Part shown: one piece after another, positions 1 to 64,000 of the stretch | Layout of the letters: each line of letters starts with the position of its first letter | How positions within the stretch are numbered: position 1 is the first letter of the stretch | Assembly: GCA_900318245.1 (NCBI GenBank) | Contig: ONJT01000013.1 | Coordinates: forward strand, 34,479-98,478 | Direction of reading: 5' to 3' | Source: an uncultured Bacteroidales bacterium | Lineage (GTDB): Bacteria; Bacteroidota; Bacteroidia; Bacteroidales; Paludibacteraceae | DNA: 64,000 nt | The notes under the pieces: model-generated | What the model was told of the DNA's origin: nothing | What the model saw: the letters and a program-made list of their open reading frames with translations, nothing else | The model's database searches: none | Program-made: the position numbers and the translations under genes

Positions 1-3000
1 AGCAGTTGGGCAGTTTCAGGCGGAGCAACGATTAGCAGCACATCCTCTAATCCGACAACTGTAACTGGTAAGGGCGCAGGAGCAGCAGCTACATTGACAG
101 CCACTTTTGCACGAACATACTCTTATATGCAAGGACGTATGAGTATTTATAATGCCGCACGTAATAGCAAAACACATATTGCAAGTTCTGAAGGCGGATG
201 GGATACAAATAGTACACGTATTGGTTTGGATTATGATGATACAAATCATCGTTTCGTTCTTCATACACATATGAAACCGTCAGAATTAACGGCACAACAA
301 AACAGTGAATACCAATGGTTCAAAATAAAAAATGGGTCAACGACTTATGCTCCGACAAGTGATACTCAAATAACGAAAGCCGGAACAAAATACTCGGCAT
401 CATCGAGCGGTTCAGGAAGTTATCGAATCAATAACGCAGCAACTAGCGGTTATGTTGTACTTCATTTTGATGGTTCAGATGTATGGTACACATTAGAACA
501 GCGGTTGCAGTATAGCAAAAATGGAGGTACAGGTAGCAATCCGACGGGTGCAAATGGGCATAACTCATACCATGCTACAGGTACCAACGCGACAGCCGCA
601 AATAATCCGTACACGCGAACAGGCTATACCTTTGCAAGTTGGAACACAAAGTCCAATGGAAATGGCACTAACTATGCCGAAGGCGCAAATGTGCCGATGA
701 GTGCAGATGTGACTCTTTATGCTAAGTGGACCGCGAATCCGTACACCGTTGTTTTGGACAAGCAGACAAGCGCAGAAGGCTATGGAGGAAATGCTGGTAC
801 AGTAGCGAATCAGACTGTAACATTTGATGCAACACCGGCTACCGTTTCCGGCACTATGCCAACAGCGGCGCAAGGATATGGCTTCATGGGATTCTATAGC
901 GAAGCAGGCGGAAACGGCAGACGTTTCATTGATCCTTCGGGTAATTGGGTAACCAGCGCTGGTGATACTATCAGCGGAGGTAAATGGGTTAAACCGGCAG
1001 GAATCACCCTCTATGCGTACTATAAGAAAGCAGAAATCACCGCATTGACGCTGGTGGATGCGATTGTTGCACCTGATGTAGCGGATGCTGTGAAGGTAAC
1101 ACCGACGGTTGAGCCGACACCGGCAGGAACAACACATATCGACTGGAGAGTGCTGTATAGCAACGGCAACCCGCTGGCATCACAACCATCAATGTCGGTC
1201 TATAATACAACAGGTGTACAATTCACCTCTCCGGCGACTTCAGGTACCTACTTGATAGAAGCTGTATTACGCACCGGCTCAACAGCCAAGGCCGGCACAA
1301 CAATCGACTCCACAACTGTTCTTTTCCACGTAGCAGGAGATCATACTGTCACGGTACAATATAAAGACGCGGAAGGTGCTACTATTGCTGCTTCAACGAA
1401 TGTCACCGGCAAGCCGTTGGCATGGTCAGACGATATCACAGCGCCGACGTTCTTCGGCTATTCGTTTACTCGTTGGGATGCCGGAGATGGTGTGACCATC
1501 AAAGATGGTAGCGGTGAAGACAAGACCACCTCTACTTCGGCAACCATCAAGATTAAAGCCGTTTATGACGGTAAGTTGACAGCAGTTTACACCCCTAAAT
1601 CGATGATCTTCTTTAAGAATACTTTGGGGTGGAGCGATGTATATGTAAACTTCTATTCTGGTTCGTATTGGAACGCAACCAATGGTTCGGGTAATAAATC
1701 CGTTGCCAACCGCAATAAACACATGACCCGCCTTGGCGAAACTGATATCTGGTACTTCGATTATGGAGCAGCAAGTATCACAAACCCTTCGCTTTATGTA
1801 TCGTTCACAAGCGCTTCGCAAGAAAATAAAGAGAACTTTGAGTCAGGAGTAAGTGTTGTATATCCCGCCAATTATTATCAGAATAAGATTGGTGAGGATC
1901 ATTCCGCGGAAAACGGATTTAAGTCAGCTACTCCGATGTTCGTTCCTTTAGCGGGACAGTCGAAAACAACGATGAATAGTAAAGCTGATTACTACAACCG
2001 TGGTTATTGGACCAAGTATCTGCCGGGTACGGGATACACGTTGCGGATCTATAACTCAGCCGGAAGTACATTGCTAAAGTCTATTGAATTCACCTCAGAG
2101 GATGAGTTGATGCCTATGAAAGCTGTTGTTGATTTGGAAGCAGGGCAGACATATAAGTTCCTCATCCTTCGTGGCACAAGCAGTGTGGGCATTGAATTAG
2201 GAACGACCTCCAATTCTAACATGACCAATGATAACCACTCCAATTGGCAGTTGAGTCATCAAGCCACATTCAATAAACTTGGCGTAGTCACTTCTGCAGC
2301 AGGAGACTACACCTTTACGCTGACATTTGCTAACACGAACAATAACGATGATCATCGTTACCGTATCTCCGTGGATTATCCGGCAGCTACGGGTGACTTC
2401 CAGATTCTCTACAACGATAGAGCGACCTGGTCGCACAGTGCACACAATGCAAGTTGGTATCATCCCTCACGCATGATCTCTGCTCGCGCGAATGGTAAGG
2501 ATACTATATCGTTCTACGTCTATAAAAACGCTAACACTATACTCAAAGCGCGTAAGGTTAAATCAATTACCGCCAGTACAGGTGCTATCACTTGGGAGGC
2601 TGTCAATATTGGATCAAGTGCTTCGATGAGCCTTAGCGGGGTGGCTAAGACCGGAATTTACAACTTTGAGGTTGTGCAGAACTCTACTGGTACAGCAATT
2701 ACTGCTATCAACAATCTTGGTGAATATACAGGTAACTTCTATATCCGCACCGATGCTGCGAATAGTAAGTGGGATAACTATTCTACAGACGGTGATCACC
2801 TGATGACATATTCTGAATATTCAATTGACCATGGTGGCTACAGTCACTACTACACCCATTGGGTGAAATGTTCGGATACAGGACGCAAAAACGTGAAGTT
2901 CTGTATTGCCAACGATTATAGCCCGTGTATTTCGGATACATTGGCGCGCGAGGCTGCTTCGGGCGATTGGGCAAATATTGACACTTATATGTTCGAAGGC

Positions 3001-4869
3001 GGTGATTTGAAACGCGATGCGAATGTGCGCTTTATGTGGAATCAGAGCACTAATAAGCTCAGTCGTGCGTATATCGATGGTGCGCAAGAAGGCGGTTATG
3101 ATTTCTTGGTACTGCTCAATACGGATAGTCCAAATAAGATTAGATGGGCTGACGAGAGTCCATTGACCTCCAATAAGGTCACCTTCTCCGATAATGAGAA
3201 CTGGATTTATGAGGCGGAGATTCAAGCTCAACCGAATGCAAAAATCCAGTTGAAATCCACTTGGGGTACAGGCGGCACTGCAATTGTACAGTACTTCAAA
3301 GGTTCGTCCAGCACCAGCGAAACGCTTGTCGGAGGTAGCGGATCAGATTGGTATCCTATACGCTTGATATACGACTTCAAGACGAATCGTCTTGTGGCAT
3401 CGTATATTCCGGCTAGCGGAAATATCACTACGAATATTGCGATTAACGCCGACGTGATGTTTATCCGTGAACACCAAGGAGATGTCGCTCAGTTGACTTT
3501 TAGCGGTAGCGGTGCCATCTCAGATATCAAGACGGCTTATGGTGTATTGCGCCTCAACAAATGGACGCTGAATAATAAATCAAAGACAGGAACACATAGC
3601 CCGTTGAGTCCGCTACTTTCTCGTTATGAGCGCGACTTGTTCTATATATCGTTCCCGTTCAAGGTCGCGATGAGCGAAGTATTCGGATTTGGCACATACG
3701 GAAAGCACTGGATCATCGAGGAATATGATGGTGCAGGTCGTGCAGCGAATGGTTACTGGGCGGAATCTGGTCCGAACTGGAAGTTTGTTTGGGATCGCCA
3801 AGGTAAGTTCTTTGAGCCGAACCAAGGATATATCATCGCCTTGGAGTTGGATGAAATGGGCGAGGAATCAGAAGTATGGGGTCCAGATAGCCGAAGCAGC
3901 CAAGTGGAACTGTACTTCCCATCGTATGGTTCTATGCCGACGATTACCAACTCCACTGTAAATTGCACGATTCCGGAGCACCCATGCACCATCAACCGAA
4001 GCAAAGAAATAGGTGGAGACGGACAAGAACTCGGCCCTGAATATGACCGTCGCGTGAAGGATAGTAACTGGAATGTGATTAGCGTACCGACGTATGTAAA
4101 TACGAATAATGCCTCGTACAACAACACATCGTGGATCACTACTGTAGGTCCTGAATTCCTCTACGAGTGGAACTCGGCGGACAACAGCGTAACAGCTCGT
4201 TCGTATGTAGGATACACCTATAAAGCAATGCACGCGTACTTGGTACAATACTGCGGACTCATCACATGGACGACTAGTGTTTCGCCAGCTGCTGCCCCAC
4301 GACGTAACCCTGCATATCGCGGCAATTATGAGTTCCGCTTGGAGATATTGCAGAATGACGAGGCAGCTGACCAGACCTTCGTGAAGTTGAGCGACGAGGA
4401 AGCCGTAACGACTAGCTTTGAGTTCAACTATGATCTGAGTAAGGAGTTCAACAAGAATCGCTCGAACATCTACACCCTCATCGGTACAGAGCCGGCTGCA
4501 GGTAACGTATTACCGCTAACCGATCAGACGACCGTCGTACCTGTAGGTGTAATTGCGAAGACGGATGGCGACTATACCTTCTCTATTCCGGATGGCACTG
4601 AAGGTATCGGCGTAACGCTGATTGATAACGAAACCGGTATCCGCACGAGCCTGAGCGCCGTTGATTATACGATTAACCTGAGCGCAGGCACTTACGACGA
4701 TCGATTCCTGCTCGAGATCTCGCCGATCAAGCACGTAGCAACGGACATCGAAACGGTTAACGAAGAAGGAGTGGCGACGAATGGAGCCCGCAAAATAATG
4801 ATAGACGGCTTGCTGTACATCGTGAAGGATGGTAAAGTATTTGATGCACAAGGACGTCAAGTAAAGTAA
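1..4869 (+). CDS. Giant secreted surface protein, 5' end outside window
   Basis: The reading frame is open from base 1, so this is the last 1622 residues of a larger protein whose signal peptide lies upstream. Two modules resembling the InlB B-repeat / Listeria-Bacteroides repeat lie at about residues 169-245 and 246-346: glycine-rich strands ending in TLYAKW and TLYAYY. A related strand-rich module ending in AVYTP follows near residues 449-533. The long middle part is Ser/Thr/Asn-rich beta-type sequence that I do not recognise. The last ~26 residues (RKIMIDG ... YIVKDGK ... GRQVK) match a tail shared by five other secreted proteins here. It is probably exported and displayed on the cell surface, with the tail as sorting signal; this is inference. 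The small anchored protein at 4906 follows after 36 bases and is probably co-transcribed. Confidence 0.85.
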   Translation, partial: SSWAVSGGATISSTSSNPTTVTGKGAGAAATLTATFARTYSYMQGRMSIYNAARNSKTHIASSEGGWDTNSTRIGLDYDDTNHRFVLHTHMKPSELTAQQNSEYQWFKIKNGSTTYAPTSDTQITKAGTKYSASSSGSGSYRINNAATSGYVVLHFDGSDVWYTLEQRLQYSKNGGTGSNPTGANGHNSYHATGTNATAANNPYTRTGYTFASWNTKSNGNGTNYAEGANVPMSADVTLYAKWTANPYTVVLDKQTSAEGYGGNAGTVANQTVTFDATPATVSGTMPTAAQGYGFMGFYSEAGGNGRRFIDPSGNWVTSAGDTISGGKWVKPAGITLYAYYKKAEITALTLVDAIVAPDVADAVKVTPTVEPTPAGTTHIDWRVLYSNGNPLASQPSMSVYNTTGVQFTSPATSGTYLIEAVLRTGSTAKAGTTIDSTTVLFHVAGDHTVTVQYKDAEGATIAASTNVTGKPLAWSDDITAPTFFGYSFTRWDAGDGVTIKDGSGEDKTTSTSATIKIKAVYDGKLTAVYTPKSMIFFKNTLGWSDVYVNFYSGSYWNATNGSGNKSVANRNKHMTRLGETDIWYFDYGAASITNPSLYVSFTSASQENKENFESGVSVVYPANYYQNKIGEDHSAENGFKSATPMFVPLAGQSKTTMNSKADYYNRGYWTKYLPGTGYTLRIYNSAGSTLLKSIEFTSEDELMPMKAVVDLEAGQTYKFLILRGTSSVGIELGTTSNSNMTNDNHSNWQLSHQATFNKLGVVTSAAGDYTFTLTFANTNNNDDHRYRISVDYPAATGDFQILYNDRATWSHSAHNASWYHPSRMISARANGKDTISFYVYKNANTILKARKVKSITASTGAITWEAVNIGSSASMSLSGVAKTGIYNFEVVQNSTGTAITAINNLGEYTGNFYIRTDAANSKWDNYSTDGDHLMTYSEYSIDHGGYSHYYTHWVKCSDTGRKNVKFCIANDYSPCISDTLAREAASGDWANIDTYMFEGGDLKRDANVRFMWNQSTNKLSRAYIDGAQEGGYDFLVLLNTDSPNKIRWADESPLTSNKVTFSDNENWIYEAEIQAQPNAKIQLKSTWGTGGTAIVQYFKGSSSTSETLVGGSGSDWYPIRLIYDFKTNRLVASYIPASGNITTNIAINADVMFIREHQGDVAQLTFSGSGAISDIKTAYGVLRLNKWTLNNKSKTGTHSPLSPLLSRYERDLFYISFPFKVAMSEVFGFGTYGKHWIIEEYDGAGRAANGYWAESGPNWKFVWDRQGKFFEPNQGYIIALELDEMGEESEVWGPDSRSSQVELYFPSYGSMPTITNSTVNCTIPEHPCTINRSKEIGGDGQELGPEYDRRVKDSNWNVISVPTYVNTNNASYNNTSWITTVGPEFLYEWNSADNSVTARSYVGYTYKAMHAYLVQYCGLITWTTSVSPAAAPRRNPAYRGNYEFRLEILQNDEAADQTFVKLSDEEAVTTSFEFNYDLSKEFNKNRSNIYTLIGTEPAAGNVLPLTDQTTVVPVGVIAKTDGDYTFSIPDGTEGIGVTLIDNETGIRTSLSAVDYTINLSAGTYDDRFLLEISPIKHVATDIETVNEEGVATNGARKIMIDGLLYIVKDGKVFDAQGRQVK

Positions 4870-4905
4870 GGAATGAAGGAATTAACGAAAGAAAGAGTTA
4901 GAGAT

Positions 4906-5256
4906 ATGAAAGCAAGAATTGTAATGATAATCATGGCGGTAGCGCTTATAGCGCTGCCGACCATGGCTCAGCAACAGGAATGGCAGTCCACTTCGGCTAT
5001 GCAGACGTCCGGGAGCAACTATACGCCGCAGGTGAATGCTGTTGGCGCTACAACTGCTCCTTCAGTAGCCACCACCACTGAAAGCTATTCGCCTGCCGCG
5101 ACCCAAGGTCCAAACAGAGCGAAGAAATTTGATACCGGTGGTGATTCCGGTCAAGGTCCATCCCCTATCGGCGATGCGATGGTGCCGTTGAGCCTGATTG
5201 CACTCGCTTTTTGTGGCGTGGTGTATTTCCGCCGCAGAAAGGCATTAAATAGTTAA
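4906..5256 (+). CDS. Small secreted protein with C-terminal membrane anchor
   Basis: This 116-residue protein has a signal peptide (MKARIVMIIMAVALIALP, then a likely cut after TMA), a Gln/Ser/Thr-rich low-complexity middle, and a C-terminus made of PIGDA, one hydrophobic segment and a basic RRRK cluster. That tripartite end resembles sorting/anchor tails such as LPXTG or PEP-CTERM in layout but not in motif. An in-frame ATG at 4873 would add 11 charged residues before the signal peptide; I prefer 4906 because it gives a normal signal sequence. It follows the giant surface protein closely, so it may be its membrane partner. No enzyme or binding domain is visible. Confidence 0.6.
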   Translation: MKARIVMIIMAVALIALPTMAQQQEWQSTSAMQTSGSNYTPQVNAVGATTAPSVATTTESYSPAATQGPNRAKKFDTGGDSGQGPSPIGDAMVPLSLIALAFCGVVYFRRRKALNS

Positions 5257-5319
5257 ACCAAACGGTTTTGACCAACCCCTCCTGAGAGGGAGGGTATTTT
5301 CATAATATTTTTATATCCG

Positions 5320-5355
5320 CCACTGCCACTCGTGAGAGCCGCAGTGGTTTTTTTT
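5320..5355 (+). terminator. Intrinsic terminator after surface-protein operon
   Basis: A 7-bp stem CCACTGC/GCAGTGG with a smaller inner CTC/GAG helix is followed by eight T residues. A weaker hairpin (CCCTCC/GGGAGG near 5277-5294) lies just upstream and may also contribute. Confidence 0.8.
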
Positions 5356-5416
5356 GTTCATTTCTTATTTGTAGATTTTCTAAAGAGCAAAAAAATGCCA
5401 CCAAATTACCAAATTG

Positions 5417-5448
5417 CTTGCATATATCAATTAATTTTTGTAATTTTG
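5417..5448 (+). promoter_or_regulatory. Bacteroidota promoter of fic gene
   Basis: CTTG at 5417-5420, a 20-base spacer, then TAATTTTG at 5441-5448. This fits the -33 TTTG / -7 TAnnTTTG consensus with one change. It leaves a leader of about 110 bases before the fic start at 5569. Confidence 0.7.
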
Positions 5449-5568
5449 CAGCGGATTTAGTTACACCGGAGTAACCATACAACAAAAAGTATCGGTGAAT
5501 TGGTATTTTGAAAGTAAATTAAAAGGTTACACAACAATAACCATTTATGCATAAAATAATTTAGATAT

Positions 5569-6642
5569 ATGAAGCAAGTTAGCGTCAAGAAGGCGTTGCA
5601 AGCGTGGCAAGGCATCCAACCAATTTCGGAGAAAGATCGGGAGCGTCTGAGTCGTCGGTTTACTATCGACTACAACTACAATAGCAACCATATCGAGGGT
5701 AATACCTTGACCTACGGTCAGACTGAGATTCTGCTGTTGTTCGGAAAGGTCGTAGGTGAAGCGACCGTTCGTGATGTGCAAGAGATGACCGCAAGTAATG
5801 TAGGACTGAAGATGATGACTGAGGAGGCAAAGATAAAGGATATGCCGTTGACGCAGAACTTCATCCGCACGTTGCATCAAACGCTTTTGCGCGAGGATTA
5901 TACGGTTTATCGCGAGTTGCCTAACGGTGTGCAGACCGGTTACACGATCCATGCGGGACAATATAAGACGCGCCCGAATAGCGTTATCACTCGTTATGGT
6001 GACCGCTTTGAGTACGCTGCTCCGGAAGAGACAGCTGCATTAATGGCAGACCTCGTTACTTGGTATAACTCGGAGGAGGAAGCCGGACGGTTGTCGCCGA
6101 TTGAGTTGGCAGCGTTGTTTCATTATCGTTACATCCGTATTCACCCGTTTGAGGACGGTAACGGTCGTATCGCACGCCTAATGGTGAACTTCATCCTGTC
6201 GCGTCACGGACTACCGATGATCGTGGTGCGTAGTCGCAAGAAACAGGACTATCTGGAGGCATTACATCAGGCAGATCTGAATGTGGGGAAAGTGCCGAGT
6301 GACGGTGCACATGCCACCATCAACGATATTGCACCGTTTGTACAGTATTTTCAAGGGATTGTGGCTAACGAGATATATCATGACTACCTATTTGTGACGA
6401 ACAAGGATGAGAATGTATGGTGGTATGACGGAGAGATGATTGAGTTCCGCACACCGAACTACGCAAAGATATTACGCATGATGCAAACACGTCCGGCATT
6501 GACACAAGAGGATATGCGGGATGAGTTAGGTATCAGCCTGACGGCCGTGCGTAAGTTGGTGGGGCAACTGACCGAGAAAAACTATGTAGAGAGGAACCCG
6601 AAAGATGGTTCGTGGCGAGTAATCATCACACCTTCTTTGTAA
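5569..6642 (+). CDS. Fic family AMP-transferase, class II with winged-helix C-terminus
   Basis: A 357-residue Fic-domain protein. The catalytic loop HPFEDGNGRIAR lies at residues 192-203 (His192 general base, Asp/Glu for metal, Arg203 for phosphate). The inhibitory motif [ST]xxxE[GN] is present near the N-terminus as SNHIEGN, residues 39-45. It therefore belongs to the class in which an N-terminal helix blocks ATP in the active site. Fic enzymes transfer AMP from ATP to a target hydroxyl; the target here is unknown. The last ~70 residues look like a winged helix (ALTQEDMRDELGIS), common in bacterial Fic proteins and suggesting autoregulation. An unknown protein follows after 8 bases. Confidence 0.9.
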   Translation: MKQVSVKKALQAWQGIQPISEKDRERLSRRFTIDYNYNSNHIEGNTLTYGQTEILLLFGKVVGEATVRDVQEMTASNVGLKMMTEEAKIKDMPLTQNFIRTLHQTLLREDYTVYRELPNGVQTGYTIHAGQYKTRPNSVITRYGDRFEYAAPEETAALMADLVTWYNSEEEAGRLSPIELAALFHYRYIRIHPFEDGNGRIARLMVNFILSRHGLPMIVVRSRKKQDYLEALHQADLNVGKVPSDGAHATINDIAPFVQYFQGIVANEIYHDYLFVTNKDENVWWYDGEMIEFRTPNYAKILRMMQTRPALTQEDMRDELGISLTAVRKLVGQLTEKNYVERNPKDGSWRVIITPSL

Positions 6643-6650
6643 AATACCAC

Positions 6651-7784
6651 ATGCCTTATTATTGGAGCCAAATAGAGACACTGGAGAACCTGCAGTATGT
6701 GGCAGGTTTGGTGGACGGTTTTAATCAAGACCGTTTCTTGGCTGCTATAATGGGTAAGCCATTGGGCAAGGGAAAGATTGTGCATATGCGCAATGAACTG
6801 AATGAGATTACTGATAAACTGGAAGAGGAATATCTGGTATTGGAGGAGTTTGGCAAGACGTTCAATGAGAAGTTTGCGACACGAAACAATCAGTATTTTT
6901 CCAGCGCAATGACGTTGCTGCGCAAGATGCATTCAGGTACGTCCAAGATGGTGGAGATATATCGGCAATTTGCGCCTCAGAACAAAGCAGCACGACGAGC
7001 GGCACATGCTGAGAACCGGACCATGGATTTGTACTCGCATTCGACTATGGGCGGTCAAGATTATACGCTACCGATGTTCAATGACATGGATGCTTATACA
7101 CCCGAGGTGGGTGAGTTGTTCGAAGCAATGAAGCGGTTCATGGAGCATCTGAGCAAAAGTCTGAAACTATGCCAAGGTATATTAGAAGAGGAAGAGCAGA
7201 TTCGTCAAGATCCGGATGCTTGTTTGGAGCGATACCATTTCTTCAAGGACGAACATCGTGGGATGATTAAGGAGTTGTTGGAAGCGATCAGTCTTGATTC
7301 GACTATCTTCTTGGCAGAGAATAATCCGGCGATTAAGATGCGGAAAGAGTCGAAAGACGAGAAGCAGTTTGCAGAGCGAGGATTTCATAACTTGACCGAA
7401 TCGGCAACGGTGGTGTTGGCATCGAAAGAGATGATTGAGGAAGCTAAACGAGGCGAGTTTACAGCACCGGAGATATGGCTGTTCGACGCGCATGAACGCA
7501 TTCATATACGTCGTGTGAGGGAAATAATACGGAAGTTCGATACATACCTGCCTGAGGATTATACGCGCAAGACGCTTCCGGCGAAGTATATTGCGTGTCT
7601 GTTGCGTTGGTGCAAGCCCAGGGAGGATAAGGCATTTGTAAAGTATTTTAAACAGACTTATGAGGAAGCCGATGGGAAACTTACTGTTCCAAAGAATCCG
7701 GCAGTCAATCAGCAGAAAAACGAACTCAAAAAGAGCGATGCGGATTATGTAAGTTTGGTCGAAAAATGGGAGAAAATCGCTTAA
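6651..7784 (+). CDS. Unknown helical protein paired with Fic
   Basis: A 377-residue, mostly alpha-helical, acidic protein without signal peptide or membrane segment. I recognise no family. Visible features are a long charged coil around residues 150-210 and a conserved-looking basic C-terminus (CLLRWCKPRE, then VKYFKQTYEE). A GTG at 6612 would extend it by 13 residues into the fic gene; the ATG at 6651 needs no overlap and is preferred. The 8-base gap to fic implies one transcript, so it may be a partner or substrate of the Fic enzyme, but that rests on position only. Confidence 0.7.
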   Translation: MPYYWSQIETLENLQYVAGLVDGFNQDRFLAAIMGKPLGKGKIVHMRNELNEITDKLEEEYLVLEEFGKTFNEKFATRNNQYFSSAMTLLRKMHSGTSKMVEIYRQFAPQNKAARRAAHAENRTMDLYSHSTMGGQDYTLPMFNDMDAYTPEVGELFEAMKRFMEHLSKSLKLCQGILEEEEQIRQDPDACLERYHFFKDEHRGMIKELLEAISLDSTIFLAENNPAIKMRKESKDEKQFAERGFHNLTESATVVLASKEMIEEAKRGEFTAPEIWLFDAHERIHIRRVREIIRKFDTYLPEDYTRKTLPAKYIACLLRWCKPREDKAFVKYFKQTYEEADGKLTVPKNPAVNQQKNELKKSDADYVSLVEKWEKIA

Positions 7785-7828
7785 TCCCCTAAATTCTTGC
7801 ATTTTTTTTGTGCCCTGATGTGGGGTTT

Positions 7829-7931
7829 CTAAATCGTGAGAGCGATTTGGATTTAGTTTTCTGATTTAAATTATAGGTATTCCAATTTAGAAAGTTGTGG
7901 TTTTCTAAATCGAAAAGGCGTTTCGGTTTAG
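7829..7931. repeat. Paired CTAAATCG hairpins
   Basis: Hairpin one is AAATCG/CGATTT at 7831-7836 and 7843-7848, with an alternative outer arm GATTTAG at 7850-7856. Hairpin two is an 11-bp stem at 7905-7915 and 7921-7931 (CTAAATCGAAA with TTTCGGTTTAG, one G-T pair). Both left arms begin CTAAATCG. Neither is followed by a T run, so simple terminators are unlikely. Confidence 0.6.
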
Positions 7932-8013
7932 ATACTTTTCTGCGTGGTTTAATACGGGGCGTTTGTGATTTAGAAAGTACTGATTATAAGCATTTTACGA
8001 ATAAAGACAAAAG

Positions 8014-8045
8014 TTTGCTCATGTCAAAAAATAGCAATACTTTTG
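8014..8045 (+). promoter_or_regulatory. Consensus promoter upstream of small-gene cluster
   Basis: TTTG at 8014-8017, exactly 20 bases, then TACTTTTG at 8038-8045: a perfect match to the Bacteroidota housekeeping promoter. It points at the gene starting at 8166. Confidence 0.85.
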
Positions 8046-8084
8046 CACCGGATTTCCAAAACGGAGGTCCGGTGATTTTTATTT
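8046..8084 (+). terminator. Terminator-like hairpin on the promoter start site
   Basis: CACCGGA (8046-8052) pairs with TCCGGTG (8068-8074), and the inner TTTCC/GGAGG extends the stem to 12 bp. It is followed by ATTTTTATTT. Its left arm begins right after the -7 box, so a transcript from that promoter would begin inside the hairpin. It may be an attenuator or a terminator for upstream transcripts. Confidence 0.5.
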
Positions 8085-8165
8085 ATTAACCGCGAAAGTT
8101 TGTGTGACTCGCACGTGCAATGAGTGGCCACTCGCATACATGCCTAGCACAAAACTATTCGTATT

Positions 8166-8678
8166 ATGGCAACATTAAATTTAGAGACCATCAAACTGAT
8201 TGGTAACGGAGTATTGGACGCAAAACACGTAGCAGTGCTGCTGCAGGCAGACATGCTGGCAGAGGAAACTGCGGTAGATGCCCTTCAGATGAACCGCGTA
8301 TGCGCTATCATGAGCGACGCGCAAGAACTGCTCGTCAAAGGCGATACAAAGACGGGTATGAAGAGTCTGGCATCGTACGGTATCGAACTGGCTCAGTCGC
8401 TGTACCCGCAAGAGTTCGAAGACGGCACAGAGTTCGAGCACGAAGGCGGTAAGTACTGTGTAGAGAAGAAGGTATCGCCCATCTTGCACGACGAGCAAGG
8501 TCGTCCCTACGAGGGCAAGGATTTCAAGAAGATCTACGCTATCGATAAGCAGAAAGCGGAACTCACGCGTCAGCAGAGTGCGTTGACGGTGAAGCGCAGA
8601 GAGGCTATAAAAGAACTGCTGGTGAAGCACCCGTACCTCCGCATGGAGGTGAAGCGCGCCTTGAAGGTTAAACGCTAA
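8166..8678 (+). CDS. Unknown soluble protein, 170 aa
   Basis: No signal peptide or membrane segment. The N-terminal half is helical and neutral; the C-terminal half is strongly basic and coil-like (KQKAELTRQQ ... KRREAIKELL ... KRALKVKR), compatible with nucleic-acid binding. I do not recognise a family. It is the first of four small unknown genes reading the same way (to 10326), each preceded by an unusual spacer. A consensus promoter lies 120 bases upstream. Phage-like accessory function is possible but not shown. Confidence 0.7.
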   Translation: MATLNLETIKLIGNGVLDAKHVAVLLQADMLAEETAVDALQMNRVCAIMSDAQELLVKGDTKTGMKSLASYGIELAQSLYPQEFEDGTEFEHEGGKYCVEKKVSPILHDEQGRPYEGKDFKKIYAIDKQKAELTRQQSALTVKRREAIKELLVKHPYLRMEVKRALKVKR

Positions 8679-8714
8679 AAAAGAGAAAGTAACCAAAGAG
8701 AAATATCAAAGATA

Positions 8715-8755
8715 ATTATATATAACTATCTGCATAGTATACCATTATATATAAT
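8715..8755. repeat. AT-only inverted repeat before the 8758 gene
   Basis: ATTATATATAA at 8715-8725 is the exact reverse complement of TTATATATAAT at 8745-8755, with an inner CTAT/ATAG pair in the loop. It ends 2 bases before the next start codon, so it could fold over the ribosome site or be a protein-binding site. Confidence 0.55.
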
Positions 8756-8757
8756 TT

Positions 8758-9081
8758 ATGACTTCGTTTGATTTTCTTTGGAAGTTGCTCGACGAGCACG
8801 GGGTGATAGAGCGATATAAAGGCGACTGTCTCGACTTATGGAACACCCTCACGCTGGACCAACAGCGCGCAACATACCGTTCCATCCGCGACAAAATCAA
8901 AGCCGGCCAATTCGTCAACTATCACCCCGTCAAAGCCGTGCGTGACAACATACCCAAGCCGCCCAAATATAAGGTCCTCTCCTTCGATGACTACTATGCT
9001 CGCTTCGGCACCACCGAACCCCACGACGGCTGGCACATGGAAAACCCTACCGGTAACAAAGTTATCTATGTTAAAAATTAA
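8758..9081 (+). CDS. Unknown small protein, 107 aa
   Basis: A soluble, tryptophan- and tyrosine-rich protein with helical N-terminus (FLWKLLDEHGVIERYKGDC) and proline-rich middle (NIPKPPKY). No recognised domain. It has a single good start, immediately after the AT-rich inverted repeat, and no Shine-Dalgarno sequence. The N-terminal half (DLWNTLTLDQQRATYRSIRD) looks like a compact helical bundle. It is probably expressed with the small unknown genes on either side. Confidence 0.65.
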   Translation: MTSFDFLWKLLDEHGVIERYKGDCLDLWNTLTLDQQRATYRSIRDKIKAGQFVNYHPVKAVRDNIPKPPKYKVLSFDDYYARFGTTEPHDGWHMENPTGNKVIYVKN

Positions 9082-9097
9082 TGTTTTGTTTATTGCG

Positions 9098-9182
9098 TCC
9101 GAATGTTATTCGGACATCGATGGAACATCGATTGAACAACATGACCATCACGGGACCATCTCCCGACAACACCCCAATCAAC
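9098..9182. repeat. Hairpin and 11-bp periodic array between small genes
   Basis: GTCCGAAT and ATTCGGAC form an 8-bp stem with a 3-base loop near 9098-9116. From about 9106 the sequence repeats every 11 bases (units such as ATCGATGGAAC, ATCGATTGAAC, CACGGGACCAT). A 17-base string here, GACCATCACGGGACCAT, recurs on the minus strand at about 35085-35103. Confidence 0.6.
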
Positions 9183-9192
9183 ATTAAACATT

Positions 9193-9483
9193 ATGAGCAC
9201 ATACCCTTTATACGATATCCCGTACCTAGTACGAGACCCGAACGACTTCCGCATGTCGAAGAAACGACACGAACTCGAAGTACGCAACCAAGCCGTAGTC
9301 GATGACTACTTCCTCGCCCGCGACAAAGGCCTCTCCGCCTTCGAAGCACGAAAGGAGGCAGCTCTCAAGCACGAAATCACTGCCAATAGAGTACAAATCA
9401 TCCTTGTTTGGTTCTGTAAGGAAGCGAAAAAGCGGAAAAAATACGATTTTTTGGAAAAATTTTCACTTTCCGAGGAACACTAA
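9193..9483 (+). CDS. Unknown small basic protein, 96 aa
   Basis: A short, highly charged helical protein. The stretch AVVDDYFLARDKGLSAFEA followed by RKEAALKHEI and ITANRVQIIL resembles a helix-turn-helix of a small DNA-binding protein, with a basic tail (KEAKKRKKYD). I cannot name a family. It starts after the 11-bp periodic array and ends 49 bases before the small lipoprotein gene. A transcriptional regulator is the most natural guess but is inference from charge and pattern only. Confidence 0.65.
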   Translation: MSTYPLYDIPYLVRDPNDFRMSKKRHELEVRNQAVVDDYFLARDKGLSAFEARKEAALKHEITANRVQIILVWFCKEAKKRKKYDFLEKFSLSEEH

Positions 9484-9497
9484 AGCTAATAGCGTAT

Positions 9498-9505
9498 TAT
9501 CTTTG
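9498..9505 (+). promoter_or_regulatory. Probable -7 element for small lipoprotein gene
   Basis: TATCTTTG at 9498-9505 followed by CACC, as in other promoters here. No TTTG is found 19-21 bases upstream, so the promoter is weak or needs an activator. It lies just after the preceding stop codon. Confidence 0.45.
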
Positions 9506-9532
9506 CACCAGATTTTTAAAAACAACAACACT

Positions 9533-9700
9533 ATGAGAAAGATCTTGCTTATGACAGTCATTATGACGTCCATTGTGATGGCGAGTTGCAATGTCACCCG
9601 CATCATCACCAACGAGTCCCAGTATCTACAGCGCGGAGATACGTCTGTAGTCATCCAAACCAAGACAATCGAAACTTACGACGCTAGCAAGAAAATTTAG
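9533..9700 (+). CDS. Tiny lipoprotein, 55 aa
   Basis: MRKILLMTVIMTSIVMASC is a lipoprotein signal with the lipidated cysteine at residue 19. The mature part is only ~37 residues and contains VTRIIT, then QRGDTSVVIQTKTIETYD. I believe similar mini-lipoproteins with this VTR...RGDT...TKTIE pattern occur in other Bacteroidales, but I know no function. A longer open frame from 9302 exists; the ATG at 9533 is chosen because it lies after the -7 element and begins a proper signal peptide. Probably outer-membrane or periplasmic. Confidence 0.7.
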   Translation: MRKILLMTVIMTSIVMASCNVTRIITNESQYLQRGDTSVVIQTKTIETYDASKKI

Positions 9701-9744
9701 TACGTTTTCTTCTCCTTCTGAGAGAGTATGTACTCAATCGGAGG

Positions 9745-9937
9745 CTAGGTGTCCCCGCTAATCGGGGAAACCGTAACACGGGAAGGTTTTTACTTAACCT
9801 TTATCCCCTCTAACGGCAAAGAGGGTCCCCGACGCAACTTGCAAAGTTGTGGTGGGGAGAGCGGAGGCATAGGTCGCCCGTCCATTTAGCGGAGCGGTAT
9901 GGACCTTTGCGAACCGATTGCCGAACGCGAATGGCAA
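9745..9937 (+). ncRNA. Candidate structured leader, eight hairpins
   Basis: Eight local helices can be drawn in 190 bases: TCCCCG/CGGGGA (9752/9763), CCGT/ACGG (9771/9778), AAGGTT/AACCTT (9783/9796), CCCTCT/AGAGGG (9806/9820), TCCCC/GGGGA (9826/9854) enclosing CAACTT/AAGTTG (9835/9844), GTCCAT/ATGGAC (9880/9899), and TTGCC/GGCAA (9918/9933). The last overlaps the start codon of the next gene at 9931. The region is much more GC-rich than other spacers here. It may be a cis-acting leader or an independent RNA; I match it to no known class. Confidence 0.45.
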
Positions 9938-10326
9938 AAGCAACTGTGGGTGCCGCTGGTATCGAATACATCCAAGGCGCCCTTAAACGACCGAAGAAAG
10001 AAAACGGTCACAAGCACGGCAACTACCTGGTGATGACTCACCGCTCGGCCGCATCTACTAACCCCAACTGTCAGCGCATCTACTCCTTCGCGGCAGATCG
10101 CTATGAGCGCTCGACGGTACCGCAGGCGAAAGAGCTCGCAGCACGTTCGCGCTTCGCTTCGGTAGCAGCAGCGGTGAAAGCGCGCAGCAAGGACCTGATG
10201 CAGCAAGCTCAGGACATCACCGACTTCCTCGCACAGAAGGACACCGCCGGTGGCAAAAAGACCATGAAAGCGTACCTCTGGAAGGTTTGCGGCGATGCTT
10301 ATGATGCAGCCTTAGCTGGTGCGTAA
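9931..10326 (+). CDS. Conserved-looking basic protein, 131 aa, unknown
   Basis: A basic, alanine-rich soluble protein beginning AKATVGAAGIEYIQGALKRP. It has a long helical middle (SRFASVAAAVKARSKDLMQQ) and a short C-terminal motif AYLWKVCGDAYD. I think related proteins occur in other Bacteroidales, but I cannot assign a function; a nucleoid or RNA-binding role would fit the charge. The ATG at 9931 is chosen over an upstream GTG-type extension because the leader is densely structured and its last hairpin covers this start. The 3' end, including the stop codon, is duplicated downstream in 61-bp units. Confidence 0.7.
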   Translation: MAKATVGAAGIEYIQGALKRPKKENGHKHGNYLVMTHRSAASTNPNCQRIYSFAADRYERSTVPQAKELAARSRFASVAAAVKARSKDLMQQAQDITDFLAQKDTAGGKKTMKAYLWKVCGDAYDAALAGA

Positions 10327-10450
10327 TCGCCGCAAAGCTTCAAAGAAGCGCGGCGATGCGTACGACGCAGCCTTAGCTGGTGCGTAATCGCCGCAAAGCT
10401 CCAAGGGAGTGCGGCGATGCTTATGATGCAGCTTTGGCAGGAGCGTAAGC
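10289..10450 (+). repeat. 61-bp tandem duplication of a gene end
   Basis: Units start at 10289, 10350 and 10411 (period 61); the third is partial. Each holds the last ~12 codons of the 9931 gene with its stop, and the first two also carry an internal inverted repeat GCGGCGAT/ATCGCCGC. Sixty-one is not a multiple of three, so later copies are not read as protein. Confidence 0.85.
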
Positions 10451-10455
10451 AAAGG

Positions 10456-10485
10456 GAGTCTCTCTTCGGAGAGGCTCTTTTTTTT
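10456..10485 (+). terminator. Strong intrinsic terminator
   Basis: GAGTCTCTC pairs with GAGAGGCTC (9 bp, one G-T pair) across a TTCG tetraloop and is followed by eight T residues. It ends the small-gene cluster. Confidence 0.9.
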
Positions 10486-10581
10486 ATGCCCAACTCTTGC
10501 GTATTTTCGAAAAATCGCGCAAAGGTAGTAAAAAAATCGATATGACCAAATCCGGAGGCAATTTTCCCCCATTTTTAGGTA

Positions 10582-10612
10582 TTTGTGGAATGAAGAAAAA
10601 TAGGTAATTTTG
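10582..10612 (+). promoter_or_regulatory. Consensus promoter of porin-imelysin operon
   Basis: TTTG at 10582-10585, 19 bases, TAATTTTG at 10605-10612. It drives the cluster starting at 10655. No Fur-like palindrome was recognised by eye. Confidence 0.85.
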
Positions 10613-10630
10613 CATAACGAAATTTAAAGA

Positions 10631-10651
10631 TGAAAATTGAAAGGTGAAAGA
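10631..10651 (+). repeat. Heptamer array (TGAAANN x3) at porin ribosome site
   Basis: Three 7-base units, TGAAAAT, TGAAAGG and TGAAAGA, end 3 bases before the ATG at 10655. The family matches the GAAAGGT heptamers on the minus strand at 23938-23979. Confidence 0.6.
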
Positions 10652-10654
10652 GAT

Positions 10655-12121
10655 ATGAGAAGACGAACAATCTTATTTATTTCGCTGATATGTTGCGCAT
10701 TAACGAGTTTTGCGGAGGATAGCATCAAGGAGAGTGCGGCCGATCTGCAGGCGCTGATGGAGCGCGTGGAGCGTTTGGAGCAAAAAGCGGAGCATCCCAA
10801 TAAATTGGGATTAGATGCAGTGTCCGGCGCGACGAAGCAAGTGCCGAAAGACACGGTGAAGCATCATCGCCGCGGAACGTTCACCATCGGTGGCTACGGC
10901 GAAGTGACCGCCAAGCATTGCTGGTTCTCCAATAACTACCTGCGGTATGGCAAGAATCCGGAGAAATACGCGAACGACCATTACGGCGAGTTTGATTTGC
11001 CTCACGTGGTGCTGTATCTGGGCTATGATTTCGGCAAAGGATGGAGCGTAGCTACGGAGATTGAGTTTGAGCACGGCGGCACGGAGAGCGCGGTGGAGAT
11101 CGAAGAGGAAGAAGGCGGCGAGTACGAGAGTGAGATCGAGCGCGGCGGCGAAGTGGCGCTGGAGCAGTTCTGGTTGCAGAAAGCTTTCAACCGCTATGCG
11201 ATCCTGCGCGCGGGTATGCAGGTGATACCGGTCGGCGGACTGAATGCCCACCATGAACCGACGGAATATTTCGGCGTCTATCGTAATGCCGGAGATTTTA
11301 CGATCATCCCATCTACATGGCATGAAGTGGCACTCACGTTCATGGGATCCACGCCTAACGGATGGCACTATCAGGCGATGTTTCTGCCCGGACTCGATAG
11401 TGACCGCTTTGGTACGAAAAACTGGGTTAAAACAGGCGCCGGCAGTCCGTATGAGTTTAAGTTGGCGAATGTGTTTGCCGGTGCTGCGCGAGTGGATTAT
11501 ACCGGCGTGAAAGGTTTGCGTCTCTCCCTCTCCGGATACTGCGGCAATTCGTTCCGAAACACCCTCTCCAAATCCAATGCCGAACTGGACGCGAGTGCCT
11601 ATAAGGATGTCAAAGGTACCGTCTCTATCGGGGCATTTGATTTCCAATACAAGGATCATGGCATTATTCTCCGCGGTAGTTTCACATATGGGCATCTTAG
11701 CGATGCAGCGCTTATCTCGCAATACAATAAGACGCAGATGCGCCGCGAAAGTGTTTCCAAGAAACAAGATGTGGCTTCCGACGCACTCGCAGCAGGTATC
11801 GAAGCGGGATATGATTTCTTCTCTCTGAACCGCAAGCTCGTGGAGAAAAAGCAGCAGTTCTACGTTTTCGCACGCTATGATTACTACGACTCCATGTTCA
11901 AATATGACGGTCAACTCACCGATAAAGCTGCATGGTGCGGGAGACACCGCGCAGCCGTGGGAATAAACTATTTCCCTATCAAACAGATAGGGGTGAAAGC
12001 GGAGTTCTCATACGGCATCCTCAAAAAAGGAACGCGCACGGATGGCACGCGGGGAAAACTCTATAATGACGAACCCCAGATTGCCGTTGGTATCGTTTAT
12101 GCAGGATTTTATCAACTCTAA
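10655..12121 (+). CDS. Outer-membrane porin of iron/haem cluster
   Basis: A 488-residue protein with signal peptide (MRRRTILFISLICCALTSFA), a short coiled coil (ALMERVERLEQKAEH, near residues 35-50) that could trimerise it, then alternating hydrophobic beta strands ending in an aromatic residue pattern (GIVYAGFYQL). This is the layout of a phosphate-selective-porin-like (OprO/P) barrel. A TTG at 10637 would extend it but breaks the signal peptide. It leads the set porin, imelysin, di-haem oxidoreductase and CcsA, so metal or haem uptake across the outer membrane is the likely role. Substrate is not evident. Confidence 0.8.
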   Translation: MRRRTILFISLICCALTSFAEDSIKESAADLQALMERVERLEQKAEHPNKLGLDAVSGATKQVPKDTVKHHRRGTFTIGGYGEVTAKHCWFSNNYLRYGKNPEKYANDHYGEFDLPHVVLYLGYDFGKGWSVATEIEFEHGGTESAVEIEEEEGGEYESEIERGGEVALEQFWLQKAFNRYAILRAGMQVIPVGGLNAHHEPTEYFGVYRNAGDFTIIPSTWHEVALTFMGSTPNGWHYQAMFLPGLDSDRFGTKNWVKTGAGSPYEFKLANVFAGAARVDYTGVKGLRLSLSGYCGNSFRNTLSKSNAELDASAYKDVKGTVSIGAFDFQYKDHGIILRGSFTYGHLSDAALISQYNKTQMRRESVSKKQDVASDALAAGIEAGYDFFSLNRKLVEKKQQFYVFARYDYYDSMFKYDGQLTDKAAWCGRHRAAVGINYFPIKQIGVKAEFSYGILKKGTRTDGTRGKLYNDEPQIAVGIVYAGFYQL

Positions 12122-12146
12122 TAACAACATTTAAAAATTAATCATT

Positions 12147-13328
12147 ATGAAAAAGATTTTCAAATTCGCACTATGTGCTGCATGCTTCACAGCTATGGTA
12201 GCATGCAACAACAACGGAGGAAGTTCCGAAGTTGTCTCAGACAAAGAGGCTGCGCTTAAACGCGCTATGACGCCTTATGTAGAAAACACGGTTATTGCTA
12301 CCTATCGTTCAATGGCGGACGAAGGACTGGTCCTCTTGGAAAAAGTAAAAGAGATCAATACAGCCGTTAACGATGGAAAAGATTACACCCAAACGATGAA
12401 GGAAGCCGGTGAAGCTTGGCGTGCTATGCGTAAGTATTGGGAGCAAAGCGAAGCGTTCCTTTACGGACCTGCCGCTGCGCATAATATCGACCCCCATATC
12501 GATACATGGCCTCTCGATTTCACAGCAATGAGTAACCTTCTCAAAAACCTCGACCAAATGAAAGATATAGAAGCAGACGGCGTAGCTTATGTCAAGAATA
12601 ATCTCGGTCCGTCCCTGCAGGGTTTCCATGCTGCGGAATATATGCTCTTTGAATCGGTAGAGCAGGGCGGACGCGCTGTCGGAACAGGCAATCCGCACGC
12701 CACCAATCTCTCCAAAGCAGAATCTGCTTATCTGCTCGGTGTAGTGACGGATCTTGTACAGCAGGCAATCCTCATCGAGGATAGTTGGGCAGGCGAAGTT
12801 TCTGCAGCGAAAGAAGCCATCATCACCGAGGATGACGAGTCGATGAGTTACGGCGAGAACTACGGCGAGTATATGGTGAATGCCGGACAAGCCGGTTCGC
12901 TCTATAAATCCTATCAGCATGCAACCGAGGAAATCATCGATGGATGCGTAAATATCGCCGATGAGGTAGCCGGTCTGAAGATGGGTAACCCCTATCTGAG
13001 CAGTACGGATAAGGAAAGAGACTATATCGAGTCTCCGTATAGTTGCACCTCCACACGCGATTTCGCGGATAATATCCGTTCTATCAAGAATTCCTACGAA
13101 GGTTCACAGGCAGGCGATTTCTCCATCTCTAATTATATCTACAGCCAGGACCCGAAGGTGGATGCAGAGGTTCGCAAAGCTATCGAAGAGGCTATTGCAG
13201 CTATCGAAGCTATCCAGAATTTTGAGAGCACGGCGCAGAACAACCCGCAGGTAAAAGCCGCTATGGAGGCAGTAGAAAAAGTGGGTGAACTGCTCGCAAA
13301 AGATGTTAAGGCAATTATCGTAAAATAA
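12147..13328 (+). CDS. Imelysin family lipoprotein
   Basis: A 393-residue lipoprotein (MKKIFKFALCAACFTAMVAC, lipidated Cys20). The imelysin GxHxxE motif is present as GFHAAE at residues 159-164, and the upstream segment with WEQSEAFLYGP and DTWPLD is typical of the family. Imelysin-fold proteins (IrpA, ICMP, EfeO relatives) are iron-regulated and thought to bind iron. It starts 25 bases after the porin and is followed after 7 bases by the di-haem oxidoreductase, a common arrangement. It is probably periplasmic, tethered to a membrane. Confidence 0.9.
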   Translation: MKKIFKFALCAACFTAMVACNNNGGSSEVVSDKEAALKRAMTPYVENTVIATYRSMADEGLVLLEKVKEINTAVNDGKDYTQTMKEAGEAWRAMRKYWEQSEAFLYGPAAAHNIDPHIDTWPLDFTAMSNLLKNLDQMKDIEADGVAYVKNNLGPSLQGFHAAEYMLFESVEQGGRAVGTGNPHATNLSKAESAYLLGVVTDLVQQAILIEDSWAGEVSAAKEAIITEDDESMSYGENYGEYMVNAGQAGSLYKSYQHATEEIIDGCVNIADEVAGLKMGNPYLSSTDKERDYIESPYSCTSTRDFADNIRSIKNSYEGSQAGDFSISNYIYSQDPKVDAEVRKAIEEAIAAIEAIQNFESTAQNNPQVKAAMEAVEKVGELLAKDVKAIIVK

Positions 13329-13335
13329 TAGAATC

Positions 13336-15051
13336 ATGAAAAAATCATTTTTATTCCTAACGGCACTCGCCGCTGTGGCTTTAGTAGGCTGCAAAGCCGA
13401 AGGCTCAGGCGATGGTCCCCAAATAGACGACAAACCGGATTGGTTTTATACCGGAGGTAAAACAGGTACCACTACTATCACCTCCTCTATGGCATTCCGT
13501 CAACCTACGCCCGCTACCGAAGCGGTTGGATCCGGCCTGAAATTTACGCAGGGTGACCAGGTAGCCGAGACAGAGTATGTCACCAATCCTACCGGACGCC
13601 AGCATGGCCTGGGTCCCGTCTATGTACGCGCATCCTGCCAGCATTGTCATCCTAATTATTCCCATGGTACTTCGGTGCCTGCGGGTAAATACGATGCGAA
13701 GAACGTAGGTAACGGTACTCTCCTTGTGCTCTACGATCCGTCAAAACCGTCAGAACCTTACGTATCTTGGGTAGCAGGAATGCCACAACTTTTCGGCGTT
13801 GCACCATTCAAAGCTCCTATCGATCCCTCGCAGATCACTGTGGAATGGAAAACGGTGACCGATGAGCACGGCAATCAATTTGCAGATGGCGAAAAATACG
13901 AGCTTCGCTATCCGGATGTGACTATTCCTACTTCCGCACTCTACTCGGCACAAGCTCAGTTCCGCTCTGCTTTGGAAGCACTTCCGTCAAACGGAGCTAA
14001 CTACGATATCACCAAAGATATTGCGCTGCTTGACGGCGGTTACGAAGTGCGTCTTGAGAACACGATCGGAGTCTATGGCTCCGGTCTCCTCGATGCCATT
14101 CCCGATCAGGATATCATCGATCAGTATGCGAAAGAGGCCAACGACAAGACCGCAGACGGTCAGCCGATGCTGAAGAATGGTCTGAACCCAGCTTTCTGGA
14201 ACGGCGGATTCCAAAATACCGGCTACTATAAGAACGACCCGCAGTGGGGTCCGAAACGCTTCACGTACGCTCTTACGCGCGGTCCTATCATGGATGCTGC
14301 GGGTGCGAATGCTATCTGGAACATCACGAACGTGACCCGTTCTGACCGTCAGTACCATTACCTCGACCTCGATGGCCGTGTCTATGCTACCTGCGCTTCG
14401 ATTGACCCGGAGGTACAAGCCGCTTTCCCGGATTTCGTCAAGACGATCGATCCGAATGGAGAACACCCCGAATGGGCTACTGGCAATGTGGAGAAAGATA
14501 TCTATACATATCTTACGTCTAAAACTCTCCCACAGGAGATGACCGATGATGAGTTCACCCAAGTCATGGTTTGGCACCGCGGTCTGGCTGTTCCTGCAGC
14601 GCGCGATGTCACCGATAAGAAAGTCCTCCGCGGTAAAGAACTCTTTACCCAGATAGGTTGCGACTATTGCCATCGTCCTTCGTGGAAAACAGGACAGGAT
14701 GAGATCCGTGACCCGAATAATTTCAAGGGCTTCACGGCGCAAATGCCGCGTTATCAGAATCAGACTATTTGGCCGTACACCGATATGGTACAACATAAAC
14801 TCTGCATGGAGAATGACATCCGTACAGGTTGGTGTCGTACTACCCCGCTTTGGGGCCGCGGACTCCACCGTCAGGCTACAGGCGATCGCTATGAGGCTCG
14901 TCTTCACGATACCCGCGCCCGCAATGTCATAGAGGCTATTATGTGGCATGGATATAATCCGAATTCGGATGCGTACTATCCGACACAGAAGTTCTATAAA
15001 CTGAATAAAGAAGACAGAGATGCAGTCGTGGCTTTCATCAATGCGATCTAA
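13336..15051 (+). CDS. Di-haem oxidoreductase (thiol oxidoreductase) lipoprotein
   Basis: A 571-residue lipoprotein (signal ending LVGC) with two c-type haem motifs: CQHCH at residues 101-105 and CDYCH at 442-446. The spacing and the phrases near the second haem (GKELFTQIGCDYCHRPSW, then a C-terminal ALxF-like VVAFINAI) fit the di-haem oxidoreductase family, formerly called putative thiol oxidoreductase, related to MauG/CcpA peroxidases. It would act in the periplasm, probably changing the redox state of iron for the neighbouring imelysin. Covalent haem attachment needs cytochrome c maturation, supplied by the next gene, which overlaps its end by 11 bases. Confidence 0.9.
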   Translation: MKKSFLFLTALAAVALVGCKAEGSGDGPQIDDKPDWFYTGGKTGTTTITSSMAFRQPTPATEAVGSGLKFTQGDQVAETEYVTNPTGRQHGLGPVYVRASCQHCHPNYSHGTSVPAGKYDAKNVGNGTLLVLYDPSKPSEPYVSWVAGMPQLFGVAPFKAPIDPSQITVEWKTVTDEHGNQFADGEKYELRYPDVTIPTSALYSAQAQFRSALEALPSNGANYDITKDIALLDGGYEVRLENTIGVYGSGLLDAIPDQDIIDQYAKEANDKTADGQPMLKNGLNPAFWNGGFQNTGYYKNDPQWGPKRFTYALTRGPIMDAAGANAIWNITNVTRSDRQYHYLDLDGRVYATCASIDPEVQAAFPDFVKTIDPNGEHPEWATGNVEKDIYTYLTSKTLPQEMTDDEFTQVMVWHRGLAVPAARDVTDKKVLRGKELFTQIGCDYCHRPSWKTGQDEIRDPNNFKGFTAQMPRYQNQTIWPYTDMVQHKLCMENDIRTGWCRTTPLWGRGLHRQATGDRYEARLHDTRARNVIEAIMWHGYNPNSDAYYPTQKFYKLNKEDRDAVVAFINAI

Positions 15052-16054
15052 ACCCGCGACTTGGTTGCTGCACATCGCCCTGGGGATCATTGTCCTCGGG
15101 GCGTGTGTGACGCATTTCTTCGGCGAACAGGGCGAGATACACCTGCGGGCCGATCAGGCGCAGCGTGTGCCGCATTCGGATATCAGCCTTTTCCTTTGGG
15201 ATTTTCATATCGTGAGCGACAAGGACGGCAATCCGGTGGATTTCATCTCCGAGTTGCGGCTGTTGGATAGGGATGCCAAGAACAACGGACAAGGACTCCA
15301 GGTGGACGAAGGCATCGTGCGGATGAACAAGCCGCTTAAATACCACGGTTTTCGTTTCTGTCAATCGGACTACGACAGCGACATGCAAGGTGTTGTGCTG
15401 GCGTATAACCACGCCCCCTGGGGTATCGGTATTACGTATGCCGGGTATGCCTTATTGTTGATAGCGATGGTGGTATTTTTCGGCCAAAGAAACTCGTATT
15501 TCCGTGCGGTGGTCGGCAAACAGCATAAGTGGTGGATGATCGGTTTGGGGATAGTTGCGGTAGTACTCGCCATTGTTATGACGCGTGTGGTTACTCCCAA
15601 ACCGCCTTTGCAACCTGTGCTGCAGACCCCATTACTCGGAATCCATGTGTCCGTCATCATGTTGGCCTACACGCTATTTGCGGTCATTATGATTCTTGGT
15701 GTTCTGGGACTGTGCATGCCGAAACGTCGCGAACAACTCATGCAGTTCTCGCAAGTGCTGCTTTATCCGGCCTTGTTCTGCCTGACCGCCGGCATCTTCA
15801 TTGGTGCGGTATGGGCGAACATGTCCTGGGGACGGTACTGGGGATGGGACCCTAAGGAGACTTGGGCGCTCATCACGATGATGGTCTATGCGGTTTTGCT
15901 TCATATGCCTTGGCTGAAAACGAAATGCAAGATCTTTAACGGCAGCTATCCCATTGTTTATCACGTCTTTAGCGTGATTGCATTTGCCTTCGTATTGTTC
16001 ACTTATTTTGGGGTGTCCTACCTGCTTGGCGGACTCCATTCGTATGCAAATTAA
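15041..16054 (+). CDS. ccsA: ResB-CcsA type cytochrome c assembly protein
   Basis: A 337-residue membrane protein. The N-terminal ~125 residues have one membrane helix and a periplasmic ResB-like beta region (KPLKYHGFRFCQSDYD). The rest is a CcsA domain with several helices and the WWD haem-handling signature WGRYWGWDPKETWALI near residues 262-277. It receives haem and ligates it to CxxCH apocytochromes (system II). An alternative ATG lies at 15020; the ATG at 15041 is preferred because it precedes RSKPATWLL directly. The 11-base overlap with the di-haem gene implies translational coupling: enzyme and haem-attachment factor are made together. Confidence 0.9.
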   Translation: MRSKPATWLLHIALGIIVLGACVTHFFGEQGEIHLRADQAQRVPHSDISLFLWDFHIVSDKDGNPVDFISELRLLDRDAKNNGQGLQVDEGIVRMNKPLKYHGFRFCQSDYDSDMQGVVLAYNHAPWGIGITYAGYALLLIAMVVFFGQRNSYFRAVVGKQHKWWMIGLGIVAVVLAIVMTRVVTPKPPLQPVLQTPLLGIHVSVIMLAYTLFAVIMILGVLGLCMPKRREQLMQFSQVLLYPALFCLTAGIFIGAVWANMSWGRYWGWDPKETWALITMMVYAVLLHMPWLKTKCKIFNGSYPIVYHVFSVIAFAFVLFTYFGVSYLLGGLHSYAN

Positions 16055-16073
16055 CAGAATAAATTCATTCCTA

Positions 16074-16105
16074 TTTGCTTATGTCAAAGAAAATTTGTAA
16101 TTTTG
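16074..16105 (+). promoter_or_regulatory. Promoter of hemerythrin-LuxR gene
   Basis: TTTG at 16074-16077, 20 bases, TAATTTTG at 16098-16105. It lies inside the longest open frame of the next gene, which rules out the start codons at 16075 and 16081 and supports 16129. Confidence 0.85.
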
Positions 16106-16128
16106 CACCCGAATTCGATGCAACGAGT

Positions 16129-17016
16129 ATGTATAAAGCAACCGATAAGATATGCGATCTGATGGCGCACGAGGAAGATGCGATTCAGATCATCAGCCGT
16201 TTCGGACTTGAGATGGGAGTAGGGGAACAGACCATTGAGCAGGTGTGCGAGGCGCATAACGTCCATACGCCCACTTTCCTCGCTATCGTCAATTACAAGG
16301 TCTTCCACCTGCGTGCCATTCCCGAAGATATCGACCTGCCGACGCTGCAGCGATACCTGAGAAATGCCCATACGTATTTCCTTGATTTTCGCTTGCCACG
16401 CTTGCGCCGTGCGCTTGTTGAAGCCATCATCCCTGCCGATCCGACAACAAAGATCCCGGGGCTGATCCTGCGCTGCTACGATGAGTTCGTGGACGAGATA
16501 CGCACGCATATCGAGCATGAGAACGAAGGCCGCTATGACGAGCACGAGCATGACGACCAGCGCATCACCGATAAGCTGACCGAGATAAAGAACCTCATCA
16601 TCAAGTACTACCCGTCGCCCAAAGAACAATCATCAATCAGCACTCATCAATCACCAATCACCTATCTCCTGATAAGTGTCATGTCCGACCTATGGCATAC
16701 GGAGCAGGATTTTGCGGACCATTGTGCCATCGAAGATGATATTCTCCGGCCGGCCTTGAGCCAAGAGCACGTGCATGGGCATCGTCGGCACTTGCTACCG
16801 CAGACGGAAGAGCTGAGCGAACGCGAGAAAGATGTGCTGATACAGGTGGTGAAAGGACTGAGCAACAAAGAGATAGCCGACGTGCTATGTATCTCCATGC
16901 ACACCGTCATCTCGCATCGTAAGAACATCGCGCGGAAGTTGAACATCCACTCCACGGCGGGTCTGACGATCTATGCGATCGTGAATAAACTGGTGGATCT
17001 GAATACGCTGGAATAA
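16129..17016 (+). CDS. Hemerythrin-domain LuxR-type transcription regulator
   Basis: A 295-residue fusion. Residues ~1-50 resemble the ScdA/RIC (YtfE) N-terminal domain (AHEEDAIQIISRFGLEMG). Next comes a four-helix hemerythrin-like region with metal-ligand-type residues (EFVDEIRTHIEHENEG, later HCAIEDDILRP). A GerE/LuxR helix-turn-helix ends the protein (LSEREKDVLIQVVKGLSNKE). Di-iron hemerythrin domains sense oxygen, NO or iron, so this is probably a redox or iron-responsive DNA-binding regulator; the neighbouring iron/haem operon is a plausible target. It resembles the layout I recall for Porphyromonas haemin regulators (CdhR type), unverified. An array of AATCATC-like heptamers (16628-16662) inserts about 12 residues between hemerythrin helices. 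Confidence 0.85.
   Translation: MYKATDKICDLMAHEEDAIQIISRFGLEMGVGEQTIEQVCEAHNVHTPTFLAIVNYKVFHLRAIPEDIDLPTLQRYLRNAHTYFLDFRLPRLRRALVEAIIPADPTTKIPGLILRCYDEFVDEIRTHIEHENEGRYDEHEHDDQRITDKLTEIKNLIIKYYPSPKEQSSISTHQSPITYLLISVMSDLWHTEQDFADHCAIEDDILRPALSQEHVHGHRRHLLPQTEELSEREKDVLIQVVKGLSNKEIADVLCISMHTVISHRKNIARKLNIHSTAGLTIYAIVNKLVDLNTLE
16628..16662 (+). repeat. Heptamer array inside hemerythrin regulator
   Basis: Five 7-base units (AATCATC, AATCAGC, ACTCATC, AATCACC, AATCACC), perhaps six with TATCTCC. The same heptamer forms the array at 22336-22377. It is translated in frame as a Ser/Thr/Gln-rich loop. Confidence 0.75.
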
Positions 17017-17018
17017 GG

Positions 17019-17489
17019 CTACATGTTCGCGTTGTAATACTGCGGTTGGCCGGTGACCTCTTCGCCAATCCAGTCAGGACAGGAGATGGGTTCGTGCTCA
17101 TCTCCTAATTCTATCTCCGCGAGGATGAGTCCCGCCTTCTTGCCGGAATGGAACACATCCACTTCCCATTTGCGCTCCTGACCCTCGTAGGGCGGGGCAG
17201 GGATGATATAGCGCGTCTTGGAGATAGCGCCGGGCAGACAGAGACGGAGCAGCTCTTTGGCATCCGCCGGATCCAACTCGCGCTCCCACTCGAACTTAGC
17301 GAGGCCCTCGCGCAGCACGGAGGACTTGATAGTAAGGAACGCGCGTGCGTCGCGTATACGCACACGAATGGTCTTCTCCGGGTCCTTGCACAAATAACCC
17401 TGCACGATCTCATAACTGGTGACGGCCTGCGTCTTAAACGCGTCCGAACGCACCAAAAACTTACGCTCTATTTCCGTATTCTTTGCCAT
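17019..17489 (-). CDS. CYTH domain protein
   Basis: A 156-residue protein beginning AKNTEIERKFLV, the EXEXK motif (EIERK) that defines the CYTH/triphosphate tunnel metalloenzyme fold. Other typical features are the RVRIRD strand, FLTIKS, FEWERELD and IELGDEHEPI. Such enzymes act on triphosphate or polyphosphate compounds in the cytoplasm; short bacterial members often hydrolyse inorganic triphosphate. The frame extends upstream to 17540, but the promoter lies there and the family motif begins right after the ATG at 17489. It reads towards the hemerythrin regulator, with only 2 bases between the stop codons. Confidence 0.85.
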   Translation of the reverse strand: MAKNTEIERKFLVRSDAFKTQAVTSYEIVQGYLCKDPEKTIRVRIRDARAFLTIKSSVLREGLAKFEWERELDPADAKELLRLCLPGAISKTRYIIPAPPYEGQERKWEVDVFHSGKKAGLILAEIELGDEHEPISCPDWIGEEVTGQPQYYNANM

Positions 17490-17497
17490 AGTCGCTG

Positions 17498-17529
17498 CAA
17501 AATTACTACTTTTTTGCGACATACACAAA
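17498..17529 (-). promoter_or_regulatory. Promoter of CYTH gene
   Basis: On the minus strand TTTG (17526-17529), 20 bases, TAATTTTG (17498-17505). It lies only 8 bases before the ATG, so the leader is extremely short or absent. Its spacer (TATGTCGCAAAAAAGTAG) nearly equals that of the GH53 promoter at 49708-49739. Confidence 0.8.
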
Positions 17530-17545
17530 AAAAAGTACAAAAATA

Positions 17546-17577
17546 TTTGGTCAATTCAAAAATTTGTAGTACCTTTG
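17546..17577 (+). promoter_or_regulatory. Promoter of tRNA-Ser
   Basis: TTTG at 17546-17549, 20 bases, TACCTTTG at 17570-17577, then CACCCGCTTTTGAAAAG. The same downstream string, with one change, follows the tRNA-Val promoter. Confidence 0.85.
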
Positions 17578-17617
17578 CACCCGCTTTTGAAAAGAAGCAC
17601 ATTTCAGTTATTATCCA

Positions 17618-17704
<87 letters not shown>

Positions 17705-17713
17705 CAGAAAAGA

Positions 17714-17750
17714 ATAGGGACATCCATAAAGGGTGTCCCTATTTCTTTTG
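17714..17750 (+). terminator. Terminator after tRNA-Ser
   Basis: ATAGGGACA (17714-17722) pairs perfectly with TGTCCCTAT (17734-17742), followed by TTCTTTT. The A-rich 5' side makes it usable from both strands. Confidence 0.8.
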
Positions 17751-17886
17751 AAGGAGTAGGCGAGCCTTCTCCTTCCCCGGTCGGGAGTTCTTATCTCGCT
17801 TCGCTCGAACGATTATTTCGAATCCCCGCAAAAAAAAAGAAGCTAGCACTTCTTTTTCTTTTGTAGCCAGGTGCATGGCTACGAAA

Positions 17887-17957
17887 GAAAAAAAAGAAGG
17901 TTGTCTCCCGACAACCCAATCTTTTCATTTAACCTTAAATCTAATACCATGAAAAAC
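17887..17957 (-). ncRNA. Candidate small RNA with own promoter and terminator
   Basis: Reading on the minus strand: a consensus promoter (17964-17995), an expected start near 17957, then about 40 bases, then a perfect hairpin GGTTGTC/GACAACC (arms 17910-17916 and 17899-17905) followed by TTCTTTTTTTTC. This predicts an RNA of about 70 bases. A second hairpin GTAGCCA/TGGCTAC lies just beyond and could end readthrough products. A 23-codon frame is possible inside but has no ribosome site. The promoter matches those of the two tRNAs here, which favours a stable RNA. Confidence 0.5.
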
Positions 17958-17963
17958 ACGGTG

Positions 17964-17995
17964 CAAAAGTACTGCTTTTACATCAACTGACCAAA
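17964..17995 (-). promoter_or_regulatory. Promoter of candidate small RNA
   Basis: TTTG (17992-17995), 20 bases, TACTTTTG (17964-17971), then CACC. The spacer begins GTCAGTTGA, close to GTCAATTCA in both tRNA promoters. No protein gene follows it on that strand for hundreds of bases. Confidence 0.75.
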
Positions 17996-18058
17996 TATTT
18001 TTGCAAAAAAGTGCTTAAAAACTAAATTTTGTAAAATTTGGTTAGCAAAATGACGGTA

Positions 18059-18619
18059 TTAGTCGCAAAGTGTAAACAAATCCTCCCTTGGATTGACCAA
18101 CATGACAGGAACAAGGGCTTGACGGATGGCGTGTAACTCCTGCGGACCGAATAAAATGTCATCGAGCCCGTAATCACGGCTCGCGGTGAGGATGAGCAGG
18201 TCATGGCGGAAGTCACGCTGCCGCTCCGCCGCCTCGCGCATCAGCTTGAAGGAGTCTTTCTTCGCCATCGCCACCTCATAACTGATGGGTTCGCCCGTCT
18301 TCTCCGCGACAGCCTTAATATGCGTGACGATGCGGTTGACGTTCTGCCGCGCGTGCGAACCGTAGTCGTTGGCCTGCAGCAGGATGATATGTGCGCCGGT
18401 CTTACGCGCCAGGTAGGTACATATCTCCGCCTTATAGGTCTCTTCCTCGAGCATCGAGACGGGCACTAACAGACGGCGCAGCGGCTTGACGGTCATCGTA
18501 GAGGTGACAAACACATACGGCCGCCGCTCCTCGCGGCATTCGTTGAGGTAGTGCTGGATCGCGCGGCGCTTGTTCTCGCACTCTACCAACTTAATATCGT
18601 CGTTATTATCCCAAATCAT
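18059..18619 (-). CDS. Universal-stress-protein-like protein
   Basis: A 186-residue soluble protein. Residues ~50-186 show the UspA pattern: a first strand LRRLLVPVSML, a helix with amphipathic charge (ETYKAEICTYLARKTGAH), strand IILLQAND, and a last strand LVPVMLVNP. The usual ATP-binding G-x2-G-x9-G(S/T) motif is not evident, so it may not bind ATP. The ATG overlaps the mltG stop codon by 4 bases (ATGA), so the two are translationally coupled. The longer frame upstream lies inside mltG and is not used. It ends the mutS-mltG operon. Confidence 0.7.
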   Translation of the reverse strand: MIWDNNDDIKLVECENKRRAIQHYLNECREERRPYVFVTSTMTVKPLRRLLVPVSMLEEETYKAEICTYLARKTGAHIILLQANDYGSHARQNVNRIVTHIKAVAEKTGEPISYEVAMAKKDSFKLMREAAERQRDFRHDLLILTASRDYGLDDILFGPQELHAIRQALVPVMLVNPREDLFTLCD

Positions 18620-19707
18620 TCCAGCGGAAGGGGTTCTTGCGGTTCTTGCGGGGCGTTGAGGCGGTCCCAGTTGATGGTATCCATCGTATGACGGTACTGT
18701 CGAGCCGCTGCCGCATGCGCGCTGTAGGAGGACGAGAAGATATGCGTGTTGTTCAGTTCCGGACTGGCGCACATATACAGATAGTCGGTCTTCGGCGCGT
18801 TGAGCACCATGTCGAGCGTCTCGGGCGACGGACAACGGATCGGGCCGGGCGGCAGACCCGGGTTCTTATACGTGTTATACGGCGAATCGACCGCCAGGTG
18901 GCGATACAGCACGCGCTTGAGTTTGAAATCGCCTACGGCGTACTTCACCGTCGGACAAGCCTGAAGCAGCATACCTTTGTGCACACGGTTGATATAGAGG
19001 CTGGCGATGAGCGGCATCTCGCGTTTGTTATGACTCTCGCCCTCCACGATGGACGCTACGATAGCTACCTCGATAGGCGTCAGACCGATAGAGTCGGCTT
19101 TCGCGCGGCGCGCGTCGTTCCAGAAGACGTTATACTCGCGCTCCATGCGCTTGAAGAGTTGCTCCATCGTGATGTTCCAATACACCTCGTAGGTATTGGG
19201 GATAAAGAGGCACCGGCTGGTCTCTTTGTTCAGCCCGTAGGGCGCGAGGAACGCATCGTCCTCGAGGGCCGCTAACAATTCGACGCTGTCCATCATCAGG
19301 TGGCTCGTCACCTTGCCTGCCAGGTCCTCGCGGGTGCGGACGAAGTTATTCCACGTGATATGCACCGGCGTCTGGTAACCGTATTTGAGCCGCTCGATGA
19401 GTTCGCGGTTGCCCAGTTGCGCGTTGAAGGTGTAGTAACCCGGTTCGGGGTAGTTGAACACCAGCGCGCGGGCATGCAGCGCAAAGTCGCGCCGGCTACC
19501 GATCTCGTAGTCCTGCTCGATGAGGTTGAGCACCGAGTCGATGGTCGCACCCGGATAGATCTTATAGCTGTGCTCCAGTCCGTCGAACGAGCGGAAGTTG
19601 CTCACATGCAGACGGTAGTACTGCTCCGTGACAAAAGCGATGCCAAGGAAGACGATGAGGCACGAGACCGTCAGGGCTGTGCGCCAGATATAACGTTTCT
19701 TTATCAT
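18616..19707 (-). CDS. mltG: Endolytic murein transglycosylase MltG
   Basis: A 363-residue YceG-family protein with one N-terminal membrane helix (residues ~9-28) and a periplasmic domain. Family features are a LysM-like subdomain with GATIDSVLNLI, the catalytic-region phrase VEGESHNKREMPLIASLYINR (catalytic Glu) and the PYNTYKNPGLPPGPIRCPS signature, which is nearly invariant. It cleaves nascent peptidoglycan strands and sets glycan length. It follows mutS at once (stop at 19709, start at 19707), and the next gene overlaps its stop by 4 bases, so all three probably form one operon. Confidence 0.95.
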   Translation of the reverse strand: MIKKRYIWRTALTVSCLIVFLGIAFVTEQYYRLHVSNFRSFDGLEHSYKIYPGATIDSVLNLIEQDYEIGSRRDFALHARALVFNYPEPGYYTFNAQLGNRELIERLKYGYQTPVHITWNNFVRTREDLAGKVTSHLMMDSVELLAALEDDAFLAPYGLNKETSRCLFIPNTYEVYWNITMEQLFKRMEREYNVFWNDARRAKADSIGLTPIEVAIVASIVEGESHNKREMPLIASLYINRVHKGMLLQACPTVKYAVGDFKLKRVLYRHLAVDSPYNTYKNPGLPPGPIRCPSPETLDMVLNAPKTDYLYMCASPELNNTHIFSSSYSAHAAAARQYRHTMDTINWDRLNAPQEPQEPLPLE

Positions 19708-19708
19708 A

Positions 19709-22324
19709 TTATTTTCCTCCTACTAAGCGTTTTATTTCCGATAGTTTATTGAGCGCCTCGAGCGGCGTCAGGTTATTGATATCCAGCGACTTGACCTCAT
19801 CGCGTATCTGCTCCAACACGGGGTCGTCGAGTTGGAAGAACGATAACTGCATGCCCTCGCGCGTCTCGCCGATATGGTCGGTGGGCTTCGCCAGGTCGCC
19901 GTTCTTCGCCGCCCGCTCGAGGTCTGCGAGGATTTGGTTGGCGCGCTCAACGATGGACGCCGGCATACCCGCTAACTTCGCTACGTGGATACCGAAACTG
20001 TGCTCCGAACCGCCGCGCACCAGTTTGCGCAGGAAGATGATCTTGCCGTTCACCTCCCGCACGGAGACGTTGTAGTTACGGATGCGCTCGAAGGTCTTCT
20101 CCATCTCGTTCAGCTCATGATAATGGGTGGCGAAGAGCGTCTTGGCGTGTCCGCGGTGCTCATGGATATACTCGACAATCGCCCAGGCGATGGATATACC
20201 GTCGTAGGTGCTGGTGCCGCGGCCGAGTTCGTCAAACAGCACGAGGCTGCGCTCGGAGAGGTTATTCAAGATCGACGCCGCTTCGTTCATCTCGACCATG
20301 AAGGTGGACTCACCCATCGAGATATTATCGCTTGCGCCGACGCGCGTGAAGATCTTATCGACGATACCGATAGACGCGCTCTCGGCGGGCACGAACGAAC
20401 CCATCTGCGCGAGCAGCACGATGAGCGCCGTCTGGCGGAGTAGGGCGGACTTACCGGCCATATTCGGACCGGTGATGATGATGATCTGTTGGCTGTTGTT
20501 ATCCAGCAGCACATCATTTGCGATATACTGTTCGCCCGCCGGCAGCTGTTGCTCTATCACGGGGTGACGACCCTGACGGATGTCGATGACGAGGCTGTCG
20601 TTGACGTCCGGACATACATAGCGGTGCTCGGCGGCGACGGTCGCGAAACTCAACAGACAATCCAACTGCGCCAGCACGTTTGCGTCCAGTTGCATCTGCG
20701 GCACCCATTCGCTCAGCGCGAGCATCAACTCCTGATAGAGCCGGTTCTCAATGATCTGGATACGCTCCTCGGCGGAGTTGATCTTCTCTTCGTAGGTCTT
20801 GAGTTCGTCGGTGATATAGCGCTCGGCGTTGACCAGCGTCTGCTTGCGGATCCACTCCGCCGGCACTTGCTCTTTATACGTGTTGCGTACCTCGAGGTAA
20901 TAGCCGAAGACGTTGTTATACCCTATCTTAAGGCTGCTGATACCCGTTCGTTCACTCTCGCGCTGCTGGATTTGCAGCAGGTAGTCTTTTCCGTCGGACT
21001 GGATAGCGCGCAGTTCGTCCAGCTCCACGTCTACGCCGCGGGCAATGATGTTCGGTCGGCCTTGTGCCAAAGGCGGGTCGGGATTGATCTCCCGCTCGAT
21101 ACGCATGCGCATCTCGGAGCACGCATCGAGTTCTTCGCCCAGCAGCGACAGGTAGGCGTTGTCCCGCGCCTCTTCACATACGCGCTTGATAGGCACGATA
21201 GCCCGTAAAGCGCGCGCCAGTTGCACCATCTCGCGCGGACCGATACGACCCGTGGATATCTTGCTTACGATACGCTCCAGGTCTCCGACCTGCTCGAGTG
21301 ACTCGCGGATTGTCTCGCGCGCCTCGGGTTGGCGGAACAGGTGCTCAACCACCGTTTGTCTATTGCGAATCGGCCGTACTTCTTTGAGCGGGAAAGCCAT
21401 CCATCGGTGCAGCATACGTCCGCCCATCGGGGTGATGGTGCGGTCAATGATGTCGAACAGCGTGCAGCTGTCCTCGCGCTGCCCGCCCGTGAGTTCGAGG
21501 TTGCGCACCGTGAAGCGGTCGAGCCAGACATATTTGTCTTCTTCGATACGGCTCAGGTGCTGGATATGCCCCGTCTGCAGGTGCTGCGTCATATCGAGAT
21601 ACATGAGGATACCTCCCGCCGCTGTCACGCCCGCCGGCATCTTGTCCAGACCGAAACCTTTGAGCGAACTGACGCCCCATAGTTTCTGCAAGCGCTCCTT
21701 GGCGGTGGACTCGACGAGCATCCAGTCTTCGAGTTCGAAGGTGAAGTATTTGGAGCCGAACAGGTTCTCTACGTCGGCCTTGCGTCCGCGCAGGTGCAGC
21801 ACCTCTTTCGGCCCGAAGTTGGTGAGCAGTTTGTCGATATAGTCGCTGTCGCCCTGGCCGGCGAGGAACTCACCGGTGGAGATATCGAGGAAGGCGACGC
21901 CGATGACGTGCTTGTCGAAATGCAGGCACGCTACCCAGTTGTTCTCCTTCTGCGTGAGCGTCGTGTCCGAATAGCTGACGCCCGGCGTGACGAGTTCGGT
22001 CACCCCGCGCTTGACGAGTTTCTTCGTCAGTTTAGGATCCTCGAGTTGGTCGCATATCGCTACGCGCAGACCCGCCCGCACCAGTTTGGGCAGGTAGGTG
22101 TCGAGGGCATGGAAAGGAAAGCCCGCCATCTCCAAAGCCTGCATAGCACTACTGCCGCCGTTCGAACGATGTGTCAGCGTGATATTCAGGATCTTCGACG
22201 CCTTCACCGCATCCTCCGCATAAGTCTCGTAGAAGTCGCCGCAACGGAAGAGCAACATCGCATCCGGATATTGCGTTTTGATGTCGCGGAACTGCTTCAT
22301 CATCGGTGTTTCCTCAGTTTTCAT
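19709..22324 (-). CDS. mutS: DNA mismatch repair protein MutS
   Basis: An 871-residue MutS. The mismatch-binding N-terminus is present ([14 protein letters not shown], where the family has a Phe-x-Glu wedge), followed by core and clamp domains. The ATPase has Walker A GPNMAGKS near residues 617-624, and further on [12 protein letters not shown] and FATHYHEL. It recognises mispaired bases and recruits MutL. The frame is open to 22351, but the ATG at 22324 gives the usual MutS N-terminus; the extra sequence is part of a heptamer array (22336-22377) separating it from the TonB receptor gene. Confidence 0.97.
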
Positions 22325-22335
22325 TATATCTTTTA

Positions 22336-22377
22336 AATCATCAATTATCAATCATCAATCATCAATCATCAATCACC
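22336..22377. repeat. Heptamer array between TonB receptor and mutS
   Basis: Six 7-base units (AATCATC, AATTATC, AATCATC three times, AATCACC). The last unit contains the stop codon of the TonB receptor (22373-22375). The array fills almost the whole spacer up to mutS. Confidence 0.85.
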
Positions 22378-24862
22378 TCAGGTCCACTGTGACTTTGAGG
22401 TTAAACCGTCTGCCGGTCAGGTAGTTCGGGCTCGCCCATTGCTTGCCGAACGCGTCCGCCACCCAGAAATAAGAGTTGACGTTTCGCCATCCTACGAGGT
22501 TGAACACCTCGAACTGGATCGCCCACTGCTTGACGTGCTTCGCGCTCGGCGCCCGCATGAACTTCGCCGTCTGGGCATTGAAGACATAGGTCGCGCCGAG
22601 GTCGATACGCTTGTACATCGGCATACGTCCCCAACTGAGGTTGTTGCGCGGCGCGTAGAAAGGCTGGCCTTCGGCAAACTGCATCTTGAGGTGGAACTTA
22701 AGTTGCGGCAGTTGCGGGATATAGTCCTGGAAGAGCATGGAGAAGTTCCACCGCTGCTCCGTAGGACTCGGTATCCACGGTCCGCCGGTGATGAAATGCT
22801 GGCGCGCCATCATCGTAGAGAACGATATCCAGGAATCCGCGCCGGGCACCAACTCGCCGTACAACTTGAGGTCCAAACCCGTCGCGTAGCCTTGCGAGTC
22901 GTTCTTGCCCGAGTAGCGCACGCGCACATTATCCACCGTATAACTCTCCATCCGGTCGATATGCTTGTAATATCCCTCCATCGTGAATTTGAACGGTCGT
23001 CCCCACGCGCGGAAATAATAGTCGCCGCCGAGCACAACATGCACGGAGCGCTGCGCCTTGAGGTCTTTGTTGAGGTGAATACGCGTCACCCCGAGCTCGT
23101 CGGTGATGGTGTCGCGCAGCTCCTTATAGAACGGCGCCTGGTAGTACAGACCCGTCGCGAGGCGGAAACAGAAGTCGCGCTTCCAACCCGGTATCCATTC
23201 CACGGACGCGCGGGGCGAGGGCAGCACTTCATTGTTCCAACTCCACCACTGGAGTCGTCCGCCGACGGTCAGTATCCACTGGCCCGAAGTTGTGTTCCAT
23301 TTATGCTCGTTCTGGAGGTAGGCTTGTACGCGCGCGGTCGTCATGTCGGAGTGGCCGCGGAGGGTGTAGAAGAGTTCCATCGAATGGCCGTCGTCCGGCA
23401 TGGAGTAGCCTGCACTATCGCGCCATTCCCACTCGCTGATATAGTCGCGTATCAGTTCCGCCTGACCGCTCACGCCCCAACTGAGGGTGTTCTGTCCGCG
23501 CTTCCATGCGCCGTGATGCGCCAGCGTGATGACTCCCGACTCGAGGACATTCCGCGCATGCAGGTGGTAGATACCTGTACCGAGCATGTCCGTCTGACCG
23601 GAAGGATCGAGCGCATCGTCGCGCGAATAGGACGACGCAGACCCGTTGGACGGACCATTGGACAGCACGTACTCGCCGGTGATGTCAAAATTCTCACGCT
23701 CGTTGGAGTAATAACCGCTGAGGTCAAAACCAATTTTTAATTTTGAATTTTTAATTTTGAATTCTCCATTCGCGCTCAGCGCCGCAAAAGCCGTGAGGAA
23801 GCGGTCTTTCTCCTGGCCCTCGTAATAGATATTAAGCGTCTTGGCGTTCTGTCCGCCGAAGGACTCACTCAGACTGTCCGGCGTGAAGCGGTAGTCGTTC
23901 TGGCTGACGTTCCCGAGGAAGGCCATCTCCCAAGGAACCCTTTCCCCCTTCACCTTTCCCCTTTCACCTTTCACCTTCCATGTGATATAGGTCTGATAGT
24001 CGATGAAGGTCGGGTCGTAGTTACCGGTGGTGGCCAGTCCGCCGAGCATGTATTTGCTGGTCTTGTAGCGCAGGCCGTGCATCATCGAGTAAGTACTGTC
24101 GCCGTGCCCCACATAGAGCTGTGCGCCCAAGAGACTCGCGCTGAGACTGGCCTCGAAGGCCGTCGGACGCTTGTAGGTGATGTCCAAGACCGATGCCATC
24201 TTATCGCCGTATTTGGCACTGAATCCGCCCGCCGAGAAATGGACGTTCTCCACCATCTCTGGATTGACAAAACTCAGTCCTTCCTGTTGCCCGGAGCGAA
24301 TGAGCATAGGGCGGTGCACCTCGATGCCGTTGACGTAGACGGAGTTCTCGTCGAACGACCCGCCGCGGACGTTGTATTGGCTACTGAGTTCGTTGGTCTG
24401 ACTGACGCCGGCGAAGGTGATGAGCAGCGACTCGATGGATCCGCCCGTAGCATCCGGCATGACGCGCGTCGTCGTCGCGTCGATATAATCCATCGTGCCT
24501 TGCGTATGCTTGATACCGCGCACCTCGATCTCCGTCAGCACCTGTTCGTCCGTCAGTAGTTGCACGTTGATATTAATCACGTCGCGCACATCGAAGATAC
24601 GCTGCTGCACCGTCGTATAACCAATCATCGAGTAGGCGAGCACCACCGTGTCCGCTTCGTCGAGCAGCAGTTCGTAATAGCCGTTTTTGTTGGTAGCCGT
24701 GCCGATCGGTCGGTCGGTGTTCAGCACCGCTACGTTCGCCAACTCGATACCCACATTGTCCTGATCCACCACATACCCATACACGCGTGCCGTGCGCGCG
24801 TAAGAAAAAAGGCTGCAGAAACAAAGCACCAAAAAGTTTACTATTTTTAAGATTTTGCGCAT
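22373..24862 (-). CDS. TonB-dependent receptor with carboxypeptidase-regulatory domain
   Basis: An 829-residue outer-membrane protein. It has a signal peptide, a CarboxypepD_reg-like domain (residues ~25-110: VYGYVVDQDNVGIELANVAV), a plug domain (SLLITFAGVSQTNELSSQYN, VRGGSFDENSVYVNGIE) and a 22-strand-type barrel ending in an aromatic-charged strand (FNLKVTVDLR). It imports a large substrate using TonB energy; no SusD partner is adjacent, so glycan uptake is not implied. Two heptamer arrays (23732-23766 and 23938-23979) insert short Lys/Glu/Gly-rich stretches into barrel loops in frame. The gene lies upstream of mutS on the same strand. Confidence 0.9.
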   Translation of the reverse strand: MRKILKIVNFLVLCFCSLFSYARTARVYGYVVDQDNVGIELANVAVLNTDRPIGTATNKNGYYELLLDEADTVVLAYSMIGYTTVQQRIFDVRDVININVQLLTDEQVLTEIEVRGIKHTQGTMDYIDATTTRVMPDATGGSIESLLITFAGVSQTNELSSQYNVRGGSFDENSVYVNGIEVHRPMLIRSGQQEGLSFVNPEMVENVHFSAGGFSAKYGDKMASVLDITYKRPTAFEASLSASLLGAQLYVGHGDSTYSMMHGLRYKTSKYMLGGLATTGNYDPTFIDYQTYITWKVKGERGKVKGERVPWEMAFLGNVSQNDYRFTPDSLSESFGGQNAKTLNIYYEGQEKDRFLTAFAALSANGEFKIKNSKLKIGFDLSGYYSNERENFDITGEYVLSNGPSNGSASSYSRDDALDPSGQTDMLGTGIYHLHARNVLESGVITLAHHGAWKRGQNTLSWGVSGQAELIRDYISEWEWRDSAGYSMPDDGHSMELFYTLRGHSDMTTARVQAYLQNEHKWNTTSGQWILTVGGRLQWWSWNNEVLPSPRASVEWIPGWKRDFCFRLATGLYYQAPFYKELRDTITDELGVTRIHLNKDLKAQRSVHVVLGGDYYFRAWGRPFKFTMEGYYKHIDRMESYTVDNVRVRYSGKNDSQGYATGLDLKLYGELVPGADSWISFSTMMARQHFITGGPWIPSPTEQRWNFSMLFQDYIPQLPQLKFHLKMQFAEGQPFYAPRNNLSWGRMPMYKRIDLGATYVFNAQTAKFMRAPSAKHVKQWAIQFEVFNLVGWRNVNSYFWVADAFGKQWASPNYLTGRRFNLKVTVDLR
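23732..23766 (-). repeat. In-frame heptamer array in TonB receptor, A/T type
   Basis: Five 7-base units on the plus strand (AATTTTT, AATTTTG, AATTTTT, AATTTTG, AATTCTC). It is translated as a Lys/Ile/Asn-rich stretch (EFKIKNSKLKI), probably in a surface or turn loop of the barrel. Confidence 0.8.
23938..23979 (-). repeat. In-frame heptamer array in TonB receptor, C/T type
   Basis: Six 7-base units (CCCTTTC, CCCCTTC, ACCTTTC, CCCTTTC, ACCTTTC, ACCTTCC). Length 42 is a multiple of three. It encodes KVKGERGKVKGERV, with the peptide KVKGERG seen twice. Confidence 0.85.
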
Positions 24863-24882
24863 TGTATGCTGATCGGGGTTTT

Positions 24883-24926
24883 ATGCTGGTCTTGTGCTGG
24901 TCTTATGCTATGCAAAAGCTATGCAA
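24883..24926. repeat. 11-bp array between engB and TonB receptor
   Basis: Four 11-base units (ATGCTGGTCTT, GTGCTGGTCTT, ATGCTATGCAA, AAGCTATGCAA), preceded by a partial ATGCTGATCGG. The ATGCTGGT core is also the unit of the array at 41736-41790. Confidence 0.75.
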
Positions 24927-24941
24927 AAAAGTACACGATTA

Positions 24942-25583
24942 TTAAGATTTTATGCTTTCGTTCAACTCTTCGATATAATTGGTGAGCTCCTCGCCGCCGA
25001 AACCGGTCTCGGACGAGGTGACGAAGACGGGCGGCAGTTCTTCCCATTCTTCCAACAGGCGGTTCTTATACGCCTCTACGTTCTCTTTGAGCCGCACTTT
25101 GCCTAACTTGTCGCCTTTGGTGAAGACGATGGCGAACGGAACGCCGTTCTCGCCGAGCCAAGCCATGAACTCAAGGTCTATTTTCTGCGGCTCATGCCGG
25201 CAGTCCACTAACACGAACAGGCACACCATTTCCTCGCGCAGCAGACAGTAGCGCTCGATCATCTTGCGTAGCGCCTCGCGTTGCTTCAGTCCCGTCTGCG
25301 CAAAGCCGTAGCCAGGCAGATCAACGAGATACCACTTATTACTTTCTACTTTTGAACTACTCTCAACTCTCAACTCTCCACTCTCAACTAAAAAGTGATT
25401 AATGAGCAAGGTCTTTCCGGGTTTCTGACTGGTCTTCGCCAACTTCGGATTATGGCACAGCATATTGATCAGGCTGGACTTGCCCACATTACTGCGCCCG
25501 ATAAAGGCGTATTCGGGTTTGCCCGTCTTCGGACAATCCTTGACATCCGGACTGGAGATGATATAAGTAGCTGTTCGTATCAT
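24942..25583 (-). CDS. engB: Ribosome biogenesis GTPase YsxC/EngB
   Basis: A 213-residue TRAFAC GTPase. G1 is [11 protein letters not shown]3 DLPGYGFA, G4 TKGD and G5 TSSETGFG. EngB assists late 50S subunit assembly and is usually essential. Between the strand [10 protein letters not shown] and the strand WYLVDLPG the protein carries about 17 extra residues ([17 protein letters not shown]), encoded almost entirely by a heptamer array (25341-25389). Most family members have only a short turn there. The start ATG at 25583 follows the consensus promoter; a longer frame to 25673 runs through the promoter and is rejected. Confidence 0.95.
25341..25389 (-). repeat. In-frame heptamer array inside engB
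   Basis: Seven 7-base units (ACTTTCT, ACTTTTG, AACTACT, CTCAACT twice, CTCCACT, CTCAACT) on the plus strand. On the coding strand they give Glu/Ser/Val-rich residues in a beta-hairpin turn of the GTPase. Confidence 0.85.
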
Positions 25584-25601
25584 TTCACACAATTCGCGGT
25601 G

Positions 25602-25633
25602 CAAAATTACTAAAATATTTGCATATATGCAAA
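25602..25633 (-). promoter_or_regulatory. Promoter of engB, back-to-back with amylase promoter
   Basis: TTTG (25630-25633), 20 bases, TAATTTTG (25602-25609). The -33 box is one end of the perfect palindrome TTTGCATATATGCAAA (25618-25633), whose other end is the -33 box of the opposite promoter. Confidence 0.85.
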
Positions 25634-25649
25634 AAAAAGTGTAACTTTG
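25618..25649 (+). promoter_or_regulatory. Promoter of alpha-amylase gene
   Basis: TTTG at 25618-25621, 20 bases, TAACTTTG at 25642-25649. It overlaps the engB promoter through the shared palindrome, so both cannot easily be occupied at once. The leader is about 15-20 bases long. Confidence 0.85.
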
Positions 25650-25671
25650 CGAAAAATTTACAATAGATGCC

Positions 25672-28329
25672 ATGAGAAAAATCGTTTTCTTTGCGCTTGC
25701 TCTCTTGCTCGCAGTCCCTGCTGCCGCGGCGACCTATTTCCCTTCGCGTACGGATTTTCGTGACGAGCAGATTTATTTCCTGTTGCCGACGCGTTTCTAT
25801 GACGGCGACCCGTCGAACAACACGCAGTGTTGGGACAACCAGTCGAAGAACGCCGGTGACCCCGCTTGGCGCGGAGATTTCAAAGGGCTGATCGAGAAGA
25901 TGGATTACATCAAAGCGCTTGGTTTTACAGCGATATGGATCACGCCAATCGTGGAGAACGCGTCCGGATATGACTACCACGGCTACCATGCGCACGATTT
26001 CTCGAAGGTGGACCATCGCCATGAATCGGAGGGCGTCAGTTTTCAGACGGTCATCGACGAAGCCCACGCGCGAGGAATGAAGATCATCCTGGATATCGTT
26101 CTTAATCACACGGGTAATTTCGGCGAAGCCAACCTCTGCAAACTCTTCGAGCGGGACTGGTCTGCCGACCAATCGTCGCTGGACTGCATGGTGCCTTTCA
26201 CGCAGAAAGACGGCGGTCTGCTGCCCGATAACTATGCGCAGCTGGAGGCCGGCAAACAATATGCGGCGCGACTGTCGAAGATGAAGAATTCATCCGATGA
26301 GAACGGCCGGAAAAAGAACTACGACTCCCATAACTTATGGCATCATTTCGCGCATGGCAACTGGGACGAGCCCAACCGCTGGTTCTTCCAGATCGCCGGC
26401 GACTGCGTGGACCTGAATACGGAGAATCCCGCCGTCTATGAGTACCTGATAAAGTGCTACACTTCGTTTATTAAGATGGGCGTAGACGGTTTCCGTATCG
26501 ACACCGGCGGTCATATACCCCGTCTGTCCTTCAACAACGCCTTCATCCCTGCATTCCTTGCGGCGGGAGAAGCGGCGAAAGACAAACGCGGCGGCACTCC
26601 GTTCTATATGTTCGCGGAGGTATGCGCGCGCTACAGTTCCATCCTCTACCGCGAGCATGCCAACCTCTCGCCGTTCTATTATACCTGGGCGGAGTCAAAA
26701 AGCTACCCCTGGGATAACACCGCCGCTTCATGGGATAATCTCGTGGAGATGGAGGGCTCGCCATGCACCTCGCACACCAACTGGCAGTCCGTATGGCAGC
26801 AGGCCGAGGATGACTACGGCACTTTATCCGGTCAACCGACCTCGAACAACGCCCTGCTCAGCGGCAATGAATACCATACGCCCGACTATTCGCAGGCTTC
26901 CGGACTGAACGTCATCGACTTCCCCGTGCATTGGAACTTCGCCAGCGCCGCGCAGGCATGGAACATCGCCAATCCGTCCAACGACAAATATTATAACGAC
27001 GCGACATGGAACGTGGTCTATGTGGACTCTCACGACTACGCGCCGGACGAGGTGCAGTTCAACCGTTTCTCCAAGCCTCAGGACACCTGGGCGGAGAATC
27101 TGTCGCTGATGTTCACCCACCGTGGTATCCCCTGTATCTTCTACGGCTCGGAAGTGGAGTTCCAGAAAGGCAAACGTATCGACGAAGGCACGAATATCGC
27201 CCTGCAGAACTCCGGACGTGCCTATTTCGGCGGATATATAAAGGGTACTGTTCATACCACCGATTTTGCGGAATACAGCGATGCAACGGGAAACCTCGCG
27301 ACCTCTCTCTCTCATCCCTTGGCCCAACATATCCGGCGTTTGAGCAAGATCCGCATGGCGGTGCCGGCGCTCCGCAAAGGGCAGTACTCCGTAGAGGGCT
27401 GCTCGGGCTCTTTTGCCTTCAAGCGCCGTTATACCGACGCCAATACGGACAGCTATGCGCTGGTCTGCATCAGCGGGAATGCGACCTTCTCCGGTATTCT
27501 TAATGGAACCTATATCGACTGTGTGACGGGCGACACGAAGAATGTGACGGACGGTAAGATCTCCGTCTCCTGCTCCGGAAAAGGCAACCTCCGCGTGTAT
27601 GTGCTCTCGACCGACAAGACCCCTGCGCCGGGCAAGATAGGCGAGGACGGGAAGTATATCTATACTTCGTCGCCCAAGAATATCCCCGATCCTACATGGG
27701 ACGGCACGGAGATGGAACTCACGGAAGAACCCGGTAACCCCGGAGGTGATCCGGTAGAGCCTGTCGACCCTTGTCTGACGGACGAGAGCGAGCATGCGGT
27801 CTTCTTCTTGAAATCAAGCGACTTCGGTACGTCGATTAATTGTTATATATGGCACACAGGTACCGGTAGTACGGTGCAAGTATGTGGCAATTGGCCGGGC
27901 AAGAAAGCGACGGCTTTGGGCAACGACAAATATAAATTTATTGTTCCGGAGGGCTTCGGGGAGATTAATGATACGTGGAATATCATTTGGAATGACGGAA
28001 GCGGGAACCAAACGGCTGATCTCAAATACAAAGACCAATACCTCTATGCGGGTGCTAGCAAAGGGGCTATTGCACCAACATCACTCGTCACTGCCATCTG
28101 TGAGAACAGTACCGCAATAGAGAATGTAAGCACTTCCGGTCTACGTGTTTTTGCAGACCACGGATCGATTATTATCATCGCCCCGCAAGAGAGACAAGGT
28201 CAGAAACTGAATGTGTACACAACGGCAGGACTGCTCATCCGCACAATAACACTCACCGGCGAAATCAATTATATTGATGCATTGCCCGCCGGCTTGTATC
28301 TCGTTGGCAACAAGAAAGTGCTACTATAA
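25672..28329 (+). CDS. Secreted GH13 alpha-amylase with starch-binding module
   Basis: An 885-residue protein: signal peptide (to about residue 21), GH13 catalytic barrel, C-domain, a linker rich in Pro/Gly/Asp, a starch-binding module of CBM26 type (residues ~705-790), and a C-terminal type IX sorting-like domain ([13 protein letters not shown] ... [16 protein letters not shown]). GH13 signatures: DIVLNH (141-146), GFRIDTGGH with Arg275 and nucleophile Asp277, acid/base Glu316, and HD at 454-455. It should hydrolyse alpha-1,4-glucans at the cell surface or outside. No SusC/SusD pair lies next to it. Confidence 0.93.
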
Positions 28330-28350
28330 TGTGGCGCAATAGCATGTATG

Positions 28351-29688
28351 CTATTGTCTTGTGTTGTGGATTTCTTGTCCCGTAAGTGTATATATCCTTC
28401 CCTTCCGGCCGATTAAGATTTGTCCTTCGTGAAGAATTTTAGTGGCTGAAGGTTGCTTATCTTCTTGGATGTCGTTTATACCATTCGTGTTTTGGTATGT
28501 ATGGAAAGGCATGGAAACAACGCATTCTCCTGTTTGTACATACAACTCATAGTAACCATTCTTTAGGGCGGATATATCTATTGCTTCAGTCGGCTGTCCC
28601 TGAACGGAACATACATACTCAGGAGGCGCCTGATAGTCGTAGGTTGTTATCCATACACTATCCACATGGATGTTTATTATGTCCTGATTGTCATAATCAC
28701 GCAAGTAATATCGCAGAACGGGGACATTATAGTCTCTCTCTATGTGCACCCACCATACTCCTGCTTCCAGGCAATAATCAAAATCCAATCCGTTGAAGCG
28801 GAATTCATACACTTGAACGCAGTCCCCCCAACGCAACCATGCCAAATACGAATTTTCCGTCAAACCGACCATGGGAGCCAGATCAATGGTGTCGCCATCC
28901 GTTAACGCAGTACGTGTTAGGAGAGTACGATGCGATGAATAGATAGATGTAATCCACAGACTATCCACGGTGGGAGCAGGCGCTTCTCCGTTGAAGATGT
29001 TAACGATAAGGTTATGTGGGTTAATGTTGGTGAAGGAGACGTCCATATTTGTATAGGATTCGCATTCGCCGCAATAGTAGAAACTATTGCTCCAATAATC
29101 ACTTCCGTTAATCCATGCGATGCATTGGAACTCATTTTCCGAGTTGCCTAATAGCGGCTTGATATCAATGATGTCTCCCGATTGAGCGCTTGTTCGCATA
29201 TACACTGTGTCGGGATTTGCACAAGAGTTCTTCCGCCCTACTATCCATAAACTGTCCACGTGAGGCGCTTCTTCCTTGCCTGACTCTTGAATGGTAAAAC
29301 GGATTTGATGCGGAGATACCAATACCGCGTCTTCGGTAATGATGTCCAATTCTTTGGTAATAGAGGTGTTGCGCTTGTAAAATCGCTGGCATATACAAGA
29401 ATCGCCGATTTGTGCGAAGAATAGATGATAGCCTCTTTCCAACTTGGAGATATTGATGTAATCTCCGGATTGCGTATGAAAAATGAGCACTTTGTGTGTA
29501 GTTTCTTGTGGAGACGCAATCCATCCGCTGTCTATCGGATGCGCTTCGTTATGTGTGAACAGCAAAAGATTTTCCTGGGCATAGGGGGTGCTGTTTCCTA
29601 TACTGGTAGTAATGGTTATGTTTATTGCGTGAGCACTGCAAGTGCCCGCCAATATACAAATGACTAATGCCTGAATAAAATGTTTCAT
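28351..29688 (-). CDS. Secreted four-repeat protein, unknown
   Basis: A 445-residue protein with signal peptide (cut near CSAHA) and four repeats of roughly 90 residues. Each has the pattern DSxWI, a variable strand, GDxIDIxxL, then a Tyr/aromatic strand with GDC or GEC near its end; clear copies begin with IDSGWIA, VDSLWIV, VDSLWIT and VDSVWIT. Each repeat holds one or two cysteines. The protein ends in the shared tail (ATKILHEGQILIGRKG ... GQEIH). The repeats look like small beta-sandwich modules, probably for surface display or adhesion. The family is not recognised. It converges with the amylase gene, 21 bases apart. Confidence 0.75.
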   Translation of the reverse strand: MKHFIQALVICILAGTCSAHAINITITTSIGNSTPYAQENLLLFTHNEAHPIDSGWIASPQETTHKVLIFHTQSGDYINISKLERGYHLFFAQIGDSCICQRFYKRNTSITKELDIITEDAVLVSPHQIRFTIQESGKEEAPHVDSLWIVGRKNSCANPDTVYMRTSAQSGDIIDIKPLLGNSENEFQCIAWINGSDYWSNSFYYCGECESYTNMDVSFTNINPHNLIVNIFNGEAPAPTVDSLWITSIYSSHRTLLTRTALTDGDTIDLAPMVGLTENSYLAWLRWGDCVQVYEFRFNGLDFDYCLEAGVWWVHIERDYNVPVLRYYLRDYDNQDIINIHVDSVWITTYDYQAPPEYVCSVQGQPTEAIDISALKNGYYELYVQTGECVVSMPFHTYQNTNGINDIQEDKQPSATKILHEGQILIGRKGRIYTLTGQEIHNTRQ

Positions 29689-29719
29689 ATTTGCATTTTA
29701 ACAAAAAATATCGTTCGCA

Positions 29720-29774
29720 CGCTGTTTTCGCTCCGTAAACGAGCCGTTTACGAGCCGTTGCCGAAACAATCCCG
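29720..29774. repeat. 11-bp array between cstA and four-repeat gene
   Basis: Five 11-base units (CGCTGTTTTCG, CTCCGTAAACG, AGCCGTTTACG, AGCCGTTGCCG, AAACAATCCCG). It fills most of the 90-base spacer. Confidence 0.7.
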
Positions 29775-29778
29775 AATG

Positions 29779-31299
29779 TTAGATATTCTTTGCGGCTCTC
29801 TTGGCCCATGTAATGAAGCCGATGAGACTGATGAAGGTCACCGCTCCGGCTATCGCATAACCTATCCAACGTATTTTCGGAGACATGTTCAGGCCCTCCG
29901 GAGCTATTAAGATATAACTGCTGCAGACCATTGTCATAAACAGTGCCGGTATCAACGCAATAAGATAACCGAATCGGAAACGCTCCTGTCCTTGAGAGAG
30001 GGCAGGGGTTGTTTTTTGCCTGTAGAGCCAGACGGTGCCCGCCCATAATGTGAACACTGCTAACGATTGGTTGGTCCACGCGAAATAGCGCCATACGATA
30101 TTGAAGTCCACGAACACCATACCAAACACGCAGAGGAACAGCGGCAGTGCCAGCATCAGACGGTTGTGAATAGGTTTCTGGTCCAACTTCAGATAGTCCG
30201 CGACGATGAGTCGGGCCGAACGCAAAGCGGTGTCGCCGCTCGTGATAGGCGCAGCTATCACACCGATAATGGCCAATATACCGCCTACCGTGCCGAGCCA
30301 GGAACGACTCACTTTATCAATCACAAGAGCCGCAATATTCTCGCCCGGGTGCTCCGCTGCAAAAGCCTGCAGACCGTCAATACCATAGAGACCCGTCTCG
30401 GGATTGGCGAAGAAGGTGCCCGCTGCGGCTGCCCAGATCAAGGCTAAGATACCTTCGGCCACCATCGCGCCGTAGAAGATCCAGCGACCTTGGCGCTCAT
30501 TGGTCACGCAGCGCGCCATGATAGGACTCTGCGTGCCGTGGAAACCCGAGATAGCTCCGCAGGCAATGCTTACGAACATCATCGGAAAGAGCGGCAGACC
30601 ATTCGTCTGTCGGTTCTGCAAGCCGTCGAACACTTCCGGCATTTCGCCGCTGTGCCAACCGAGCATTACGACCATAATACCAACACCCATAAACAGCAAT
30701 ATGCCGCCGAAAATAGGGTAGAAACGGCCGATGAGTTTATCGACAGGAAGCACCGTCGCGAGCGCATAATATCCGAAGATGATCAGTACCCATACGATGG
30801 GAATCATATGGCCGCTAAACTGCATGGTCTTGAGCCCCGCAAGGCCTTGGAGCAAGGTCGCAGGCCCGCTTAAGAAAGTCGTCGTCAGCAAGATCAGCAG
30901 CACCAACGAGAGGATGCGCATGAAGACCTTTACGCCGTTCCCCAACTCGTCTCCTATGATATCCGGTAGCGATGCGCCGCCCTTGCGAATAGAGAGCATA
31001 CCGCTCAGATAATCGTGTACACCTCCGGCGAAGATCGTACCGAACACAATCCACAGGAAGGCCGCAGGGCCGTAGAAAATACCCATGATGGCGCCGAAGA
31101 TAGGACCCAAGCCGGCGATGTTCAGGAATTGCACCAAGAAGATACGCCATGGCGCCATCGGCACATAATCCACACCGTCCGTCTTCGTCAAGGCCGGCGT
31201 CTTACGCTCCGGCTCGATACCGAAAACCTTCTCTACGAATACACCGTAGGTAAAGAAGCCTACTACCAATAAAACCAATGCAATAATAAACGTTATCAT
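29779..31299 (-). CDS. cstA: CstA family carbon-starvation / pyruvate transporter
   Basis: A 506-residue inner-membrane protein with about a dozen or more hydrophobic helices. Family signatures: DYVPMAPWRIFLVQFLNIAG, GPIFGAIMGIFYGP, SACGAISGFHGTQSP (in the protein as IACGAISGFHGTQSP) and GDTALRSARLIVADYL. CstA/BtsT proteins import pyruvate, and peptides in some reports. The gene stands alone with its own promoter (31322-31353). A tRNA-Val gene reading the same way lies upstream. Confidence 0.95.
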   Translation of the reverse strand: MITFIIALVLLVVGFFTYGVFVEKVFGIEPERKTPALTKTDGVDYVPMAPWRIFLVQFLNIAGLGPIFGAIMGIFYGPAAFLWIVFGTIFAGGVHDYLSGMLSIRKGGASLPDIIGDELGNGVKVFMRILSLVLLILLTTTFLSGPATLLQGLAGLKTMQFSGHMIPIVWVLIIFGYYALATVLPVDKLIGRFYPIFGGILLFMGVGIMVVMLGWHSGEMPEVFDGLQNRQTNGLPLFPMMFVSIACGAISGFHGTQSPIMARCVTNERQGRWIFYGAMVAEGILALIWAAAAGTFFANPETGLYGIDGLQAFAAEHPGENIAALVIDKVSRSWLGTVGGILAIIGVIAAPITSGDTALRSARLIVADYLKLDQKPIHNRLMLALPLFLCVFGMVFVDFNIVWRYFAWTNQSLAVFTLWAGTVWLYRQKTTPALSQGQERFRFGYLIALIPALFMTMVCSSYILIAPEGLNMSPKIRWIGYAIAGAVTFISLIGFITWAKRAAKNI

Positions 31300-31321
31300 A
31301 CATCAAACAATTTTGCGACTG

Positions 31322-31353
31322 CAAAATTACTGCTTTTTTTTGTAATAAGCAAG
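31322..31353 (-). promoter_or_regulatory. Promoter of cstA
   Basis: CTTG (31350-31353), 20 bases, TAATTTTG (31322-31329). The spacer ends in an A-tract and AG before the -7 box, a pattern shared with several promoters in this window. Confidence 0.7.
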
Positions 31354-31388
31354 AAAAAAACAAAAAAAGGATACCTTTCGGTATCCTG

Positions 31389-31463
31389 TGGGCGTTTACG
31401 GATTCGAACCGCAGACCCTCTGCTTGTAAGGCAGATGCTCTAAACCAGCTGAGCTAAACGCCC
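31389..31463 (-). tRNA. tRNA-Val, anticodon TAC
   Basis: A 75-base class I tRNA on the minus strand: acceptor GGGCGTT pairing with the 3' strand before CGCCC, D-loop AGCTCAGCTGGTTTAGAGC, anticodon loop CTTACAA (TAC, valine), T-loop GGTTCGAATCC, discriminator A. CCA is not encoded. A consensus promoter lies 31 bases upstream. Confidence 0.95.
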
Positions 31464-31493
31464 TCAATCTTACTTCCTTTTCGAAAGCGGGTG

Positions 31494-31525
31494 CAAAAGT
31501 ACTGTTTTTTTTTGAATTGACCAAA
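31494..31525 (-). promoter_or_regulatory. Promoter of tRNA-Val
   Basis: TTTG (31522-31525), 20 bases, TACTTTTG (31494-31501), then CACCCGCTTTCGAAAAGG. The start of the spacer (GTCAATTCAAAA) and this downstream string closely match the tRNA-Ser promoter. Confidence 0.85.
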
Positions 31526-31554
31526 TTTTTTTGAAAAAAAATGCACTTTAGGGG

Positions 31555-32229
31555 TCATTTTTTTTGTAAAACCCTATAATTATACCATTTTTTGTCCTCA
31601 TAACGGCTAAAAATAGCATAACATACGATTGGGATAAGACATCCTACCAGCATGCCGCCGAAGACATCCGCTGCGAAATGTTGGCTCAGATAAATGCGGC
31701 TGTACCCGCCCAACGCAGCCGCAAAAAAGAGCAGGAACTGAACCAGGATCTTAGGGAGACTAGAAATCCTAGGGCTCTTAGTTAATAGGATACACACCGC
31801 AAACGCGAGCGCGAAGAAAGACGTCGTATGTCCGGAAGGGAAGGAGAGCCAGTAGTTCATCCGGACACCTTCGGCTAAGGGCAGTTGTACGTCCGGCATG
31901 TGCTCCGCAAACCAAGTGAGAGGACGGGGAGCGACGAGGATATGCTTGATAATCTGCGTGGTAAGCGCTGCGAACGCTTGGCAGGCCGATGCAAACAGTC
32001 CGTCGCCGAGTCGTCCGAAAAGCAGAATGGCGACGCATACTACGTACGGGAACCATTCGGCTACCTGCGTATAATACCTATAGAATAAATCGCGCGCGGG
32101 CGTGTGGTGATTGCAGAGCAGCAGGTGCAAATCGCCTTTCTCAACGCATAAAAGGGCTAAGCCCAATGCTATCAAAAGCACCAGGCTTAGCGATATAAAT
32201 ACGGCATTCTGTCGAAAGAGATTTCTCAT
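31555..32229 (-). CDS. PAP2-family membrane phosphatase
   Basis: A 224-residue membrane protein with five to six helices and the three PAP2 motifs: KxxxxxxRP (Lys95-Pro103), PSGH (131-134) and SRxxxxxH (177-184). The histidines of motifs 2 and 3 form the catalytic pair. Likely substrates are lipid phosphates such as undecaprenyl pyrophosphate or phosphatidylglycerol phosphate; the sequence does not decide. The region ~150-161 (TKSPRISSLPKI), a loop between helices, is encoded by a 9-bp periodic CTAG array. Its ATG overlaps the stop of the surface protein upstream by 4 bases, so it is the last gene of that operon. Confidence 0.9.
   Translation of the reverse strand: MRNLFRQNAVFISLSLVLLIALGLALLCVEKGDLHLLLCNHHTPARDLFYRYYTQVAEWFPYVVCVAILLFGRLGDGLFASACQAFAALTTQIIKHILVAPRPLTWFAEHMPDVQLPLAEGVRMNYWLSFPSGHTTSFFALAFAVCILLTKSPRISSLPKILVQFLLFFAAALGGYSRIYLSQHFAADVFGGMLVGCLIPIVCYAIFSRYEDKKWYNYRVLQKK
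31749..31785 (-). repeat. 9-bp periodic CTAG array in PAP2 gene
   Basis: TTAG/CTAG words recur every 9 bases four times. The core CTAGAAATCCTAG is close to CTAGGAAATCCTAG downstream of rplT (48261-48297). It encodes an inter-helix loop in frame. Confidence 0.55.
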
Positions 32230-35045
32230 TTCACGCGTTGACCGTACATGTCGTACGTGCGTCCGTCAAACTCGACGCAGATACGACTGTTGATAACTTT
32301 CTTGCTGGCTTGCGGCGCATTATTCGCCGTCTCGCCATCCTGTTTCGGAGTATAGTCATCCAGTTCCTCCGCACTGGGTACAAAGAACGAGCAGGAAGGA
32401 ACGGGCTCTTTGCCTTTCTCCGTGAGCATCACGTAGTACTCGTCGCCCGGCGTGAAGATCTCTTCGGAATGGAAGATAGAGGTCGCTGCAGACGGATTCT
32501 TCTGTTTATCGATCTCTTCTCCGTTCAGATACCATTGGTATGCTACGAAGTCATAGCCCTTGTTGCCACCAAAGCCCTTTTGATATACCGCGAGGACGTT
32601 GTTGAAGCGGAAGACCATGATATCCTCCGGATATTTGACGGTGATATCCAGCGCTGTGGACTGCTCAACGGAGGGCACCTCAACGCCATCTTTGATGATC
32701 TTACAGTTCGCATCTTCCATGAGGATACAACCTACATAGCGGCCCGGTGCCCACTCGCTAATCGGCAGATTGACTATAGCCAACTTGCGGTCGCCTTCTT
32801 CGCCTTTCTCTACCACATCAATGAGGGTCGTGTCAATTAAGCGGTAACCCCATTCGGCCGTAGGATCGTGCTTCACGAGGCACAGGTAGGCGTTGAGGTG
32901 ATCGCCATCGCGATTGTATGAGAACGGAATATCCAAGTTTCCGTCTCCGGCACAAATCTCTTGTTCTTCCGGCTTGTTCTCAAACTGCATACCGAGGCAC
33001 TTCACAATGTTGATATGCCATGTGATGACGGAGTCGCAAAGCTCGCGGTTCAGGATGGTGTCGTTGACAACTGTCGAGGTCGTATAAATCGAATCTTTGA
33101 GTTGATAGTAGTCTTCGGCATACACCGCTGTGTCATACGCTGAGTTGTAATGCAGGAATTTCTGGATGATGACAATAGAATCGCAGCCGTAGGGAACAGT
33201 GTCGAGTATAGTCATTTTTCCTGTATAATCCGGATCTACGCAATCGCTGCCGGTATGACGAATCGTATCGGGACGATTGACGCGGAACCGCAAGCCGAGC
33301 GTGTCGTTGAATGGTTGTCCGGTACACGGGTTGATATATTTTGCCAGAACCCGCAAATCATACCATCCCGGCGCGGTGTAGGTATGGCGCGATACACGCA
33401 TTTCGGCGCTTGACTCATTCGGATCGGAGTCATACGTCACGCCGTCTCCGTAGTCCCAGTGTACGCTCTGATAGTCGTTGTTACCGATGTTGAGCCTCAT
33501 CTCTATCTCTTCGTTCACGCAGAAAGTAGTTTTACTAACGCTATCAATCTCGAGTGGCAGGTCGTTGAACGATATACTGCGCTGTACGGTCGAAGATCCG
33601 CAAGAGTAGGCGTACGAAGCTTTCTCTCCGTATCCGTACACATGCGCGATGAAACCTAAGGTACCTTTTAGATTGTGTCCGCCGGTGGTAATTGGGATAC
33701 GGGCGTAAGAATAATCCTCTTTTCCGAAAACAGGAAGGAAATATTGCTGAATACTATTTCCATCACAGGTCATATTGGGCACATTCGCAGTAGGAGTCAC
33801 AATATTCACATAGTGCGTATTGATACCTTTGTCGTATGTCGCGAAATTAATCTCCTTAATAACCTGCTCAATCGGACTAATCCACAACAATGCAGGGTCA
33901 GAATCCGGTTCATCTTGATTCGGGTCTGCAAGGTCATAACGGTTGGAGGCCATAATGAGGTGCACACCTGCCGGACACGAAGTAGTGATGTAACATGAGG
34001 AGTCAACTACTAACGGAGCAGCGAGTTTGCCGTTATAAGGCGATTCCGCACTATTGCAATAGGCGGTATATTGACCGAGCTCGAAGGTCCAGTAATGCTT
34101 GCGCTCTTGCGGATCACTGGAATTGAAATTGAAGGTGTGTACGAGTTCGGGCTCACCGTCTTCGTTATTGATATATACCTGCGTGCCATCGTTGATAGCC
34201 ATGACGGCTACGATGTCACGACGACGTAACAAGGAAGAGGTAATACCAAACTCTGTTCCCCAGTATGCCGTAGGCATAGCTTGCGAGAAAAGGTGGTCGC
34301 GGTTGCGTACCAAGTAGGGCACATTGGTGTGCGGGCATCCTTGGAACACCGCAATCTTCTTGCCGCCTTGTGCCTTTACGACAGTACCGCTCAAATCGTA
34401 GTCATCCGGATTAGTATTCGAACTTTCTCCCGTCCATACATAGCATACTTGGCCTTTCTTTAACTCTATTTGTTGCGGACCGGTTTTCCCATTCGCCTTT
34501 ACGGTTGGAGTATAATCTACCACGGTGGTGCCATCCTCCACAGCTACAATCGCAAAATGACTACCTTGCGGTTTGGGCTTGGAAGAGTCCTTTGCGTTAT
34601 CGTGGTCGGATGCAGGGTAGGTCTGGATGAGATAGTCGTCTAACAAGGCATCCGTCGGAAGGATATTGGCTGCATCAAACGATTTGTTACGATAGTTGCC
34701 GGCAAAAAGGGACACGTTCTCTTTCGCGGTGACGTGCAGCGCGGTATAAGTGAGCGCAGTGTTATCGGAACTATAACAATGAGCCTTAGGAATGACCTCT
34801 TGAACGGCAGAGTTATCCGCAATTGACAATTCCTTTCTGTACCCCGTTGTCGGGTTCTCAATAACTGCTGTACATGCTTTCTGCGCGGAGATAGTGAGTT
34901 TTAGTTCCTCAGGCTTATCACCATCAGCTCGCAAGAACGTCACCCAGAAGTCTTTGCCTTCCGTGGAGGGAGCCTGTGCCAAAGAGGGGATGCAGTAACT
35001 CGCAAACAATGCTACTAATGTTAGCGATTTGATGAATCGTTTCAT
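32226..35045 (-). CDS. IgGFc-binding-like surface protein with PKD domain
   Basis: A 939-residue secreted protein: signal peptide (cut near LAQA), then a long N-terminal region resembling the IgGFc-binding N-terminal domain (STEGKDFWVTFLRADGD; GSHFAIVAVEDGTTV; LFSQAMPTAYWGTEFGITSS; VHLIMASNRYDL). A PKD-type beta-sandwich follows near residues 520-590 (WDYGDGVTYDSD, HTYTAPGWYDL), then cysteine-containing modules and the shared C-terminal tail (FDGRTYDMYGQRVK). It is paralogous to the 37503-40115 protein. Both flank the OmpA-family gene and read the same way. A role in adhesion or surface architecture is likely; IgG binding itself is not implied. Confidence 0.85.
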   Translation of the reverse strand: MKRFIKSLTLVALFASYCIPSLAQAPSTEGKDFWVTFLRADGDKPEELKLTISAQKACTAVIENPTTGYRKELSIADNSAVQEVIPKAHCYSSDNTALTYTALHVTAKENVSLFAGNYRNKSFDAANILPTDALLDDYLIQTYPASDHDNAKDSSKPKPQGSHFAIVAVEDGTTVVDYTPTVKANGKTGPQQIELKKGQVCYVWTGESSNTNPDDYDLSGTVVKAQGGKKIAVFQGCPHTNVPYLVRNRDHLFSQAMPTAYWGTEFGITSSLLRRRDIVAVMAINDGTQVYINNEDGEPELVHTFNFNSSDPQERKHYWTFELGQYTAYCNSAESPYNGKLAAPLVVDSSCYITTSCPAGVHLIMASNRYDLADPNQDEPDSDPALLWISPIEQVIKEINFATYDKGINTHYVNIVTPTANVPNMTCDGNSIQQYFLPVFGKEDYSYARIPITTGGHNLKGTLGFIAHVYGYGEKASYAYSCGSSTVQRSISFNDLPLEIDSVSKTTFCVNEEIEMRLNIGNNDYQSVHWDYGDGVTYDSDPNESSAEMRVSRHTYTAPGWYDLRVLAKYINPCTGQPFNDTLGLRFRVNRPDTIRHTGSDCVDPDYTGKMTILDTVPYGCDSIVIIQKFLHYNSAYDTAVYAEDYYQLKDSIYTTSTVVNDTILNRELCDSVITWHINIVKCLGMQFENKPEEQEICAGDGNLDIPFSYNRDGDHLNAYLCLVKHDPTAEWGYRLIDTTLIDVVEKGEEGDRKLAIVNLPISEWAPGRYVGCILMEDANCKIIKDGVEVPSVEQSTALDITVKYPEDIMVFRFNNVLAVYQKGFGGNKGYDFVAYQWYLNGEEIDKQKNPSAATSIFHSEEIFTPGDEYYVMLTEKGKEPVPSCSFFVPSAEELDDYTPKQDGETANNAPQASKKVINSRICVEFDGRTYDMYGQRVK

Positions 35046-35079
35046 ATTGTTCTAATTGTACTTTTTTTATTTAGTTCTC

Positions 35080-35110
35080 GGGACATGGTCCCGTGATGGT
35101 CCTGTTTTAA
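35080..35110 (-). repeat. Short 11-bp array in spacer of the surface operon
   Basis: On the minus strand, the units AGGACCATCAC and GGGACCATGTC lie in the 79-base gap between the OmpA-family gene and the second surface gene. The 17-base string GACCATCACGGGACCAT is identical to one at about 9142-9158. Confidence 0.6.
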
Positions 35111-35124
35111 TCCGTATATTCCCG

Positions 35125-37482
35125 TTACAAAATTTCAATCTCTACACGACGGTTGTTCTGACGACCTTCTTCGGTGTCGTTGGTGTCGATCGGTTGGCTC
35201 TCGCCGCGACCTTCAGCCTCCATACGCTCCGGCGCGATACCGCGCTCGATGAGGTCTTTCATCACCTCGTTGGCACGTCCGTCAGACAACTTCTGGTTCG
35301 CCGCATCCTTACCAACGTTATCGGTGTGACCGACGATCTTGATGCGCACTTGCGGGTTGCGAGCCAGGTACATGTACAGGGCTTGGAGTGCCTCTTCCGA
35401 ACGACTGAGGATGCGCGTCTTGTTCGTCGCGAAATACAGGTTCTTCACGATGAATACTTCGCCTTTCTTAACCGGCGACAGTGCGATATTCATCGAGTCA
35501 CCGATATTGGCGATCGGCATATCGAGTGTGTCGTAGCCTATCTGCGCAATATGGATCGAGTACTGCGGACCTTCCTCGAGCATCTTGCTCGTTGTGCCGG
35601 TCGTCGAGTCGGTAGCCAGGCTGTAAGCGGGCTCTGCGGCATTCTCCTTGCGAATCTGTACCGTAGCCGGAACAGCCATACCGGTCTCCTTGTTAAATAC
35701 GCGTACGCGCAGTACCGGCAGGTGCTTGAGGGCGATGGTCACGTATTGGGTCGAACCTACCTCGTCGATGGTGAATTGTTGCGAAGCAGGGTAGAAGTTC
35801 TCTGCTTTGGCATTCACTGTGAAGTTACCCAAAGCATGTTTCTGGCGCAAGCCCTTCGGACCGATCTGCTTCTCGCGCAGCGCGATCTTTCCGGACTCCG
35901 TATCACGTGTCTCTACGAGAGCCGTCGGCAGTGGTTCGTTCGTGCGCTCATCCACTACGCTGTAGATAGCGTATGCAGGAGGCGGCGGAACAGGACGGGC
36001 TTTCTTACCCGGAACCTCAAACTGAATGGTGAATTTCGCGCCCACGAAGAGCGTGTTCAGTTTGCTGTTGCCGTTCATGGCGAGCATCGTATTGCTGCGC
36101 TGAACAAGCACGTCGTTGGTGGCGAACTCAACGGGTTTCGCCGCAGGCGTATTGTTGATATTCAGCACGCCGTACTCTGCGAACAACGCTACACGATAGT
36201 GCACGTGCTCGCGACCGAAAGGCTGACGCTGACCGGGTTTGACGGCCTGACGTTTTTTCTTTGCTTCCTTGCTGTTGCTCGGCTGAGCTTGCAACCATTC
36301 GTCGAGGTCAATACCGAACTCGGCTGCAAGGCTTACGTCCGGTTGCTTGAACTGGATCTTCTGGTTGGTCTGTCCGTTCAGCTCATGGATGCCCATGCCG
36401 TAAGGCTCTACATACATCGGATCGGTCACAACGATGTCGTAGCGACCGCTCTGGCTGTAGGTGTTCCACAGCGAGTAATAAACTTTTGCACCCACCAGGA
36501 AGTAATAGCGGCTGAACTGCGCACCGAACATCACCGGCACACCGATCTGCATCATATTACGGCTCTCCGTGAGTTTGTCGAACAGGTAGTCGTATCTTGC
36601 GCCGTACGTCAAGTCCGTACGTGACGCGTCAAAACCATAGGTCGAGGTCGAGTTGAGGAAGCGGAAGTCCAAACCGGTCTCGAATAGGAAGTGCTCGTAC
36701 TCGAGATTATACGTGAGGTTCAAACCGACACCTCCGCCGCCCTTGAGTTGCTGCAGCGCATTGCTTTGGTTGAGCGTTCCTGCACCCCAGAGCGAACCAT
36801 CTGCAGACGGCTGAATCTTATCCATGAGAGCCGAGTAGCCGGCGCGGATACCAAGGTTAAAGAGCGAGATAACCTCCGGTTTGGGATTCTCCAGACTCTC
36901 TTGGTATTTCTCATAGTCGCGAATAGCCTTCTCCTCTTTGGCTTTCATTTCAGCCTCTTTCTTGAGTTTCGCCTCTTCGCGTTGTGCCGCTATCTTCGCG
37001 CGCTCAGCAGCCTCTTTATCACGTTGTGCCTGTGCCTTGGCAGCAGCCTTTGCGGCTTCTTCGCGTTTCTGCTCATTAGCCTTTGCGGCAGCAGCACGTT
37101 GCTTCTCAGCCTCTACCTTCTTCTGCTCATTGGCCTTTGCAGCGGCAGCTTTCTTCTGCTCATTGGCTTTTGCAGCAGCAGCTTTGGCCTTCTCGTTATC
37201 ACGCTGGCGTTGCTCCGCCTCGCGTTGTTTGGCTGCAGCAGCTTTTGCTTTCTCTTTCTCCTTGGCAGCAGCTGCTTTGGCTTTCTCTTTCTCTTTTTGT
37301 GCTTTGGCTTTCTCGGCCTCTTTCTTCTTTTTCTCTGCTTCTTTCTTCTTCTGCTCAGCCGCTTTCTGTTGTGCGGTCTGTGCCGCAGGAGCGGGTTCCG
37401 GCATAGCATAAACAGCTGCAGGAACGCAGGTCAAACTAAGAGCAACACTGGCGATCAGTACGTATTGAAAAATATTCTTCAT
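35125..37482 (-). CDS. OmpA-family protein with long TolA-like coil
   Basis: A 785-residue envelope protein with an unusual order of parts: signal peptide (cut near VYA), an Ala/Lys/Glu coiled coil of about 165 residues (roughly 30-195) containing near-repeats of AAAAKANEQKK, a beta-barrel-like domain (~205-480), two carboxypeptidase-regulatory/CNA-B-like sandwich repeats (~490-665), and a C-terminal OmpA peptidoglycan-binding domain (~670-785; NLYFATNKTRIL, VGHTDNVGKDAANQKLSDGRA, GRGESQPIDTNDTEEGRQNNRRVEIEI). The coil could span the periplasm as in TolA, although its place before the barrel is odd. It sits between two paralogous surface proteins, 20 bases after the first, suggesting a joint complex. 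Confidence 0.85.
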   Translation of the reverse strand: MKNIFQYVLIASVALSLTCVPAAVYAMPEPAPAAQTAQQKAAEQKKKEAEKKKKEAEKAKAQKEKEKAKAAAAKEKEKAKAAAAKQREAEQRQRDNEKAKAAAAKANEQKKAAAAKANEQKKVEAEKQRAAAAKANEQKREEAAKAAAKAQAQRDKEAAERAKIAAQREEAKLKKEAEMKAKEEKAIRDYEKYQESLENPKPEVISLFNLGIRAGYSALMDKIQPSADGSLWGAGTLNQSNALQQLKGGGGVGLNLTYNLEYEHFLFETGLDFRFLNSTSTYGFDASRTDLTYGARYDYLFDKLTESRNMMQIGVPVMFGAQFSRYYFLVGAKVYYSLWNTYSQSGRYDIVVTDPMYVEPYGMGIHELNGQTNQKIQFKQPDVSLAAEFGIDLDEWLQAQPSNSKEAKKKRQAVKPGQRQPFGREHVHYRVALFAEYGVLNINNTPAAKPVEFATNDVLVQRSNTMLAMNGNSKLNTLFVGAKFTIQFEVPGKKARPVPPPPAYAIYSVVDERTNEPLPTALVETRDTESGKIALREKQIGPKGLRQKHALGNFTVNAKAENFYPASQQFTIDEVGSTQYVTIALKHLPVLRVRVFNKETGMAVPATVQIRKENAAEPAYSLATDSTTGTTSKMLEEGPQYSIHIAQIGYDTLDMPIANIGDSMNIALSPVKKGEVFIVKNLYFATNKTRILSRSEEALQALYMYLARNPQVRIKIVGHTDNVGKDAANQKLSDGRANEVMKDLIERGIAPERMEAEGRGESQPIDTNDTEEGRQNNRRVEIEIL

Positions 37483-37502
37483 ATCTGTGTCCTCCTTGAT
37501 GA

Positions 37503-40115
37503 TTAATGGTTAATATAGATTTTGAAACTACGACCGGCGCCGTCTGTTACCACGCGCAGGATATAGAATCCGTTCTCTGTCGGAGTAGGAATAGCGCGTC
37601 CGCCATCCGGGATATCGTATTTCTCGCTGGTCGTACCGCTGACGCTGATCCATTGTGCGTAGCACTCGATATCGGTCTTGCCTTGCCAATCGGCATTGAC
37701 GAAGGCCGTGTTGCCTTTGATAGCCACCGTGCCGGAGATCGTCAGCCCCGTCTCATCCGGAGTGAAGGAATGACCCTTGCCGCTCGCATCGAAAGTCACC
37801 GGACAGGTACATTCTCTAAACTCCTCTTTGCCCTCTTCTTTCACAGTGTAGCAAACATAGTACTCGCCGCTCGTCTGCGGATCGGTCTCGTCCAAGTAGA
37901 GCACACTCGACTGCTGGTTGAATACGGTGTCGCCGTCGTGCAGCCATACATACTCGCTCAGCGTCTTACCTATGTATTTCTCTGCAATCAGACCCAGCAC
38001 GTTGTTGTAGCGCTGCTCTAATTGTTTGATCGCGTATTCCATGTGGAATTCGATATCCTTGTCGAAGACGGTAGACTCGCACTCCGAACCAATATGGATA
38101 TGCATCTTATACGGCGTGCGATCCGGCGTGTCGGCCGGTACATGCACGATGATCATCGTGTCGCCCTGAATATGTATCTCCTCTTCCTTAAATCCGGCCA
38201 GAAGCGCTTCCGGCGATAAAGTGATCTTTACACTATCGCTCGTCAGGTCCACTTCGGCGGGGTTATCCAAGATGATCTTGATGTCCGTATCCGTTCCCAG
38301 CGGGATACAACGCGGGATATCCAAACGCTTTACCTCAATCTTCGGCATGCCGACATTCACGTGGAAATGAATACTATCGTAGTCGTAGTCGGTCCACTCA
38401 AAGCAGTCATCGTCGTGCGAACCAATCTCGCGGAAGATCTTCACATACGCCTCATAGTTCACATTTCCGCGGTCACCTACATCGTAGAAGTGACGAATGG
38501 AATCTACGCCGATCAGCAAGGTGTCTGCGCCATCACCGAAGGACCAGTATATACTGTCCGGCTCGTAATCCAAACGGCACTCGAATAGCACACTCTTGTC
38601 TCCGCAAAGGATATTGTTGCCTTCCGGCGAGTAAGGCTTGTCATCGATATACAACGTCGCCGACAAATCGCGTGTGTTACCGCCGGCTGGATAACCGTAA
38701 CTCTCTTTCTCTCCGAATCCATATACGTGAGCGATGAATCCGGAGTCGGAAACCAAGGTGTGTGCGCGAGCGCTACTTACGTTCGTCAAACGCGCAAAAA
38801 CATACTCGCTATTGCCGTTCAGATCTTGGAATAGACCGGAGATGTCGTCGCCGTCATAGCGAACAGACGCTACATTATCCTTAGTCGTGATGATATTGAT
38901 GAAGTGGTCCTTCACCTGTTGGGTCTCAAAGGTACCGAAAGTCAATTCTTTGATCTTCTGCTCGATCGGGTTCACCCAGATTTCCGAAGGGTCACCGTTA
39001 CAGTACTTACCGCTCTTATGGTCATAGCGGTTACTGGTCATAAACAGGTGCACCGCGCAGGGGCAAGAGGTCTCAATGAAATGGCTCACGCCGTCATACC
39101 ACTTGTGACCGTCGCCGTCATAATTGGTCATACCGTCTTTGGCTCCGAAGTCAAACTCGAAGAAGTGTTTTTTGTCCTCGTCATTGCCATCTTCAAAACT
39201 GAAGACATGAATCGTGTTGCCATCGAGTTTTACTACGGTGCTGTCCACTAGTGCCTGTATACGAATCTTATCGATACGCTCCCAATACGTGCCGGCTGCC
39301 TGATTGTCAATGGTCGTCAGCGAAGAAGTGATCGCAAAGCGGCGTCCCCAATAGTTGATCGGCATGGCTTGCGAATAAACGTGGTCTCGGTCGCGGACCG
39401 TAGGAATATTGGTGTGCGAGTTACCGTTGAATACAGCAATCTTCTTGCCATTGCGGGCTTTTACCTCTGTGCCGGTAAAATCAGCACTGAGACCGGCCTT
39501 GGCTCCCGTCCATACGTAATAAACCTGACCTCTCTTTAACGTGTCGGTCGTGAAGAGCGTGCCGGCAGGTTTACCTGTGTTGGTGGCTGCTGTAGGAGTA
39601 ATGTCTACTACCACGTTGTCATCAGCGGCTATGATAGCAAAATGACTACCCTGGTTATTGTCCTCATGATCATGAGGCGTGTAGCATTGAATGCGGTACT
39701 CGCTCAAGAGCGCGCGCGTAGGCAAAATAGATGCTACGTCGAAAGACTTGTTCTTGTAATTTGCCGCAATCAGCGAGATAGGCTTGTCTGACGTCACATG
39801 CAGCGCACGGAACACCGGAGTCTCTTCCTGCAAGTCCGTCACATAGCACGACTCCTCATGCTCATTGAGGTTCAACTGCTTAATGTCGTTGTCGCCCACT
39901 TCGACCGTGTCTCTGTACCCGGTCTCTTTGTTCTCAACATACACTTTGGTAGCATTGTTTGCCGAGAAAGTGAGCAGCAGATCCTGATACTGACCGTCAT
40001 CACCACGCATCAGGGTCACCCAGAAATCCGTACCCTCCGTGGATTGCGCTTGCAGAGCATTCGGCAAAGCGATCATCGCCGCCAAAATCACTCCGAAGAA
40101 TAGTTGTTTTTTCAT
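37503..40115 (-). CDS. IgGFc-binding-like surface protein, paralogue
   Basis: An 870-residue secreted protein with signal peptide (MKKQLFFGVILAAMIALPNA). The first ~450 residues align by eye with the 32226-35045 protein: STEGTDFWVTLMRGDD; KTVY-type strands; SLIAANYKNKSFDVASILPT; GSHFAIIAADDNVVV; VYSQAMPINYWGRRFAITSS. A PKD-like segment (WSFGDGADTL) and later sandwich modules follow. The end (NGFYILRVVTDGAGRSFKIY) looks like a classical type IX type-A sorting domain rather than the short tail of its paralogue. It is the first gene of the operon. An upstream ATG at 40142 is possible but gives a worse signal peptide. Confidence 0.85.
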   Translation of the reverse strand: MKKQLFFGVILAAMIALPNALQAQSTEGTDFWVTLMRGDDGQYQDLLLTFSANNATKVYVENKETGYRDTVEVGDNDIKQLNLNEHEESCYVTDLQEETPVFRALHVTSDKPISLIAANYKNKSFDVASILPTRALLSEYRIQCYTPHDHEDNNQGSHFAIIAADDNVVVDITPTAATNTGKPAGTLFTTDTLKRGQVYYVWTGAKAGLSADFTGTEVKARNGKKIAVFNGNSHTNIPTVRDRDHVYSQAMPINYWGRRFAITSSLTTIDNQAAGTYWERIDKIRIQALVDSTVVKLDGNTIHVFSFEDGNDEDKKHFFEFDFGAKDGMTNYDGDGHKWYDGVSHFIETSCPCAVHLFMTSNRYDHKSGKYCNGDPSEIWVNPIEQKIKELTFGTFETQQVKDHFINIITTKDNVASVRYDGDDISGLFQDLNGNSEYVFARLTNVSSARAHTLVSDSGFIAHVYGFGEKESYGYPAGGNTRDLSATLYIDDKPYSPEGNNILCGDKSVLFECRLDYEPDSIYWSFGDGADTLLIGVDSIRHFYDVGDRGNVNYEAYVKIFREIGSHDDDCFEWTDYDYDSIHFHVNVGMPKIEVKRLDIPRCIPLGTDTDIKIILDNPAEVDLTSDSVKITLSPEALLAGFKEEEIHIQGDTMIIVHVPADTPDRTPYKMHIHIGSECESTVFDKDIEFHMEYAIKQLEQRYNNVLGLIAEKYIGKTLSEYVWLHDGDTVFNQQSSVLYLDETDPQTSGEYYVCYTVKEEGKEEFRECTCPVTFDASGKGHSFTPDETGLTISGTVAIKGNTAFVNADWQGKTDIECYAQWISVSGTTSEKYDIPDGGRAIPTPTENGFYILRVVTDGAGRSFKIYINH

Positions 40116-40155
40116 ATGATAGTTTGTGTTAAATGTATGCATCCAAATTCGGGTG

Positions 40156-40163
40156 CAAAATTA
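40156..40163 (-). promoter_or_regulatory. Probable -7 element for surface operon
   Basis: TAATTTTG on the minus strand followed by CACCCG, as in other promoters. The position of the -33 box holds a GC-rich alternating stretch (CGCGCGCGTG) instead of TTTG, so an activator or another sigma factor may be needed. Coordinates are good to a few bases. Confidence 0.45.
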
Positions 40164-40223
40164 CACAATTTTCGTCACGCGCGCGTGCAGATATTCGCGA
40201 TAAATGTGGAAAAATTGACAAAC

Positions 40224-41714
40224 TTATCGGATTTGTTGTCCGAAAATAGAGTAGGAGCGATTATCTCTGATAATCACGATCTTCCCTTCATGTATTTCCT
40301 TGTGCGGGATTTGCTTTTCTTCGCCGGTATTACAGACGCCTTGTTCCGCCTTCGGTGCAAGCAGATACAACTCCTGCATACAGGCCCGTTTGTCGGTCTT
40401 CCCACCAACAGATAGTATCCGTATCGTTTGCGTGCTAGCCGGCACAGTAACACGATAACGCACCTCATTGCGGGTCTCTTGTTGAACCGTCTCGCTGATG
40501 GTGCGGAAGGGTGTTTCGCTGCCGTTGAGATAGATATCGAGTTGCATGCTCTTGGCGCTATTATAGGGCGAGGCGCGGAAAGCCAACACGGCTGTGTCTG
40601 TCAGCTGAATACCCGTGAACGATATCTCGCCATCTCTGTTGCTGGAACCCATGGTGATGGAACTTGTGCCATTACTCTGAACGTCCACTTCAGCGCCCTG
40701 AATAGTACCGTTTGTATAGTTCTTAGCAGTGTTCTTGGCGATAGCCGGCAGGTTGATCAGTGTGTCGTACTTTTGTGGATCGGGCGTCGGCGTGATTGGT
40801 TCCGGACACACATTCGTCTGGAAGGCGCAGGTGAGGGCATTCAGGTCCACCGCTTGTCCCTTCTTATTACCCCAGATATATTCCACCAATTCCGGATAGT
40901 CAATAAACGGATTACGGTTGTGCTGGATATCGGAGATACGATCTGCACGGCAGCATTCTTTATCGCTCACCGGATCTGCGCGGTGCCAATCCAACAGCAC
41001 TTCTATCAACCATGGCTTGAATTCCAGATAGGAGTTGTTATCCAAAGCATTGGCTGCGTCAAAAGGCGAGGTGCCGGATTTCCATACAAAATCTTCGTAA
41101 GCCGTTGCGATATAGAAGTAAGCGCGGGCAAAATCGCCGCGGTACTGCGCTTCGGGTTCAAAACAGATAAATCCGGTTGACGAGTTAGCGGCTTTGGCCA
41201 TTTTAAAGGACCCGTTGTCAAACTTGTCGGCTTTATTGACATGTCCGGGCGCATAATTGCTCTTCTGGCTATTTGCGCGCTGGTCGGATGGATTAAGGTG
41301 ATACAGATCCTTGTAGGCATCGTTCACCTCTCCGCCCCACCAGCTTTTCGGGAAACAGTGCTCAATATTAAGCGAACAGCCGGAATCTCCCGGTTTATTC
41401 GGGTAGTATCGCACGCAGTTGGAATACATGTCCCATACGATTCCATCCGGGTGCATGTCCGTCAAAGGCAAGGCTTGCCACGTACCGTAGGCCTTGAGAT
41501 CGCCCTTTTCCCACTCGGGAGGATTACTCGAGCTGTGGTAGGTCGTAACGCCATACTCATAACGCTCTCCGCCGCGAACGAGCAGGCTGAGCGTGGATTT
41601 CAATACCGAGTCTTGTGTGCCGTTAATGGCATCGTAGAAACCGGTCGGGATATCTTCAGCCATCATTCCGATGGAGAAGAGGACGGTTAAAATCAGAAAG
41701 AGATGTTTTTGCAT
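40224..41714 (-). CDS. Secreted endonuclease I family nuclease
   Basis: A 496-residue protein: signal peptide (cut near MMA), then an endonuclease I / NucM domain with the phrases LNIEHCFPKSWW (catalytic His region), DLYHLNPSDQRANSQKSNYA and NRNPFIDYPELVEYIWG. A beta domain of about 130 residues follows (DGEISFTGIQLTDTAVLAFR), then the shared tail (HKEIHEGKIVIIRDNRSY ... GQQIR). It probably degrades extracellular DNA for nutrients or against biofilms. It lies downstream of pssA, separated by an 11-bp array. Confidence 0.9.
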   Translation of the reverse strand: MQKHLFLILTVLFSIGMMAEDIPTGFYDAINGTQDSVLKSTLSLLVRGGERYEYGVTTYHSSSNPPEWEKGDLKAYGTWQALPLTDMHPDGIVWDMYSNCVRYYPNKPGDSGCSLNIEHCFPKSWWGGEVNDAYKDLYHLNPSDQRANSQKSNYAPGHVNKADKFDNGSFKMAKAANSSTGFICFEPEAQYRGDFARAYFYIATAYEDFVWKSGTSPFDAANALDNNSYLEFKPWLIEVLLDWHRADPVSDKECCRADRISDIQHNRNPFIDYPELVEYIWGNKKGQAVDLNALTCAFQTNVCPEPITPTPDPQKYDTLINLPAIAKNTAKNYTNGTIQGAEVDVQSNGTSSITMGSSNRDGEISFTGIQLTDTAVLAFRASPYNSAKSMQLDIYLNGSETPFRTISETVQQETRNEVRYRVTVPASTQTIRILSVGGKTDKRACMQELYLLAPKAEQGVCNTGEEKQIPHKEIHEGKIVIIRDNRSYSIFGQQIR

Positions 41715-41735
41715 AGTATAAATTTTAAGGGGCTT

Positions 41736-41790
41736 ATGCTGGTAATATGCTGGTAAAATGCTGGTTAAATGCTGGTATTCTGCTGTTCAG
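41736..41790. repeat. 11-bp array covering the end of pssA
   Basis: Five 11-base units (ATGCTGGTAAT, ATGCTGGTAAA, ATGCTGGTTAA, ATGCTGGTATT, CTGCTGTTCAG). On the minus strand the last units encode the final residues of PssA (EQQNTSI) and its stop codon. Confidence 0.85.
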
Positions 41791-42490
41791 AATTTTTCGG
41801 CGCAAACACAAGCAGCAGGTTCAGTATCACGTACCAAAGGATACAAGCCGTGCCGCTGAAGAGCGCAAACTCGATATGCTTCGCCGCGATTGCTTTTGCG
41901 ATGCAGAAACCGATCAAGATCAAGCAACCGATCACAAAGCCGATAACGGCCGTCTTATCCTTGCGGAAGGACTTGAAACTGAAGAACGGTATCTCCGCGT
42001 TCATCAGGTAGCAACTGACGAGCGACAGACCAAGTAATACCCACGCGATCCAGTCGTACGCGATAACCGAGATAGGCATGCAGCAGAGCGCTCCCCAGAA
42101 GATCGCATTCGCCGGTGTGGCCAAACCGATAAACGAGGCATGTTGGCGTTCATCGACATTGAATTTCGCCAGACGCAGCGCCGAGAAAGCAGCCATCAAC
42201 AAGGCCAGCAATGCCCACCATCCTAATATCGGACGCAGGTAACAGAAGAGCATCATTGCCGGCGCCAAACCAAACGTGATATCATCGGCTAAAGAGTCCA
42301 ACTGAATACCTATCGGGCTCGGTGCTTTCAGCAAGCGGGAACTCATACCGTCGAAGAAGTCGAAGAACGCACCCGCGAGGATGAAGACAAAGGCTAAGAT
42401 GAATGCTCCTTGCGTAGCAAGGAAAACCGCTATACTGCCGCAAAGCAAGTTGCAACTCGTGATAGCATCAGGAATGATTCGTTTATTCAT
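41765..42490 (-). CDS. pssA: CDP-diacylglycerol-serine O-phosphatidyltransferase
   Basis: A 241-residue membrane enzyme making phosphatidylserine, precursor of phosphatidylethanolamine. The CDP-alcohol phosphotransferase motif DGx2ARx8Gx3Dx3D is present as DGMSSRLLKAPSPIGIQLD followed by SLAD, with Ser in place of the usual Ala before Arg. Six to eight hydrophobic segments follow. Its ATG overlaps the end of the permease gene by 8 bases. The last ~7 codons and the stop come from an 11-bp repeat array. Confidence 0.92.
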   Translation of the reverse strand: MNKRIIPDAITSCNLLCGSIAVFLATQGAFILAFVFILAGAFFDFFDGMSSRLLKAPSPIGIQLDSLADDITFGLAPAMMLFCYLRPILGWWALLALLMAAFSALRLAKFNVDERQHASFIGLATPANAIFWGALCCMPISVIAYDWIAWVLLGLSLVSCYLMNAEIPFFSFKSFRKDKTAVIGFVIGCLILIGFCIAKAIAAKHIEFALFSGTACILWYVILNLLLVFAPKNSEQQNTSI

Positions 42491-43781
42491 TTTTCAATTG
42501 TTTATATACAAAATATGTAATGGCGAAAGTCGTCACGCTGCATGCATTGGCGATCCAGAAGAACGTCGTATAACCCACCGCCATTTCTATCGCGCCGGCC
42601 ACAAAACCCGGTATCATCATACTCAGCGCCATGAAGGCCGTGCAGATTGCGTAGTGCGAAGTCTTATAGCGGCCCTCTGAGAAATGCATCATATACATCA
42701 TGTAGGCCGTGAAACCGAAGCCGTACCCGAACTGCTCGAAACTGACGGCGGTGCCGATGACCCATAATGACTCCGGTTGCGCCATACTCAGATAGCAATA
42801 GACGAAACTCGGCAGAGTAAGTGCGGCCGCCATCAGCCAAATAGAGCGTCTCAAGCCCTTACGGGAGATGTAAATCCCGCCTAAAATACCGCCGAGCAGC
42901 AGGCATGCCACACCTATCGTACCATACAAAATTCCTACCGTGTCGGTGCTCAGTCCCAGTCCTCCGCCGAGAATCTGCCCTTCGCGCAGAAAGCACTCTT
43001 TGCTATCCACTAAAAACGGCTGGCATAACTTCACCAAAAAACCTTCGCTCAAGCGGTACAATAACATAAATGTTATTGCGAGTGCTACGCCGGGCTTGGT
43101 AAAGAACGTCACAAACGACTCCTTGAGTTCCGCCCAAACCTGTTTTCCATGCACGCCTTCTCGCGGTTGGTCTTCCGCTGCGCGGGGCAGGAAGAACGAG
43201 TGATAGAGTGTCACCAGCAGCATCATCACACTCGTCACGCCCAGCGTCACTTGCCACGAGAACGGAATATCGCCCGTCGTGTTCTCTATATAGCCGGCGA
43301 TATACACCAGCACGCCTTGCGAGAACACTGCCGCGATGCGGTAAAAGGTCGATCGGATCCCTACGAAAGCCGCCTGACTCTGGCTATCGTGCGCCAGCAT
43401 ATAATAGCCGTCCGCTGCGATATCGTGTGTCGCAGACGCAAAAGCAGCGATGATAAAGAGAATAAGTGTAAAGCGGAACGTCCCTGCAGTAGTTGCCTTT
43501 GCGGCTATCGTGTCAGCCGCAGGGTGGGGAAGACTGATGGTCAGTACGATACAGAGTATCGTAAGCAGAGCCTGCATCGCGATGATCCACCACCGCTTCG
43601 TGCGTAGGATATCCACAAACGGACTCCATAGACCTTTCAAGAACCACGGGAAATAGAGCAGAGTCGTGAAGAACGCCAACTGGTCATTAGGCACTCCCAT
43701 TTTGGTAAACAGCATCACGGAGATGCTGTTTACCAAGAAATATGGGATACCTTCTGTGAAGTACAACGATGGTACCCACAC
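42483..43781 (-). CDS. AmpG-like major facilitator permease
   Basis: A 432-residue MFS protein with about twelve helices. The N-terminus WVPSLYFTEGIPYFLV, then LYFPWFLKGLWSPFVDILRTKRWWI, matches the AmpG-like muropeptide/unknown-solute permeases common in Bacteroidota. No ATG is available: the frame opens after a stop at 43815-43817, and the only usual start is GTG at 43781, which would cut into the conserved NxxPWxW region; an ATA or ATT further up would fit the family better. It lies 51 bases after the PpiD-like gene and overlaps pssA, so they form one operon. Confidence 0.85.
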   Translation of the reverse strand: MWVPSLYFTEGIPYFLVNSISVMLFTKMGVPNDQLAFFTTLLYFPWFLKGLWSPFVDILRTKRWWIIAMQALLTILCIVLTISLPHPAADTIAAKATTAGTFRFTLILFIIAAFASATHDIAADGYYMLAHDSQSQAAFVGIRSTFYRIAAVFSQGVLVYIAGYIENTTGDIPFSWQVTLGVTSVMMLLVTLYHSFFLPRAAEDQPREGVHGKQVWAELKESFVTFFTKPGVALAITFMLLYRLSEGFLVKLCQPFLVDSKECFLREGQILGGGLGLSTDTVGILYGTIGVACLLLGGILGGIYISRKGLRRSIWLMAAALTLPSFVYCYLSMAQPESLWVIGTAVSFEQFGYGFGFTAYMMYMMHFSEGRYKTSHYAICTAFMALSMMIPGFVAGAIEMAVGYTTFFWIANACSVTTFAITYFVYKQLKNE

Positions 43782-43832
43782 CCATGGTGATATGTTGCTT
43801 TTATTCCTTATATATTATACGCGCGTGCGCGA

Positions 43833-45833
43833 TTATTGGAAGTTAGCGCGGTTGTCGGTTACCTCTGCCTTCTCCTCTATGAGTTGCATAGCCTGGTACG
43901 GCAGGTAAGCGAAGCGTGCAGACAGTTGTGCTTTCTCTGTCTCTGCGTTGAAAGCGTTTGCTGCATTGTTGGCTGCATTGGTACGAACCATGAACACACC
44001 CGTGTTGCCTTGGATCGGCTCACTCAGCGCGTTCTCGCCGATAGCGAGTGCCTTACCGATCACCGCGGGCTCCATGCCGGCATTGCCGAAACGGCTGTCT
44101 GCCAACGAAACACGCTCAATATGCTGAATCGGTTGACCCAGTACCTCTGCGGCTTTCTCCAGCGACTCAACGTCCTTCAGTTGCTTCTTGATATACGCAG
44201 CCTTGGCGTTGTTGGTAGCCTCGTAAACCAGTTCCGGACGTACGGACTCCAGCGAGCGGTACTCACCCTCGTTCACCTCCGTCAGCGCAGCTACGATGAA
44301 CTGCTGACCGCACTCGAAGACATCCGATACCTTACCCTCTTTGGCTTCGAAAGCCCAGCGAACGATCGGACGGCTGTTCTTAAGTTGACCTACCTTGTCG
44401 GTGTTGGCCGTCAGGTTATATTGCGGGATTACAGCGATACCTGCCTCTTGTGCAGCTGCCTCCAGCGACTCTGCGTCGGGGTTTGCTACGATGAACTGCT
44501 TAGCTTGGTTATAGATGACCGAGTAGGTCTTGCTCGACGGAGTTACCTCGCGTGCGAGGATAGCCAACTTCACTTTCGGAGTCGGTTTGCCTTGCTCCAT
44601 GATCTCAAACGTCTGCTCGCCCATACCTTGTGCTACAGTGAAGCGAGTGCCGCGCTTGCCTGCGAACGCAGGCTCAGCGATGTTCTTTGGCAGATCTGCA
44701 GCCTTGAACCAACCCAGTTCTTGATCCTCGCCATCCTCAACAATCGCCTTCAACTCTACGGAGTCAGGCAGCGAGTAGCCGGCTTGCATGATACGAGCCA
44801 TCGAGTAGGTGTTGTTCTCAAACAGGATCTCTGTGCAGTCGCCTGCCTTTGCGCCCTTGGCGAACGCAAACTCTTTGAACTGAGCCGGAACGGTCTCTTC
44901 AGAGTAGTCACGACCGTCATACATGATATCCGAGTTGGTATTTACAACCAGACTGATGTCCTCCGCCGTGCGGAACTCATCCTTCAGGTTCGTCAGCAGG
45001 GTCTCTGCTGCTTTGAAGTCATCCTCCGAAGGAACGATGTCGAACGCGATATACTTGATCGCGCGGTTCGGGGTTTGCTTGTATTGCTCTTTGTGTTGCT
45101 TGTAGAGTTTCTTGATGTCGCTCTCGCTGTACTTAACAAGACTGTCTGCTACCGCAAAATACGGTTGGTTAACGAACTCTACGCCTACGCCCTTCTCGCG
45201 TGCGTCGAATGCAAACTGTGCATCCAGCGAGTTAGCCTTCAGCAAGTGCTGCAGCAGCGCAGTGTATTTCTCTTGCAGGTGACTGATACGAACAACTTTC
45301 TCCCAGTACAGCCAATAGGTCTTAGCTTGCTGCAGGTTTGCGTTCTGCTCAGCATCTTCGCTACCGTCATTGATAGCCGAGATGAGGTTCTTCACTGCCT
45401 CACGACTGAACTGACCGTTCTCGTCATAGAAAGCGCGACGGCTGCGAATGATCTGGTGAGGATTCTCGCCGATGCAGAGCTCACTCAGCTCGTCAACGGT
45501 TACATCCATACCAATTTTCTTGGCCTGTGCGCGCAGCGTGTAGTCCATCATCAGCATGTTCCATACTTGATTGCGGATCTGTGCGCTCATGTCTTCGTCA
45601 AAATCCGAGCGGCCACTCTCAATCTTGTAAACCTCCGTCAGTTGGTCTTTTGCCGCTTCATACTCCGTGTAGTGAATCTTCTGACCCTCGATCACACCGA
45701 CATTCTCACGACTGCGGTTGAAGAAACTACTACCGGAGTTCAAAAAGTCTCCGAGGATAAATGCTAACATGGCGAGACCCACGATCGCTATCAGCAGGGC
45801 GCCATGATTTCTAATTCTTTGTAAACTTGCCAT
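43833..45833 (-). CDS. PpiD-like periplasmic chaperone / peptidyl-prolyl isomerase
   Basis: A 666-residue protein with one N-terminal membrane helix (residues ~12-30), a SurA-N-like helical chaperone region (GVIEGQKIHYTEYEAAKDQL through VTVDELSELCIGENPHQ), and a weakly conserved parvulin/rotamase region in the middle (FAKGAKAGDCTEILFEN) that may be inactive. This is the layout of the inner-membrane chaperone PpiD, which assists folding of exported proteins near the Sec translocon. It fits a cell with many large secreted proteins. It leads the operon with the permease and pssA. Confidence 0.88.
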   Translation of the reverse strand: MASLQRIRNHGALLIAIVGLAMLAFILGDFLNSGSSFFNRSRENVGVIEGQKIHYTEYEAAKDQLTEVYKIESGRSDFDEDMSAQIRNQVWNMLMMDYTLRAQAKKIGMDVTVDELSELCIGENPHQIIRSRRAFYDENGQFSREAVKNLISAINDGSEDAEQNANLQQAKTYWLYWEKVVRISHLQEKYTALLQHLLKANSLDAQFAFDAREKGVGVEFVNQPYFAVADSLVKYSESDIKKLYKQHKEQYKQTPNRAIKYIAFDIVPSEDDFKAAETLLTNLKDEFRTAEDISLVVNTNSDIMYDGRDYSEETVPAQFKEFAFAKGAKAGDCTEILFENNTYSMARIMQAGYSLPDSVELKAIVEDGEDQELGWFKAADLPKNIAEPAFAGKRGTRFTVAQGMGEQTFEIMEQGKPTPKVKLAILAREVTPSSKTYSVIYNQAKQFIVANPDAESLEAAAQEAGIAVIPQYNLTANTDKVGQLKNSRPIVRWAFEAKEGKVSDVFECGQQFIVAALTEVNEGEYRSLESVRPELVYEATNNAKAAYIKKQLKDVESLEKAAEVLGQPIQHIERVSLADSRFGNAGMEPAVIGKALAIGENALSEPIQGNTGVFMVRTNAANNAANAFNAETEKAQLSARFAYLPYQAMQLIEEKAEVTDNRANFQ

Positions 45834-45876
45834 TTTTTAATACTATAATTTTAAATTTTCAATGTTCAATCTTCAT

Positions 45877-46773
45877 TTAAAAGTTGGGGTTCGTCGTACT
45901 TACGAGCGGCGCGTTGTCGTTCGTCTCCGGTGTGCCCTTGAAGTTCTTGAGCTTGCAATGAACGACTACCGTGTCGTTTGGCAGGATATGCTCTTTGCTC
46001 GGGAACGGTGCGTCGTTCATGCCGTAGCCGCGGTAGATCTCAAAGAACTGCTTGCCGTCGCTCGATATGATATACGTAGCCTTACCGTCCGTGAACTCCA
46101 ACACTTCGGTTACCACGCCGAGTACGTCATAGGTTTCGGTAGAAGTGCTTCCATCAACTAAGGCCAATGCTTTCGTAGCGGCATCGCTCGCGCTGATCTG
46201 ACCCTCAGCCGGCTCCGGGCAACCCGGGAATGGAGGAGGAGCTACCATCGAGTCGATACGAACCAAGTATCCGTCCGTCAACTCCGGAACAGGAGGATTC
46301 GTCGAACCGCTCTTCTGATAGTACGTCAACACACCGATCACCGTCACCTTCGAACCTACGCGCGGCACTTGACTGTTCTTGCGGAAGGGCAGGTTGTTGA
46401 TGTTGTTGATGTAATAGCAGGCAATCGAACCTGTGCCGTCCGACAAGTCAAAGTTGATGTTTGTATACGAGCCGGGCACGTTCATCGGGTTGGTCGTGTT
46501 CTTCGCAATCACACCCGAGAGCTTGTATAACTCGCCTGTCTTTGCGTTGACCGCCATACTCTTGCAAATTGTGAGGGCGCTGTCAATCGAGATCTCGATA
46601 CCTTCGGTATCCGGAATAAGAACCGGAATAGTCTCGTTGTTAAACGAGTTGTCGCCCGGCGCGTTGATATATGGGCGCTCGCCACAACTTATCATTACCA
46701 ATGCTATCAGCATTGTCGCGATGAAAATGTACTTTTTCTTAGCCGTAAAGGCATGATTACCTGCAGTTTTCAT
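45877..46773 (-). CDS. OB-fold-like lipoprotein, unknown
   Basis: A 298-residue lipoprotein (signal ending VMISC). Two similar modules follow the lipid anchor: each starts with an Ala-rich helix (SIDSALTICKSM; SASDAATKALAL) and continues with strands like YKLSGVIAKNTT / YDVLGVVTEVLE, and VGSKVTVIGVLTYY / PNDTVVVHCKLKNF, ending in a short helix or Pro-rich linker. This is the pattern of tandem OB-fold domains seen in Bacteroidales surface lipoproteins. Ligand unknown. Two upstream ATGs (46797, 46830) exist; 46773 gives the shortest n-region before the hydrophobic core. Confidence 0.7.
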   Translation of the reverse strand: MKTAGNHAFTAKKKYIFIATMLIALVMISCGERPYINAPGDNSFNNETIPVLIPDTEGIEISIDSALTICKSMAVNAKTGELYKLSGVIAKNTTNPMNVPGSYTNINFDLSDGTGSIACYYINNINNLPFRKNSQVPRVGSKVTVIGVLTYYQKSGSTNPPVPELTDGYLVRIDSMVAPPPFPGCPEPAEGQISASDAATKALALVDGSTSTETYDVLGVVTEVLEFTDGKATYIISSDGKQFFEIYRGYGMNDAPFPSKEHILPNDTVVVHCKLKNFKGTPETNDNAPLVSTTNPNF

Positions 46774-46829
46774 ATATGTAGTATTTAAGATTTTCATACG
46801 GATATCCATAAAACTCTCAAAATAGCGCA

Positions 46830-46861
46830 CAAAATTACAAAAAATATTTCACGCGCGCAAA
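46830..46861 (-). promoter_or_regulatory. Promoter of OB-fold lipoprotein and probably ppiD operon
   Basis: TTTG (46858-46861), 20 bases, TAATTTTG (46830-46837). It is divergent from the infC promoter, with 35 bases between the two -33 boxes. Confidence 0.85.
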
Positions 46862-46896
46862 TAAATAAAGAAAAAAGTGAAAAAAAAATCAATTTT

Positions 46897-46928
46897 CTTG
46901 CATGTTCCAAAAAAATGTCGTACCTTTG
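46897..46928 (+). promoter_or_regulatory. Promoter of infC-rpmI-rplT operon
   Basis: CTTG at 46897-46900, 20 bases containing an A-tract, then TACCTTTG at 46921-46928. The leader is about 70 bases long. Confidence 0.8.
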
Positions 46929-46992
46929 TGCGCTTTTTCGTGGGTAGGGCGTATTGTGTCCGCGCGAGAAAGGGTATTTAATAACTATTTAT

Positions 46993-46998
46993 AGGAGG
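46993..46998 (+). promoter_or_regulatory. Perfect Shine-Dalgarno AGGAGG before infC
   Basis: AGGAGG ends 8 bases before the ATA at 47007. Most genes in this window have no such site. It decides the infC start together with the in-frame stop at 46992-46994. Confidence 0.8.
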
Positions 46999-47006
46999 AA
47001 AAAACT

Positions 47007-47567
47007 ATAGCAACAACCCCTAACAGACCGCGCGGCGGTCGAGTTATCAAAGAGGATCCACATCGTATCAATGATAAGATCCGCGACGTTAAGGAAGTGC
47101 GCCTCGTCGGCGACAATGTAGAGCAAGGTGTCTACACCTTCCAGCAGGCAATGAAGATTGCCGATGATCTCAACCTCGACTTAGTCGAGATAGCTCCGAC
47201 TGCGACTCCGCCTGTGTGCCGTGTAGTGGACTACCAGAAGTTCCTTTACGCTGCCAAGAGAAAGCAAAAAGAGGCCAAAGCCAATGCCAAGAAGCAAGAA
47301 GTCAAGGAGATCCGTTTCGGACCTCAAACCGACGATCATGACTATAACTTCAAGCTCAAGCACGCTATCGAGTTCCTGAAGGAAGGCAACAAAGTCAAAT
47401 CCTATGTCTTCTTCCGCGGACGTTCCATCGTCTTCAAGGAGCAGGGAGAACTTCTCCTCGCGCGCTTCGCGGCTGACCTCGCCGAGTACGGCAAACCCGA
47501 TAATGTCCCCAACCTCGAGGGCAAGAGGATGATCCTCAGCTTCAGTCCCAAGAGCCAAAAGGGTTAA
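47007..47567 (+). CDS. infC: Translation initiation factor IF-3, AUA start
   Basis: A 186-residue IF3: N-terminal domain [18 protein letters not shown], linker with many Lys/Arg, C-terminal domain [20 protein letters not shown] and the closing [13 protein letters not shown]3 binds the 30S subunit and checks start codons. The frame opens after the stop at 46992-46994 and holds no ATG/GTG/TTG before 47097, which would delete about 30 conserved residues. The ATA at 47007, 8 bases after AGGAGG, is therefore the likely start. Use of a rare start codon for infC is known (AUU in E. coli) and makes the factor repress its own translation. Confidence 0.92.
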
Positions 47568-47662
47568 AATACAACCGTTCGAAGGCCTACCTTTGTTATG
47601 GCGCCGAGTGCGCCAGGCTGCCTGTCGGACGTATTATTAACAATTAAACAATTTATTACAAA

Positions 47663-47860
47663 ATGCCAAAGGTAAAAACGAACTCCGGTGCAAAAAAGCG
47701 TTTCACGCTTACCGGAACCGGTAAAATCAAGCGTAAGCACGCTTACAAGAGTCACATTCTGACGAAGAAGACTAAAAAGCAAAAACGCAACTTGACTCAT
47801 GTTGCTATCGTAGATCAATCGAACACACGCTCCATACGCGAGATGTTGTTGCTTCGTTAA
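47663..47860 (+). CDS. rpmI: Ribosomal protein bL35
   Basis: A 65-residue basic protein with the bL35 signature [20 protein letters not shown] and a C-terminal IREMLLLR-type helix. It is part of the large subunit. The gene lies in the standard infC-rpmI-rplT order. The 95-base gap after infC holds a short GGCGC/GCGCC hairpin, which may be the place for L20-type feedback control; this is inference. Confidence 0.97.
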
Positions 47861-47890
47861 GTGTAACCATTAAAGTGAAAGGAGAAGAAC

Positions 47891-48259
47891 ATGCCAAGAT
47901 CAGTTAATCACGTTGCTTCGCGCAACCGTCGTAAAAAGATCATGAGCCTTACCCGTGGTAACTTTGGTGGCCGCGCTAATGTATGGACCGTAGCAAAGAA
48001 CACATGGGAGAAAGGTTTGCAGTACGCTTACCGCGATCGTAAGAACAAAAAACGTACCTTCCGCGCTCTCTGGATTCAGCGTATCAACGCTGCTGCACGC
48101 CTTGAGGGCCTGAGCTACAGCCAACTCATGGGCTGCCTCAAGAAAGCAGGTATCGTTATCAACCGCAAGGCTCTCGCTGACCTCGCTATGAATCAACCCG
48201 CTGCCTTCAAAGCAGTCGTTGATCAGGCAAAAAAGAAAGCTGAGAAAGCTGCGAAGTAA
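47891..48259 (+). CDS. rplT: Ribosomal protein bL20
   Basis: A 122-residue protein beginning [20 protein letters not shown] with the bL20 core [20 protein letters not shown] and [16 protein letters not shown]. It binds 23S rRNA early in 50S assembly and in other bacteria represses this operon. Its ATG follows rpmI by 30 bases, with a GAAAGGAGAAG ribosome site. A period-10 CTAG array and a terminator follow. Confidence 0.97.
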
Positions 48260-48260
48260 C

Positions 48261-48297
48261 TTAGGTCTACCTAGGTCAGTCTAGGAAATCCTAGTGT
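48261..48297 (+). repeat. 10-bp periodic CTAG array after rplT
   Basis: TAGG/TAG words recur every 10 bases (three full steps) between the rplT stop and the terminator. The core CTAGGAAATCCTAG resembles one inside the PAP2 gene. Confidence 0.55.
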
Positions 48298-48314
48298 TCT
48301 TACACAAGAAAAAG

Positions 48315-48341
48315 GCTCGCAATTTTGCGAGCTCTTTTTTT
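48315..48341 (+). terminator. Terminator after rplT, shared with opposite gene
   Basis: GCTCGC/GCGAGC stem with loop AATTTT, then TCTTTTTTT. Just upstream is an A-rich run, so it can also serve the converging galactanase gene. Confidence 0.85.
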
Positions 48342-49680
48342 ATTCTATCCGTGCGCCGGTCAGGTCAAACCATTGTCCGTTGCGCTCAATCACCAGCCGT
48401 CCTTCTTTCATAAACTTGCGATTGGACGATGAACGATCAACCGCATCCTCTATGCCTTGTCCTTCGTTATAGAAATTGCGCATGTAATACGGTGCGCTGA
48501 CATCCGCTGCCGTCTTAGTCGCCGATACAGAACCGGTCTTATTGATGGCATGTCCGGAAGTTGTGGCACCTTCGTCCCAGAAACCGCGGTTAGACCACGT
48601 CTCTTCTACCAAACCCGCTTTGGTGGTCCAATTGACATAGTCGCCATTACCGGCATCTTCCGGAAACCAATAACTGATGCCGTCTACGTTCTCCAGCGGT
48701 TTGAGATTGTCCACCAGATCTTTGACAAAATTATACTGCCCTTGTTTGGAGCACGGCCATGCGTCGCGGGTGTCATAATTCACGCCTTCGGACGGCCAGT
48801 ACTGGAAGTTATACGCGCACTCAACGATCTGCACACGTTTGTCAGGAAAAATCGTCTTGAGATTTTTCAGCGCGTTAACGAGGTTGTTCTTATCCGATTT
48901 GTCAGCCACTTGTTCGCTGTTGAGATAGCCGTGCCAGAAGGGATAATAACTGAGCCCGATCACATCAAAATCAACGTTATTATTCTTCAGTTTGTTGTAA
49001 TAATAGGTATTATAGGCTGTATTGGAAGGTCGGTCGGTGTGAATGATGATCTGCGCATTCGGGCATTCTTCCCGCACAGCCTTACAACCGGCGTGCAGCA
49101 GCCCGAGGTAGCCGTCCCAGTTATCTCCGTTGTAGTTGTAGGGATGCACCCTTATGCCGCAAAGACCGTACATGATCTCATTGCCTACTTGTACAAGATC
49201 CGGCGTGGCGCCTGCTTCCTTGAGGGCCTGCAGTACGCGGTGGGTATATTGGCCAAGACTGTCCGCCATCAACTCATCGGAGAGCCCTTTCCAAGCTTTA
49301 GGAGCTTGTATATGTCCGGCATCCACCCACGAGTCAGAATAATGGAAATCAAGCAAGAAGTACCCGCCTGCCTCTTTGATGCGTTTGCCGAGCGCGGTGA
49401 CATAGGCAAGATCCTGTACGATAGCGTAGTCAGTCTTCGTGTAATCCGGGGCTTTCTGCTTAGGGTTTACAAAGAGCCGCACGCGGAAAGTATTCCAGCC
49501 GCAATCGGAGATCAGCCAAGTAATCAGATCGTTGACTTTCTTGTTGTTCACATCTTTGTAGCCCGAGCTATACTGTTCGTACTTGGGGAGCATGGAGATG
49601 TCCCCGCCTATATAGCGGGTCTGCGCCTGCGTATATACGCATAGGAGCGCGATAACAAATAAGGAGTATTTCCGCGTCAT
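48340..49680 (-). CDS. Secreted GH53 endo-beta-1,4-galactanase
   Basis: A 446-residue protein: signal peptide (cut near TQAQ), GH53 barrel beginning YIGGDISMLP, with acid/base Glu in LVQVGNEIMYG and nucleophile Glu in QIVECAYN. Other family phrases are FRVRLFVNP, YFLLDFHYSDSWVDAGHI and DVIGLSYYPFWHG. A short C-terminal region ends in the shared tail (RKFMKEGRLVIERNG ... GARIE). It should cut beta-1,4-galactan side chains of pectin outside the cell. The start at 49680 lies after the promoter; the frame upstream to 49887 runs through it. Confidence 0.95.
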   Translation of the reverse strand: MTRKYSLFVIALLCVYTQAQTRYIGGDISMLPKYEQYSSGYKDVNNKKVNDLITWLISDCGWNTFRVRLFVNPKQKAPDYTKTDYAIVQDLAYVTALGKRIKEAGGYFLLDFHYSDSWVDAGHIQAPKAWKGLSDELMADSLGQYTHRVLQALKEAGATPDLVQVGNEIMYGLCGIRVHPYNYNGDNWDGYLGLLHAGCKAVREECPNAQIIIHTDRPSNTAYNTYYYNKLKNNNVDFDVIGLSYYPFWHGYLNSEQVADKSDKNNLVNALKNLKTIFPDKRVQIVECAYNFQYWPSEGVNYDTRDAWPCSKQGQYNFVKDLVDNLKPLENVDGISYWFPEDAGNGDYVNWTTKAGLVEETWSNRGFWDEGATTSGHAINKTGSVSATKTAADVSAPYYMRNFYNEGQGIEDAVDRSSSNRKFMKEGRLVIERNGQWFDLTGARIE

Positions 49681-49707
49681 AAATGATTGGATTTCTGATT
49701 TACGGTG

Positions 49708-49739
49708 CAAAGATACTACTTTTTTTCGACATACGCAAA
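49708..49739 (-). promoter_or_regulatory. Promoter of galactanase gene
   Basis: TTTG (49736-49739), 20 bases (including TATGTCGAAAAAAAGTAG), TATCTTTG (49708-49715), then CACC. The spacer differs by one base in 18 from that of the CYTH promoter. Confidence 0.85.
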
Positions 49740-49808
49740 TAATTATGGGGTAAAAATGCAAAGTGTAGTTTGCAAAATGAAGAAAAATAAACAATTTGTT
49801 TTGAAATT

Positions 49809-49840
49809 CTTGCTGGAATAAACATTTTGTATTAATTTCG
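49809..49840 (+). promoter_or_regulatory. Promoter of three-repeat secreted protein
   Basis: CTTG at 49809-49812, 20 bases, TAATTTCG at 49833-49840 (one change from the -7 consensus). The leader is about 70 bases. Confidence 0.65.
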
Positions 49841-49915
49841 CGCCGTTTTGTTGCTTTTGGAATGTAAAAGACCAAAATAACTAACATTATTTATTAACAA
49901 AAAATTATTTAAGGT

Positions 49916-51214
49916 ATGAAGAAAATTTTCTCCTATTTGTGCGCTCTGACAATCGTATTGAGCGCGAGTGCAGCGCCGCGATTTGGTCTCACACGTGAGG
50001 CGAAGGATGCTAAGGCACAAGTAAGTCTCACAGCTCCGGTTCGTAAGGCAGCTCCGAAAGCTCCTGCTAAATTGAATGGCGAGGAAATCAACATTGAGGC
50101 AAACAACCTTGCAGTTGATTTAAGTTACTTCGACTTATATCTCCAGTATCTGGGCTATGGTTTCTTCCGGATAGAAGGTGGTACGGATGAATATGCCGTA
50201 TCTGCTGAGTTATATACGGCAGATGAGAACTATTACACTACTTACTCGACTGCAGATGAGAGCATAGAATTGTCTGTAAATGAGACAGCTTTGACGGTAT
50301 CTTCTGCGGAATTGCGTTCGACGGAGAAAGGTGACCAATTCGTTGCTACGGCAGTGGACGAGGAGGGTAACACCTACAACATCAATCTGACACTCTTTGC
50401 TCCGGATGAGCCGGCTCAGACAATTCAGTTGAGCTACAGCTCGTGTGAGATTAATGACTACACCAGTTATTATGGTTTCTATTACATCACTGCACAGAAC
50501 GAGAATGATGGTGTGTATTTGGCACTCTTGTCCGCGCCTGAAGCAGGCACATACTCCAAGGCTGATTTCTCTGCATACACCGGTATTGAGCTGATTGCAG
50601 GAACAGATACCACTTGGATTAGTGAGTTCTTCTCTATTGATGCTACGATTACCGAAACGGAAACGGGTAAACTCTTCAAAGTACAATTGTTTGCTACCGA
50701 TGCTACTTTGTATGACGTAGAGATTACATATACGAAGCCGGTGGCTGATAAGACGGAGACGGTAGTTCTGGATAATGTGACATTTGAGGACTACCGTGCA
50801 GACGACGGCTCGTGGCAGGTAATCGCTGCTCCGGCCGATAGTTCAATTGTCTTCTCGCTGAATCCGTATTCGGAGTCGTTGGCGGCTGACCTGACGGTGG
50901 CAGATCTCGATGGTACATATTCATGGCTGAAGATTGTTGAGAACGAAGAAGCGAAATACTATACTTTTGCAGAGGGAGAGTTCACTGCTTCTGTAGAGGC
51001 TAACGGTGTGCTTAAACTGACCGGTTGGATTCTGGCTTCAAACAACGTGAAGTACGAGTTCACGTTCACCACTGCTGAAGGTGCTGTTGATCAGTCAGAA
51101 GGTATTGAGAATGTTGTGCTGACCGAGAAGGCACAGAAAGTAGTTGTTGATGGTGCAGTTTATGTGATCCGTGACAACAAACTGTTCAATGTTCTGGGAG
51201 CACAAGTTCGTTAA
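49916..51214 (+). CDS. Secreted three-repeat protein, unknown
   Basis: A 432-residue acidic protein with signal peptide (cut near ASAAP), a Lys/Ala/Pro linker, and three beta-rich repeats of about 105 residues (near 58-165, 165-275, 275-390). Repeat phrases are AELYTADENYYTTYS, LLSAPEAGTYSKADF and YSESLAADLTVADLDGTYSW, each closed by a strand pair such as GNTYNINLTLF, ATLYDVEITYT or NVKYEFTFTT. The end is the shared tail (QKVVVDGAVYVIRDNKLFNV ... GAQVR). No enzyme motif is visible. It is presumably an exported surface or matrix protein with its own promoter and terminator. Confidence 0.75.
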   Translation: MKKIFSYLCALTIVLSASAAPRFGLTREAKDAKAQVSLTAPVRKAAPKAPAKLNGEEINIEANNLAVDLSYFDLYLQYLGYGFFRIEGGTDEYAVSAELYTADENYYTTYSTADESIELSVNETALTVSSAELRSTEKGDQFVATAVDEEGNTYNINLTLFAPDEPAQTIQLSYSSCEINDYTSYYGFYYITAQNENDGVYLALLSAPEAGTYSKADFSAYTGIELIAGTDTTWISEFFSIDATITETETGKLFKVQLFATDATLYDVEITYTKPVADKTETVVLDNVTFEDYRADDGSWQVIAAPADSSIVFSLNPYSESLAADLTVADLDGTYSWLKIVENEEAKYYTFAEGEFTASVEANGVLKLTGWILASNNVKYEFTFTTAEGAVDQSEGIENVVLTEKAQKVVVDGAVYVIRDNKLFNVLGAQVR

Positions 51215-51242
51215 TCGAAAATAAGCTTTTAAAAGTAAAAAT

Positions 51243-51272
51243 GAGGGCTGCGCGATGCGCGGTCCTCTTTTT
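51243..51272 (+). terminator. Terminator after three-repeat protein
   Basis: GAGGGCTGCGC pairs with GCGCGGTCCTC (11 bp, two G-T pairs, loop GAT), followed by TTTTTAT. Confidence 0.85.
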
Positions 51273-51307
51273 ATGTGCTTCCATCCATGACTTGATCCTA
51301 TTTATGA

Positions 51308-51362
51308 CGCACTTACCGCGCACTTACCGCGCACTTATCTCGCACTTATCACGCACTAAATG
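51308..51362. repeat. 11-bp array before nrdD
   Basis: Five consecutive 11-base units: CGCACTTACCG twice, CGCACTTATCT, CGCACTTATCA, CGCACTAAATG. It is the cleanest of the period-11 arrays here. Confidence 0.9.
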
Positions 51363-51384
51363 ATTCAATTATATATTTGATATA

Positions 51385-51409
51385 GTATTATATACGTAGT
51401 ATATAATAC
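51385..51409. repeat. Perfect AT-rich palindrome before nrdD
   Basis: GTATTATATAC (51385-51395) and GTATATAATAC (51399-51409) are exact reverse complements around GTA. It lies about 200 bases before the nrdD promoter, so it is not an obvious operator for it. Confidence 0.55.
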
Positions 51410-51611
51410 AGGAGGATTGCGATGTGAGATAAAAAACACAAGCCCGAAAGATAATAAATTTTCCGAAAGGGGAGACGTGTAGTTATCAACGATTTTGCGT
51501 TTTGGACAACTTTTTCTGTTGATAAAAAATGTAAAGTATTGAAAATGAGCAATATAACTAAAATTTTTGGAAAACTTTGTAAATTTTTTTTGAAAAAAAC
51601 TTGTCAAAAAA

Positions 51612-51643
51612 TTTGCACAATTCAAAAAAATATACTACTTTTG
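51612..51643 (+). promoter_or_regulatory. Promoter of nrdD-nrdG
   Basis: TTTG at 51612-51615, 20 bases with an A-tract, TACTTTTG at 51636-51643. The leader of about 80 bases carries the GGCTCC/GGAGCC hairpin. Confidence 0.85.
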
Positions 51644-51728
51644 CATCGTTTTTTCGGCTCCACGATCAGGAGCCTATGCCATGAGGCCTTGATATAACAA
51701 GCAAGAGACGAATTTTATACGCTTATAT

Positions 51729-53828
51729 ATGGAAACATACATTATCAAACGTGATGGTAAGAAAGAATTGTTCACCATCGACAAAATCAAAAATGCCATT
51801 TCGAAGGCATTCTTAGCAGTGGGGGCATTTGCGACCGAGGAGGCGTTGACGTCCATCCTCTCGCACTTGCGAGTACATAACAATGTGACCGTAGAGGAGA
51901 TCCAGAACCAGGTGGAGGTTGCTTTGATGGCAGAGGGATATTATCAGGTTGCGAAAGCATACATGTTGTATCGCCATCAGCATACTGAGGATCGCGACAC
52001 GCAGCGTCGTTTGGACTTCATGATGAATTACGTGCAGGCATCCAACGCCGCAGAGGGTAGTAAGTTCGACGCAAACGCTAACGTGGAGCACAAGAACATC
52101 GCGACCCTGATCGGAGAACTTCCGAAGCAAGGTTTCATTCGTCTGAACCGTCGTTTGCTCACCGAGCGTATCAAAGAGATGTTCGGCAAAGAGTTGAGTG
52201 ATCGTTACATGCAGTTGCTCAACCAGCACTTCATCTACAAGAACGACGAGACGAACCTGGCGAACTACTGTGCATCAATCACGATGTATCCGTGGCTCAT
52301 CGGCGGAACGAAGAGTATCGGCGGAAACGCAACGCCTCCTCACAACCTCAAATCGTTCTGCGGCGGGTTCATTAACATGGTATTCATGGTGTCGAGCATG
52401 CTCTCAGGCGCGTGCGCTACGCCCGAGTTCCTTATGTATATGAACTATTTCATCGAGCAGGAGTATGGTGAGGACTACTACAAGCGTGCAGATGAAGTCG
52501 TTGACCTCAGCAAGAAACGTCGCACCATCGACAAAGTCATCACCGACTGCTTCCAGCAGGTGGTTTACAGTTTGAACCAACCGAGTGGTGCACGTAACTT
52601 CCAGTCCGTATTCTGGAACATCAGTTACTACGATCGTTATTATTTCCAGAGCCTGTTTGAGAACTTCCGCTTCCCGAACGGCGAGGCTCCTCACTGGGAC
52701 AGCCTCAACTGGTTGCAGAAACGCTTCATGAACTGGTTCAACGAAGAGCGTACACGCTGCGTCCTCACCTTCCCGGTGGAGACCATGGCGTTGTTGGCAG
52801 AAGATGGTGATATCAAAGACAAAGAGTACGGCGATTTCACTGCAGAGATGTACGCGAAGGGCCACTCGTTCTTCACCTACGTGAGTGACAATGCTGACTC
52901 GCTGTCAAGTTGCTGCCGTCTGCGCAATGCTATCACGGACAACAGTTTCAGTTACACCCTCGGTGCAGGTGGTATCTCGACGGGTTCTAAATCCGTATTG
53001 ACCATCAACCTCAACCGCGCTATCCAGTACGCAGTACGCAACAACATCCCGTACCAGAGCTATGTTGAGGATGTAGTGGATTTGATGCACAAGGTGCAGT
53101 TGGCATACAACGAGAACCTGAAGAGCCTGCAGGCGAAGGGTATGTTGCCGCTGTTCGACGCGGGATATATCAATATCGGCCGTCAGTATCTGACGATTGG
53201 CGTCAATGGTTTGGTAGAGGCTGCAGAGTTCCTTGGTATCGAAATCAAGGACAGCCCCGAGTACGCACACTTCGTTCAGGAATTGCTCGGTATCATCGAG
53301 AAGAAGAACAAAGAGTATCGTACGAAGGATGTGATGTTCAACTGCGAGATGATCCCGGCAGAGAACGTGGGCGTTAAGCACGCGAAGTGGGATAAAGAAG
53401 ACGGATACGTTGTTCCGCGTGACTGCTACAACAGCTATTTCTACATCGTGGAGGACAAGAGCCTGAACGTATTGGATCGTTTCCGTCTGCATGGGCGCAA
53501 GTATATCGAGCATCTCACCGGAGGTAGTGCGCTGCACTGCAACCTGGAGGAACACCTGAGCCAAGAGCAGTATCGTCAACTCCTCCGCGTCGCTGCTATC
53601 GAAGGATGTAACTACTTCACCTTCAACATTCCGAACACGATATGTAATGACTGCGGACATATCGACAAGCGCTACCTCAAGGAGTGTCCGCATTGCCACT
53701 CGAAGAATGTAGACTACCTCACGCGTGTCATTGGATACATGAAACGTGTATCGAACTTCTCGGAGGCACGTCAGAAAGAGGCGGCTCAGCGTTACTACGC
53801 AGAGAAATCGAAAGCGCCGAAGTGCTAA
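51729..53828 (+). CDS. nrdD: Anaerobic ribonucleoside-triphosphate reductase
   Basis: A 699-residue class III reductase. The N-terminal ATP cone (YIIKRDGKKELFTIDKIKNA) senses ATP/dATP. The core has SLSSCCRLRN and YTLGAGGISTGSKS. Near the C-terminus are four zinc cysteines (CNDCG and CPHC) and the glycyl-radical site RVIGYMKRVSNFSE with Gly669. It makes deoxyribonucleotides without oxygen, so the organism grows anaerobically. The activase NrdG follows 19 bases downstream. Confidence 0.97.
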   Translation: METYIIKRDGKKELFTIDKIKNAISKAFLAVGAFATEEALTSILSHLRVHNNVTVEEIQNQVEVALMAEGYYQVAKAYMLYRHQHTEDRDTQRRLDFMMNYVQASNAAEGSKFDANANVEHKNIATLIGELPKQGFIRLNRRLLTERIKEMFGKELSDRYMQLLNQHFIYKNDETNLANYCASITMYPWLIGGTKSIGGNATPPHNLKSFCGGFINMVFMVSSMLSGACATPEFLMYMNYFIEQEYGEDYYKRADEVVDLSKKRRTIDKVITDCFQQVVYSLNQPSGARNFQSVFWNISYYDRYYFQSLFENFRFPNGEAPHWDSLNWLQKRFMNWFNEERTRCVLTFPVETMALLAEDGDIKDKEYGDFTAEMYAKGHSFFTYVSDNADSLSSCCRLRNAITDNSFSYTLGAGGISTGSKSVLTINLNRAIQYAVRNNIPYQSYVEDVVDLMHKVQLAYNENLKSLQAKGMLPLFDAGYINIGRQYLTIGVNGLVEAAEFLGIEIKDSPEYAHFVQELLGIIEKKNKEYRTKDVMFNCEMIPAENVGVKHAKWDKEDGYVVPRDCYNSYFYIVEDKSLNVLDRFRLHGRKYIEHLTGGSALHCNLEEHLSQEQYRQLLRVAAIEGCNYFTFNIPNTICNDCGHIDKRYLKECPHCHSKNVDYLTRVIGYMKRVSNFSEARQKEAAQRYYAEKSKAPKC

Positions 53829-53847
53829 CAAAGACAAAGGATAATAC

Positions 53848-54336
53848 GTGAAAGTTGCATCTTTTGATATAGTCTTTCAGGAGATTCCGGGCGAGGTAAC
53901 ACTCGCCCTTAATCTCTCGAATTGTCCTTGTCACTGCCCGGGTTGTCACAGCCCACACTTGGCGGAAGACATCGGCGAGGTAGTAAATGAAGAATTACTA
54001 AACGGCCTTCTTGCGCGCTACGGATCCATGATCACCTGCGTAGCATTCATGGGCGGCGATGCTGATCCGGAGGAAGTAGCTCGTTGGGCAAAGTTCGTGA
54101 AGGACCGCGGTCTCAAAACCGCTTGGTATAGCGGTCGCCCGGCTTTCCCGAACACACCGAGCAATCAGGTTATTCCGAATGCTCCGATTCCTTTTGACTA
54201 CGTCAAACTCGGCCCGTATATCGAAGCCCTTGGAGGTCTGAAAAGCAATAAAACCAACCAGCGCCTCTACAAGCGGGTAGGGGACGAGTGGCAAGACATC
54301 ACCTCGTCTTTCTGGCGCTCATCTTTCGAATCCTAA
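53848..54336 (+). CDS. nrdG: Anaerobic ribonucleotide reductase activase
   Basis: A 162-residue radical SAM enzyme. The CxxxCxxC cluster motif is CPCHCPGC near residues 26-33 (first Cys of CxxxCxxC, then PCH, Cys, PG, Cys), and AFMGGDADPEEVARWAKFV supplies the GGDP-like SAM contact as GGDADPE. It generates the glycyl radical on NrdD. The start has a possible non-ATG alternative: the frame begins at a GTG or ATG-like codon at 53848 directly before KVASFDI, which fits the family length. It forms an operon with nrdD. Confidence 0.93.
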   Translation: MKVASFDIVFQEIPGEVTLALNLSNCPCHCPGCHSPHLAEDIGEVVNEELLNGLLARYGSMITCVAFMGGDADPEEVARWAKFVKDRGLKTAWYSGRPAFPNTPSNQVIPNAPIPFDYVKLGPYIEALGGLKSNKTNQRLYKRVGDEWQDITSSFWRSSFES

Positions 54337-54353
54337 AGGGTAGAGGAAACAAA

Positions 54354-54384
54354 AAAAATCAGCACATTCAGTGCTGATTTTTGT
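54354..54384 (+). terminator. Terminator after nrdG
   Basis: AAAAATCAGCAC/GTGCTGATTTTT is a perfect 12-bp stem with loop ATTCA. The A and T flanks make it work in both directions. Confidence 0.9.
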
Positions 54385-54417
54385 TATGGGTGGAATGCCT
54401 TGTGATCGCAAAACACA

Positions 54418-54445
54418 ATGCAAGTCCGTTTTCGCGGACTTGCAT
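54418..54445. repeat. Perfect 11-bp inverted repeat without T run
   Basis: ATGCAAGTCCG and CGGACTTGCAT flank the loop TTTTCG. It lies between nrdG and the converging TonB-like gene and resembles a REP-type palindrome; only one copy was seen in the window. Confidence 0.6.
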
Positions 54446-54530
54446 GCACCGTTCCATATTTATAAGGTAGTATTAACAAACGGTATAAATAGATTCCTAC
54501 TGTGTTTATTTGAAACGGTGTTCGAGACGA

Positions 54531-55136
54531 TTATTTCAGTTTGAAGACCACAGGAATAGTATAGTGAACATTTACCGGTTCGCCGTTTTCTTTACCCGGT
54601 TTCCAGTCCGGCATGTTATTCACAACGCGCAAGGCTTCGTTATCCAGGCTTTCCGTGCCGCTGGACTTGACCACATGCGCATCCGTCACCTTCCCTTCTT
54701 TCGTGATCACAAACGAGCAAGCAACCCGTCCTTCTTTCTTATCCTTTTTTGCGTCTGCCGGATACTTTACATTATCCATCAAATACGTCATCATTGCAGA
54801 CATACCGCCAGGGAATTCCGGCATGCTGTCCGGCGCCAGAACCGGCAGTTCGGGTTTTACATCGGCTTCAAGTGAAGTAGCGATAGTCGCTTCGCCGTCA
54901 CTCTTTACAACGTACACATTGTTTCTTTTTTCATTACCGTTTCTGGTAACAGTCACCGAGGTAGCGCGTTTTTTGCCAGATTCGGTGGTGTTAACAACAA
55001 CTACATTGCCATCTTCGACTTGGACAACTTTGGTTTGTTTGGTTGTACTGCCGTTTTTTGCAGTGTTTTTGCTTCCTGCGCACACGCTTATTGAAACGAG
55101 CAGGCAAAGTGCGCTAAATAATACTTTCGTTTTCAT
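54531..55136 (-). CDS. TonB C-terminal-domain protein, secreted
   Basis: A 201-residue protein with a cleavable-looking signal peptide (MKTKVLFSALCLLVSISVCA) rather than the usual membrane anchor of TonB. After a Lys/Asn/Thr-rich region, residues ~105-201 match the TonB_C fold: PEFPGGMSAMMTYLMDNVKY, GRVACSFVITKEGKVTDAHV, SLDNEALRVVNNMPDWKPG, then NVHYTIPVVFKL. It may work with a receptor in the periplasm or be an unrelated user of the fold. Its ATG overlaps the stop of the membrane HTH gene by 4 bases. Confidence 0.85.
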   Translation of the reverse strand: MKTKVLFSALCLLVSISVCAGSKNTAKNGSTTKQTKVVQVEDGNVVVVNTTESGKKRATSVTVTRNGNEKRNNVYVVKSDGEATIATSLEADVKPELPVLAPDSMPEFPGGMSAMMTYLMDNVKYPADAKKDKKEGRVACSFVITKEGKVTDAHVVKSSGTESLDNEALRVVNNMPDWKPGKENGEPVNVHYTIPVVFKLK

Positions 55137-56032
55137 TTTTCTTTTGTTTTGAGGGTTATACTTATTAATTTTTCGCGCAAGTCCGCAGCAATGGTACCAA
55201 GTTTCTGCGCTGTGCGTGTTTTTTTATTGCTTATACTGTTTTGCGACAACATCATAATATCAGCTATTTCCTTAGCCGACAAATCCAATAGAACCAGTAC
55301 GCAAAAGCGAATGTCTTGTTCCGAGAGTTCCGGCTGTGCAGCCTGCAGTTTGTCCACTGCATCATACAGATATGCATTAGCCGTCGTGCAGAATTGTTTG
55401 TAATCGTCCCAACGGAGCGCCACCTGGATTTTTCCCTGTGACAACACCAAGGCGATATTACGCTCCAAATCCTCGCGTTTGACGGACTGGGAGGAACTTT
55501 TCCTGTTGCGATAAACGGCATATACTGCTATTCCAGCCCCGACCAGCAAGAAGGTCAGTAATAGAATCAGGACATTATGCTTGCGCGTGTTCGCGGTCTT
55601 CGTTTGTATCACTTCACGATGGATGGTGCGGGTGGCCTGTAACATGGTGGCGTCGCCTTCCTCGCGATATCGGCGCTCGGCTATCAGGCTCAGTTCAATC
55701 ACGGAAAGCGGGTAGTAAACGGAATCGCTCAGATAGAGGAACTCGTTTGCCGCCTGACTGAAACAATCGAAAGCCAGCGAATCCTGTTGCCCTGCCAGAT
55801 ACGCTTTACCAAGATGATAAATCACTTTTGCCTCTTTGGCTGTCTGTCCTTTGGTGCGGAATGTTTCAGCTGCATCTTGCAATGCAGGTATATCCGCGTA
55901 CGTCTGTAGCGCGTTTTCCAAGGAGTCAGCAGTCCGAAGAGTGGCATCGGCTACTTGTTCGCTCTTCCTATCGTGCGTCGCACACGCAGACAGCGCACAT
56001 AAGATAATAATGTATACTACAATTTTTCGCAT
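55133..56032 (-). CDS. Membrane lipoprotein with cytoplasmic LuxR-like HTH
   Basis: A 299-residue protein with an N-terminal lipoprotein-like signal (MRKIVVYIIILCALSAC), a helical sensor region with TPR-like heptads (residues ~20-140), one membrane helix (~147-167: VLILLLTFLLVGAGIAVYAV), and a C-terminal LuxR-type HTH (LSEQDIRFCVLVLLDLSAKE, IADIMMLSQNSISNKKTRTA). This is the layout of Bacteroidales one-component membrane regulators. It probably senses an envelope signal and controls its partner, the TonB-like gene, or the divergent ECF cluster. An in-frame ATG at 56050 lies 6 codons further up. Confidence 0.75.
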   Translation of the reverse strand: MRKIVVYIIILCALSACATHDRKSEQVADATLRTADSLENALQTYADIPALQDAAETFRTKGQTAKEAKVIYHLGKAYLAGQQDSLAFDCFSQAANEFLYLSDSVYYPLSVIELSLIAERRYREEGDATMLQATRTIHREVIQTKTANTRKHNVLILLLTFLLVGAGIAVYAVYRNRKSSSQSVKREDLERNIALVLSQGKIQVALRWDDYKQFCTTANAYLYDAVDKLQAAQPELSEQDIRFCVLVLLDLSAKEIADIMMLSQNSISNKKTRTAQKLGTIAADLREKLISITLKTKEK

Positions 56033-56089
56033 AACACGTATAGTTTTCATTTACATTTTTTGCAACAAATTCTGTTCCAAAATCCACTG

Positions 56090-56121
56090 CAAAGGTACTA
56101 CAATTTTCAAAGCCATCCAAA
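56090..56121 (-). promoter_or_regulatory. Promoter of membrane HTH gene
   Basis: TTTG (56118-56121), 20 bases, TACCTTTG (56090-56097), then CAGTGG. Leader about 50 bases. Confidence 0.8.
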
Positions 56122-56377
56122 TTTTACTATGCGACAAATGATTTTGTAAAGTGCTGATATATAGCAATATTGCAAAAATAATTAGCGACATGTTATTTTG
56201 CAACTGCGACAAAAGCGAGCCAACGCCCGCTTTTTGCCATTTGTGATCATTTTTTTTCTGAATCGAGTATACTTTACAGACCCGCCCAAAGGTACAATAT
56301 AACCAATACTTGTGTTTGGGAAGATGGCGGGGTTCTGTTTGGGAATTTGGCAGAAATAGTATAAATTAGACGGGAGA

Positions 56378-56409
56378 CTTGCATATCTTTCAAAAATTTT
56401 GTATCTTTG
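56378..56409 (+). promoter_or_regulatory. Promoter of ECF sigma cluster
   Basis: CTTG at 56378-56381, 20 bases, TATCTTTG at 56402-56409. It is of housekeeping type, so the ECF gene need not depend on itself. Confidence 0.75.
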
Positions 56410-56584
56410 TGCTGATTTTTGAAAAAAAATGAAGATTGGTTGTAAGATTTGGGCGGGAAAATCGTATTACATATAGAGAGGCTCTACAGATGGTGGCAAA
56501 TGGCACATGATTTGAGGGCAAAATAATACAATAACAAAACTAAAATAAAAAACGTACAAGGCGCACAAGTAGTCCTAAGTTTCT

Positions 56585-57070
56585 ATGACGCACGAGCAGT
56601 TTACGCAAATATATTTACCGTTCAGCGGAAAGATGTATGCACTGGCATACAACTTACTCCGTAACCGTGACGAGGCGCGTGACTGCGTGCAAGATGTGTA
56701 CTCCGAGTTATGGATCAAACGGGACACGATAGAACCCGACAAACCACCACTTCCGTTTGTTTTAACGATGGTACGAAACAACTGCCTTGACCGTCTCAAG
56801 TCCAGAAGTACACAAGCAGATGACGAAACCCTTGAGACGCTTTTAGATCACAACACCGAAAATCAAATTGACGCAGCAAGTGACCTTAACGCAGTGCTCC
56901 AAATGATTGAAAAACTGCCTCCCGACCAACAATTAGTGCTACGCTTACGCACGATTGACGGACTGGAGATAGAACAAATACAAGAACTGACCCATTTCAG
57001 TCGCGAAAACATTTACACCTTGCTTTCCAGAGCAAGAAAATCATTAAAAGAACTGACCGCAAAGTTATGA
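56585..57070 (+). CDS. ECF-family RNA polymerase sigma factor
   Basis: A 161-residue sigma-70 group IV protein. Region 2 is present (YALAYNLLRNRDEARDCVQD, VYSELWIKRD), and region 4 (LPPDQQLVLRLRTIDGLEIE, IQELTHFSRENIYTLLSRAR) recognises the -35 box. The ATGA overlap at 57067-57070 joins it to the putative anti-sigma factor. Downstream genes (DUF4252-like, TonB-type receptor) are the likely regulon. Confidence 0.93.
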   Translation: MTHEQFTQIYLPFSGKMYALAYNLLRNRDEARDCVQDVYSELWIKRDTIEPDKPPLPFVLTMVRNNCLDRLKSRSTQADDETLETLLDHNTENQIDAASDLNAVLQMIEKLPPDQQLVLRLRTIDGLEIEQIQELTHFSRENIYTLLSRARKSLKELTAKL

Positions 57071-57672
57071 CATACAACATGACCATAGAACAAATCAAAC
57101 CGCTTCTCTCTCGTTTCTACGAGGGACAAACGACGCCGGATGAAGAACGGCAACTGGCTGATTTCTTTACCCACAAGGGGTACGATCACTCCGTGGACTT
57201 CCGTCGTGAGGATGTTCCCGAAGATTTGCAGCAAGACAAGCAACTATTCCTTATGCTTGCGCAGATCTCCGACCAAGAAATGCCGACTGACATTGCCGAA
57301 GAAATAACCGCTTTTGTGAACAATCTCGGACAAACGGAGAAAAAGCCGATTCTATCAGAGGTGAAGCACCACAAAGGAATCATCTACCGTCTTAAAACAC
57401 CTCCGAAGATGTGGTATCGCGTAGCAGCGACGGTGGCTATTCTTCTCGCAATAGGCGGCGGCATGTTCGTGCATCAGCAAAGGACATTTGCAACAGACCC
57501 ATTCCGCGACACGTGTAGCACACCGGAAGAAGCTGCTGATGCCATTTTGTATGCCAATGACATCATAAACCGTTCCGCTGCTCCGTTCTTGCGCTCAACG
57601 ATGATTGCTACCGAGCAAGTGAACGACATCAATGAGACATTAGGCAAAATCCAACCGTATATTAACCAATAA
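57067..57672 (+). CDS. Putative membrane anti-sigma factor
   Basis: A 201-residue protein: cytoplasmic N-terminal region (LLSRFYEGQTTPDEERQLAD, the small zinc-less anti-sigma pattern common in Bacteroidota), one membrane helix (~117-135: VAATVAILLAIGGGMFV), and a short periplasmic tail. No FecR sensor domain is visible, so the periplasmic signal is unclear. Start and stop overlap the sigma gene, as expected for a sigma/anti-sigma pair. Confidence 0.75.
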   Translation: MTYNMTIEQIKPLLSRFYEGQTTPDEERQLADFFTHKGYDHSVDFRREDVPEDLQQDKQLFLMLAQISDQEMPTDIAEEITAFVNNLGQTEKKPILSEVKHHKGIIYRLKTPPKMWYRVAATVAILLAIGGGMFVHQQRTFATDPFRDTCSTPEEAADAILYANDIINRSAAPFLRSTMIATEQVNDINETLGKIQPYINQ

Positions 57673-57684
57673 ATAGTAGAAATT

Positions 57685-58122
57685 ATGAAACGAATTCTTT
57701 TAGTAGCAGTCATCGCCCTTTGCGGCATCGCTGCACAAGCCCAAAATAAGATATTTGAAAAGTACGCCAAGATGGAAGGCGTAGAATATGTTTGCATCAA
57801 CAAATCTTTGATAAGTAGTGGACTGTCTTTCTTGGCAGGAGGAGGTCAAGTTACTTATGACAGTCTTGCTGTTAATGGCACAGATTTAGGAGAGTTTGCC
57901 AATTTCAACCGAATGATTATCATCACCGCCAAAGGCGACAAGAAGCAACAACTCTCCAAAGACATTCAAAAGTTATCAAAAGAGAAAGGCTATGAAATCC
58001 TTATGGTGTCGCACTACAACGGTAACGATGATGCGATATTTCTATCTTCCGATACGGAGTTTATCATCTGCAATACCCGTGAGGAAGATTGCTCGGTGGT
58101 GATCTTACTCAAAGACAAATAA
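57685..58122 (+). CDS. DUF4252-like secreted protein
   Basis: A 145-residue protein with signal peptide (cut near AAQAQ). The mature part begins KIFEKYAKMEGVEYVCINKS and ends in a strand-rich region with two Cys (FIICNTREEDCSVVILL). This resembles DUF4252 proteins, which often stand next to ECF sigma genes in Bacteroidales. Function unknown; periplasmic or outer-membrane location expected. It lies 12 bases after the anti-sigma gene. Confidence 0.65.
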   Translation: MKRILLVAVIALCGIAAQAQNKIFEKYAKMEGVEYVCINKSLISSGLSFLAGGGQVTYDSLAVNGTDLGEFANFNRMIIITAKGDKKQQLSKDIQKLSKEKGYEILMVSHYNGNDDAIFLSSDTEFIICNTREEDCSVVILLKDK

Positions 58123-58145
58123 CACTCCCTAAAACATAGTGTAAC

Positions 58146-60554
58146 ATGAAAACACGTGTGCTATTTGTAGCACTGGCAATCGTCAGTGCAGGGGCGTCGT
58201 ATGCCCAAAACAAAGTGAATGGAACCGTAATAGACAGGACGGACAACTCCAAACTAATCGGTGTCAATGCGACGCTAAGCAATGATAGCGGTCAGGTTGC
58301 AGGTACCACGACCGACAACAACGGCAAATTCTCCCTTGACGCGGACACAGGAAACTATATTCTGGAACTTTCCTATATCGGTTATGAAACCATCCGCATG
58401 GCTCTTACCGTGAACGACAATACGCATATAGGCACGATACAAATGCAAGAAGGCACAACGGAATTAGGTGAGGTGGTCGTGGAAAGTCAAGCCGTTATTC
58501 AGAAAGTGGACAGGCAAATTTTGTTGCCGTCCAAAGAGCAGATGCAGGCTTCGTCGGATGGCGTTTCCCTGCTACAGAACTTGCAAATTCCGCGTATCGT
58601 GATTAGCCCGATTGACAACTCCGTCAAAACTCTTTCTGACGAGAGTGTACAGTTACGCATCAACGGTGTAGAGGCAAGCACGGCAGATGTAAAAGCCATC
58701 AACCCGAAAGATATTATCCGCGTGGAGTACCATGACCAACCGGGCGTGCGATACAACGGCGCGGCGGCTGTAGTGGATTATATCGTCAAGCACCGCGATA
58801 CGGGCGGTTCACTTATGCTTGCGGGGTCAAACGGGCTGACATTACCGGGCATGGGCAGTTATTACGCGGCTGGAAAACTGCATGTTGGCAAATCGTCCAT
58901 ACAAGCGGTGGCAAGCTATTCACCGACTGATATTTATTGGACACGTACCAACAATGAGACATACAATTTCAACATGAGCGGAGCTCACGTTGCCAGTCTT
59001 GGCGGCGGCGAGTCGGGTGAGCAAGCTCACACTCGCCTTGCACAAGACTTCTCGACTGGCAAGATAGAGAACAACGAAGTAGGCGAACCGACGCGCTATA
59101 AGACGTATCCGGTTAATGTCTCGTTGAACTACAACTGGACCAACGGCGACAAAAACATGCTGAACATACGCTTGCGTGACAACATGGCATACACGCCTTA
59201 CGGCTCATCCGACCGCGACAGCCGTTTGTACCAGCCGACAGATTCGTTTGAGATACACGACCATGAGAACAGCAGCAGTCAGTCACCGTCATTGGACATT
59301 TACTATCAGCACAATCTGCCGAACAAGCAGCACTTGTATTTTGATGTAGTCGGTACATACATCAACACGCACAGCGACCGCCGATTTCTGCAAACGCCAC
59401 TTTTCGGCTCGGTTGCGACTGATACGACCGATGTTATATCGCGTGTGAGAGGTGACAAGTGGTCACTCATCGGCGAAGCCATCTATGAAAAGGAGTGGGA
59501 AAATATCATGCTGACCGTAGGTGCACGGCATAACCAACAATGGGTGAAAAATACGTATTTAGGCAGCACCGAAGCGACCGTCAATATGACCACCGCCGAG
59601 ACCTACGCATTTGCGGAGATGCGGCACAGAGTAGATAAATTTTCCTATGTGGTAGGTATCGGAGCCATGCACACCCTCATTAACCAAGCCGGACAGAAAC
59701 AAAGCACATGGATTGCACGCCCACAACTAACCATGAGTTACGACTTCGGCAAAGGTTGGTTCTGGAAATACAAAGGCTATGTGTCCGGCTACCAACCCTC
59801 TTTGTCGCAGTTGTCCGATATTACGCAGCAGATTGACAAGTACCAAATGCGGCGAGGCAACCCCAACCTGAGATCTGTCATGTACGTGTCGAATGAGATG
59901 GAACTCTCTTGGCAGTCCAAACATGTAAATCTCAATCTGTGGGCAAACTACAGTTACGACCATAAGCCTATTATGGAAGAGACCTTTGAGGAAATCATAG
60001 ACGGGTCGCCTTATGCCATCCGCATGTATGACAATCAGCGCGGCTATCACAAGTTGCATGTCTCGCCGAGTGTGCAGGTCAAACTGCTTGATAACAAACT
60101 GATGTTCAATGTGACGCCCTATGTCAAATACATGGTCAGTCAGGGCAACAGCTACTCGCACGAGCATGTCAATTACGGTCTTCAAGCCGGCATTTTCTAT
60201 TTGCTAAAGGGTTGGCGGTTCTATGCTGATGTGGTTACCAGTGGACATAACTTATGGGGCGAAACGCTGACCATCGGCGAGTTGAAGCACGATATAGGCA
60301 TCAACTATAATTCGGAGCATTTTGGCTTCGGAATTATGATGGTTAATCCCTTCTCCACTCGCGGTTTTACCTCTGTCACTCAAGACCTTTCAGCCCTTGC
60401 ACCGGCGAACAACACAGCCGTTATGCAGGACTACCGCCAAGTGCTGATGCTCAATTTCAATGTCAATTTGGACTTTGGAACCAAGCACCGCGAGGGTTGG
60501 CAACGTCTCAACAATGAAGATACCGAAAGCGGCATTTTGAGCGGAGCGAAATAA
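58146..60554 (+). CDS. TonB-receptor-like outer-membrane barrel protein
   Basis: An 802-residue protein with signal peptide (cut near SYAQ), a CarboxypepD_reg-like domain (VNGTVIDRTDNSKLIGVNAT, residues ~22-100), a plug-like domain (SLLQNLQIPRIVISPIDNSV, VQLRINGVEASTADV) and a beta-barrel of the OMP_b-brl_3 type. It may act with the ECF sigma system upstream as transporter or signal receptor. The plug lacks an obvious TonB box. It is the last gene of the cluster; a terminator follows. Confidence 0.85.
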   Translation: MKTRVLFVALAIVSAGASYAQNKVNGTVIDRTDNSKLIGVNATLSNDSGQVAGTTTDNNGKFSLDADTGNYILELSYIGYETIRMALTVNDNTHIGTIQMQEGTTELGEVVVESQAVIQKVDRQILLPSKEQMQASSDGVSLLQNLQIPRIVISPIDNSVKTLSDESVQLRINGVEASTADVKAINPKDIIRVEYHDQPGVRYNGAAAVVDYIVKHRDTGGSLMLAGSNGLTLPGMGSYYAAGKLHVGKSSIQAVASYSPTDIYWTRTNNETYNFNMSGAHVASLGGGESGEQAHTRLAQDFSTGKIENNEVGEPTRYKTYPVNVSLNYNWTNGDKNMLNIRLRDNMAYTPYGSSDRDSRLYQPTDSFEIHDHENSSSQSPSLDIYYQHNLPNKQHLYFDVVGTYINTHSDRRFLQTPLFGSVATDTTDVISRVRGDKWSLIGEAIYEKEWENIMLTVGARHNQQWVKNTYLGSTEATVNMTTAETYAFAEMRHRVDKFSYVVGIGAMHTLINQAGQKQSTWIARPQLTMSYDFGKGWFWKYKGYVSGYQPSLSQLSDITQQIDKYQMRRGNPNLRSVMYVSNEMELSWQSKHVNLNLWANYSYDHKPIMEETFEEIIDGSPYAIRMYDNQRGYHKLHVSPSVQVKLLDNKLMFNVTPYVKYMVSQGNSYSHEHVNYGLQAGIFYLLKGWRFYADVVTSGHNLWGETLTIGELKHDIGINYNSEHFGFGIMMVNPFSTRGFTSVTQDLSALAPANNTAVMQDYRQVLMLNFNVNLDFGTKHREGWQRLNNEDTESGILSGAK

Positions 60555-60572
60555 ATTTGACTTTTCCTTAGA

Positions 60573-60600
60573 ACAAAAACGTCCTTCGTGGCGTTTTTGT
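60573..60600 (+). terminator. Terminator after outer-membrane barrel gene
   Basis: ACAAAAACG (60573-60581) and CGTTTTTGT (60592-60600) form a perfect 9-bp stem whose 3' arm is the T run. Confidence 0.75.
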
Positions 60601-60623
60601 ATGCTTATCTCGAAAAAATATTG

Positions 60624-60631
60624 TACCTTTG
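60624..60631 (+). promoter_or_regulatory. -7 element of second ECF cluster
   Basis: TACCTTTG at 60624-60631; the nearest TTTG is 24 bases upstream, longer than usual. It lies inside the longest open frame of the next gene and so excludes the start at 60588. Confidence 0.5.
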
Positions 60632-60740
60632 TGGTATATTTTTTGCTGTAAAAAAAATGAACGATTTGCGTTTATCGGTGTATGCAGTAGTGAGAGCGCA
60701 CTCAGAAAACAGAATATTAACCGATAAAGATTCAACCAAA

Positions 60741-61955
60741 ATGAATAGAAAGTATTTGATTATTGCAGTAGCAGTTTTAGCACTGGGCTGCATCGGGACA
60801 CTACAAGCGTTCACACATTTGGAGACGCTAGAACCCCAAGAAATCCGTGGTATTGTTGTGGATGAGTACGATGCCGCATGGTACGAACAACAGCAAACAT
60901 TGTGGTTAAAGAAGGCACAAGCCAATCCTACTGACGAGCACGCATGGGAACAGTGCTTCAGCGCGGCACGTTATGCCGATATGCTCCAAGAGCAGTATGG
61001 AATGACCGACCGCAAAAAAGCTGTACTTGACGAGATGGCAAAACATATCCCTAACTCGTTTACGTATAACCTCGCCATGTATCAAACAAAACGTGATATG
61101 TACGGTGAGGACGCAAGTCCGTGGGCAGAAAAGGCATTGCAACAGATTCCGGAAAACATCGGTCGTCAAGATGCATCCATGCTTATCGCTTATCTGGAGA
61201 TGAGCGGCAAATGCTTCAGCGATAAAAAGACACAAGAGACCAGCTATGAACTCATCGAGTTGCTGTACAAAAACAACGCTTACCCAAGTTATTTGCTCCG
61301 TTATGCCGACAATTGTATGCGCGGCATGGAGGGAAACGCACTGTACTTCATTAACGGCGATGTGCCTTGGTATGGATCGCGTATTCTGCAAGAAGCCTTG
61401 GATTTGCACAAAGACAAGAAAGTAATTCCTATTTCGTTCCTTGCTATACCAGCCTATCGTGACGCTCTCTGTCAATCGCTTGGCATTAAGCCATTTGAAG
61501 CCAAAGAGAATTACGATTCCATAGATAATTTGTACCATGAGGTGTTAGAATATATCATCAATAAGAGCAAGCGTCCGGCATACTTCTCGCCGCACTTCAA
61601 TTCTTCACAAGCCGATGATTTTCCTTTGAAATTATATAACGAGGGGTTGGTATTCCGTTACTCGGCAAAGCGCTATGACAATATGGCTGTAGCCCAGCGG
61701 AATGTGGAAGAGAAATATCACTTGGAGTATCTGTTGGAGCCGCAGTATGTCAACGAGGAGCAATGGCAAGGCAGTGAACGCATCCAACTCAACTATATGG
61801 TCATGCTTGCACCGGTAGTAAAAAACTACAAGCAAGCAGGTGACACATTGCACGCTAACCGACTGGCACGCTATCTAAGTGCAGCCGTTACGAGAACGTC
61901 GCTTCCGCAAGAAGAAAAACAAAAGTATTTCAACCTACTGAGCGACAAGAAATGA
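60741..61955 (+). CDS. Membrane-anchored or secreted protein, DUF2723-tail-like
   Basis: A 404-residue protein with an N-terminal hydrophobic segment (KYLIIAVAVLALGCIGTLQA; cysteine at 17 might be lipidated). The middle is helical and may hold TPR-like repeats (DEHAWEQCFSAARYADMLQE). The C-terminal phrases SKRPAYFSPHF and LYNEGLVFRYSAK resemble the soluble end of DUF2723 membrane proteins. I assign no function. The ATG at 60741 is chosen because earlier ones lie before or near the -7 element. It overlaps the following ECF sigma gene by 4 bases, which suggests a linked regulatory role. Confidence 0.65.
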   Translation: MNRKYLIIAVAVLALGCIGTLQAFTHLETLEPQEIRGIVVDEYDAAWYEQQQTLWLKKAQANPTDEHAWEQCFSAARYADMLQEQYGMTDRKKAVLDEMAKHIPNSFTYNLAMYQTKRDMYGEDASPWAEKALQQIPENIGRQDASMLIAYLEMSGKCFSDKKTQETSYELIELLYKNNAYPSYLLRYADNCMRGMEGNALYFINGDVPWYGSRILQEALDLHKDKKVIPISFLAIPAYRDALCQSLGIKPFEAKENYDSIDNLYHEVLEYIINKSKRPAYFSPHFNSSQADDFPLKLYNEGLVFRYSAKRYDNMAVAQRNVEEKYHLEYLLEPQYVNEEQWQGSERIQLNYMVMLAPVVKNYKQAGDTLHANRLARYLSAAVTRTSLPQEEKQKYFNLLSDKK

Positions 61956-62524
61956 TAGCACTATTTGTAAACTATAAATATCTTTCCGACGGGCAACTCA
62001 TGGAGCGTGTTCGTCGGAAAGACGATGAACAGGCATTCGCGGAAATCTATCACCGCTATGCCCGATTGCTGCAAGGTTTCTTCTTCCGTAGGTTAGGCGG
62101 TGACGAGGAGCAATCATCGGATCACATGCAAGACACGTTCTTGAAAGTGTGGTCTTCACGGTGGAATTATTCAGACGGACAATCGTTCCGCACCTGGATA
62201 TTCACCATAGCCTACAATCTCTGCAAGAACACATATAGGCAAAATCAGCACGAGCAAGAGTATCTTGATTCACTTCCGACGGACGAGCCAATTGCAGAAG
62301 ATAGCACTCCGCTTAAATTGGATGCAGCAACATTTGATAGTGCTTTACAACAAGAACTTGCCCATCTCAATGAGGCGCAACAAATGTTGTTTGAACTTCG
62401 ATTTACGCAGGAGTTAACCGTGCCGGAAATAGCCGCGATTATTGACATTCCGGAAGGGACTGTTAAATCGCGTCTCAATACATTAACTAATTATCTACGA
62501 TTAAAATTGAAAGATTATGAATAA
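61952..62524 (+). CDS. Second ECF-family sigma factor
   Basis: A 190-residue group IV sigma factor: region 2 (AEIYHRYARLLQGFFFRRLG, HMQDTFLKVWSSRWNYSD, FRTWIFTIAYNLCKNTYRQ) and region 4 (LNEAQQMLFELRFTQELTVP, EIAAIIDIPEGTVKSRLNTL). It overlaps the gene before it (ATGA) and the small membrane gene after it (8 bases), so all three are coupled. Confidence 0.93.
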   Translation: MIALFVNYKYLSDGQLMERVRRKDDEQAFAEIYHRYARLLQGFFFRRLGGDEEQSSDHMQDTFLKVWSSRWNYSDGQSFRTWIFTIAYNLCKNTYRQNQHEQEYLDSLPTDEPIAEDSTPLKLDAATFDSALQQELAHLNEAQQMLFELRFTQELTVPEIAAIIDIPEGTVKSRLNTLTNYLRLKLKDYE

Positions 62525-62810
62525 GACTTTTGAATCCCAACTATCTGCTTCTGCGCGTCGTATGCGCAAGCAATCGGAAAGTAATCTCTCTGTTCCCGAG
62601 ACGATTGTTATTCCGCAAAAACGCACCCGTTACTGGGGATGGATAGCGACACCAGCTGCCGCTGCCGTTGGTCTGCTGATAGGACTTTTCATTCATCGCC
62701 CGGCAGAGCGTCAAGACAATTTTACTGTGCCCGTTGTAATTTCTGCTGACAATTCAGGTCACAGCATTGTGGACGACGGTACGGATTATAGTTTGTTAGT
62801 ATCGCTATAG
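62517..62810 (+). CDS. Small single-helix membrane protein, putative anti-sigma
   Basis: A 97-residue protein with a basic cytoplasmic part, one membrane helix (~43-62: GWIATPAAAAVGLLIGLFIH) and a ~33-residue outer tail. Position and overlap with the ECF gene suggest a minimal anti-sigma factor, but it is shorter than usual. It could be a truncated remnant next to the recombinase gene, which begins on the other strand only 10 bases away. Confidence 0.65.
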   Translation: MNKTFESQLSASARRMRKQSESNLSVPETIVIPQKRTRYWGWIATPAAAAVGLLIGLFIHRPAERQDNFTVPVVISADNSGHSIVDDGTDYSLLVSL

Positions 62811-62820
62811 AACCAATACT

Positions 62821-63984
62821 TCAAAACTTCGGCGTATTCCTTTGCATCTTTTCAATAAGAGTTTGTGAATGGTGATGCAGATAATTATTCATACTTTGAA
62901 AGTCGCGATGCCCTACAACCTCTGAGACTTCACGTGGCGAAAGTTCTGTATCTTACAATTCCATTATACCTGAATCGCGCAACGAATAGAGTTGTAGCGT
63001 ATCCGGCAATTCGAGTCTTTTGCGCATTTGTACCCAACTTTTACGATATGCCTTTGTGGTTAATGGAGTTGGACCGGGGCGATATCCTTCGCTTATGAGA
63101 TAATAATCCTCTGGATAATTATTTGCTAACTCTTTCGTTAAGATCTCCACAAGTTCAGGACTTAATATAGCTGAACGGTAAGCACGGTTTTTGGTTTGCT
63201 CCGGAAATAAATGAATAACATTGTTTTCCAAGTCCACGTTTTTAATCTGGATTTGACTTATTTCACGCGGGCGGATAAATGAATTGAATACCAATCCCAT
63301 CACGACAAGATATGCAGGGCAACGCTTCTCATAGTATGCACGAATCTGTTTCCTTTGTTCCTGCGTAACGACTTCACGATACTTTTCTATCTTCGTCATG
63401 AGGCGAATTTGCTTAAAAGGATTATTCTTGAAATAAAAATGCCGTTGTCCCCATAAGAAGACACAACGGCAGAATTTGATATTGTCATTGTATGTACGCG
63501 GATTGATTCTCATCACATGCGTTTTTATATGCTCCGTATATTTAACAGCCATGAAAGGAGTGAATTTCATACAGAGGCAATTTTTAGATACGCGGTCAAG
63601 CCAATTGAGGAAACAAAACGAGTGACTTTTATATGTGCGATAGGTATCCGGACGAACGTAACGGGATTTTTCTTCCAGAAATTTCTCAAACATCGTTCTT
63701 ACTGGTTCAAAGCAGCGAGCATTTTCATCCGATAGATAAGGAGACTCATTATTTCGAAGGCGCAGGTTAATTGCTTGTACAAGATCGTCAGCATGTTTTA
63801 GGAAACTATCTTCATCTTCAAAACGTGCCCTCATACGATTAAGCCGTATAAACTTACGTTCCAACTTCCCCGTATAATCATTGGGAACTTTATACATGAT
63901 ATGCCATCCACGATTGTCATCGTGTTTTAATTGGGCAAGTTGATAAGCAAACACGCCCAACTTAAATTCAAAATCCAACTTCAT
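62821..63984 (-). pseudogene. Tyrosine recombinase with in-frame TAA
   Basis: On the minus strand, 343 codons are open from the ATG at 63984 to TAA at 62953-62955. The reading frame continues for another ~43 codons to TGA at 62821-62823. The first part has an arm/core region (FEKFLEEKSRYVRPDTYRTY), catalytic Arg in FIRPREIS, a Lys-containing turn (EQTKNRAYRS) and LYSLRDSGIMEL. The part after the stop holds EVVGHRDFQSMNNYLHHH, which supplies the missing His and the nucleophile Tyr. The stop codon therefore removes the active site. Either it is a recent nonsense mutation or the codon is read through. The gene marks a mobile-element edge. Confidence 0.8.
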
Positions 63985-64000
63985 AACACAAAATATTAAA

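What the first reader, a model, noticed from the sequence alone, without database searches (positions are those of the whole stretch)
10631..25389. Strict 7-bp periodic arrays, several placed in frame inside genes
Six arrays with an exact period of 7 occur: 10631-10651, 16628-16662, 22336-22377, 23732-23766, 23938-23979 and 25341-25389. Unit families differ (AATCATC, AATTTTG, ACCTTTC, CTCAACT), but each array stays in register and two families recur at distant loci. Three lie in spacers or overlap gene ends; four are translated, in loops of EngB, a TonB receptor and the hemerythrin regulator. Seven is not a multiple of three, so insertion in essential genes must be length-selected. I cannot name a described element of this kind. 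It may be a replication or repair product (for example primer-like slippage) or an active element.
Basis: partly seen in the sequence, partly recalled or inferred. Interest (0 to 1): 0.72.

Follow-up and report, generated by a model that had tools for sequence, protein, structure and literature searches.

The report
Heptamer repeats linked to IVP elements
Short seven-letter repeat blocks in this gut bacterium come and go between close relatives, and their nearest counterparts elsewhere often frame a small gene of unknown function that was first seen as a selfish insert in ribosomal RNA, which may explain an unexplained class of bacterial repeats.

Summary
The arrays are real: lag-7 repeats occur six times in the window and never in 20 Markov shuffles, though they are imperfect, not strict. 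The genome (Paludibacteraceae, ruminant gut) carries about 70 per Mb. Relatives have empty sites, or other units, at the same places in EngB, a TonB receptor and the TonB-stop/MutS-start junction. At about 94% identity 12 of 21 comparable sites differ by presence or absence, by eye. Outside genes, arrays tend to begin at a stop codon. Unit families are genome-specific and dispersed. Heptamer tandem repeats as such are a known kind. New here, as far as ten literature searches show: heptamer arrays flank many PF05635 four-helix-bundle (23S-rRNA-IVP, Avd-like) genes, often as inverted, locus-private arms, in Bacteroidota and Cyanobacteriota, with single cases in three more phyla. A complete 441-bp element sits just after a stop codon in a relative and is absent there from the window's genome. 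I read the window's arrays as gene-less "solo" arms of this IVS-type element, reshaped by slippage and filtered by selection. The link is associative: the own genome shows no PF05635 gene above cut-off, and no mobilising enzyme is known.

The parts
10631..10651 (.). [quoted passage not shown]
   Evidence: below the lag-7 threshold
16627..16670 (+). in-frame array, units AATCATC/AATCACC, in a hemerythrin/LuxR-type regulator gene; 21 bp shorter in the 94% relative G061, same length in G062
22336..22375 (-). array TGATTGA (AATCATC on +) that begins at the TonB-receptor stop codon and runs towards the MutS ATG; one 7-bp unit shorter in G061 and G062; other units or nothing in other species
23732..23763 (-). 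in-frame array AATTTTT/AATTTTG in the TonB receptor; absent in G061 (25 bp of other sequence instead of 34)
23938..23977 (-). in-frame array GGTGAAA/GGGGAAA in the TonB receptor; other species carry other units, a hairpin-type repeat, or nothing at this site
25359..25389 (-). in-frame array GAGAGTT in EngB/YihA; unit variant GGAGAGT where TGA would fall in frame; different inserts or empty in relatives
22373..24862 (-). TonB-dependent receptor with two in-frame arrays and one array at its stop codon
24942..25583 (-). EngB (YihA/YsxC) GTPase with in-frame array
   Evidence: TIGR03598, 190.5 bits
16075..17016 (+). hemerythrin-like/LuxR-type regulator with in-frame array
19709..22324 (-). MutS; its start codon lies just beyond the array 22336-22375

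Best explanation
The arrays are gene-less ('solo') copies of the repeat arms of a small selfish element related to the 23S-rRNA intervening sequences (IVS). A complete element is a PF05635 four-helix-bundle gene of about 360 bp between two blocks of short tandem repeats, often heptamers, that are often reverse complements of one another and private to the element, so that its transcript can fold into a stem with the gene in the loop. Elements and solo arms persist where they do little harm: at stop/start junctions of adjacent genes and, if their length is a multiple of three and no stop falls in frame, in loops of proteins. Unit number then changes by slippage in 7-bp steps (21-bp steps inside genes), units are homogenised, and old arrays decay by point mutation. 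Shown: period-7 excess, empty sites, 7- and 21-bp steps, position at stop codons, genome-specific unit families, heptamer arms around PF05635 genes (many loci in two phyla, single cases in three more), and absence of a complete element at the matching site of the own genome. Inferred: that solo arrays derive from arms, that the stem RNA or its DNA is what is copied, that the four-helix-bundle protein takes part (it is a distant relative of Avd of diversity-generating retroelements), and that template switching keeps the two arms matched.
For: Arms around PF05635 genes: lag-7 arrays (score >=11) within about 200 bp of 21 of 48 Bacteroidales genes on at least one side, 14 on both; 2.24/kb near (43 arrays) against 0.18/kb far (28). 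Replicate in three close relatives of the window genome: 8 of 10 at least one side, 4 both, 3.50/kb against 0.25/kb. Cyanobacterial plasmids: 13 of 16 at least one side, 10 both, 3.75/kb against 0.37/kb. Seven further plasmid loci: lag-7 score >=9 within about 200 bp in 6. Specificity: 34 of 96 flanks of PF05635 genes, 0 of 54 of PF13366 genes, 16 of 214 of other genes. Arms complementary and private: own inverted score median 32, against 16 between loci and 15 for 46 control genes; 23 of 48 above the between-locus 99% point, controls 3 of 46. Stem fold z -5.06 (Nostoc C052) and -2.63 (L072). Same niche: the 441-bp element in G061 follows a TAA stop and is absent from own, G062 and G036; in L072 a PF05635 insert of about 526 bp fills the TonB/MutS junction where other genomes have solo arrays or a few bases. 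Dispersal: GGACAAT arrays in 6 loci each of G002 and G004 and in none of 35 other genomes; GAAAGGT in 11 own loci, 6 in G018, 5 in G015. Print: three tandem heptamers upstream of the S23p ORF in the Coxiella IVS, copy number varying between strains (PMC4990558, section 16 read).
Against: The window holds no PF05635 gene and the own genome none above the cut-off (one hit of 26.9 bits against 33.8; MAG 92% complete), yet it has about 70 arrays per Mb, so an intact gene in cis is not needed. Heptamer arms are not universal: 27 of 48 Bacteroidales PF05635 genes have none at score >=11, and five more loci that I left out of that count had none either, so 21 of 53; by eye many of the rest have other repeats (periods 6, 8, 11, or hairpin units). 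Orientation is mixed in Bacteroidales: of 14 two-sided loci inverted beats direct in 8, direct beats inverted in 6; 9 of 48 have direct similarity above its 99% point. In cyanobacteria only 6 of 16 loci exceed the between-locus 95% point on whole flanks, since units resemble each other across loci. No solo array was traced to a particular complete element. No mobilising enzyme or target-site duplication was established; the own junction at the G061 site holds AATTAAATTAATTT, so it may be a remnant rather than a virgin site.
Confidence: 0.5

Rival explanations
1. Plain simple-sequence repeats: heptamers arise and grow by replication slippage anywhere, selection removes all but those at stop/start junctions, in intergenic DNA or in tolerant loops, and PF05635 genes are independent passengers that settle in the same spots or in the arrays themselves.
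For: 7-bp and 21-bp length steps; concerted unit change at 45847 (by eye); published view that 7 nt may match the polymerase contact length (PMC4679880 introduction and PMC4692102 passages, both on Mrazek et al.). Same-direction arrays on both sides of some PF05635 genes, e.g. L317, L236, fit insertion of the gene into an array.
Against: Arrays at one junction have unrelated units in different species that are not, beyond the stop codon, found in the empty site (by eye); unit families are genome-specific and dispersed; opposite arms around a gene are often complementary to each other and private to the locus, which slippage of one array does not give; near/far contrast at PF05635 genes is about tenfold.
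Confidence: 0.28
2. Functional cassettes: because 7 is not a multiple of 3, a unit with one stop codon puts a stop in all three frames within 21 nt, so arrays after genes act as translation insulators or regulate the next gene.
For: 41 of 49 gene-end arrays carry a stop on the coding strand of the unit; 26 of 63 arrays outside ORFs start within -5..+4 nt of a stop codon (null 4.6%), and many run to the next ATG (by eye). MacGregor 2015 proposes a translational role for TAACTGA repeats.
Against: Part of this is built in: an array with stops in every frame ends any ORF that runs into it. In the subset that starts at or after the stop only 12 arrays remain (9 with a stop on the coding strand). 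Presence is not conserved (20 of 29 genomes lack an array at the TonB/MutS junction) and half of the arrays lie inside ORFs (70 of 133).
Confidence: 0.1
3. Hypervariable loop alleles exchanged by recombination between species; heptamers are just one allele type.
For: At several sites 20-50 bp are replaced wholesale between flanks of 95-99% identity; allele classes scattered over the genus at the TonB loop and at C26:17046; L072 and G062 share 2.9 kb at >=99% though L072 is about 85% identical to the window overall.
Against: Does not explain the period-7 excess, intergenic arrays, or the arms of PF05635 genes.
Confidence: 0.07

Closest known systems
23S rRNA intervening sequences (IVS) with S23p/IVP ORF, e.g. 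Coxiella burnetii (PMC4990558)
   Same: ORF of the same protein family by name (S23p/IVP), complementary ends that form a stem, tandem heptamers beside the ORF with strain-variable copy number; described as selfish
   Different: The loci read here lie between or after protein genes, not in rRNA; arms are tandem arrays with locus-private units; the arrays of the window's genome lack the gene; RNase III excision untested
Long heptanucleotide simple-sequence repeats (Mrazek et al. 2007 as cited in PMC4679880; GGGAATC in Xanthomonas, GGGGA(C/T)T in Nostoc, PMC4692102; STRR of cyanobacteria, recalled)
   Same: Tandem 7-bp units, many intergenic, degenerate, length-variable
   Different: PMC4692102 studies one unit type per genome and in the passages I read names no flanked gene; here many units per genus, in-frame copies in essential genes, and arms of PF05635 genes
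TAACTGA direct repeats (MacGregor 2015, PMC4679880)
   Same: Heptamers near start and stop codons, stop-bearing in one orientation; in Beggiatoaceae, Cyanobacteria and five Bacteroidetes; present in one relative and absent in another
   Different: Single fixed unit; no linked gene identified in the sections I read; a regulatory role proposed
Rickettsia palindromic elements (recalled, no call)
   Same: Small repeats inserted in frame in many genes
   Different: Palindromic with a shared sequence; the window arrays are not palindromic. The hairpin-type repeat of relatives is the closer match
Avd of diversity-generating retroelements
   Same: Distant similarity of the four-helix-bundle protein (L072 protein: NF033474 37.1 bits, below its cut-off of 80; PF22296 41.5 bits, cut-off 40)
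   Different: The L188 and L319 proteins show no Avd match at E <= 0.001; no reverse transcriptase or template/variable repeat was looked for

Membership tests
Heptanucleotide tandem repeat (SSR/STRR class) | tandem 7-bp units above chance | tested here: met
   6 against 0 in 20 shuffles; about 70 per Mb
Heptanucleotide tandem repeat (SSR/STRR class) | length changes in whole units | tested here: met
   -7 at 22347, -21 at 16625; one unit between G061 and G062 at 45847
IVS-type element (window arrays) | PF05635 (S23p/IVP) ORF | tested here: not met
   own genome has only one PF05635 hit, below cut-off and on another contig
IVS-type element (relatives' complete copies) | PF05635 ORF | tested here: met
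IVS-type element (relatives' complete copies) | complementary ends forming a stem | tested here: met
   met for part: 33 of 48 Bacteroidales and 7 of 16 cyanobacterial loci at p<0.05 against between-locus pairs; folds of two elements
IVS-type element (relatives' complete copies) | inserted in a 23S rRNA helix | tested here: not met
   the annotated or aligned loci lie between or after protein genes; rRNA genes were not searched
IVS-type element | excised from RNA by RNase III | not testable with these tools
   needs RNA data
TAACTGA repeats | unit TAACTGA | tested here: not met
   window units differ
Transposable element with target-site duplication | short direct repeat at the ends of the insert | tested here: inconclusive
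   the two flank matches overlap by 4 bp at the own site of the G061 element, but the overlap lies in AT-rich repeat sequence
Diversity-generating retroelement | reverse transcriptase with template and variable repeats | not tested
   only the Avd-like similarity was seen

The most novel reading that the evidence does not exclude
Heptamer repeats of several bacterial phyla, so far unexplained, are the arms and arm-only offspring of one cross-phylum family of minimal selfish elements: an IVP/four-helix-bundle gene in an RNA-foldable stem made of element-private tandem heptamers. It seeds arrays at stop/start junctions and, in frame, in essential proteins, thereby inventing new protein loops. 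The family would propagate by copying a stem RNA or its DNA with help from its Avd-like protein, each lineage amplifying its own unit.
Probability: 0.4. Interest if true: 0.88.

Novelty: new variant of a known kind. Interest (0 to 1): 0.7.

Why it matters
Two unexplained things meet: the heptanucleotide repeats of Bacteroidota, cyanobacteria and others, and the IVP/'four helix bundle' genes, for which PMC4990558 states no known function. If they are one system, the origin of the repeats, their dispersal and the role of the protein become testable together. It would also show a route by which non-coding repeats become in-frame segments of essential proteins such as EngB, with visible traces (a unit variant where a stop would fall in frame).

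Tried and rejected
Unit birth from the local seed: rejected by eye at the TonB/MutS junction, where units differ between species and, beyond the stop codon, are not found in the empty site. A single shared motif: units do align to a common pattern (T[CT]A-type, 5.0 bits against at most 3.44 in 15 position-shuffled controls, orthologues and duplicate loci not removed), but T[CT]A is also the reverse complement of TGA/TAA and may follow from gene-end position, so I do not treat it as a recognition site. Motif AAGYC-NN-TAG beside arrays: 5 rows (4 distinct, one locus counted twice) against 0.55 expected, nearly all one unit family. Pairs of inverted arrays around other genes: 2 inverted, 10 direct, with duplicates, no new cargo. 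Genes ranked by complementary flanks: 5 of 1360 score >=32, among them the PF05635 gene of L072. GxxExxY/PF13366 genes as a second cargo of heptamers: no lag-7 arrays near 28 genes, though they have repeats of their own. A 'replacement' mechanism at 23732 and C26:17046: partly explained by allele classes shared across the genus.

Corrections made on checking: one search used a TonB query in a shifted frame and one genome twice; one search repeats it in frame (30 rows, 29 genomes). Searches counted one genome twice (L073 = part of G062); one search recounts without L073 and also without L072, which shares 2.9 kb with it.

Rows dropped: from the 30 PF05635 loci, five were left out (L225, L235, L243 near contig ends, L237 broken, L242 below cut-off); none of the five had an array at score >=11. 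Of the 15 hits in G061-G063 the ten over cut-off were used. PF13366: 28 of 30 loci, 27. Plasmid hits: 17 of 24 records and 6 of 31 were opened (chosen for coverage and for phyla other than cyanobacteria). Four of the 12 presence/absence sites come from one contig pair (C55/L058) that may be a variable island, and flanks at some sites are only 78-87% identical.
Full report
1. The observation. A lag-7 self-match scan of the 64-kb window gives six arrays (score >=13) against none in 20 order-3 Markov shuffles; among periods 4-24 only 7, 11 and their multiples give any. The arrays are imperfect (TRF), so 'strict' overstates. The window is part of a 2.26-Mb draft genome with 36 same-genus relatives among the 60 searched; named relatives are Paludibacteraceae, several from ruminant gut. 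In 580 kb of the own genome there are 41 arrays with period 7 (score >=15; 71 per Mb) and 14 with period 11. Other Bacteroidales (44 loci, 631 kb) have 20 with period 7 and none with period 11.

2. Empty sites and turnover. EngB in 30 genomes: the loop before DLPGYG is 60 bp in 11 and 69-132 bp in 19. By eye five inserts are heptamers (units GAGTTGA twice, GAGTCAA, ATGGTAA, CAGTATT) and three combine AAAGTCG heptamers with a hairpin repeat; the relative with 87% identical EngB shares the window's insert at the same length with point differences. The TonB receptor in 13 genomes: at four loop sites different genomes carry different heptamers, a hairpin repeat, or nothing. At one of them eight genomes have segments of exactly 34 bp, with different and partly decayed heptamers, and eighteen have 25 bp without (my count, duplicate rows removed). 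Against the relative L071/G061 (93.7%): one 7-bp unit fewer at 22347, 21 bp fewer at 16625, the 23732 array absent, a heptamer array in L071 at 24709 where the window has none, and an array inside an ORF of G061 at window -13580, absent in own. Over 580 kb of own against 567 kb of G061 sequence there are 27 rows, which I read as 21 sites; 12 differ by presence or absence, by eye (four of these from one contig pair).

3. Where arrays sit. In 117 Paludibacteraceae loci (1.91 Mb) there were 138 arrays, 72 inside ORFs (52%, random segments 88%). Recounted without two loci that repeat others: 133 arrays, 70 inside, 63 outside; of the 63, 26 start within -5..+4 nt of an upstream stop codon, where random placement outside ORFs gives 4.6%. 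Caveat: stops in all frames end ORFs inside an array; that predicts offsets spread over about 21 nt, and 21 arrays do lie at -25..-6. The alignment-based case is the TonB-stop/MutS-start junction, 30 rows from 29 genomes. Nine genomes have an array from the stop codon on, with units TGATTGA (own, G061, G062), GGACAAT, AATTGAA, AATTTGA, GATTTAG, AGAATTTAGAATTA and AAAGTTG; twenty have none, fourteen of them only 2-12 nt including the stop codon. Of 49 gene-end arrays 41 carry a stop in the unit on the coding strand; of 70 inside ORFs 53 are stop-free on the coding strand. The other 17 must avoid the stop through unit variants, as the sequence shows in EngB (GGAGAGT for TGAGAGT) and in the TonB receptor (GGGGAAA for GGTGAAA). 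Period-11 arrays (55) are dispersed between genes, 2 inside ORFs, without this anchoring.

4. Unit families disperse within genomes. Exact three-unit patterns in 37 genomes: GGACAAT only in G002 and G004, six loci each; GAAAGGT in five genomes, 11 loci in own, 6 in G018, 5 in G015, 2 in G046 and 1 in G009; GATTGAT-type in four. Backwards-read controls are zero except three hits with the GAAAGGT pattern (two in G012, one in G015). The hairpin repeat AAAGACCGC-n-GCTCAAAG occurs in 9 of 37 genomes, 37 times in G004, 22 in G018, 20 in G001 and in G022, 16 in G002, 11 in G015, and never in own (control: one hit, in G039); its longer stems vary with compensation between copies (by eye).

5. The link to PF05635. 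The junction array of L072 is part of an insert of about 526 bp with a small ORF, a PF05635/TIGR02436 four-helix-bundle protein with distant Avd similarity. PF05635 rings in 26 of 37 genomes (25 over the cut-off) and in none of 14 control genomes. Around 48 such genes: arrays (score >=11) on at least one side in 21, on both in 14; 43 arrays near (2.24/kb), 28 far (0.18/kb); five further loci left out of the count had none. In G061-G063, 8 of 10 genes over the cut-off have an array, 4 on both sides. Upstream flank against reverse complement of downstream flank: median score 32, against 16 between loci and 15 for 46 other genes. Lag-7 arrays lie in 34 of 96 flanks of these genes, 0 of 54 of PF13366 genes and 16 of 214 of other genes. 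In cyanobacterial plasmids (16 loci): 13 of 16 one-sided or better, 10 of 16 two-sided; of 11 two-sided at score >=9, ten are more inverted than direct. Examples: AGTAGGG...TCCCTAC between ribonucleotide-reductase subunits; ACAGGTG...CTGTCACC between cas6 and cas4 (the second array lies within the annotated start of cas4); AGGGAAC...CTGTTCCC. Six of seven further loci (Treponema saccharophilum, Bernardetia, Monoglobus, Chlorohelix twice, Euhalothece; not Gemmatirosa) have lag-7 arrays (score >=9) within about 200 bp, so Spirochaetota, Bacillota and Chloroflexota rest on one organism each. The Nostoc C052 element folds with the arms paired (z -5.06). In the opened cyanobacterial loci 14 of 16 genes lie between co-directional neighbours (my reading).

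6. Complete elements and their empty sites. G061 has a 441-bp element with GAATTAA/AATTTTT arms directly after the TAA of a gene ending ...EQGLV; own matches both flanks (98% and 96%) without it, and G062 and G036 have no repeat there. Own retains AATTAAATTAATTT, so a remnant is possible. G063 and G021 have other sequence at the site, with repeats of about 11 bp (by eye). A second element (G063:C21) has 522 bp where G036 has 77. A third gene tried (L267) found no matching flanks.

7. Literature. Seen: PMC4679880 (outline, sections 3, 9, 10, passages), PMC4990558 (passages, section 16), PMC3936711 (passages: 18 IVP genes in cas loci), PMC4692102 (passages), PMC5524665 (passages). PMC4990558 reports tandem GACAGAT heptamers upstream of the S23p ORF with two or three copies by strain, and complementary IVS ends. 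Ten searches (open-licence library only, listings read) showed no paper that links heptamer arrays in general to IVP genes.

8. Verdict. Heptamer arrays are a known kind; that the window's arrays are variable between relatives, belong to dispersed unit families and are selection-filtered is well supported. That they are solo arms of IVP elements is the best reading of a strong association, not a demonstration, and the missing IVP gene in the own draft genome is the main point against it.

Noticed in passing
window 24877-24909, 41735-41776, 51308-51357: Tandem arrays with period 11 (e.g. TATGCTGGTAA, CGCACTTACCG), nearly all outside ORFs in the genus (2 of 55 inside), not anchored at stop codons, absent from 631 kb of other Bacteroidales.
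   Followed up: partly
relatives, e.g. G004:C46:12278-12303, L220, L224: Dispersed hairpin repeat AAAGACCGC-n-GCTCAAAG with stem cores that vary by compensation, genome-specific, in frame in EngB and the TonB receptor of relatives, and of the same type as arms of some PF05635 genes.
   Followed up: partly
window 16072-16117: A stretch of about 38-46 bp near the start of the hemerythrin regulator gene matches dozens of places in three relatives' genomes; possibly a promoter-type repeat.
   Followed up: no
L282-L311 (PF13366/GxxExxY genes): Many GxxExxY genes have complementary or direct flanking repeats of another kind (CACGGATT-like), no heptamers; perhaps a parallel element class.
   Followed up: partly
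L175 (G000:C32), 2584-15473: Five AAAGTCG arrays in and beside a 3492-aa ORF on one 15.7-kb contig.
   Followed up: no
window about 30.9 kb (G061:C26:17046): A 40-bp coding segment with two allele classes across the genus; in G061 it is a near-perfect heptamer array coding LSTFNFQLSTI, in others a similar peptide with decayed periodicity (by eye).
   Followed up: partly
window 10289-10448: 61-bp tandem repeat, 2.6 copies, at the end of a small ORF.
   Followed up: no
L057:18572 (own) against L206 (G061): At one site own has a heptamer array and G061 an octamer (GAATGATG) array between flanks of 96-98% identity.
   Followed up: no
L072 and L073/G062: Two genomes share 2857 bp at >=99% identity although they are otherwise about 85-88% from the window; a recent exchange between species.
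   Followed up: no
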